A stretch of DNA of 33,654 nt, taken from contig JWZX01002254.1 in assembly GCA_001275005.1 (NCBI GenBank), positions 1 through 33,654 of the forward strand, given 5' to 3'. The notes beneath the pieces are model-generated. The model was not told where the DNA came from. It saw nothing but the letters and a program-made list of their open reading frames with translations, and searched no databases. This stretch comes from Chrysochromulina tobinii (lineage: Eukaryota > Haptophyta > Prymnesiales > Chrysochromulinaceae). Shown here piece after piece: positions 1 to 33,654 of this stretch (its first letter is position 1; each line of letters begins with the position of its first letter). Both the position numbers and the translations under genes were made by a program.

Positions 1-326
1 CGCACCCGAGCGACCGCGAGACGACCGAATCAGCGGCCGACTCAACGGCCGCAGCCCCGGAGCCGACCGCTCCCCGCGGCCGACTCGGTAAGCAAGGGGC
101 TGGGGTTAAGCGGCCGTGAACCAACGTGTGAAGAGACAGACAGTCGGCGGAGCCATCAGCCCGGCCAGGGGGAACGGGTACGCGGGGAGATGTCTCCCTG
201 CCGTTAGGGATATTGGGCATACCATGGGGATACATATCGGGAGTTCTGCTGCTCGGGATCGAGGCCCAAGGGGTTCTCGAACCTATTCGATGCGTGTCCT
301 GATTGGTCCCAACGGGAGATAGATGA

Positions 327-399
327 GGCAGATTGTGTGCCATTCGGCACCTATGCATCTCGTCGGCAGATTGTGTGCTACTCGGCACCTCTGCATCTC
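327..399. repeat. 38-bp-period tandem duplication
   Basis: Two copies of a 35-bp segment beginning GGCAGATTGTGTGC and ending GCATCTC, separated by 3 bp and differing at a few positions. No function is apparent. Confidence 0.7.
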
Positions 400-663
400 T
401 CTGGGGGAGATTCGAAGCGCAATGGTGCGCATGATGTCGGTCTCTCTGTCGAGAGTGAAGTGTTACGTTTCAACGCGCGACCAGGTTTACGCCGACTGCG
501 AGATCATCTTGCGCGTCGCGCCCCAAGCGAGTGTGAATGGGCTGTTATTGATGGCTGGTGAAGTCATATCGTAAGTTTAGCATATTATAACCTCCTGAGA
601 GAGGTGGTGGGAAGCCGGCCGTTGCCGTTAGGCTACGGCGGATCGGACCTCGCGCCCGTCCGC

Positions 664-699
664 GGTTTCGTCAAGTTTCGTCAATCGTCTGACGAAACC
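664..699. other. Hairpin
   Basis: Arms GGTTTCGTCA (664-673) and TGACGAAACC (690-699) pair perfectly over 10 bp with a 16-nt loop. A second copy of GTTTCGTCA lies in the loop, so two alternative pairings are possible. The role is unknown. Confidence 0.5.
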
Positions 700-922
700 C
701 GTGCGGTGGGCGCTCCACCACCCGCGACCCCGGGCAGGACCTTCAGTCCCTGCCCCTACTGGGATACCATGCGCATGGTTCTATACACGTATGGGTCATG
801 TAGCATGGATTGTATGATATGTAATGTTCGAGTCATTGCGCAATGCGTAGGCTACCTGCAGCTCACGCCGAGAGTGCTCACGAACGAAGCCATGTAGCTG
901 CCCTCTCAAGTGATGAATGGCT

Positions 923-994
923 CGCCACCATCGAGTAGTAGCGGCGCGCCATCGTCTCGTCCTCCGGGAAGCCCCAGATGCCATCAGCGTATGC
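923..994 (-). pseudogene. Duplicated fragment of the U-box/Sel1 gene 3' end
   Basis: The 72 bp at 923-994 match 1084-1155, inside the U-box/Sel1 gene, with about three mismatches. On the minus strand one frame reads AYADGIWGFPEDETMARRYY, against AYAKGIWGFPKDETMARRYY in the gene. It lies beyond the gene's stop codon (1006-1008) and in a different frame from it. It could be a relic of a tandem duplication or an alternative terminal exon. I favour a relic because I see no clear splice acceptor preserving the frame. Confidence 0.7.
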
Positions 995-1005
995 CATTCA
1001 CCGAG

Positions 1006-1785
1006 TCAAGCTGCTGGATGCTCACGCAGCCATGTGGCTGCTCCCTCTTTGTTGGCGTCGATGCAATCATCGAGCGAGGCGATCGCCACCATCGAGTAGT
1101 AGCGGCGCGCCATCGTCTCGTCCTTCGGGAAGCCCCAGATGCCTTTAGCGTATGCGCGCCCCAGATGGTAGCACGCGCGTTTGCTTCCACGTTCAGCAGC
1201 CTGGCACATCAGCGTATTGGCACGCATGGGGCACTTTGGCACGCCCTTCCCAACCAAGTAGCAAGTGCCAAGGCAGCAAGTCCCAGTTGCATCCCCGGCC
1301 TCGTGGCTCTTCTTGTACCACTCGAAAGCCTTGGCATCGTCCTTTGCGAGGCCCTCCTGACCAAGCTTGTACCAATGCCCCAGGTTGCACATCGCCGCGC
1401 CATCGCCAGCCTCGGCCTCACGCAGCATCTCCGCCACCTCCTCCTCCTCCTCCAGCTTCAGCTTCCACGCGTCCACCTTGTCACCCGTGAGAGCGCCCGA
1501 GCTGACCATCGCGCGGATCATGTTCTTGACCCGCAGCGCCGGCAGCAGCCTCGTGCCCATCTTCAAGTTCGTCACCGGGCTCTTGTGCTGCTTCTCGAGC
1601 CAGTCCACGATGGCCGAGCGCTCGTACACGTTGCCGTCCTCCGCCATGACGGGGTCGACGGGCAGCGAGAAGGTGATGGGGCAGACGAGCTCGGCAAAGG
1701 CCTCCTCGGTGGCGCTCTTGTGTCGGCGCAGCTGCACCGTCTCGTCCTCGGCCTCGGCAGCCTCGCGGCCGCGCTTGGGCGGCAT
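1006..1785 (-). CDS. U-box and Sel1-repeat protein (putative E3 ubiquitin ligase)
   Basis: 259 aa, single exon, ATG at 1785. Residues about 30-95 form a U-box: ELVCPITFSLPVDPV, then AEDGNVYERSAIVDWL and SPVTNLKMG followed by RLLPALRVKNMI, the order and spacing usual for the family. An acidic EEEEEV stretch follows. Residues about 125-245 hold roughly three Sel1-like repeats (AAMCNLGHWYKLGQEG, TGTCCLGTCYLVGKGV, RACYHLGRAYAKGIWG). By family knowledge the U-box recruits E2-ubiquitin and Sel1 repeats bind partner proteins, so a cytosolic E3 ligase is likely; the substrate cannot be inferred. The U-box lacks zinc ligands, as expected. A basic KKRG segment lies at the N-terminus. The 3' part is duplicated downstream at 923-994. 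The next gene upstream is on the same strand and ends at 2261. Confidence 0.88.
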   Translation of the reverse strand: MPPKRGREAAEAEDETVQLRRHKSATEEAFAELVCPITFSLPVDPVMAEDGNVYERSAIVDWLEKQHKSPVTNLKMGTRLLPALRVKNMIRAMVSSGALTGDKVDAWKLKLEEEEEVAEMLREAEAGDGAAMCNLGHWYKLGQEGLAKDDAKAFEWYKKSHEAGDATGTCCLGTCYLVGKGVPKCPMRANTLMCQAAERGSKRACYHLGRAYAKGIWGFPKDETMARRYYSMVAIASLDDCIDANKEGAATWLREHPAA

Positions 1786-2260
1786 ATTGTGAACGGGCCC
1801 TGTTCGAGTGTGAATGGGCTGTTAACGGTTGATAATTGCCAACCATTGGATGCCGCCATCTCGTGATGACACGGGAACCTTCGCACCCCATCCGCAGACG
1901 TTCTGCAGGAGTGTGACGCCGCGCCGGGCGCATCTTAGTGCTCTCATCTTCAACTCTGAACTCATGTCGAGCATGCACGTAGGACCGGTGACGCGGCTAC
2001 GCGGCTCCGGCCGCAGGGAGACGCGCGGGGACTGCATAACGGTGCTGACACTCTGAAATCTAGAACCTCGGTACTAAATGTACACTGAACGATCGCTAGT
2101 AAAAATGCTGTTTTGGGGATTCACTAATGAGCCGAGACGCGAGCGCTCGAGCTCTTCCTTTTGGGTTTTGGCCAAGAGCATCATATCCTCTTTTTTGGCG
2201 ATTTGAGGATATGTGTTTTGGCGACAACTGAAAGAGCATCATATCCCCCCCCGGCGCATT
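1786..2260. promoter_or_regulatory. Intergenic region between the U-box gene and the EF-hand gene
   Basis: No gene. It should contain the promoter and 5' UTR of the minus-strand U-box gene and the 3' UTR of the minus-strand EF-hand gene. Two inverted repeats and a 14-bp direct repeat (AGAGCATCATATCC at 2175-2188 and 2233-2246) cluster at 2175-2272, next to the EF-hand gene's stop codon. Confidence 0.45.
2182..2213. other. Inverted repeat in the EF-hand gene 3' region
   Basis: CATATCCTC (2182-2190) and GAGGATATG (2205-2213) are perfect complements around a 14-nt loop. It lies about 50 bp beyond the minus-strand EF-hand gene's stop codon, where a 3'-end processing or termination structure would be plausible. 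Confidence 0.5.
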
Positions 2261-2272
2261 TCAGTTGTCGCC
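2220..2272. other. Inverted repeat overlapping the EF-hand gene stop codon
   Basis: GGCGACAACTGAAA (2220-2233) and TTTCAGTTGTCGCC (2259-2272) are perfectly complementary over 14 bp with a 25-nt loop. On the minus strand one arm encodes the final Gly-Asp-Asn-stop of the EF-hand protein, so the stop codon would lie in the stem of an RNA hairpin. Confidence 0.6.
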
Positions 2273-4562
2273 CTCGTCCTCATCCCCGTCCTCGTCATGC
2301 CGCCTGAATGGGTTGTGCTCGCTCCAGTACTGCACCCCCATCTCGATGCCCGGCGCCGCAGCCGCCTGCACGCTCGTCAGAGCACGCTGCAGGAGAGACT
2401 GCGGCTTTGGCACCGCGACCGGCTTGACCCTTTGCAGCCGCTTGTGGGGATTGAGGACGGCAAAGACCTTCCCGATCTCGCCCGGCGAGACACAGTTGTC
2501 ACTGTTGCTATCGACGGCACTGAAGAGCGCCTCGAACTGAGAGCGCGCCATCAGAGGAGTAGAGAGCAGCCGCAGCATCCGCTCGCAGCAGCGTGTATCG
2601 AGTGGCAGGTGGTCGAAGCGCGAGTCGAGTTCCACAGGCACCTGATGGGGGAGGCCATCAGCGCTCGTGAGAGAAGCACTCAGAGGCGTTAGAGATGCAA
2701 TCTCATGGCGCGAGCTCAAGCTCCATCGGCACCTCAGCTTCGTCAATCTCATGGCGCGAGCTCAAGCTCCATCGGCACCTCAGCTTCGTCCGAGGGGCGA
2801 GCATCAGGCGCAATCAGGGATCATCAGGCGCAATCAGTGAGCATCGGCACCTCAGCTTCGTCAGAGCCGCGGAAACTGCGTCCGAAACTTGTGCCGCCGC
2901 GGAAGCTGCTGTTCTCGCCGCGGGCGAGGGCCGCAAATGAGAAGCTGCTGTCACCCCCCCTTTTGAAGCTGCTGCTGTCACCCCCCCTTTTGAAGCTGCT
3001 GCCTCCGCCCCCCACCTTGAAGCTGCTCCCATCCCCCGCGCGGAAGGAGGCGCCATGTTGGGCACTTGCGCCCAGGTTGAACGACGTGTCGCTCGGCTCC
3101 TCGTCGAAGTTGACGTCGCTGAAGCGCTCGGCATTGAACCGGAGCACCCGCCACGCCTTGTGGGCGGCCTCGGACCCAATGTGGCCCGGCTCGCGGCACA
3201 GGTACAAGGCACCCACGAGGACGTGGATGTGGCGGTGCGGGAAGTGGTGTTCCCTCAAGATGGCGACGGACTTCCCAATGTACTTTGCTTGCCACCCCGG
3301 GATGAGCGCTCGCAGGTGTGTAGGGAGGGTCACGAGGGGATCCACCTGATGAGGGATGCAATCAAGGAAGGTCATCAGTGAGGTCATCAGGATCCTCAAG
3401 GGGAGGGTCACGAGGGGATCCACCTGATGAGGGACGCAATCAAGGAAGGTCATCAGTGAGGTCATCAGGATCCTCAAGGGGATCCACCTGATGAGGGATG
3501 CAATCAAGGAAGGCTATTCGAGAGGAGACCAGCCATGGAATCGCTGATGACCTTCCTTGAGTGCATCTTTGATTGCATCCCTCATCGGGAGGCCATCCAT
3601 GTCAATCAATGGCAATCCATGGCAATCAGGGGCCATCAGCGCCCATCAGCGACACTCACGTCTTCGGCCCGCTTGATGATCGGAGCAATCAGCGACGAGT
3701 GCACTTTCGCATCGATCGCCTCGCCCAGCATGATAGCGCTCTGAACCCCGTCGTCCAAGCTCATTCCACAGCTCTCGAGCCAGCTCAGCCCAATCCGATC
3801 GCCATCCAACTCCGCTCTGAGCGCCGTGCCGAGCACCGACGACGAGGGCGACTTCTGTTTCAGATAGCGCCGAAGAGGGTTCGCGAAGGATTCGTCACTC
3901 ATGGTCGACTTTCGGACGGTTTGAGCCCACTGACCCTTGAAGGCGAGTAGCCCGTTGATGCCCGTGCTCTTCGCGGCCGCACCGAGCGATTGGAATGCAC
4001 TCTCCTCGATGGCCTCAAGTGGTGACATGAAGTCTTTCGTGCTCATCTCGTCCAGCGCCTTTCGCGCCTCGCACATCACGGCGCAGAACTGAGCAAAGGT
4101 CAGGTCCGACCGGCCTTGCAATGCGGCCTCCTTGAACGGCGCGAGCACCTGATGAGGGTGGCAATCGGATGCGCTCAGTGAGCATCAGGCGCAATCAGAG
4201 AGCATCAGGCGCAATCAGCGAGCATAAGCGAGCATAAGCGGCGCAATCAGCGAGCATAAGCGGCGCAATCAGCGAGCATCGGCAGCGCCCTCACCGGCTC
4301 GCTAAACCCGTGGGGCATGTAAAGGGCCTCAGCCAGGAGGACCAGGAGGTCCGAGAAGGCGGCAGAGTCCACCCCGTGCGCACACATCCACCGGTCGGCA
4401 TTCGAAACCAACTCGGCGGTGGCGAGGTGCTCAGCACGGCGCCCGTGCTGGCTCGAATGGCTGCTCTTGAAAGTTTTGAAATCGAACGGGTTGGCGGGAA
4501 GACGCACGAGCTCGCCGCCACCCAGGGCTGTCCATGCTGCGCGCAGGGGTACGAGGGGATGG

Positions 4563-4605
<43 letters not shown>

Positions 4606-7600
4606 TGCCGCCGCCATCGTTCCTCTCGATGCTGTGACTGACTACTCCACCGACGTTGGCAGTTGCATTCACACTCCCGTCGGGGGCCTCGGGCGCATGG
4701 TGTGAATAGAGCGCCAGCAGAATGCTGAGGATGGCCTCATCATCGTATCCGAGGTCGCGCATCGTGAGCAGCATCGCGCCAGCTTCTGCTCGGCGTGGCA
4801 CGGGCACGATTTGACGAACCTCACGAGGCCGACCGTTCTTGACATTCGTCAGCTCCAGAAAGGCGGTTGAGCAGGCCTCGGCGCTGTTGCGCGCCTTATT
4901 CTTAGGCTTGAGCTTTCGGATCATCGTGACGAATTCGTCAAATTCTACCTTACCGGAGTGGTCGGCGTCCACCTGCCATAACGGGACGCACTCGCAATCA
5001 AGAGGTGCAATCAAGAGGTGCAATCAGCGGGGCAATCAAAAGGTGCCATCAGCGGTGCAATCAAGAGGTGCCATCAGCGGTGCACTCAGTGCACTCAGTG
5101 CAAACAGCAGTGCACTCAGTGCACCTCCTCGAAGAGCCTCTCGACGCGAGATAGCGGCAGATCGTCTCCGAGCAGCGGCAGCAACCGTGCGAACTCACTC
5201 AGCTTCATATCACGATCGAGCACGTCGTTTGTTTCCTTTTTGAGCTCCCCCTTGGCCTCACGCTTCTGCTTGCGCGTCTGTTGGGAGGCTTTCATCTGAC
5301 TGCCTGGCGACGGTCGACCGCCCGTACGGCGCAGCTCGTCCTCGTCCTCGTCGTCCGCACACACAGCGACGAGAACGACCCAAGCCTTGCGGAGCGCGTC
5401 ACGTGATCGGGACAGGTACACCGCATCGACGACTAGCGAGGCTTGCTCATCATCGAAGCCTGCCGTGAGGATGAGATGACCCACAATCAGACCAATCAGA
5501 GGCCATCAGAGGCAATCAGACGCAATCAGAGGATGCGATGGCCCACAATCAGAGGCCATCCAGAGGCCATCCAGAGGCCATGCAGAGGCCATTCAGACAC
5601 AATCAAGAGGAAATCAGAGGCCAATCAGAGACACTCAAGAGGCCCTCAGTGGTACTCACCTGCCGAGCGCAGGCGTGAGATGATCCGGCCCGCAGAAGCA
5701 AGCTGCTCGAGTGTAAGGCGATGGAGGAGCTGTCCACGGAGCACGATGAGCGATTGCAAGGCGGAGAGTGCTAAGCCAAAAGACGATTCTTCGACCGTGC
5801 GCTGCAACGGCAGGGCTCCGAGCACCTCACAGAACTCGCCGAAGTCGAGTTCATCTGATGAGGGAGGCGATCCGAGGCGCTCAGTGGCTGATGAGGGAGG
5901 CCATCAGAGATGATGAGGGAGGCGATCCAATCCGAGGCGCTCAGAGGCTGATGAGGGAGGCAATCAGAGATGATGAGGGAGGCAATCCAATCCGAGGCGC
6001 TCAGAGAGCATCCTACGTGAAATCAAAGAGCATCCGGCGTATTCAGAGAGTATCATCAGGCGTAATCACGGATCGTCAGATGATAGCACACCGTTGCCGT
6101 CCTGGTCGAAGACGGAGAAGAGCTGATCCGCCTCAGCTGCCGTCAGCCCCATCCCGCCAGTGATCAGACCGAGCACCGACTTCCAGTCGGACTTGCCGAG
6201 CACCCCCTTCTCACCCGCCGGCACAAAGACGCTCCATGCCGCGAGGAGCCGTTGGCGGGTCCCATGGAGGAGTCCAAGCACCACGTCACGCGCCTGGGCG
6301 GTCGTGTAGATGGTCGCACCCAATCAGAGGCCATTAGGGGCAATTAGGGGCAATTAGAGGCCATCCGAGGCCTTTCGAAGCCATCGGAGGTCATTAGAGG
6401 CAATTAGGGGCAATTAAAGGCAATTAGAGGCAATCAGAGGCCATTCGAAGCCATCGGAGGTCATTACCTGGGCGGTCTTGTAGCCAGCTGAAGCCATTGT
6501 GCGCGCGATGCCCGCCGCACGCTGCCGCGCGTCCCACTCAAGCCCGTACTCGCGTGCCACCTGTTCACCCAGAAGCCATCATGCGTCATCAGTCATCTTA
6601 GGTCATCAGAGGGTCATCAGAGGGTCATCAGAGGGTCATCAGAGGGTCATCAGAGGAAATGAACACACCTGTTCGACCCACGGAAACTCCGCGCCCGGGC
6701 GCAGCCGTGCATGCAACCTCGAATCGGCTGTGCTTTGCCGGAGGAGGCCCGGCCCCGAGGGCACAGCTGCGTGTCCTTTTCGGGTGCCGTTATAATGGTC
6801 CGCTGCAGCCATGGCTGTTGGTGAAACCAGGTGTGAGTGGCACTGAGTGGTGGTGGCAATCAGTCGCAATCAGTGGCGATCACGAGCACTCACCTGCCCG
6901 TTGGTCAAACCAGGTGTTGAGAAGGGTCTCCCAACGCCCCGCTTCACAAAGCCGTTCTTGCCTCTCCTCGACGAGCAGAGCTGAGACCGCGTCTGCGTGC
7001 AACGTGCGGGAAAGCATCTGCAGCGTGCGTAGATGACTGGCCTCGCCCGTCCCATCGGGCGCCGTCTCGAGCGCCACCTGCCTATTTTGTAGCGCCGTCT
7101 CGAGCGCCGTCTCGAGCGCCGTCTCGAGCTCCAAATCTCCCGCGGCGACGCCAACGGTCGAGCCGTTGGCAGCCGCCTCCGCGAGCGCGAGTGCCTCGGA
7201 GAGCCCACGAAGACGCTCGGGTCGCTCGACCCTGATGAAGCACGCAATCAGAGCCACTCAGGTGGGCCGTCACGAGGCACTCGGCGGCCATCACGAGGCA
7301 CTCGGCCGGCGTCCATCACGAGGCACTCTAGATGGCCGCATGTACAGCCATTCATAGCGCGCATGTGGCTCATCAATGGCAATCAAAGGCAATCAAAGGC
7401 AATCGAAGGCAATCAAAGGCAATCAAAGGCAATCAATGGCAATCCATGGCAATACGTACAGCCAAACGTAGCGCGCATGCGTCTCATCCTGCTCAGGGTT
7501 GAGCGACGTGCCCGGAAGCATGACGGGTGGGGCCAGCACCGCCGCGTCCGCACGCGCCCGTTGCTCTATCCCGAAGAGCATCCTTCGCGCCTCCCGTAAC

Positions 7601-8487
7601 CTCTCCCCGGCCGCCCTGGAATTCGCAGCAGCACCCTTCGCGCTATCGAACAAGGGTCGCCTCTCGACGACTGCCTGCCGAACGCCGGTCGCAATCTCGT
7701 GCAGGTCGAGCTTCCCGTCGCCATCTGCGTCCAGAGCTTCCCACAGCGACGACACGTCCCTTTTTGAGGACGAAGTTGACGAAGTTGACGAATTCATGGC
7801 CTGGCTGAGCGATTGGCGCACGCGGAGCAGCTCGCGCGAGTATCCAGTAAAGAGGCCGACTTGGTCGTCCGCCCCTGTCCTCGGGCCGGCCGCCATCAGC
7901 ACCTCGTTGTACAAGCTGTACGTGTCGTCGGACGAGACACCTGCTGCTGAGGCCGTGGAGCCGCCATCGCCGCCGCTCACTATGAGCAGTCGCATTTCGC
8001 GCAGCTTCTCAAGGTTGCCCATCGCCTGCCACCCCGCGTCGTCCTCGTTGAGCTCGACAAACGACGGCCGCCGACCCAGGCGCCCGGCGAGCGTACTCTC
8101 GGCGGTTCGCGCCGCGGCGATCGCCGCCCTCCAGCGCAACCGGAAGAAGTGTGGCAGTGTCGCGTCGTCGCCGCCATCCGTCTGCATGAGCTCCGTCAGG
8201 TAGCCCTCGAGTAACGAGACCTTGCTGCTGCGAGCTGGCGCCTTGCTGGAATGCGCCTGCTCAACCTGCGCTGCTGCCGCCGTACCGCCCGCGTCGAGTC
8301 GGATAAGTGCGGTGCTGCTCCCCATGCCACGTGCCTCGAACAGCGCTGACAGGGCTCGCGAGGTCTGCTCTTCGATGGATGCGCTGCCGTGATCGGAAAC
8401 GCGGAGTATGGCCGACGACTTCTTCGACGATTGTCGAGCGCGCTCGCGCTCGAGAGCACGGGCGCGTCGCTGCACGGTGGCCGACAT
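2261..8487 (-). CDS. Large four-EF-hand calcium-binding protein, 11 exons
   Basis: Exons in transcript order: 8487-7460, 7231-6894, 6814-6669, 6560-6468, 6293-6092, 5854-5660, 5459-5125, 4972-4295, 4148-3660, 3345-2851, 2641-2261. The frame holds at all ten junctions and gives 1459 aa. EF loops: DADGDGKLDLHE (253-264), DQDGNDELDFGE (598-609, split by intron 5), DADHSGKVEFDE (781-792, starting at the intron 7 junction) and the weaker DSNSDNCVSPGE (1377-1388). Exon 8 encodes a run of about 14 Gly; exon 10 has repeated SSFKxGG units and the C-terminus is acidic. No catalytic domain is recognised, so calcium sensing or scaffolding is inferred. The in-frame codon at 8598 is TTG, so I start at the ATG at 8487. 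It is divergent from the kinase-nucleotidase gene. Individual splice sites are predictions, but the rebuilt second EF-hand strongly supports intron 5. Introns not listed separately: 6815-6893, 6561-6668, 6294-6467, 5460-5659, 4973-5124, 4149-4294. Confidence 0.8.
2642..2850 (-). repeat. EF-hand gene intron 10 with copies of both flanking exon ends
   Basis: The upstream exon end GACGAAGCTGAG occurs three times, each followed by GTGCCGATG. The sequence after it (GTGCCGATGGAGCTTGAG) resembles the start of the downstream exon (GTGCCTGTGGAACTCGAC). The acceptor is CCCCCATCAG. This suggests stepwise tandem duplication of the exon junction inside the intron. Confidence 0.65.
3346..3659 (-). repeat. 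EF-hand gene intron 9 with repeated acceptor cassettes
   Basis: On the minus strand the block TTGATTGC(A/G)TCCCTCATCAG followed by GTGGATCCCCT is repeated; the last copy is the acceptor and start of exon 10. Copies of the exon 10 start (GTGGATCCCCTCGTGACC) therefore lie inside the intron, separated by TGATGACCTCAC-type repeats. Each cassette carries a complete potential acceptor, so alternative 3' splice sites are possible. Confidence 0.7.
4562..4614. repeat. GCC trinucleotide run coding for poly-Gly
   Basis: About 50 bp of near-perfect GCC/CCG repeat within exon 8 of the minus-strand EF-hand gene, read as poly-Gly. It is likely length-variable between strains. Confidence 0.85.
5855..6091 (-). 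repeat. EF-hand gene intron 5, splitting an EF-hand loop
   Basis: Donor GGCAACG|GTGTGC and acceptor CTCATCAG|ATGAACTC restore the loop DQDGNDELDFGE. The interior has a tandemly repeated unit of about 60 bp built from GATTGG, GATTGCC and CTCCCTCATCA elements (plus-strand positions about 5865-6003), so several near-identical acceptor-like CCTCATCAG sites precede the true one. Confidence 0.7.
7232..7459 (-). repeat. EF-hand gene intron 1 with 10-bp TGATTGCCTT repeats
   Basis: The donor is GGCT|GTACGTATTGCC and the acceptor CTTCATCAG|GGTCGAG. Six or so 10-bp units of the TTGATTGCCT type occupy about 7374-7450. A diverged second copy of the exon 1 end (CGCATGCGCGCTACG against CACATGCGCGCTATG, both followed after a few bases by GGCTGTAC) lies mid-intron at about 7335-7370. 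Confidence 0.75.
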
Positions 8488-8760
8488 CGTCGCTCGTCGG
8501 TCGCGGCGCCCCAAAAATCGCGATCCGCTAAAGATGGGTTTTTTCACAGGCTGCAAGGATGTCGAAACAGTGAAGTGGGGAGGCCGCTCAGGTTCCAAAT
8601 GTCACTTCCACATCGTGCAGGTAGGTCGCGATTTGGGTTTCGTCGAAAACGCTCCGTCTGTTTCATCCAGCGACTGACGTCGGCCACTCGCTGCGCACCT
8701 TAGTCCGGGTCGGCGATCTTTTGTACACTGTTGTCCCCCCCAGGGCAGTGACTCTTCCAT
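8488..8760. promoter_or_regulatory. Divergent promoter interval of two EF-hand genes
   Basis: 273 bp separate the ATGs of the minus-strand EF-hand gene and the plus-strand kinase-nucleotidase gene. No further gene fits. It must hold both transcription starts, so co-expression is plausible. I see no unambiguous TATA element. Confidence 0.6.
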
Positions 8761-11700
8761 ATGCTCGTCCCGGACGGCCCCGTGGTCTTCGTGCTCGGCG
8801 GCCCAGGCAGCGGGAAGGGCACGCAGTGCGCCAAGCTCGTTGAGCGGTACGGAGCGGCGCACTTCTCAGCGGGCGACCTGCTGCGCGCGGAGGCGAAGAA
8901 GGGTACCGAGCAGGGCAAGATGATCGACGAGATGATAAAGCAGGGGGCGCTCGTGCCTACGCAGATCACTCTCGACCTGCTCAAGGCGGCGATCAAGTCC
9001 CGCAAGGGGCCCTACCTGATCGACGGCTTCCCGCGCTCGCTTGACAATCTGCAAGCCTTTGACAACCAGGTGTACGGTGGGTGTGCCCTAACGCTGGTTT
9101 ACGACCTGTCGGAGGCGGCCATGGAAGAGCGCCTTTTGAAGCACGGCGAGACGTCGGGCCGAGCCGACGACAACGCCGCCACCATCAAGAAGCGTTTCAA
9201 GACCTTTTGGGATGAGTCGATGCCGGTGATCGACATCCTTCGAGCACGCAAGGGGGGCCTGATGGTGTCGACCATCGACGCGTCCCGGACGCCCCAAGAG
9301 GTGGCGATCGATACCTGGCGCGTGTTCGACAAGATCGCAAACGTGATCAACATGCTCGTCCCGGACGGCCCCGTGGTCTTCATGCTCGGCGCCCCTGGCA
9401 CGGGTAAGGGCGCGCAGTGCGCTAAGCTCGTCGAGCGATACGGCGCTGCACACATTAAAGTGAGTGACCTGCTGCGCGCGGAGGTGAAGAAGGGTACCGA
9501 GCAGGGCAAGATGATCGATGAGATCATGAAGGAACATGACGTAGTCCCCGCTCCAATCACTCTCGACCTGCTCAAGGCGGCGATCAAGACCCGCAAGGGG
9601 CCATACATTATCGACGGCTTCCCGCGCTCGCTTGACAATCTGCATGCCTTTGACGACCAGGTGTACGGGGGCCATCGAGGCTTTGGGTGTGCACTCGCGA
9701 TCTTTTACTTCATGGCGGATGCGGAGATTGCGGTAAAGCGGAAGCTGGAGAGGAATCAAACGCAAAAGAAAGGCATCCAAGATCTCGACGAGCACGCCGA
9801 AGAGCTCAGGAAGAAATTCCACAAGTTCAAGGGGCAGTGTATGCCGGTGATCGAGAAACTGAAAAATCGCGGCTTGCTCGCGACCGTCGACGGGCACCCC
9901 TCTTTCAATGCCGTGTTCACCGCCACCTGCAAGGCCTTCGATAAGGTGGCCGCCCCTCTCGTGACGTGGCGAAAGGCCCAGGTGACCGAATACCTCGCGA
10001 AGCATGCCATGAAGGAGCGGCTCGAGGCGGCCTTGCATGCGGCCGTTGGCTCCCAGGCGCCCGACCCGGCCAGTTTTGTCGCGGAGTGCATCGCACCCCC
10101 GGGCCCGCGCCGCCCACGAACCGCGTGCGGCACGTTCTTGCGTATTGTCACCGTGAACGACGTGTACAAGCTCGACAACTACCCCCGCGTCGCGAGCGCG
10201 GTCGCCGCCGCTAAGAAAGCGGCCGCGGCCCTCGACTGTGTAGTGATCTCAACCTTGCCAGGTGATGAGCGCTGACGACCTCCGATGACCCCCGATGGCC
10301 TCTGATGACCTCTGATGACCTCTGATGACTCGACTCTGTGTGGTGATCTCGACCTTGGCAGGTGACTTCTTGTCTCCGTGCCCTCTCACCGCTCTCGACG
10401 GCGGGCGGGCGATGACCGAGGGGCTCAACAAGGCTAAGATCGAATACGTCATGCTCGGCAACCACGAGCTTGACTATGGCTTCCAGTGGTCCGTGGATCG
10501 CATGCAAGCCTTCAAGGGCAAGGTGGGCCATGATTGCCTTGACTGCGATTGCTCTCGATCTGTCACTGAGGGGCTGCGCGTGCTCGATGCTCTGATGGCT
10601 CTGATGGCTCTGATGGCTCTGATGGCTCTGAGGGGCTGCGCGTGCTCGATGCTCGATGACCTTCTCTTGACGACTTACTCTCGTGCTCGATGCGCGATGC
10701 GGCAGTGCATCAACTCGAACATCACGACGAAGCCAATCGACACGTTCCCCAAGTACGCCGCCATTCCACGTGTGGGTTGATGACCTCTGAGGACCGCTGA
10801 TTGCGTCTCTCATGAGGGCTTGATGACCTCTGAGGACTACTGATTGCGTCTCTCATGATGGCTTGAGGACCTTTGAGGACCCTGATTACGTCTCTCCTCT
10901 CACAAGTGCGTCCATGATGACCTCTGGGGACCTCTGATGACCTCTGATTGCTTCCTCTCATAGGTACGACGTGATCCACGTGGGCGACCGAAGGGTGCTC
11001 ATGACCGCCTTCCTCTCGGCGGATACCTCCATCTACGCCCCGGCCAACACACCTACGGTCATCCCGCCCGCCGAGGCAGCGGTGGCGATTTGGAACGAAG
11101 CCAAGGAGGCCTTGGGGTACACCCCAGACGTGCACCTGCCCATGACGCACCAACTGGTGCCCGAAGACAAGGCCTTCTGCCTCGCGCTCGCCAAGCACAA
11201 GGAGCTGGGCCCACGCACGCCTATCGTACTGGGCGCGCACGAGCACGAGGTATACATTGACTCGTGTGGTGGTGCAAAGATCATCAAGACGGGCGCCGAT
11301 GCTGAAGAGATTGGATACGTTGATATTTGGTGGGGGACCGATGGCGTGATGCACTCAAAGGTAGAGCTGGTGCCCGGCTGTGAATTTGACGAGGAGCCTG
11401 AGGCGAAGAAGTTCTGCCTGGAGCAGGAGGACTTTGTTCGGCGGGTGATGTCCGCACCGCTGATGCCAATCCCGGCGTTCATGAGCTCCAAGACGGTGCG
11501 CCACTCGCCTTCTGGGGTGGAGATGATGACCTCTCTGATGACCACTGATTTCCTCCCTCATCAGGTGCGCCACTCGCCTTCTGGGGTGGCCACGCTACTC
11601 CTCACCCAAATGCTGCGTGGATTCCGAAAAGAGAAAGTGGAGCTGTGCGTGGTCCACGGCGGCAGTGTGCGCGCTGGCAAGGAGTATCAGGCCAATACGA

Positions 11701-12326
11701 CCTTTACGATGGGCGATCTCTTCGCGGAGTTCGCATTTGATGGACCTATGGCGGTGATCTTGGTCAAGGGCTCGATCCTTCAAGCATCCACGGCCAACAC
11801 GCGCAACGCTCCCAAGCCCGCGCCCGACTTCCTCCACTTTGATGAAGGAGTCGTCATCGAGCCCGAGAAGCATGCCATCCTCTCTGTTGGGGGCGTTCCC
11901 TTCGACCCCGAGAAGATGTACAAGATTGCGATCAACCAGCTGCTGCTCACCGGGCTCAACGTGATCGAGCCTCTGATGAGCTACGTGCGCGCCAACGTCA
12001 AGGTGCCCACCGAAGAGAGTTGCCGCCTGAGCAAGAACGTGGTCATCGAGGTCTCCATGAAGGACGTCTGGCGCCACCTGATCGACTTCCAGTCTTTTGA
12101 TGAGGACGGGAACGGAGCGATCGAGGACGCGGAGTTGCGCGCGGGGATCAAGAAGTTCTTCGCGCAGGTGGCGAGCCGACCAGAAGGAATCTCCGTCGAG
12201 GAGGTGGCCGCCCTCATCAAGAAGAAGCAAGGGCACCTCTCCCTCGTCGAGCAGCTCGTCAAGACGCTGGACACCAACGGCGACGGCTACATCGACGAGG
12301 AAGAGATGCTTGCGTTGTCCCACTGA
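8761..12326 (+). CDS. Fused tandem NMP kinase / 5'-nucleotidase / EF-hand protein
   Basis: Exons: 8761-10261, 10362-10522, 10706-10752, 10964-11495, 11565-12326; 1000 aa, all junctions in frame. Domain 1 (1-197) is an adenylate/UMP-CMP kinase: P-loop GGPGSGKGTQ (13-22), DGFPRS (from 88), LID GRADDN (133-138). Domain 2 (198-about 400) has P-loop GAPGTGKGAQ and DGFPRS but lacks the LID GRxDDN. Domain 3 (about 462-900) is a metallophosphatase-type 5'-nucleotidase: TVNDVYKLDN, GDFLSP, GNHELDYG, CINSNI, MTHQ, GAHEHE. EF loops DEDGNGAIEDAE (926-937) and DTNGDGYIDEEE (983-994) end the protein. By family, the kinase phosphorylates NMPs and the nucleotidase hydrolyses them, so the fusion joins opposing reactions under possible calcium control. 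There is no signal peptide, so it is probably cytosolic. The usual metal-binding DxH is NDVY here, as I recall from some protist members. Confidence 0.87.
10262..10361 (+). repeat. Kinase-nucleotidase intron 1: a 100-bp tandem duplication
   Basis: The exon end at 10231-10265 is repeated at 10329-10365 with few differences (shared TAGTGATCTCAACCTTGCC against TGGTGATCTCGACCTTGGC). Both copies end CAGGTGA, so the first supplies the donor and the second the acceptor, and the intron equals about one repeat unit. The middle is made of GATGACCTCT-type 10-mers. Splicing restores STLPGDFLSP, the metal-binding motif. Confidence 0.85.
10523..10705 (+). repeat. Kinase-nucleotidase intron 2
   Basis: The donor is GGCAAG|GTGGGCC and the acceptor GCGGCAG|TGCATC; splicing joins AFKGK to CINSNI, as expected for a 5'-nucleotidase. 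It contains five 9-bp TGATGGCTC-type units between two copies of a segment of about 27 bp starting CTGAGGGGCTGCGCG (10566 and 10628). Confidence 0.7.
10753..10963 (+). repeat. Kinase-nucleotidase intron 3
   Basis: The intron begins GTACGCCGCCATTCCACGTG, a diverged copy of the start of exon 4 (GTACGACGTGATCCACGTG). Repeats of the form TGATGACCTCTGAGGAC, each with GATTGCGTCTCTCATGA, fill the interior. The acceptor is CTCATAG. Splicing gives FPKYDVIHVGD. Confidence 0.75.
11496..11564 (+). repeat. 69-bp stop-free intron or in-frame insertion in the nucleotidase domain
   Basis: A perfect 25-bp duplication (starting GTGCGCCACTCGCC) lies at 11496-11520 and 11565-11589. The 69-bp unit begins GT, ends CCTCATCAG, contains TGATGACC units and has no in-frame stop. 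It may be spliced, or translated as 23 extra residues including a second VRHSPSGV. Similarity to the other introns favours splicing. Confidence 0.7.
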
Positions 12327-12798
12327 TGACCCACTGTGATTCCCCACAGACTGTTTCGTCACAGCCGTTCTCATGTGGGATTCTCCGACGGAAGGCATAG
12401 CACAGGACGAGGATCGACGAGCAAAGGGGTTGCAGCGTCCACTGTCCATGTATGCCAGACGTCATGGGCTAGGCTTCTTGGGATGTGGTTTGATGCGCTG
12501 TGGAGGCTCAACTTCAGTTGTCTTTAGATCTAGGGCTGGCATTGACGAATCATTGAGCATGCGGAATAGCATGGAATGGGCCCCGCGCCTTCGAGAGCGC
12601 TCCGTGTTGTATGTGACTACGGCCTCCCGTGTGAAGCTGTGAACGCCTCTCCGGTGCTATGACATGTATGTAGTGTTGCGTCACGGGCCGAGAGTTCTCG
12701 GGAACTGAAATTCATGTATTATTATGACGAATTACCAAATGAAGAGACGAATTCCAAATGAAGAGTTCCGTTCCTTGTTTCATCATCAAGAATCTTTT
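12327..12798. other. Intergenic between the kinase-nucleotidase gene and gene 4
   Basis: No supported gene. It is less GC-rich than the flanking genes and open frames are short. It should contain the kinase-nucleotidase 3' UTR and the promoter of the next gene on the same strand. In the AT-richer part near 12735-12775 the word AATGAAGAG recurs. Confidence 0.4.
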
Positions 12799-13377
12799 AT
12801 GAGGTCCATGCTCACATGCCTTCTGCTCGCCACCGAGCTGACGTGCGCGAGCGCGCTCTCGTTGAGGCGAACCGTCCTGCAATCGTCTCTGCCGCGGCGG
12901 ATGCCGCCACAATCGCCGGCGCAGAGCAAGCGCACCACGATCACCCAAGCGTCTCTCCTCGAGCCACTCGCCGTTGTCTTGCGTCGCGCCGTGCCTACGG
13001 TGGCGCGAAATTCGTCGCCGCTCGCCTTTGCCGCACCGGTGCTCGCCTTTGCCGCGCCTGGCCTCATCTTCAGCAAGCCTCGAATCATCGTCACCCTCGT
13101 TGCGGCCATTGGATTGATTGGAGGCAACTTCATCCACCGCCAATTTTGCAAGGATGCGGTAGATGAGTGCCCAGTTTCGATTCCTGACTGGTGGGAGTCC
13201 AATGCGTTTACCAACCTTGCCGTGGCCATGGCCAGTGCTGGCGCCGAGGCTGCGGCCGCAGCCATCAGCGTGGGTGCGGCAGCTGTGAGCAGCACTCTGT
13301 CCGAGGACTCCCTCGAATCGTCCAAGGGGGACCCCAAAGTCTGGCTGACCTCCGGGGACAGGGCAGACGACATTTGA
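12799..13377 (+). CDS. Putative plastid-targeted membrane protein, unknown family
   Basis: 192 aa from the ATG at 12799. The frame stays open to an ATG at 12724, but that stretch is AT-rich and reads like UTR. Residues 1-20 (MRSMLTCLLLATELTCASAL) look like a signal peptide. A basic, Ser/Thr/Pro-rich stretch of about 50 residues without acids follows, the pattern of a bipartite leader for secondary plastids. One transmembrane helix (IIVTLVAAIGLIGGNFI) lies near residue 105. Then come a short loop with two Cys and a WW pair, an Ala-rich helix, and an acidic C-terminus. I do not recognise the family. A secretory-pathway protein is the alternative to plastid. Confidence 0.62.
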   Translation: MRSMLTCLLLATELTCASALSLRRTVLQSSLPRRMPPQSPAQSKRTTITQASLLEPLAVVLRRAVPTVARNSSPLAFAAPVLAFAAPGLIFSKPRIIVTLVAAIGLIGGNFIHRQFCKDAVDECPVSIPDWWESNAFTNLAVAMASAGAEAAAAAISVGAAAVSSTLSEDSLESSKGDPKVWLTSGDRADDI

Positions 13378-13909
13378 GCAACGAGTCGCGTATGAGTGCT
13401 TGAGGCGTGGCAGGCGGTCTGTCCTTAAGGAGTTGTCGTCGTATTTATAATCTGTGGGTGTCATCTGATACCGTATCGACCGGATCACCCGACACCCGCG
13501 AGCCGCGGGGCACTGTTGCACGACAGCGGGACAGCGGTTTCCATGGCGCTCGAACCCGTGCTGTGCCTGTGCCAGCCTAAGTGCCAGCCGGCGTGCGCGG
13601 CGCACACGCGCGGACGAACGCCTTGACATGTCCAGACATCTGGCTCGACCCAAATATGGACACCTGGCTCGACCGCTTCATCGCGGTCTGCTCCGCCCCA
13701 CACCTTGGAGCGCCGTGGGAGGACCTGTGTTCACACCTTGGAGCGCTGGGAGGACCTGTGTTCACACCTTGGAGCGCTGGGAGGACCTGTGTTCACACCT
13801 TTGAGCGCTGGGAGGACCTGTGTTCGTGCCCGCGCCCGTCACAGCGCCCGTCATGCGCCTGTCCCTTTGCGCCTACGCCTTGGATTTCGTCATCATCGCC
13901 GCGTCATGA
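13378..13909. other. Convergent 3' interval with a 31-bp minisatellite
   Basis: Between the stop of gene 4 (plus) and the stop of the docking-complex-like gene (minus). There is no gene; frames through it read only tandem repeat or low-complexity sequence. Confidence 0.5.
13699..13825. repeat. 31-bp tandem repeat, four copies
   Basis: Units beginning CACACCTTGGAGCGC and containing TGGGAGGACCTGTGTT start at 13699, 13732, 13763 and 13794. They are near-identical, so the expansion is recent. They sit between convergent genes and could influence 3'-end formation. Confidence 0.85.
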
Positions 13910-16654
13910 TCATCGCTTCTTCTTGCGCTTCGTCTCCTTGCCTTTGGCGCCCTTGTTGATGAAGATCTTCATCGCCCTCTTCTTGAGCGCCTCGCGATCG
14001 AGCACCTGGTTCAGCGGGTCATCGGCAGCTCCCTCCTCGTCGCCCTCCTCGCCCTCGTCGCCTTCCTCCTCGTCGTCCTCGTCCCCGGGCACCTTGAACT
14101 CCTTCGCAGACGCGCCCGCCGCCATCAGCAGCGGAGCGAGCGCCTCCGCCGACTCCATCCCATCGCGGGCCACCAGTCCCCGCCCCTTGAGAGCGGCGAC
14201 CAAGCTCATACGGTACTCCTCTCCCGTCATCACTGGCGAGGGTGCCCCAGGCGCCGTACTGGGCGAGAAGGGGGACCTCTCATCAGGCGCCGTACTGGGC
14301 GCAGGCGGCTCCGTCACCACCGCCAGTCCGCCCTCAGCCTCTTCACCGTCGGCGTCGCCCGGGACGGCGCCTTCGGCGTCGGCCGGTCTGGCACTGCCCT
14401 CTGCCGCTTCGGAACTGCCAGCCGCCTCGTCGGCGGCATTGGACAGCGCCGCCGCCGCCACCGCCGCCGCCACCGCCGCCACCGCCGCCTCCTCCTCCTC
14501 CTCCGCCGCCTCCGCCTCCGCCACCGTCGCCGTCGCCGTCGCGTTCGCCGGCAGCGCCGTCCTGTGCGCCGGCAGCGCCGCCTTCCCGATGAGCTCGCGG
14601 AGCAGCCCGAGGCTCTCCTCGAGCGCCTCGACGGTCAAGTGGTCCTGGCTCCTCTCCGCCTCCAGCGCGCCCGGGACGGCGCCGGGTCGGGCGCCGTGTC
14701 GAGCGCCCTTGAGGGCCATCTGCGCCGTCGTGGGCGTCGAGCCCTCCTTCGCGGGCGTCGTCCCGGGCGTGCCGAAGGCCTGCTGCACCGCGCTCTCGGC
14801 GGAGCGCTTCGCCTTCACCTTGCCTGGAGAGGGCGAGGCCTCGGGCAGCATCAGGTCAGCACGGGAGTCGAGCACGGCGGCGGTTTCGCCACTCAAATCT
14901 CCCGCCTTGAGCAGCCCCGTCGGAGGCGGGACTGAGGGCGGATGCAGGATCATGAGCCCCAGCGCGAGATCGCTGGCGTGCTGCTGCCGACCGCCCTTAC
15001 GCCAGACGCCCGTCCCTTTGCCCTCAGTGCCCGAGACGGCGCCCGCGAGCGGCGCGGCGCCGCGGAGCCCCTTGGCAGTGTGGAGCATGCGGCTGAGCTG
15101 CGCTACAGCGGCGTGGGCGTGCTGCATGATGGCCGCCGTGCGCTTCGCTCGTGAACGAGCCGCGCGCAGCTGGCGCTGCTGCTCGAGGCGAGACTCCTCG
15201 CCCTGGCCCTGTGGGGATTGGGCGCGCGCTGTGGTGAGCGCTTGCATGCAGGGCAGGTAACATCAGTGGCAATCAACGTACCTGGCCCTGTGGGGATTGG
15301 GGGCGCCCTGTGGGGATCGGCGGCGAGCCGGCGCGGTTATCGGACGTGTAACGGAGCTGCAGCAGCTTCTTCTTGCGCTCGTGAAACCTGAGGACGGGCG
15401 CCCGATACGGCGCGCGATCAGAGCTCCTCGGCGGCAATCAGAGGTCCATCAGCGCACTCCTTGGAGAGCAATCAGAAGCTCATCAGAGGTCCATCAGAGG
15501 TCCATCAGAGGTCCATCAGCGGTCCTTCAGAGGTCCATCAGAGGTCCATCAGCGTACTCCTTGGAGAGCAGCTCGATCGACCTGGTCGCCTGTCGATGGA
15601 GGTTGGCTAGCAGAGCGAAGGTCTCCTCCTGCGCCTTGAACTTCTCAACGATCAGGTCAGCTTCCGAGGTGCCCATCACCTGGCGCGAAGAAGGGCGCAC
15701 ACTTCTTATTAGTCGTCATCCAATGGGTACTCAGAGGTCATCCGAGGCACTCAGAGGTCATCCGAGGCACTCAGAGATCATCAGAGGTCATCAGAGGTCA
15801 TCCGTGGCACTCAGAAAGCACTCTGCGCGCCCTCAGCCACCCTCAGCGCACCTCCGCAATCAAGAGCCATCACGAGTCATCACGCGCCATCACGCGCCCT
15901 CACGCGCCCTCACGCGCCCTCAGCGCACCTCCGCTATCGAGTCGAAGATGAGCTGGAGCTTGGCGATGCGATCTCGCTCATCGTCGAGCGAGCCGACGGA
16001 TGTGAGGTGCTCGTTGCGAGAGAGCGCGTCCAGCCGCTCCGCCTCCAGAGCACGCAGCTTCTCCGCCGTGCGTGTCGCGTGATCCGCCGCGGCCTGCTGC
16101 CGGGCCTGCAGCTTGTCGCGCTTGGCCTGTAGCTTCTCCGCCTGCGCGGCGAGCTCGAACGAGAGTGTCTTATCCTGACGGAAGAGCTCTGCCTCGGCCG
16201 CGTTGCGCACGTCCGTCGCGTCCTTGAGCATCAGGTACAGCTTCTTCGCGTCCGCCTGCTTCGCGCTCGATTGGAAGTCGATCTCGTTCAGGTCGCGCCG
16301 GTAGGTCTTCTCCTCGCTGCGGATGCGCTCGATCATCAGCCCGTAGGTGCTATGGTCGTGGTTGGCCACATCAATCTCCGCCTCGACGTCCGCGAGCTCC
16401 GCCTCGAGCTCCGCGACCTCCGCCGCGTCCTCGTTGGCGCCAGCCGACAAGTCTGCCGACTTTGTGAAGCCGCTGGTACGCTCGACCATCTGGTGGAGCT
16501 TTTGCCGCAGCGTGATGCACTCGGCAGTGATCTCATCGTGCCGCTTGCGCAGCTTCGTCGCCTCCGCGTTCAGCGCCCTCAACGCCACCTCCGGCTCGGG
16601 CTCCGGCTTCAACTCCGTGCTCATGGCGCAGAAACCCGAACCGCCAGCGTCCAT
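13910..16654 (-). CDS. Coiled-coil protein resembling outer dynein arm docking complex subunits
   Basis: Exons in transcript order: 16654-15929, 15679-15558, 15387-15282, 15202-13910; 748 aa, in frame at each junction. Residues about 15-280 are heptad-rich coiled coil. The segment LIFDSIAE then VMGTSEADLIVEKF, KAQEETFALLANL and LLSKEFHERKKKLLQLRYTS resembles the conserved middle of the CCDC63/CCDC114/CCDC151 docking-complex family (an IxKFxxQEETxxxL core followed by a basic helix). Those proteins anchor outer dynein arms to axonemal doublets, so the cell is probably flagellated. The C-terminal half is low-complexity: Ala/Glu-rich (EEEEEAAVAAVAAAVAAAA), an acidic EDDEEEGDEGEEGDEE stretch, then a basic tail (KGKETKRKKKR), longer than I expect for the family. 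ATG 16624 is an alternative start. The assignment rests on motif memory. Confidence 0.68.
14430..14530. repeat. GCC/CTC trinucleotide run coding for Ala and Glu
   Basis: A run of GCCGCC, CCACCG and CTCCTC triplets on the plus strand. On the coding minus strand it reads as the EEEEEAAVAAVAAAVAAAA stretch of the docking-complex-like protein. Confidence 0.8.
15203..15281 (-). mobile_element. Introner-like intron with the GCATGCAAG signature (gene 5 intron 3)
   Basis: The 79-bp intron begins GTACGTTGATTGC, shared exactly with the intron at 31025, and carries the block CCTGCCCTGCATGCAAGCG then CTCACCACAGCGCG (15225-15257, minus sense). Its 3' end, CCCAATCCCCACAGGGCCAG, repeats the upstream exon end exactly. 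The element thus brings the donor while the duplicated target brings the acceptor. It encodes nothing. Confidence 0.82.
15388..15557 (-). repeat. Docking-like gene intron 2 with exon-end copies
   Basis: The donor is CCAAGGA|GTACGC and the acceptor CGTCCTCAG|GTTTCACG. The upstream exon end GCTCTCCAAGGAGT is copied inside the intron (GCTCTCCAAGGAGTGCGC), joined by TGATGGACCTC units. The frame across the junction reads LLSKEFHERKKK. Confidence 0.7.
15680..15928 (-). repeat. Docking-like gene intron 1 with exon-junction copy
   Basis: The exon end and intron start GATAGCGGAGGTGCGCTGAG is repeated inside the intron as GATTGCGGAGGTGCGCTGAG (plus coordinates about 15844-15865). The interior has TGATGACCTC, TGAGTGCC and GTGATGGCGC units. 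The acceptor is CGCGCCAG|GTGATGG. Confidence 0.7.
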
Positions 16655-16788
16655 TCATGAACAGGGCTGTGAAAGCAGTTGTCTTGCAACGATGGGACTT
16701 AGGGAAAGGGTATGCGCGCGATCGCTCGCCTGCAACTGAAAGTAAGCAGACCCTCCGAAACCGTGGCAGGAGTCATCCGCACGCGTCA
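16655..16788. promoter_or_regulatory. Short divergent promoter of the docking-like and AP2 genes
   Basis: 134 bp lie between the chosen ATGs; using the outermost in-frame ATGs (16654 minus, 16657 plus) only 2 bp would remain. Third-position composition in 16657-16788 does not look coding, which supports a downstream AP2 start and a real shared promoter here. Confidence 0.5.
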
Positions 16789-18255
16789 ATGAGCGCTGCG
16801 TTGCGTGCGTGCCAGAGAGTCGCGATGATCGATGCCACCGCGCCGGATGGCACGCGTCTGCACCTCTCCGCGCATTCAGTGAGCGGTTACAAGGGCGTGT
16901 TCGAGTCTGCGGGACGCTACCAGGCTCAAGTGCGCGTCGGTGGCAAACAAAAATACATTGGCATCTTTCCGACGAAGATGGAGGCCGCGATCGCCGTCGC
17001 GCGCGCCATAGGCGAGCCATCGGATGATCCCGATGCCGATCTTGCGACGGCGACGGACGTTCGCGACGGAGGCCATGGCGCGGCCACGGAGGACGCAGAC
17101 ATGGCCGAGGCCGAGGCAGACATGGCCGAGGCAGGGGACGCTGGAAGTGGGCCCCAGGTGGAGGTCACATCGACCAAGGTGGAGGTCACATCGACCAAGG
17201 TAGACGACGACGACGACGACCAGGGCGGCTCGTCCATCGGTCCGTACTCGGCCGAAGTGGTCGGGCAGATGCGCGGGCCGGAGCTACGCCGGGCGGTGCG
17301 CGGCGCCTTGACCGAGTCGGGCAAGACGCAGACTGCCTTCGCCATCGCGCTTGGTGTGAACCCCGCCTACCTGTCCCAGTGGCTGAACCAGAACTGGTAC
17401 GGGCACACGCATGGCAGGCCCAAGGTGGAGAGATTCATCGAGGGGAGGGTGCGCGCGTACCTTCGCGGCGGGGCCCTCGAGCCCGTGCATGCATGCATGG
17501 GGCCGCCGGCACCTGGCGGCGCCACCAGCAGTGCGCCCACCCAGCCCATGCATGCATGCAAACATGCACAAGGCGGCGCCACCAGCAGTGCGCCCGCCCA
17601 ACCCATGGAACGGCGGCGCCAGCCTAGGGCGACGTCGACGGCAGCGACGGGTGACGCGGCATTGCGCCAACGACTCTTTTCGAATCTGGTAGACGAGGTG
17701 CAAGGCGGGAGCTCGTCGACTGATGACCTCTGATGATCCTTGATGACACTTGATGACACTTGATTGCATCCCTCATCGGGTGCGAGGCGGGAGCTCGTCG
17801 ACTGATGACCTCTGATGATCCATGATTGCATCCCTCATCAGGTGCAAGGCAGGAGCTCGACAAGCACGAATGGTGGTGCGAGCGGCGGTGCGAGCGGCAG
17901 GGACGGCGGAGGAGGAGGAGGCCGCCATCATCGGGCCCTGAGCGCCGTCCTGAGCGTCGAACGGCCCGTCGCGTCGCCAGAGTCGATCGCGGCAGCGGAG
18001 CGAGCGAAACGGGACGCGCTCATGGAGGGCTTAGCCTTCGAACCAGACCGCAAGGGCCCCACTGGGTTGCTCGGGGTGCGGGCACGCGGTGCGGGCGACG
18101 CGCTGCGGTATACGGCCACGATCACCTGGATCACTGGACGGCTGAAGCGCAAGGCTCGTGTGCTGGGCACCTCCTTCCTGGCGGCCGAGGAGGCGGCGCT
18201 CTCCATCGCTCGTGCGCGGAAGGCCCTCAAGACGGGACAAATGCTGCCCTTTTGA
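16789..18255 (+). CDS. AP2-HTH-AP2 putative DNA-binding regulator
   Basis: Exons 16789-17697 and 17842-18255; 440 aa. In-frame ATGs at 16657 and 16825 are alternatives. Residues about 32-76 form an AP2/ERF-type domain (SGYKGVFESAGRYQAQVRV then GGKQKYIGIFPTKMEAA). An acidic linker holds tandem repeats (DMAEAEADMAEA; VEVTSTK twice). Residues about 150-215 form a helix-turn-helix resembling repressor/CUT/homeodomain-type folds (TQTAFAIALGVNPAYLSQWL). A 19-residue unit (GGATSSAPxQPM plus linker) is duplicated at 17515-17608. Residues about 375-435 look like a second, divergent AP2 (GLLGVRARGAGDALRYTATI, then EEAALSIARARKAL). A nuclear transcription regulator is inferred; its targets are unknown. 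It is head-to-head with the docking-like gene and tail-to-tail with the proline-rich protein. Confidence 0.78.
17698..17841 (+). repeat. AP2 gene intron with three copies of the exon 2 start
   Basis: The intron begins GTGCAAGGCGGGAGCTCG; a second copy starts at 17780 (GTGCGAGGCGGGAGCTCG), and exon 2 begins at 17842 with GTGCAAGGCAGGAGCTCG. Each internal copy is followed by TGATGACCTCTGATGATCC and by GATTGCATCCCTCATC. Here the duplicated sequence lies at the intron 5' end and supplies the donor. Confidence 0.85.
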
Positions 18256-18755
18256 ACATGGCCTTGGTACATTTCGTGCCTTCTGGTCCAATGGTCTATT
18301 ATGCAACCGAACACGAAGAGCACGTGTATTATGCCGATGTGCCCCGGGACCTTAAACGTGTATTAAACGTGAACATAGGAAGTCACATAGAAAGGGTTGA
18401 CTTTGAACCGACACATACCTTTGACGTGATACCTAGCACGGCGCGGCACGACGTCGGCCCAGGGGGGATTAGGCGTCGGGAGCCGCGCACACCGGCCTCC
18501 CTCCTCCCGAACGCGAAACGCGTGTGCCACTGTGCTCACAGTCGACTGTGCCTCTACCTCTATGGTTTGTACGTCTTTCGTCTTTGGTTTGAATCTTTCA
18601 TCGCTAATATCGTTGAACCAAAGACGTACATGAATTAATCGGAAACGATACAAAATGGTGTCGTGAAAAACACGATCGTTCGACGTATGTGCACCGGCCG
18701 ATTCTACGACAAACCTTCCCGCTTTTCGGCCTAGCTGCCGGGTACTTTCTGGAGT
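18256..18755. other. Convergent 3' interval with an inverted repeat
   Basis: No gene; the AP2 gene and the proline-rich gene end on either side. It is less GC-rich than the genes. The main structure is the inverted repeat at 18568-18630. A short duplication (ACGTGTATTA, about 18321 and 18356) lies upstream of it. Confidence 0.5.
18568..18630. other. Imperfect inverted repeat in the convergent 3' region
   Basis: The left arm TGTACGTCTTT, CGTCTTT, GGTTTGA (18568-18592) pairs with TGAACCAAAGACGTACA (18614-18630). A 7-bp tandem duplication (CGTCTTT) makes the left arm longer. It could form a stem-loop in either transcript's 3' end, or it is a remnant of a small inverted-repeat element. Confidence 0.55.
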
Positions 18756-21744
18756 TCATGCTTCAAAATTCGGAGCGGGCTCGCTGATGCTCGGGAGACC
18801 CTTGAAAAGCACAGAACCGAGCACTGTTGCGCCAATTGTTCCGAAGCCGCCGGCAGACACGCCAGCACGCTCGCTGGGCTTGATCTTATTCTTCAAGGCT
18901 TCGAGCTCCGCGCTCAAGCTTCGCTCTCGTAGCTTCGCCTTGAACGAGGTGCCAGGTTTCATCAGCCCGGCCGATTGCGCGGCAGATGGTGCGGCAGGGG
19001 CTCCGCCCATCGAGAAGCTGTCCTCGCCGCTCGAACTGCACATATTTGCACCCGTATCGGCGTATGCTTGGTGCTTCTGCTCAGCCTTGATCTTCTCCTC
19101 TGCCTCGCGCTTGGCTCTCTCCTTGCTATCGCGCTCCTCCTTGCGCTTGTCTGTGCCCTTGCGCAGCCGCTCAGCGAACATCTCATTGGTCGCAAGCTCC
19201 CGTGGCCAGAAGACATCGCGTTGCGGCGATCGATCTTGCGGGGGTGAACCAGGCGAGCGCGCGGAGGTGCTCCCCCCACGCATTTGGCTCGGGCTGGAGC
19301 TTGTCGTCGAGCGGGCCGAGACCGTCGAGCGTGCTGTGCTGCTGCCATAATTGTAATTGGGCAGCTTGAGGTCACCGTGCTCGTTTATCATGAGGCGCGA
19401 GGAGGAGAGCCGCTTATTACTCGCAATGAGCCGACGCTCCGAGGCGAGCGCCGCTCGACTGGACATGATGATGCCTTCCGCGGGCGTCGCCGAGGCGTAA
19501 GGGTTGCCGAGGATCCCACCTTGGGGATGCTCCGAAGACGTAGACGAGGCTTGCGACTGTACGTGCACGTCGTCCGAGTCACTGCATTCGCCGTCGCTGT
19601 GCACTGGCAGGAGCATCTTGCCCGTCGGCGGCAAACTGGAGCGGGCTAGCTTGAGCTGCTTGACACGTTCGGGTCCGCAGCGGATGGGGACATTGATGCG
19701 TGGCAGCCAGTCGCCATGGCGTGACGTGGACTGGTAAGGCTGGAACTTGATGGACGTGGGCTCAACGCGCGGGTTCTGCTTCGGGAAGGCCTCGCACGAG
19801 GGCACCTCAATGACGAGCTGGAGGGAGTGGTCCAACTTGACCGCACCTAGCCGGTTCTTGTTCAGATCGAGCCCGATGACGGTCTTCTCGTTGAATTCAA
19901 GGTAGGACGTCGGGCCGGCGGACTCATGCCCGGGCAGTGCGGTGGCCTTGTGCATCTTCTCCTTGATCCGCTCGCTCAGCGGCTTGACCAGCGAGACCTG
20001 TCCGTCCTGGTCAGAGACCCGCACGAAGAAGTAGATGGTCGAGGGCAGTCGCTGGTAGGCGGGCAGCCGCTCGGGCGAGGGCGCCCGACCCGAGAAGCGC
20101 GCGTTCTGGAAGAAGATGTTGGGCTCACCCTCCTTTTGCTCCTCACCCTCGCCCTCCGAAAACGCGTCGTCGTCCTCCCCTGCAGAATAATCCCCAGGAT
20201 TGCCCACCGCGGTGTTGGGCCGCATGCCGAGGGGGCTGCTGCTCTGGCTGCTGCTACGCGCGCCGGGGGGTGTGCCGTCTCTTTTGCCCTCGGTCGCCGC
20301 CTTCGGCTCAACCACCTCTACGCGCTGATTTGCCTCGCGCACCTTGCGCCGATACGCCTCCATGGGGCTTTCGCCGGGTCGCGGAACAAAGATGGCCGAA
20401 GAGGCAGGTTCCGCGGCTGGGGTCGGCACGGCCAAGGCAGCTGGCGAGGGCTGCTGCTTGGGATTGTCCACAGACGGCATCGCATCAGGGGCGAACGTTT
20501 TCTTGATCGACGCGTCAGCCACGGTCTGTACAGTCGCGGGGGATGCAGCCAAAGGGGCTGCAGCCGCGGGGGGCGCTGCCGCGGGGATAGCAGCCGCTAG
20601 CGCCGCTGGCACAGCTGTGGTTTCTAGAGAAAGGACGGCTTCATATCGTTGAGCCGCAGAGATGACGGGGGGCCGAGTGGCCGCGGGGGACTCGGACCGC
20701 CACGGGGCAGCAGACGCAGGCGCAGGAGACCCGGCCGACTTCGGCAACTTGGCCTTGGCAGCATTACTGCTTGTTTTGGCCTCGGCAATTGCTTGCACGT
20801 AACCTGGCGGCAATGATTCATTTGCTGGTGCTGGCACGTGGGCAGCGATAGCAGGAGCCGCTGCAGCCGCGGCGGCCTTCGAGGCCTCCGCTGCCTTCCG
20901 CTTCTTAATGGCCTGCTCGAGCCAGCCTGACATGGGCTGATGGCCTTCTGGGATGATTCTATCATCTGCCAATTCAGGCCTTTCCATGAGGTACCTCTTC
21001 AAGTCTGCCTCTTCCTCCTTTAGCAACTTTTCGAGCGAAGACATATCCTCGAGTTTCTTCAAACCCTTCGAGATCATCTCTGGGCTCGCCGAGAGTGCAA
21101 ACTTGTCGAGCAGGCTCCTCAGCTCTCTGAGAGCTTCAACAACCCCTTTGCAGGCAATCATGGCCGCATCACATGCTGCCATGCACGCCTCGAGAGCCGC
21201 GTCGGACTCCACCTCTGCTTTCTGCCTGTGCTCCTCTTCGCGTGCTGCCAACTGCTCCTCTTTCTGCTTCGCATTCTCGAGCGCCTTTGCACTCGCCAAG
21301 GACGCATATTCGTCCATCCCGCGTCTCAGCGTGTTGAGAGCTGCTTCTATCCCCTCGTAAGTATCCTCTAACGTCTCACATGACGCCGTCACCGCCTCGA
21401 GTGCCGCGTTGGCCTCCTCCTGTTTCTTCAGCCTCTCGTTGTCTGCCTTCTGCTTCTCCTCTGCTTTCTTCTGCTTCTCCTCTTGCTGCCGCTCGAACGG
21501 CGACTTGGGCTTCTCCTTCTTCTTTTTCGAAGACGACGGCTGAGGCGGCCCGATGGCTTTCGGCGGTGGCGCGACCGCTGCGACCGCCTTGAAAACGGGC
21601 GCCGTCTTGGGAGCGGGCTTGTGCTTGGGCGGTGCGGCGGGCTCGCGCTCCGGCGCCGGCGCTGGAGCCGGTTCACTCGTGGGCGCGGTTGCAGGAGCAG
21701 GCTCAGGCGCGGGCGCAGGTGCTTGTGACTGCTCGAACTCCACA

Positions 21745-21800
<56 letters not shown>

Positions 21801-22862
21801 GAAGATAGCGTTGTACCAGCGCAGCATGGCACCAGTGGCGGCACCAGAGGCGGTGAGCGCGCCGTCTGTGACAGTGCTGGGGAGCTTCATCGCCGAGCGC
21901 CAAAGGAGCTCGTGAGGGAGTTCGCGCGAGAGCTCGTCGTAGAGCCAGCGCAAACGTGGCGGGCCCTCTCGCTGCAGGAGCCACCAGACAAGGCGACCGT
22001 GCAGGCAGAGGCACACGAGGGCGAGCAACATTATGACGGAACTGAAGCCTAAGAAGTAACTGTCTGCATGATTCGCGTACCACGTTTGCAGAATGGTGGG
22101 AGCGCGCGGTGGTGAAGGTGGCGGCCTTGGTGGCATCGGCGGCGGCCGCGGTGGTGACGGCGGGCTCGGCTGCGGCGGCGGCGGAGGTGGAGGCCTTGGT
22201 GGCATCGGCGGCTGCCGCGGTGGTGGCGGCGGGCTCGGCAGCGGCGGCTTTGGAGGTGGAAGCGGCGACGGCGGCGGCGGCGGCGGGTCTGGCGGTGGAT
22301 GTGGCAAAGGCGGCGGTGGTGGTGATGGAGGCGATGGAGGTGGCGGTGGGTCTGGCGGTGGATGCGGCGACGGCGGCGGCGGAGGGGAAGGTGGCGCTGG
22401 AGGTGAAGGCGGTGGCGATGATGGAGGTGGCGGAAGCGGTGGTGGTGGAGACGGAGATGGCCTCGGTGGTGGAGGTGACGGCTGCGGCGGCGGCGGCGGC
22501 GGAGGAGGAGGAGGTGACGGGGGTAGTGGCGGCGGTTCCGGGCTGGGCGGTGGCGGTGGAGCGAATGGCGGCGATGGAGGCGGCAGCGGCGTGCACGAGC
22601 AGCACTGGCTGGCGGGTATGATGGGTCCGTAGACGTAATGCTGAACAGCTTGAGTGAGCACGATGCCGATCAGCAAACCTCCGACGGCTCCGGACCCCGC
22701 TCCTGACCACCAGCTTGTGCTCTGCCGCTTCTGGCTGGCTTGCTCTTTCAGGTAGTCGGCCGGCTTGTCCAGGGTCAGCAGCGATTTCCCCTTGGACAGC
22801 CGCCGGTCACTGCGCTCCACGCTCGTCGGCAGTAGTGGTGAGGCGTCGGAGCGCGGCGCCAT
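18756..22862 (-). CDS. Large proline-rich, two-TM, coiled-coil membrane protein
   Basis: 1368 aa from the ATG at 22862, in one uninterrupted exon. An in-frame ATG at 23069 would add 69 residues that do not look coding. Order: a basic/Ser-rich cytosolic N-terminus; TM1 at about 56-78 (AVGGLLIGIVLTQAV); a PPSPPPP-type region of about 170 residues like algal pherophorin/extensin linkers; TM2 near 270-300 (FLGFSSVIMLLALVCLCL); a second poly-Pro run of about 18; a Pro/Ala/Glu region; charged coiled coil with paired Cys/Ala-rich helices (ALEACMAACDAAMIACKGVV); Ala/Pro low complexity; and a more complex segment (IYFFVRVSDQDGQVSLVKPL through INVPIRCGPERVKQLKLA) that may be a beta-rich domain. The topology suggests the first Pro-rich stretch is extracellular or lumenal, perhaps wall-facing. 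No enzyme motif is seen and the family is not recognised. Confidence 0.72.
21745..21798. repeat. GGC trinucleotide run coding for poly-Pro
   Basis: About 54 bp of GGC repeat on the plus strand, read on the minus strand as about 18 Pro codons in the large membrane protein. The Pro-rich region at 22100-22600 is also GGT/GGC-rich on the plus strand. Confidence 0.85.
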
Positions 22863-23164
22863 CGCCCTTCTGGCTCGCGCTCCTGGGCCTGCTCGCGGGA
22901 GTGGACTGGTCGGGTGAGCCTCTCCTTCGCTGCGCTGAAAAAAAGAGTGTCGCACAAGCGGTTTCGCGTTTTTGGATGCGACGCGATGTGGCCTACCAAA
23001 ATTAGATGCCGAAGAATGTAAGGTGTCTCGCCGCCTCCTTTTCGCGCACACGCAGACTTGTAACTGCATTTGGCTCGTACTCGCACTCGATCGATCGATT
23101 CATTCCACCGCAGGAAACCTCCGTGGGAAAATCATGAGTACGAAGCGTGCGAGCGCAGCCCGCA
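22863..23164. promoter_or_regulatory. Divergent promoter of the proline-rich and ankyrin genes
   Basis: About 300 bp between the chosen ATGs. It includes a short upstream ORF of the ankyrin gene, starting at 23134. Confidence 0.5.
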
Positions 23165-23184
23165 ATGAGCCTTGGCACCATTAG
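23134..23184 (+). other. Upstream ORF overlapping the ankyrin gene start
   Basis: An ATG at 23134 opens a 16-codon frame (MSTKRASAARNEPWHH, stop TAG at 23182-23184) that overlaps the ATG at 23165 in another frame. If both ATGs lie in the mRNA, the uORF should lower ankyrin translation. Confidence 0.45.
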
Positions 23185-24322
23185 CTCGGTTTCACCGTCC
23201 GAATCCAAGGGGCTGACATCTGCGACCCTGGAGGAAACGCAGTCTATTGCCGCGGATGCGGCACAGACGCCCAAGCCGATCTTCGACGATGTGGCGCTCC
23301 TGGCGCTCCGCCGCAACGATAAGTTGACCTTTATAAAGCTGCTCGACGAGCGGGCCGGTTTGCACAGCGCAGTCGACCCGCACCAAGGGGCAACGCCGGC
23401 GCATTGGGCGGCATACGAGGGCTATGTGAGCATACTCGAGGAACTCTTCGCGCGCGACGGGCGCATGGACGGGCGAGCGAACAACACGGGTATGACACCG
23501 CTCCACTGGGCCTGCAATCAGGGGCACCTGCAGGTGGCGATGTTCCTGGTCGAGGTCGCGGGGTGCTCGGCGGACTCGTGCGACGGGACGGGTGCGACGC
23601 CGCTCATGCTCGCGGCGCAGCACAATTGGCCGCGCCTCGTCTTTTGGCTCAACCAGCGCGCGCCTGACACCCTCCGGGCCGTCGACCGCGACGGCGACAC
23701 GGCTCTGCACTGGGCGAGCTACAAGGGGTCACTCGCATGTGTGACGCTGCTGTGCGAGTTTGGCCTGACGCCGCTCACGCAGGACAAGCACGGTGCGACC
23801 GCGCTGCACCTGGCCGTCGGCCGTAACCAGGAACCGACGGTGCGTTGGCTGCTTCAGCATGCCCAGTCTGATGCAATGCTGGCGGCCGTGGACAATAAAG
23901 GTCGCACCCCGTTGATGATCGCGGAGGAGAAGGGGCTCGAGATGATGCACTGGCTGTGCACGGAGGGGCGGCTCGACAAGCGCGCAGTCCCTGTGCAGTT
24001 GCTTCACCGCAACGCGTTCACCGCCTACGCGAACGCCAACCACTTCATCTCTCGCGTCTCCTGTGAAGGCATGAGCAAGGCCATCCAGCTGCGAGAGAAG
24101 ATGTACGGCGGGGCGACGCCCCGGTCGGTGGAGATGACGCCTCGGGCCCCGTCCTCCGATGCACGCGAACCGGGGGGGGCGACGCCGGAGGGGGGGGCGG
24201 CGCCGGAGGGGGGGGCGACGCCGGCGCCCACGCAGGCGGCTGCGCCAGTTCAGCCCGCGGCAGAGGAGGAGGCGGAGGCGACGGGAGCACCGGTCGCCCC
24301 GAAGCCGGCCGAGATCGAGTGA
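23165..24322 (+). CDS. Ankyrin-repeat protein
   Basis: 385 aa, single exon, first in-frame ATG at 23165. Six or so ankyrin repeats span about 35-280: GATPAHWAAYEGYVSILEEL, GMTPLHWACNQGHLQVAMFL, GATPLMLAAQHNWPRLVFWL, GDTALHWASYKGSLACVTLL, GATALHLAVGRNQEPTVRWL, GRTPLMIAEEKG. The HWAAYEG/HWASYKG wording resembles ankyrin parts of DHHC palmitoyltransferases, but there is no DHHC-Cys motif and no membrane helix, so a soluble scaffold is more likely. A helix (RNAFTAYANANHFISRV) follows. The tail is low-complexity with GGATPEGG-type repeats (24175-24225) and an acidic Ala-rich end. It is divergent from the proline-rich gene; a uORF overlaps the start. Confidence 0.85.
   Translation: MSLGTISSVSPSESKGLTSATLEETQSIAADAAQTPKPIFDDVALLALRRNDKLTFIKLLDERAGLHSAVDPHQGATPAHWAAYEGYVSILEELFARDGRMDGRANNTGMTPLHWACNQGHLQVAMFLVEVAGCSADSCDGTGATPLMLAAQHNWPRLVFWLNQRAPDTLRAVDRDGDTALHWASYKGSLACVTLLCEFGLTPLTQDKHGATALHLAVGRNQEPTVRWLLQHAQSDAMLAAVDNKGRTPLMIAEEKGLEMMHWLCTEGRLDKRAVPVQLLHRNAFTAYANANHFISRVSCEGMSKAIQLREKMYGGATPRSVEMTPRAPSSDAREPGGATPEGGAAPEGGATPAPTQAAAPVQPAAEEEAEATGAPVAPKPAEIE
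24170..24228. repeat. Short G-rich coding repeat
   Basis: Three tandem 18-bp-class units of the GGGGGGGCGACGCCGGAG type encode GGATPE/GGAAPE in the ankyrin protein tail. The G-runs on the sense strand could form G-quadruplex RNA. Confidence 0.6.
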
Positions 24323-25622
24323 GAGAGGGCACCGCGTGGGAGGTGGGACGGGTGCAAGCGGCTAGGAGCCATGCGGTGGACGACGAGAGGGGGACGCGGA
24401 GGGGCGAGCCCGGATCACAGTAACGTTCACACCGAATCCTCCGGGGGCGGGCCGCAAGATCTCGCTTGATCTCGCGGCGCACCGCGCGTGGGGTAGCATA
24501 AAATAGACATCGTGTTTGTGGAGGGGAGAGCCCGGGGGGTGCATGCGTGCATGCGGGTCGAGGGGGCCGGGGGGCAGCGGCCACAGCGCACAATGGTACG
24601 CGGCGCGCCCGGCCGGCGGTACGACCCGTGCGTCGCGCGCGGCGTCGGTCGGCGTTGCGGGTCTCGGCGGGTCGGTCGCTCCGACCTCCGTGCGTGCCGA
24701 CTCGGTCGGGGTACGGGTAGACGCGCCGTACCGCGGTGGCGTCGCGCGTCGGCTGACGCGCTGACCGCGCGTCAAGCATGGCGTCAAGACGTCAACCTCG
24801 AACCTGTTGCGCGCGGGGGCGCGGGCCCCGCATTGCGGCATGGTCGCCATGGGATGGGCGCCATGGGATGAGCGTCCAGAACAGACACCATATCGAGCCA
24901 CACACAGCAAACAGGCGCTATTCAACTGTTAACTCTCTGGACACCCCTCCCGCTGTCCTCCCCCGCCCATTTGCGCCTTTGCGCCTTTGGCGCGGAGGCA
25001 CGAGCGAACGGCACATCCTCAACGCCTGCTTCACGCAGGCACGGGTCATGGGCTCGGGCTCGGATCCACGCGCACGGCACACGCACATGATCGGATGGGG
25101 GCAATGGATGAGATGACACACAGCACAAGTCGATCAGGAGGGCACAAAGTTTCAGTACGTACTCGCCGCCCCGTGAAGAGGCCGAGAAGAGGCGCTCAAC
25201 ATGACGCATCGACCCTCCGCATCTGGCTGCCATGGTCGTATGTAGCCAGCGTCCCCCCCTCGACAGTCCCCCCTCGACAGTCAGAAACCCACACGCCCGT
25301 TGGGCCACCCACGCATCACTGGCTGTGAACACCCACGCATCACTGGCTGTGAACATCCACGCGTCGCCGACCACATCGCCCGCGTGCGTTGTGGTCTGCG
25401 AATTCAGCCCTGCATGCCAAACACCCCTCTCCGCCGCTGGCTCGGGAGAGAATAATGACCCCCCCCCGGGGGGGCAAAGAGAATAATGATCCCCCCCCGG
25501 GGCAAAGTCCACAGAAGGGACAGGATGATGATGACGGGAGTCACTGATGTCTCATCATGTCGACCCCTTGCCATACCTCAAGTCGACGGGGATCTGCGCC
25601 GTGCTGGGGCACCGTGGGGTGC
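24323..25622. other. 1.3-kb convergent intergenic region
   Basis: No supported gene: frames are short and mostly antisense or GC-composition artefacts. It holds direct repeats (ACGCATCACTGGCTGTGAACA twice at about 25310-25360; CCCCCCTCGACAGTC twice near 25255-25282) and a pair of GAGAATAATGAYCCCCCCCC units at about 25448-25503 with C/G-run palindromes. It should contain the 3' UTRs of the ankyrin gene and the zinc-finger gene. Confidence 0.4.
25448..25505. repeat. Duplicated unit with C-run/G-run palindrome
   Basis: Two copies of GAGAATAATGA(C/T) followed by a C-run and then a G-run (CCCCCCCCCGGGGGGG, then CCCCCCCCGGGG). Each C-run/G-run pair is self-complementary. Homopolymer lengths may be unreliable if this is draft sequence. 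Confidence 0.6.
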
Positions 25623-26408
25623 TCACATCTCGTCCTCCTCGTCGCCCCACACGCAATAGAGCGCCGGCTTGGGCAGGCCACGCTCATGCGCCGAGACGAG
25701 GTCGATGCGGCGCAGCCACTCCAAGTGACGCTTCCTGCAGTGCTTCCTCACGGCGTCGGTCGACGCGTAGAGCTTTTTGCAGCCGGGGAACCGGCAGCGG
25801 AAGCGGCTCGTCCCGGGAGGCGGTGCGCCTGCGCGTTGGGACAGGCGCGCGCGCGCTCGGTCAGGCGAGGGAATCGCCAAAGGGACATGTATGCGAACTT
25901 GGGGGATCAGTGGCCGACTCCCAGTAGGAATGGCGCGGCTGGGTGAGGGCGGCCGCGCACCGTCCTTGGGATTTCGCTGCCGCTTGGGCGAGCTTTGTCC
26001 GGGCGTATCGTAGTCGAGCGGCCGGAAGGTCTTTGGCGACCCGTCGCTCGGCGAGGAGTACCCTACACCGCTCAGATGTGGCCATCGCTTCGCATCGTGG
26101 TCGCCCCAGCGTCCCATCCCCCCAAGGTCGGCGCCCGTCGGCGCCGCATCGTCCTCCTCGCGAGAGTCTTCGTCAGGCGATGAGACCTCCACGCACGCGG
26201 TGTGCAGACCCAGCAGCGCGGCGACCGCATTCTGCTCGTACGCAGACTCCACGGCAGACTGAGGGCTGGAGTCCTCGTGCCTGACGTCCATCGCCGCGCC
26301 AGCAGCCGGTTCCGAGAACGAGCTAGCTGGCGACGGCAGGCCGGCGCCAACGAGCTCGAGATCCGGGGCTTTGGCTGCCGACAGATCGATGGTCGTCACC
26401 ATCGACAT
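25623..26408 (-). CDS. C2H2 zinc-finger protein
   Basis: 261 aa from the ATG at 26408 (the codon that opens the longer frame at 26438 is GTG). One C2H2 finger lies near the C-terminus: FRCRFPGCKKLYASTDAVRK continuing HCRKRH, with C-x4-C-x12-H-x4-H spacing, then LEWLRRID. The YASTDAVRKHCRK wording is, to my recollection, common in single-finger proteins of algae. The N-terminal 180 residues are low-complexity with acidic patches and SP motifs (SSPSDGSPK, GQSSPKRQR) that suggest phosphorylation and a basic nuclear signal. DNA or RNA binding is inferred; targets are unknown. No intron. It is divergent from the J-domain gene. Confidence 0.75.
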   Translation of the reverse strand: MSMVTTIDLSAAKAPDLELVGAGLPSPASSFSEPAAGAAMDVRHEDSSPQSAVESAYEQNAVAALLGLHTACVEVSSPDEDSREEDDAAPTGADLGGMGRWGDHDAKRWPHLSGVGYSSPSDGSPKTFRPLDYDTPGQSSPKRQRNPKDGARPPSPSRAIPTGSRPLIPQVRIHVPLAIPSPDRARARLSQRAGAPPPGTSRFRCRFPGCKKLYASTDAVRKHCRKRHLEWLRRIDLVSAHERGLPKPALYCVWGDEEDEM

Positions 26409-26805
26409 GAACTGGAAGGACTGATCTTGCCGCCTCACGTGGATCCGGCCGATAAGTTTTATCAGAGGGGCGTTTCTTTCGCGCGTTCGATACGGGAATC
26501 GGAAGCGCCGTCGGCAAAAAACTTTTGGGTCGTGCCGCGGAACACGACAGTCGAGAGTCTGTCGAAGCCAACCGCCGCATCGACGCTCCGCATCGCGCTA
26601 GGCGCGGCGCCGCAGCAGCACGGCTGCCGCTACATGCATTGGCCACATGAGACATGTACCAGCCTCCAGCGTGCCTCCCGGTCTGCGAAACTGCGAGACA
26701 TCACCCTTGCGCTTTGAACCCCAGCGGGTGTGTACTTACTTGTACGGAGTCGGTCGAGAGTCTGTATTCACACCGAATTTTGTTGAGTTGCCGAACATCT
26801 CCTTG
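26409..26805. promoter_or_regulatory. Divergent promoter of the zinc-finger and J-domain genes
   Basis: About 400 bp between the two ATGs. The open frame upstream of 26806 continues to 26647, but its composition is not clearly coding, so it is treated as 5' UTR. Confidence 0.45.
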
Positions 26806-27264
26806 ATGCGGCGTACCCCCTCGGTCCTGATACCAATTTGCCGCCACCGCGGTTTACATGCACGAGTCAGCGGTAGCAGCTCCTGCATCTTTGAGCACCT
26901 TGGGTTGCCGGCCGACACGCCGCGCAGCGAGGTGCGACGGCGATACCTGGAGGCGGCGCTGCGCACGCACCCAGACCACTGCTTGGATGCGGACGCAGCC
27001 ACACGCATGGCGGTGCTGCAGACCGCGTGGGAGAGCTATCGCCGTTCTGACGCTCGTCGAAGGCGCACCACAAGCCAAACGGGCGGCGCGCCGGCTGAGG
27101 GCTTCGCCACCTTTGGCGTTGGCTGCTCATTTGCAGACTCAGAGCAGGAGAGTGCGGAGCGTGCGGAAATCATAACAATGGCTTCGCGAGGCATGATGAA
27201 TCCACGACCACTGAGTGAATCCAAATGTGTGACCGCAGATACGGCTGCCGCGAGGCACGTTTGA
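26806..27264 (+). CDS. Small J-domain (DnaJ-like) protein
   Basis: 152 aa from the ATG at 26806. Residues about 25-80 match a J-domain: FEHLGLPADTPRSEVRRRYL then EAALRTHPDHCLDADAATRM and VLQTAWESYRR, with the HPD tripeptide that stimulates Hsp70 ATPase. The N-terminus is basic with few acids (MRRTPSVLIPICRHRGLHAR), compatible with an organelle transit peptide. The last 70 residues are unlike known J-protein domains: no G/F region, zinc fingers or client-binding domain. It is probably a specialised type III J-protein. An upstream in-frame ATG at 26647 is possible. Confidence 0.72.
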   Translation: MRRTPSVLIPICRHRGLHARVSGSSSCIFEHLGLPADTPRSEVRRRYLEAALRTHPDHCLDADAATRMAVLQTAWESYRRSDARRRRTTSQTGGAPAEGFATFGVGCSFADSEQESAERAEIITMASRGMMNPRPLSESKCVTADTAAARHV

Positions 27265-28246
27265 GAAAGCGCACGGGCGACGGGAAGTCCGCGGCAGCGG
27301 CTCGGTCGCGCCGCGCGCGCGCAGCTGCGTTTCGCGTTCTCGTGTTCGAGGTTCTGGCTCCGGTCTCATCACCCGCATAGGGTGGGTGAGAGGGTGGGTG
27401 GGTTTGCCGCCGAAGGCCACGAAATGGTATGGTAATTTTTCTTGAAGCCTTTAACCACAATCGAAATCTCGGGCATCGGCTGCAAGCCGGCCCGGCCGGT
27501 ACCGCGGTCCAGCGGCTAGCGACGCCGACGGCAAACCAACTCTGCGAGCCGCCGCGGGGACCACGCCGCGCCTCTGAGAGAGTCTTCTCGCCTGAACCTG
27601 TGACTGTGAGTCTCCGCGATAGTCGCGCGAGCACGCGGATCGGCGATGTGCAGTACCTGTGGGGAAATGGCGCCGTGGTGAGCACATGCATGCTGAGCGA
27701 GCACGCGGATCGGCGATGTGCAGTACCTGTGGGGAGAGGGCGCCGTGGTGAGCACATGCATGCTGAGCGAGCACGCGGATCGGCGATGTCATCTTGACAG
27801 CGACGCCACCGGCTCCTCCGCGAGGATTTTGCCGCTTGATTTGTATTGGCATTAGAGGCATCCATGGTGACGGATCATGATGACGAAGCTCATTCGTGGC
27901 ATTAGTAGCATCCATGGTGCCGGCGGCAGCGGCGGCGGGGGTGACGGTGGAGGCGGTGACCAGGGCGGTGGCAGTGACGGCTCAGGACCGAGCGGAGCCA
28001 GTGGTGCAGCGTGGAGGCGGTGGTGGAGGCGGTGGTGCAGCGTGGAGGCGGTGCGGGTGGAATCCGGACGGGTCGAGGCAACATGGGCGTAGGCGGTGGT
28101 GGCGAGTGCGACGAAGCGCCTCGAGATCTCACGTCGATGTTAGTGTATGTGTATTCTGTGTATGTGGCCGGGGGCGCGCGGCCTCGCTCGCGTGCGTGCG
28201 CCAATGTGCGTTTGCACTCCAGTACCAGGCGCCAATGCCAACTAGA
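27265..28246. other. Convergent intergenic region rich in repeats
   Basis: No gene is supported; frames on both strands are low-complexity or shift frame through the 70-bp repeat. It holds the 70-bp repeat at 27629-27789, a duplicated GGCATTAG(A/T)(G/A)GCATCCATGGTG at about 27849 and 27898, and a GGAGGCGGTGGTG-rich stretch at 27920-28070 with a duplicated GTGCAGCGTGGAGGCGGTG. Confidence 0.45.
27629..27789 (-). repeat. 70-bp tandem repeat carrying the introner signature
   Basis: Copies of GAGCACGCGGATCGGCGATG start at 27629, 27699 and 27769. On the minus strand each full 70-bp unit reads GTACTGCACATCGCC, then CTCAGCATGCATGTGCTCACC, a CG-rich segment and CCCCACAG, so it has intron-like ends and a core like the GCATGCAAGTGCTCACC block of introns at 15203, 31025 and 31869. 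The period is not a multiple of three, so it is unlikely to be coding. Confidence 0.75.
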
Positions 28247-28918
28247 TCAACTCGGACTGAGGCCACAGTAGTGGTGCTGGCCATCGATGCTGATGAGGAC
28301 GCCATTCAGACGAAGTGCGGCGCCCAGCTCTTCCTGTGGTAGAGCCCGGTCCTTGGCGAGTCGGTCTATGAGGGCGGAGTAGGCAGGGCCTTGGGACTCC
28401 AAGCCCTCGTCGCCCTGCAGCTCCTCGTGCAGCTCAGCCAGAACCACTTGTCCTATAGCGCCACGCCACCAGCAGCGCTTGTGGCAGCCGCCAAACTCAA
28501 AGCAGGAGTTCCCGCCAGTCTCTAGGCGTTTGCACTCCCAGTACTCTGTGATCCAACGATGCAGCAACTCGGCTGCTGCATCACGAGAAGCAAACGGTCC
28601 GGCGTCCAATGGGTGCGCACGGGCACCGCACGCTGCTGCAAGACGAATGATGACATCCTCGGGCGCCCTGATGAGCGTGGCAGTCGGTGTGCTCGCTACT
28701 ATTTCAACCTCCCGTGCTGCTTTGAGAGATGAGAGAAACGCTTCTGGAAGCGCTGCCGTCTCAAAAGCAGCGTCAGCCCTCTTGGCAGAGCCTGCGGCAG
28801 ATGTCGGCGCATACTGTGATCCATACGGGAGGAACTTCGACCTATAGCCGTGAGCGAGCATAAGAAACTGGCAGAAGAGTGTGCCGCTGAGCCTCGAACG
28901 GCGTAATATCGACGCCAT
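28247..28918 (-). CDS. Hypothetical protein with possible targeting leader
   Basis: 223 aa, single exon, ATG at 28918. I do not recognise the family. The N-terminus (MASILRRSRLSGTLFCQFLM) is basic then hydrophobic, like a mitochondrial or secretory leader. A distinctive central block, HRWITEYWECKRLE followed by CFEFGGCHKRCWWRGAIGQV, has three Cys in a short Trp-rich stretch and could be a small metal-binding or disulphide element. The C-terminal half is helical and acidic, ending HHYCGLSPS. Varied amino-acid usage and mixed codon composition support a real gene. It is divergent from the EF-hand/Sfi1-like gene. Confidence 0.62.
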   Translation of the reverse strand: MASILRRSRLSGTLFCQFLMLAHGYRSKFLPYGSQYAPTSAAGSAKRADAAFETAALPEAFLSSLKAAREVEIVASTPTATLIRAPEDVIIRLAAACGARAHPLDAGPFASRDAAAELLHRWITEYWECKRLETGGNSCFEFGGCHKRCWWRGAIGQVVLAELHEELQGDEGLESQGPAYSALIDRLAKDRALPQEELGAALRLNGVLISIDGQHHYCGLSPS

Positions 28919-29174
28919 TCAGCTCTAGGCGAAACCCAGGGCGGACGGAAGATAGCGGAAAACACACCACGAGATGCGTTTTTTGCCTCCGGGATACGGT
29001 GTGGAAACAGACCTCCTCCCAGTGCATAAATGAAAGATTCGGGCTCATTCGTCAATTCGAAAAACAAGTCATGAAACTTATTGGCTCGATTTGGACTCAC
29101 CTGTGTGGAAGCGTCCAGACTATCGCGGTGTCGCCCCGTGCTACAGGCTGGGCGCTTGGCCACGGACTGGCGAG
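28919..29174. promoter_or_regulatory. Divergent promoter between genes 11 and 12
   Basis: 256 bp between the ATGs, less GC-rich than the flanking genes. A short upstream exon of gene 12 could be hidden here, since its EF-hand lacks most of the first helix when started at 29175. Confidence 0.45.
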
Positions 29175-32100
29175 ATGTTCAAAGAATTCGACAAGGACGG
29201 CGACGGGAATGTCACCGTTGGCGAGGTTTTTCAGGGCGTATTTACCAAGATATCTGACCTTTTTACCAAGGAGACGAGGGAAGAGTACAAGAAGCGCATA
29301 TTTCAGCGAGCGGCGAGTGCGCTCCGGCACTCGCAGGAGGTCAGGGCGTGGAGCACGTGGGTCGACTCTATGCGCCAGCGGGCTGAAAACATGCGCGTGA
29401 TACGGAAGTGCGTGCTCGGCTTCATGTTTGCCAAGCAGCGAGCGTGCATTGAGTGCTGGCACGACGAGGCGATGGCCCGTGGCGAGGCGAAGTTGCGCGC
29501 TCAGAAAGCCTTGGCGCGGTTTAAGCATAACAACGAGAGCCGCGCCATCAATCACTGGGTCTTCATCTACAGGGAGGACAAGGCCGCGCGCCAGCGGCTC
29601 AAGAGCCTGATGTCACGCGTCTCCCCCGAAGGGCAGGCGAAGTTGAAGGTGCTTGATATCTTGCGTGCGATGCACGCCAAAGCGCTGCTGTTCCGCAAGG
29701 CTGCGATGGCGCTCTTGAACAGCCAGCTGTTCCGAGCGTACAATGCGTGGCACGAGCTGGCGGAGGACAACAAGCGAACCGCGGAGAAGATTCGGCGGGT
29801 ACTCGTGCGCCTCGACCCGGTGTGCATGCTGATGGCCTCCTGATTACTCGTGCGCCTCGACCCGGTGTGCATGCTGATGACCTCCTGATGACCTCTGATG
29901 ACCTTTGATGACCTCTGATGACTCGTGCGCCTCGACCCGGTGTGCATGCTGATGACCTCCTGATGACCTCTGATGACCTTTGATGACCTCTGAGTACTCG
30001 TGCGCCTCGACCCGGTGTGCATGCTGATGGCCTCCTGATGGCCTTTGTGTGACCTCCGAGTGACCTCCGATGGCCTCTGAGTGACCTCCGATGGCCTCTG
30101 ACGGCCTCTGGTGACCTCTGACGGCCTCTTGATGACCTCTGAGTGCCCTCTGATGGCCTTTGATGGCCTCTGATGGCCTCTGAGTGCCCTCTGAGTGACC
30201 CTTGATGACACCTGATGACCTCTGGTGGCCTCTGGTGGCCTCTGGTGGCCTCTGGTGGCCTCTGATGGCCTCTGATGGCCTCCCACACCAGGTGATGCGG
30301 AGCATGCTCAAGGTGATCGAGCGGCTCAGCATGCACGCGCAGCAAGTACACCAGTTGGAGTTCGCCGCGCGCGCCCTGCTGAACGCGGCGCCGAAGCGGG
30401 CGTTCCTCACATGGGCGGGTAGGCGAGAGCAAGTGATCGCACAGCGGCGGGCGGTGGTTTGGCTCGCCGTGCAACGCGGCCATCGCGTGGGCACCTTGCA
30501 AGAGATGTTTGAGGAGATCCGCGAGATTTCGGCCGTTGATGACTTGCTGCAGGTGAGTGCTAATGACCTCTGATGACCTCTGATGACCTCTGATGACCTC
30601 TGATGACCTCTGATGACCTCTGATGACCTCTGATGACCTCTGATGACCTCTGATGACCTCTGATGACTTCGGCCGTTGACGACTTGCTGCAGATGACAGA
30701 CGAGCTCGGGATGACGCCGCTCCTCTGGGCGTCCAAACGGGGATTCGCTGACATTGTCGAGGTGCGCGCGCCGAGGTGGGGCCTTGAGATATGGGGTTTG
30801 CAGGCGCTTTACCCTCTCCCACCCTCTCCCCACATCTCCCCACATCTCCCCACATCTCCCCACATCTCCCCACATCTCCCCACATCTCCCCTGTCCTCAG
30901 GTCCTCTTGACCTTCGCCGGCGACGTGCAGGCCGTCATCAGCGCTCGCGATGCTGAGGGCTCCACGCCGCTGCACCACGCCGCCCGCCGCCACCACAACG
31001 ACATCGTCGCCATGCTGATCGAAGGTACGTTGATTGCATGCGGATGGCCTGCCTTGCATGCAAGTGCTCACCACAGCGCGGCGCCCTGCTGATCGAAGCC
31101 GGCGTCAACGTGCACCAACCCAACGACGATCAGTCGACCGCGCTGCACTGGGCGGCTCGCAAGAACAATGCGCTTGCCATCCGCATGCTGATTGCAGCTG
31201 GCGCGGACCCGCATTGCAAGAACAAGTGGGGGGCGACGGCTCTCGAGAATGCGCAGTTTGGGGACAATCTGGAGGCGGTCTGTCTGCTCGCGAGGGACGA
31301 GGCCACTCGCAAGCAGGCCGAGGAGGAGCTCCAGCTCCAGCGCAAGCTTCGGTGCGATTGATTGAGATTGAGATTGAGATTGAGATTGAGATTGAGATTG
31401 AGATTAAGTAGCAGGCCGATGAAGAGCTCCAGCGCCAGCGCCAGCTTCGGTGCGTCAACTGAGGGCCACCGAGTGCCACGGATGGCCACTGATGGCCACT
31501 GATGACCGCGGGTGATCACATGTAATTGCCGCTGATGAGCACTGATGAGCGCTGATGAGCGCTGAAGAGCAACCCATTGCGCCCCTCATCAGGCCGACAA
31601 GCTCGGAGCTCTGATGACCTCTGATGACCTCTGACGACGCGATTGATTGCCTCCCTCATCAGACCGACAAGCTCGGAGCTCTGATGACCTCTGATGACCT
31701 CTGACGACGCGATTGATTGCCTCCCTCATCAGGCCGACAAGCTCGGAGCTGGCCGCCAGGCTGAGTGAGGCCGCGGGCTACGCCATCGAGCAGCGTGAGA
31801 AGAATCGGATGCGCATTCGAGGGCTGCACGACGCACGGGCCGCCATGGATGCCGCGGCCCAGGAGCAGGCGCGTTGATTGCTCACTGATGGCTCACTGAT
31901 TGCTATTGATTGCTATTGATTGCTCTTGATTGCGGCCCAGGAGCAGGCGCGTTGATTGCTCACTGATGGCTCACTGATTGCTATTGATTGCTATTGATTG
32001 CGGCCCAGGAGCAGGCGCGTTGATTGCTCACTGATGGCTCACTGATTGCTATTGATTGCTATTGATTGCGGCCCAGGAGCAGGCGCGTTGATTGCTCACT

Positions 32101-32880
32101 GATGGCTCACTGATTGCTATTGATTGCTATTGATTGCGGCCCAGGAGCAGGCGCGTTGATTGCTCACTGATGACCACCTGCCTTGCATGCAAGTGCTCAC
32201 CTACAGCGCGTTCGGCTCTTGTGGAGCAGGCTCGAGCTCAGAAGCGACAGCGTCTCGCCTTCAGTGCCCTCGCAAAGGCGGTGCAGGCATCCTCGAAGGC
32301 TCCCGCCAGGGCTTCGGCTGCTGCCGCCAAGGGTTGGGGCGTCAGCGTCAGCCGTCCCGGGCGTATCGGCGGCGACAGCAGCAGCATTTGGCTCGCGTGC
32401 ACAGCTGAAGAGTTGTCCACACTCGAGCGCTGCGTGGCCGAAGCGGCTGCGGCCGTGGAGGAGGCAGGTGATTTTGCCATGCTCATGGTCCAAGAGCGCC
32501 TAGCTGAGGGACAGGCGCGATTGGAGCAGTTACGTTCGCTCGCCGCCTCCGCCGCCGCCGCCGGCGCCGGCACGCCGTATCCCTCCGAGGACACGTTTGA
32601 CGCCTCGGGGGGGGCGGGCACGCCCACGCCCACCTCCGAGGAGTTTGCCTCGCCGACGAAGCACGCTGCCTCGCCTTTTGAAAGCGAGTCGACGACTCCT
32701 TCCCCATCATCCCGCTCGCCCACCTCCCATCGCATGTCCCACCGGCACCAAGGTGGCGAAGGCACCAAGGAATCCCCCATGGAGCGCCAGCTGCGCAAGG
32801 CGAAGCTCGCGGGCAAGAAGAGGAGCGGCTCGCCACGTAAGTCCACCAGCAAGTCCACCAGCCCCAGCAAGTCGCGCTGA
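29175..32880 (+). CDS. EF-hand / Sfi1-like repeat / ankyrin / coiled-coil protein, 7 exons
   Basis: Exons: 29175-29798, 30292-30552, 30693-30761, 30901-31024, 31099-31351, 31733-31868, 32230-32880; 705 aa, in frame throughout. EF loop DKDGDGNVTVGE (6-17) lies at the very N-terminus, so a short upstream exon may be missing; the frame extends to 29091, but that codon is TTG. Residues about 50-260 carry Trp-centred helical units (AWSTWVDS, CIECWHDEA, AINHWVFIY, AYNAWHELA, AFLTWAGRR); W62, W95 and W128 are 33 residues apart, as in Sfi1-type centrin-binding repeats. Residues about 296-420 hold ankyrin repeats (GMTPLLWASKRGFADIVE, GSTPLHHAARRHHNDIVAML, STALHWAARKNNALAIRML). A coiled coil and a Ser/Lys-rich basic tail follow. 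A calcium-linked centriole or basal-body scaffold is inferred. A GTAAGT at 32837 could be a further donor. Confidence 0.74.
29799..30291 (+). repeat. Gene 12 intron 1: amplified exon-proximal cassette plus TGATGACCTC array
   Basis: The donor is CGGCGG|GTACTCG and the acceptor CACACCAG|GTGATGCGG. A segment of about 35 bp starting ACTCGTGCGCCTCGACC occurs at 29801, 29846, 29921 and 29996 (later spacing 75 bp), each followed by TGATGACCTC-type 10-mers. About 250 bp of degenerate TGATGGCCTC/TGAGTGACCTC units follow. Splicing links two Sfi1-like segments. Confidence 0.8.
30553..30692 (+). repeat. Gene 12 intron 2: nine perfect TGATGACCTC copies between exon copies
   Basis: The exon 2 end TTCGGCCGTTGATGACTTGC is repeated at the intron end as TTCGGCCGTTGACGACTTGC, both followed by TGCAG. 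The donor is CTGCAG|GTGAGTG. The core is nine perfect 10-bp TGATGACCTC units (30571-30660). Splicing restores DDLLQMTDELGMTPL. Confidence 0.9.
30762..30900 (+). repeat. Gene 12 intron 3: pyrimidine-rich 10-bp array
   Basis: The donor is GTCGAG|GTGCGCG and the acceptor TGTCCTCAG|GTCCTC. It holds two ACCCTCTCCC units then six CACATCTCCC units (30811-30890), forming a long polypyrimidine tract. The repeat differs from the other introns but is also 10 bp long. There is no obvious exon duplication. Confidence 0.8.
31025..31098 (+). mobile_element. Introner-like intron with the GCATGCAAG signature (gene 12 intron 4)
   Basis: The 74-bp intron begins GTACGTTGATTGC and carries CCTGCCTTGCATGCAAGTG then CTCACCACAGCGCG (31048-31080). 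It ends with TGCTGATCGAAG, an exact 12-bp copy of the upstream exon end, which supplies the acceptor. Splicing gives AMLIE then AGVNVHQP, a continuous ankyrin repeat; the internal CACCACAG site would break the frame. Confidence 0.87.
31352..31732 (+). repeat. Gene 12 intron 5: copies of both flanking exon edges
   Basis: The donor is CTTCG|GTGCGATTGA. After seven or so GATTGA hexamers, a copy of about 40 bp of the exon 5 end (GCAGGCCGATGAAGAGCTCC onwards) precedes a second GTGCG. Further on, (G/A)CCGACAAGCTCGGAGCT occurs three times, each after CCTCATCAG and the first two followed by TGATGACCTC units; the last is the true exon 6 start. Both polarity classes of duplication are present in one intron. 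Confidence 0.8.
31869..32229 (+). mobile_element. Gene 12 intron 6: GC-AG introner-like intron, amplified as a 68-bp array
   Basis: The exon end GCGGCCCAGGAGCAG and intron start GCGCGTTGATTGC recur at 31854, 31932, 32000, 32068 and 32136 (last three intervals 68 bp). The donor is GC rather than GT. The 3' part carries CCTGCCTTGCATGCAAGTG then CTCACCTACAGCGCG (32177-32210) and ends GTGGAGCAG, echoing the exon end. Splicing gives AAAQEQ then ARAQKRQR. Confidence 0.78.
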
Positions 32881-33654
32881 GCTGAGCGCGGCGGAAGCCG
32901 ACGCGGCGCACGGAGCGCTGCAGCACGGAGTGGAAGGAGAGAGGAAGAGGACAAGCGCCCTCAGTCAGTACACTCATGTGCTGAGAGCTGAGAGCTGCAT
33001 ACAAAAATGGGTGGGGATTCGATTCTGAGGTCGTCTGATTTCTGTTCAAGCCGGGTAGCAGGCTTTGTTGCATGACGCATGACCGCGCATGGACCCCTCT
33101 AGCTCATGACAAGCATGACCGCGCGCGCACGGCAGCAGGTGAGACCGAGGTCGGAGGCGGCACGGCAGAGAGCGAAGCGGGAGCGTGTTCGGGAGGCGTA
33201 TCGTACGGTCGATGGTATACGCCCTACTTTTTACCGAGGCGAGAGGGGTCCACTGGCGACTGTGCACTGGCGTCGCGTTGAGGACGTCAGTTGTGTCACA
33301 CCGCGGACACGGGTCACGGGACACCGCACGCGTCACGAGGTCGGTGGAGGGGATTCACTTCCCAGTTCCCTGCTCGGTTCCGGGATAGAACATTGAACAT
33401 AGAATATAGCTCCGTAGAATATAGCTCCGTACAATATAGTGATTAGTGTGTAAATCCAGAACGCAGAGGAATACTCCGATGAGTTCAGGTTGAAGACCAT
33501 CCCGGCCAGCCGCCTACTGGGCGGCGGGTCGGTGTATACACCCACACCCAGCCGCGTGTGTCCATCCTGTTGAATACCATACACTCTACGGGGTAGACCG
33601 TACCCGACTCACTACACGACTCCCTGTTACCGTATTAGGAAAGGACTCCCAGTA
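32881..33654. other. Gene-free right flank
   Basis: No supported gene; frames are short and lack domains. It contains the 3' UTR of gene 12, two tandem AGAATATAGCTCCGT units (33401-33430), a GCCGCC/GGCGGC hairpin at about 33510-33527 and the palindrome GTGTATACAC at about 33532. Confidence 0.45.
33401..33430. repeat. 15-bp tandem duplication
   Basis: AGAATATAGCTCCGT occurs twice in tandem, followed by a partial third unit (ACAATATAG). It is AT-richer than the surroundings. Confidence 0.75.

Follow-up and report, generated by a model that had tools for sequence, protein, structure and literature searches.

Introner-like introns with long, variable target duplications and two unrelated inserts in Chrysochromulina tobinii

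The means by which introns are gained in bulk are an open question. Chrysochromulina species are haptophytes, and repeats of 10-11 bp are present in the introns of E. huxleyi. Where insertion is catalyzed by a transposase, the resulting target duplication is of nearly fixed length. In the available portions of Gozashti et al. (2022; PMC9860276), characterised introner families are described with target duplications of 3-9 bp. The introners of Symbiodinium microadriaticum are, as described there, repeated introns in unrelated genes, in which the insert brings the 3' splice site and the duplication gives the 5' splice site, with a 4-bp duplication and terminal inverted repeats. Those of a Chrysochromulina sp. 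TARA MAG carry the 5' splice site on the insert and co-opt the 3' one, have a 4-bp duplication and lack a terminal inverted repeat (PMC9860276). Introner elements of Amoebophrya are characterised, in the accessible part of PMC7789003, as repeated introns with direct repeats of 3-5 nt at the exon borders, inverted repeats of 8-20 nt and mostly non-canonical splice sites. In the parts available of a review (PMC3443670), new introns with flanking direct repeats in Daphnia (Li et al. 2009, as summarised there) are ascribed to double-strand-break repair at staggered breaks, the repeats being short and no recurring filler being mentioned, and a tandem genomic duplication with AGGT is described, in which the duplicated exon provides the splice sites and no recurrent insert lies between the copies.

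The introns of Chrysochromulina tobinii analyzed here share features with each of these systems. As in Symbiodinium microadriaticum, they are repeated introns in unrelated genes, and in one class the insert brings the 3' splice site and the duplication the 5' one. A mirror class has the arrangement of the TARA MAG introners, which also resemble the present ones in the absence of a terminal inverted repeat. Direct repeats are found at the exon borders as in Amoebophrya and Daphnia, and duplicated exon provides splice sites as in tandem genomic duplication. In contrast to the short repeats of the introners and of Daphnia, the duplications are long and variable (14-47 bp in 27 cases with inserts of at most 100 nt). 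The splice sites, unlike most of those in Amoebophrya, are modelled as GT-AG, and two recurring fillers lie between the copies, unlike in the Daphnia and tandem-duplication cases. Compared by description, the long variable duplications and the two unrelated inserts suggest a form of introner distinct from those described.

The window, which is the whole stretch of 33,654 nt that was analyzed (contig JWZX01002254.1), contains five genes in which 24 GT-AG introns were modelled: ten in gene B and three in gene E (minus strand), and four in gene C, one in gene F and six in gene J (plus strand; Table 1). None of the five products has an internal stop. The models were built by hand and the GT-AG pairs were picked to keep the frame; the original statement that 24 introns in five unrelated genes keep frame therefore holds in the sense that an in-frame GT-AG model is possible for 24/24, not as a blind discovery. 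The homologue check covered the gene C junctions, and all four are continuous and gap-free in 8/8 aligned homologues, which is support independent of the hand-built models. In addition, the best coding frame carries on after intron removal at 17/26 sites, with ~9 expected. In gene J intron 6, the chosen GT-AG pair adds one codon. Gene F gave a first impression of an AP2-type factor, which was rejected; Pfam gave no match.

Table 1. Modelled introns of the window and the parts of gene C intron 4.
Feature	Position	Strand	Remarks
Gene B intron 10	2642..2850	-	3' end family-1-like; upstream exon copy inside
Gene B intron 9	3346..3659	-	family-1 units in tandem; downstream exon copy of 23 bp
Gene B intron 8	4149..4294	-	border copy not above control
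Gene B intron 7	4973..5124	-	border copy not above control
Gene B intron 6	5460..5659	-	border copy not above control
Gene B intron 5	5855..6091	-	border copy not above control; boundary uncertain (EF-hand loop cut)
Gene B intron 4	6294..6467	-	mirror class
Gene B intron 3	6561..6668	-	border copy not above control
Gene B intron 2	6815..6893	-	mirror class; exon copy stops 2 nt short of acceptor
Gene B intron 1	7232..7459	-	upstream exon copy inside
Gene C intron 1	10262..10361	+	mirror class: copy of upstream exon ends at acceptor
Gene C intron 2	10523..10705	+	TGAT units; border copy not above control
Gene C intron 3	10753..10963	+	3' end TCTCATAG; both borders GTACG; border copy not above control
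Gene C intron 4, target copy 1 (25 bp)	11496..11520	+	provides donor GT; 25/25 identical to 11565-11589
Gene C intron 4, family-1 insert (44 nt)	11521..11564	+	ends CATCAG = acceptor; missing from P0162
Gene C intron 4, target copy 2	11565..11589	+	start of the following exon
Gene E intron 3	15209..15281	-	family-2 core; mirror-like, exon copy extends across acceptor
Gene E intron 2	15388..15557	-	upstream exon copy inside
Gene E intron 1	15680..15928	-	border copy not above control
Gene F intron	17698..17841	+	two units (duplicated exon + family-1 insert), then third exon copy
Gene J intron 1	29820..30291	+	units of exon copy + TGATGACCTC array
Gene J intron 2	30553..30692	+	mirror class; 25-bp exon copy, end at acceptor
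Gene J intron 3	30762..30900	+	period-10 array of TCTCCCCACA; TGAT units 0; border copy not above control
Gene J intron 4	31025..31098	+	mirror class; family-2 core
Gene J intron 5	31352..31732	+	family-1 units; both neighbouring exons copied
Gene J intron 6	31873..32206	+	exon copies in 68-bp units; core of family 2 close to 3' end

Two short and mutually unrelated families were recognised. Family 1 has the 3' module TGATTGCNTCCCTCATCAG, and family 2 reads TGCATGCAAGYGCTCACC...CCCCACAG, with a fairly constant 5' start. Both modules are present in genes of the window and on other contigs, and the mark of introners, the sharing of similar intron sequences by unrelated genes within a genome, was found for both. 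A 20-mer from the intron 3' end of family 1 has 1,024 copies genome-wide and a family-2 20-mer has 219 exact copies, while the reversed control gave 0 in each case; the sequence read amounts to ~0.26 Mb of the 53 Mb genome. The family-1 20-mer was also found in three stretches of GTDB genome contigs and in 0 viral contigs, records near this genome possibly being left out of these sets. Titles and abstract openings on haptophyte introners or target site duplications, largely from outside the subscription literature, contained no account of these two families. The 10-bp repeat had earlier been taken for the common core of these introns. This had to be given up: the part common to different sites is the short 3' module, a second, unrelated module has the same insertion layout, and the 10-bp repeat TGATGACCTC looks like a local amplification.

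Two geometries occur. In the first, the duplication is the donor source: ~15-45 bp of the target, starting at the acceptor, are duplicated (duplications <12 bp would be missed, so the lower bound is set by the test), copy 1 is the donor and the acceptor is carried by the insert. In the mirror class, the duplication provides the acceptor instead of the donor. Against 414 mismatched intron/exon pairs, border copies of the adjoining exon lie above the 99th percentile at 15/24 introns and not above the 95th at 9/24. The claim that at many introns one splice site is a copy of neighbouring exon sequence holds. Anchored duplications with a score of at least 12 were found at 31/64 family-1 sites, vs 22/1,920 mismatched pairs, and at 6/11 family-2 sites, vs 0/330; the remaining 33/64 and 5/11 sites are without one at this score. 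The sites are not independent, since tandem copies and motif-chosen loci are included, and the 37 sites with an anchored duplication trace back to 18 sources. Coding surroundings are slightly commoner at the sites than at random positions (1/18 below the background quartile), a difference too weak to use. A genome-wide, introner-like process in which splice sites are made by target duplication is supported, and the original interpretation of a genome-specific intron-generating process agrees with the genome-wide copies, the duplications and the border copies.

These introns are very probably the product of an introner system with recent activity, in which copies of intron 3' ends were inserted in exons with duplication of the target and spliced out. 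In the proposed mechanism, short copies taken from the 3' portion of pre-existing introns (mostly ~40-90 nt in spliced cases) would be inserted into exons. The copied part would comprise a branch-point-like CTGAT or CTCAC, a role read from the sequence, followed by pyrimidines and CAG. Each insertion would duplicate ~15-45 bp of target. Where the target starts with GT, copy 1 would become the donor and the insert would bring the acceptor; where the insert starts with GT, the second target copy could provide the acceptor. Splicing of the unit, often 66-85 nt, would restore the original message, and both the 10-bp units and whole duplication-plus-insert units would later expand locally.

In 31 cases selected by rule, duplication and insert length trade off (rho -0.61) and the total length is 66-85 nt in 21/31; in the 27 cases with inserts of at most 100 nt, rho is -0.78. 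This rule-based set replaced a first correlation on 21 cases chosen by eye (rho -0.82; 19/21 at 66-85 nt). Six of the 21 eye-picked cases start after another CATCAG or CACAG. We infer that splicing is the filter setting length and orientation and that local expansion came later; given the trade-off, a minimum splicing length can be tested. The duplications are still identical in 13/31 cases, e.g. 25/25 and 27/27 bp, and the insertions can therefore be read as events with a target, a duplication, an insert and a splice choice. At gene C intron 4 (11496-11564), the duplicated target is GTGCGCCACTCGCCTTCTGGGGTGG. This intron is missing from the environmental protein P0162 (98% identity), which is known as protein only and, judged from the sequences, probably reflects an empty site. 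P0162 reads unspliced through a tail similar to that of the preceding gene C intron 3, and could derive from a partly spliced transcript.

Because the duplications are long and variable and both unrelated inserts share one geometry, the insertion step can be separated from the identity of the element. Among the possible routes, insertion during the fill-in of staggered breaks, with sequence from introns serving as filler, has close to an even chance, and the variable-length direct repeats around filler that characterise break repair were found. A doubtful route is that a LINE- or Penelope-type enzyme reverse-transcribed RNA from introns by target priming, which would give a constant 3' end with a variable 5' end and variable duplications. 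The duplications are variable, 26 RVT_1 matches are present in the genome, and the CATCAG/CCCCACAG ends are constant in the copies examined, which were found by those ends. However, the constant CAG end is not independent evidence, since splicing needs CAG and CAG was in the search pattern; the unspliced insert examined (L031) is 3'-truncated, and family 2 varies rather little at its 5' end as well.

Non-autonomous DNA transposons, MITE-like introners as in Micromonas and Aureococcus with a transposase giving unusually long duplications, are unlikely. Published introners likewise form repeated families across unrelated genes, bring one splice site with them and co-opt the other, and the fairly constant ends of family 2 fit a mobile element with defined ends. 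The fixed short target duplication expected of such an introner was not seen, the variable lengths in the 27 cases contrasting with the 3-9 bp of characterised families. Moreover, terminal inverted repeats are absent, as 0/27 inserts reach 6/8 complementary ends (mean 1.96 vs 1.93 for internal words), and the L031 insert is without its 3' end.

It is very unlikely that no mobile family exists and that these are old introns, in which minisatellite slippage and tandem duplications across the exon-intron border copied exon inward. A period of 10 is the commonest tandem period, and 9/31 first copies come after another CATCAG or CACAG, resembling secondary unit duplications, but 22/31 are not preceded by such an end, so that an intron can consist entirely of duplicated exon and insert. 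The recurrence of the same modules at hundreds of places and the lack of gene C intron 4 in a 98% relative also argue against old introns.

In the original observation, the repeats read in the transcript sense. TGAT[GT][AGC][CT] units in the 24 window introns number 153 in sense vs 2 in antisense, with at least one TGAT-type unit in 23/24 introns (none in 30762-30900). The observation is borne out, and equal repeat frequency on both strands, named beforehand as counter-evidence, was not seen. By best-segment codon scores on 900-bp flanks, arrays of at least 3 units lie in sense orientation to the better-scoring coding strand in 22/22 cases in the window and 13/14 in a random 200 kb, and in 35/35 at extra loci, which were fetched for the motif and some of which overlap. 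An earlier codon-score test with 220-bp flanks was too weak (flank sum sense in 17/21 arrays). A reading of the arrays as intron-hosted genes of the box C/D snoRNA type is hardly credible: TGATGA and CTGA, which we take to resemble C and D boxes, and six sub-threshold Rfam matches (E 0.03-0.24) speak for it, but all six lie far below the gathering scores, and two of them run antisense to the gene that contains them.

Returning to the introner system, it is conceivable, as a tentative extension, that the introns spread without a dedicated mobile element, repair inserting intron-3'-end fragments in either orientation and the spliceosome being the sole filter. In that case, sense inserts giving AG/GT with a unit of ~66-85 nt or more would persist as introns, antisense fragments would persist only if in frame, as coding insertions, and successful introns would multiply as the commonest filler. 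The bias towards sense orientation is strong, yet it has an exception: at L031 8102-8183, where precise GT-AG options were sought and none was found, an antisense insert fragment with a 25-bp duplication lies in frame within a 972-codon open frame. The sense bias may therefore stem from selection for splicing and not from the insertion step. L034 2424-2520, taken up as a second antisense case, was dropped, one precise GT-AG option being present.

The introns of the window are probably products of an introner system that was active until recently. The introner-like system in unrelated genes, proposed from the sequence alone, is real and is now better founded. After removal of 24 GT-AG introns, five open products are left (genes B, C, F, J and E), so the introns can keep frame in five unrelated genes, with boundaries placed by hand by choosing frame-keeping GT-AG pairs. 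Homologue support comes from gene C, in which all four junctions are continuous in 8/8 aligned homologues and whose domain naming was taken from its homologue P0001 (two adenylate-kinase parts, 5'-nucleotidase and EF hands). For gene B intron 5 the boundary is uncertain, as the canonical splice-site pair would interrupt an EF-hand loop. The top match of the window 5'-nucleotidase gene, with 72% identity, is Chrpa1, Chrysochromulina_OHIO, which we take to be Chrysochromulina parva, so the source is probably a haptophyte. An ankyrin gene that lacks introns matches a short environmental contig at 99%, and all 20 sampled contigs are longer than 10 kb; both points suggest that the assembly is environmental.

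Modelled genes of the window and introns of the mirror and near-mirror classes
Feature	Coordinates	Introns	Spliced product (residues)	Remark
Gene B		10	1459	EF-hand protein (Pfam)
Gene C		4	1000	
Gene F		1	440	no Pfam match
Gene J		6	721	ankyrin
Gene E		3	740	no Pfam match within 293 residues scanned
Mirror-class intron	6294-6467			
Mirror-class intron	10262-10361			
Mirror-class intron	30553-30692			
Mirror-class intron	31025-31098			
Near-mirror intron	6815-6893			exon copy stops 2 nt before acceptor
Near-mirror intron	15209-15281			exon copy extends over acceptor

Two unrelated short modules, family 1 (typically ending in CATCAG) and family 2, are found at intron 3' ends. Counted as exact matches only, the commonest 3' end, TGATTGCNTCCCTCATCAGG (one exon base included), has 510 + 514 copies in the genome assembly (53.15 Mb, 2,253 contigs) and the second module, CTTGCATGCAAGYGCTCACC, has 102 + 117; each has 0 copies in the reversed control. 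The 18-base core of CTTGCATGCAAGYGCTCACC occurs 492 times. TGATTGCNTCCCTCATCAGG is present in three stretches of GTDB genome contigs and in none of the viral contigs. Outside the five genes, the minus strand at 27627-27789 carries tandem 70-bp units, each a 30-bp duplication plus a family-2 insert, perhaps the intron array of an uncalled gene.

Direct repeats across intron borders were commoner than in mismatched controls in a set of 64 family-1 and 11 family-2 sites, drawn from the window and from loci fetched elsewhere. Sequence starting exactly at the acceptor was sought upstream (score of at least 12, blind to duplications below 12 bp) and was found at 31/64 family-1 sites vs 22/1,920 mismatched pairs, and at 6/11 family-2 sites vs 0/330. 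These sites are partly non-independent, with tandem units counted repeatedly, 20 loci picked by a 20-mer and others by repeat, and the 37 positive sites stem from 18 sources. An unanchored test placed 28 of 64 sites beyond the 95th percentile, 15 of them also beyond the 99th. Dropping six rows in which the repeat was a whole-unit copy left 31 cases. The duplication begins with GT in 25 of these, both copies are identical in 13 (25/25 at window 11496; 27/27 in locus L041), the first copy is not preceded by another CATCAG or CACAG in 22, and the total length is 66-85 nt in 21. The longer the duplication, the shorter the insert tends to be (rho -0.61 by rule, weaker than the -0.82 for cases picked by eye); for the 27 cases with inserts of at most 100 nt, duplications range from 14 to 47 bp and rho is -0.78.

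Two splice-site geometries are observed. In class I, the donor comes from the first target copy and the acceptor from the insert, while the mirror class has an upstream exon copy that stops at the acceptor, which leaves the insert to supply the donor. In line with the original observation, an exon copy forms one splice site at window introns, for example at 11496 and in the four mirror-class introns. Reading frames were assessed at 26 duplication-bearing sites with no ATCAG directly before the first copy (7 sites with ATCAG there were excluded). Once the intron is taken out, the best coding frame carries on at 17 sites (about 9 expected) and the flanks join into an open frame at 15; intron retention would shift or stop the frame at 22. 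With an upstream frame score >3, a cut-off set afterwards, the frame continues at 14/16 sites.

The repeats read in the transcript sense, as had been claimed, and are not equally frequent on both strands: 153 TGAT-type units in the 24 introns are sense vs 2 antisense, both within gene B intron 9 (3346-3659), and one intron is without any unit. Intron 9 also carries the family-1 3' end in inverted form, at 3570. In a 200-kb sample from outside the window, made up of contigs picked by number only, 13/14 arrays run in the sense of the coding strand beside them. Pooled over the window, this sample and loci picked for the motif, family 1 is sense at 59/61 sites and family 2 at 16/19. The sole exception among the 14 arrays is locus L031. 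At L031 8102-8183, inside a 972-codon open frame, an antisense family-1 fragment without the module's 3' end is flanked by 25-bp duplications with a spacing of 57 bp, and the site offers no precise GT-AG intron of 57 nt. In this case at least, insertion is therefore untied to transcript sense, and selection for splicing may be what makes the introns so strictly sense-biased. The open frame of gene F contains a 36-bp duplication (17515-17607; copies 57 bp apart) whose 21-bp spacer is of the CATGCATGCAA type; no precise GT-AG option exists there, and the stretch is perhaps a family-2-type coding insertion. At L034 2424-2520, a 565-codon open frame has a piece of family 2 in antisense together with a 34-bp duplication whose copies lie 63 bp apart; it could alternatively be an AGGT-duplication intron.

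Tandem repeats in the window and loci L031-L050 most often have a period of 10 (39 Tandem Repeats Finder rows), with several unit sequences. One such array, TCTCCCCACA x 6.7 in gene J intron 3 (30825-30891), has an unrelated sequence that looks like the 3' end of family 2. Sub-threshold C/D snoRNA-like Rfam matches lie in arrays at 5887-5997, 29867-29995, 30606-30655 and 31508-31567.

The environmental protein P0162 is 98% identical to gene C across 68% of the query. It begins within intron 3, runs unspliced into the exon (SDCLSHR|YDVIHVG), and at the intron 4 position has SSKTVRHSPSGVATLL in place of the SSKTVRHSPSGVEMMTSLMTTDFLPHQVRHSPSGVATLL of the window frame. On the simplest reading, P0162 derives from genomic DNA that contains intron 3 but lacks intron 4, a likely empty site for the latter. 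Were a partly spliced transcript its source, the protein would instead document splicing precisely at the predicted intron 4 junction.

Introners as such are already known and diverse, and what is new, against the part of the literature covered, is duplications of this length. In the sections covered of Gozashti et al. (PMC9860276), both geometries are described, earlier-characterised families have 3-9 bp duplications and Chrysochromulina MAG introners 4-bp ones; the direct repeats of Amoebophrya introners are 3-5 nt long in the part covered of PMC7789003, in contrast to 14-47 bp here. No description of introners with duplications this long was found in that portion of the literature. The C. 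tobin genome paper, in the part covered, gives on average one intron per gene, and no mention of intron repeats was found there.

The insertion mechanism is a testable question for this introner system. Variable long duplications and variable insert extent would be explained best by staggered breaks, next by reverse transcription and least by a fixed-duplication transposase. The rule-based recheck speaks more strongly against terminal inverted repeats, none being found at insert ends in the rule-selected duplication cases, and leaves the weighing of the explanations as it was. Reverse-transcriptase (RVT_1) domains occur at 26 places in the assembly, 19 of them in open frames >1,000 codons, and are candidates for a mobilising enzyme.
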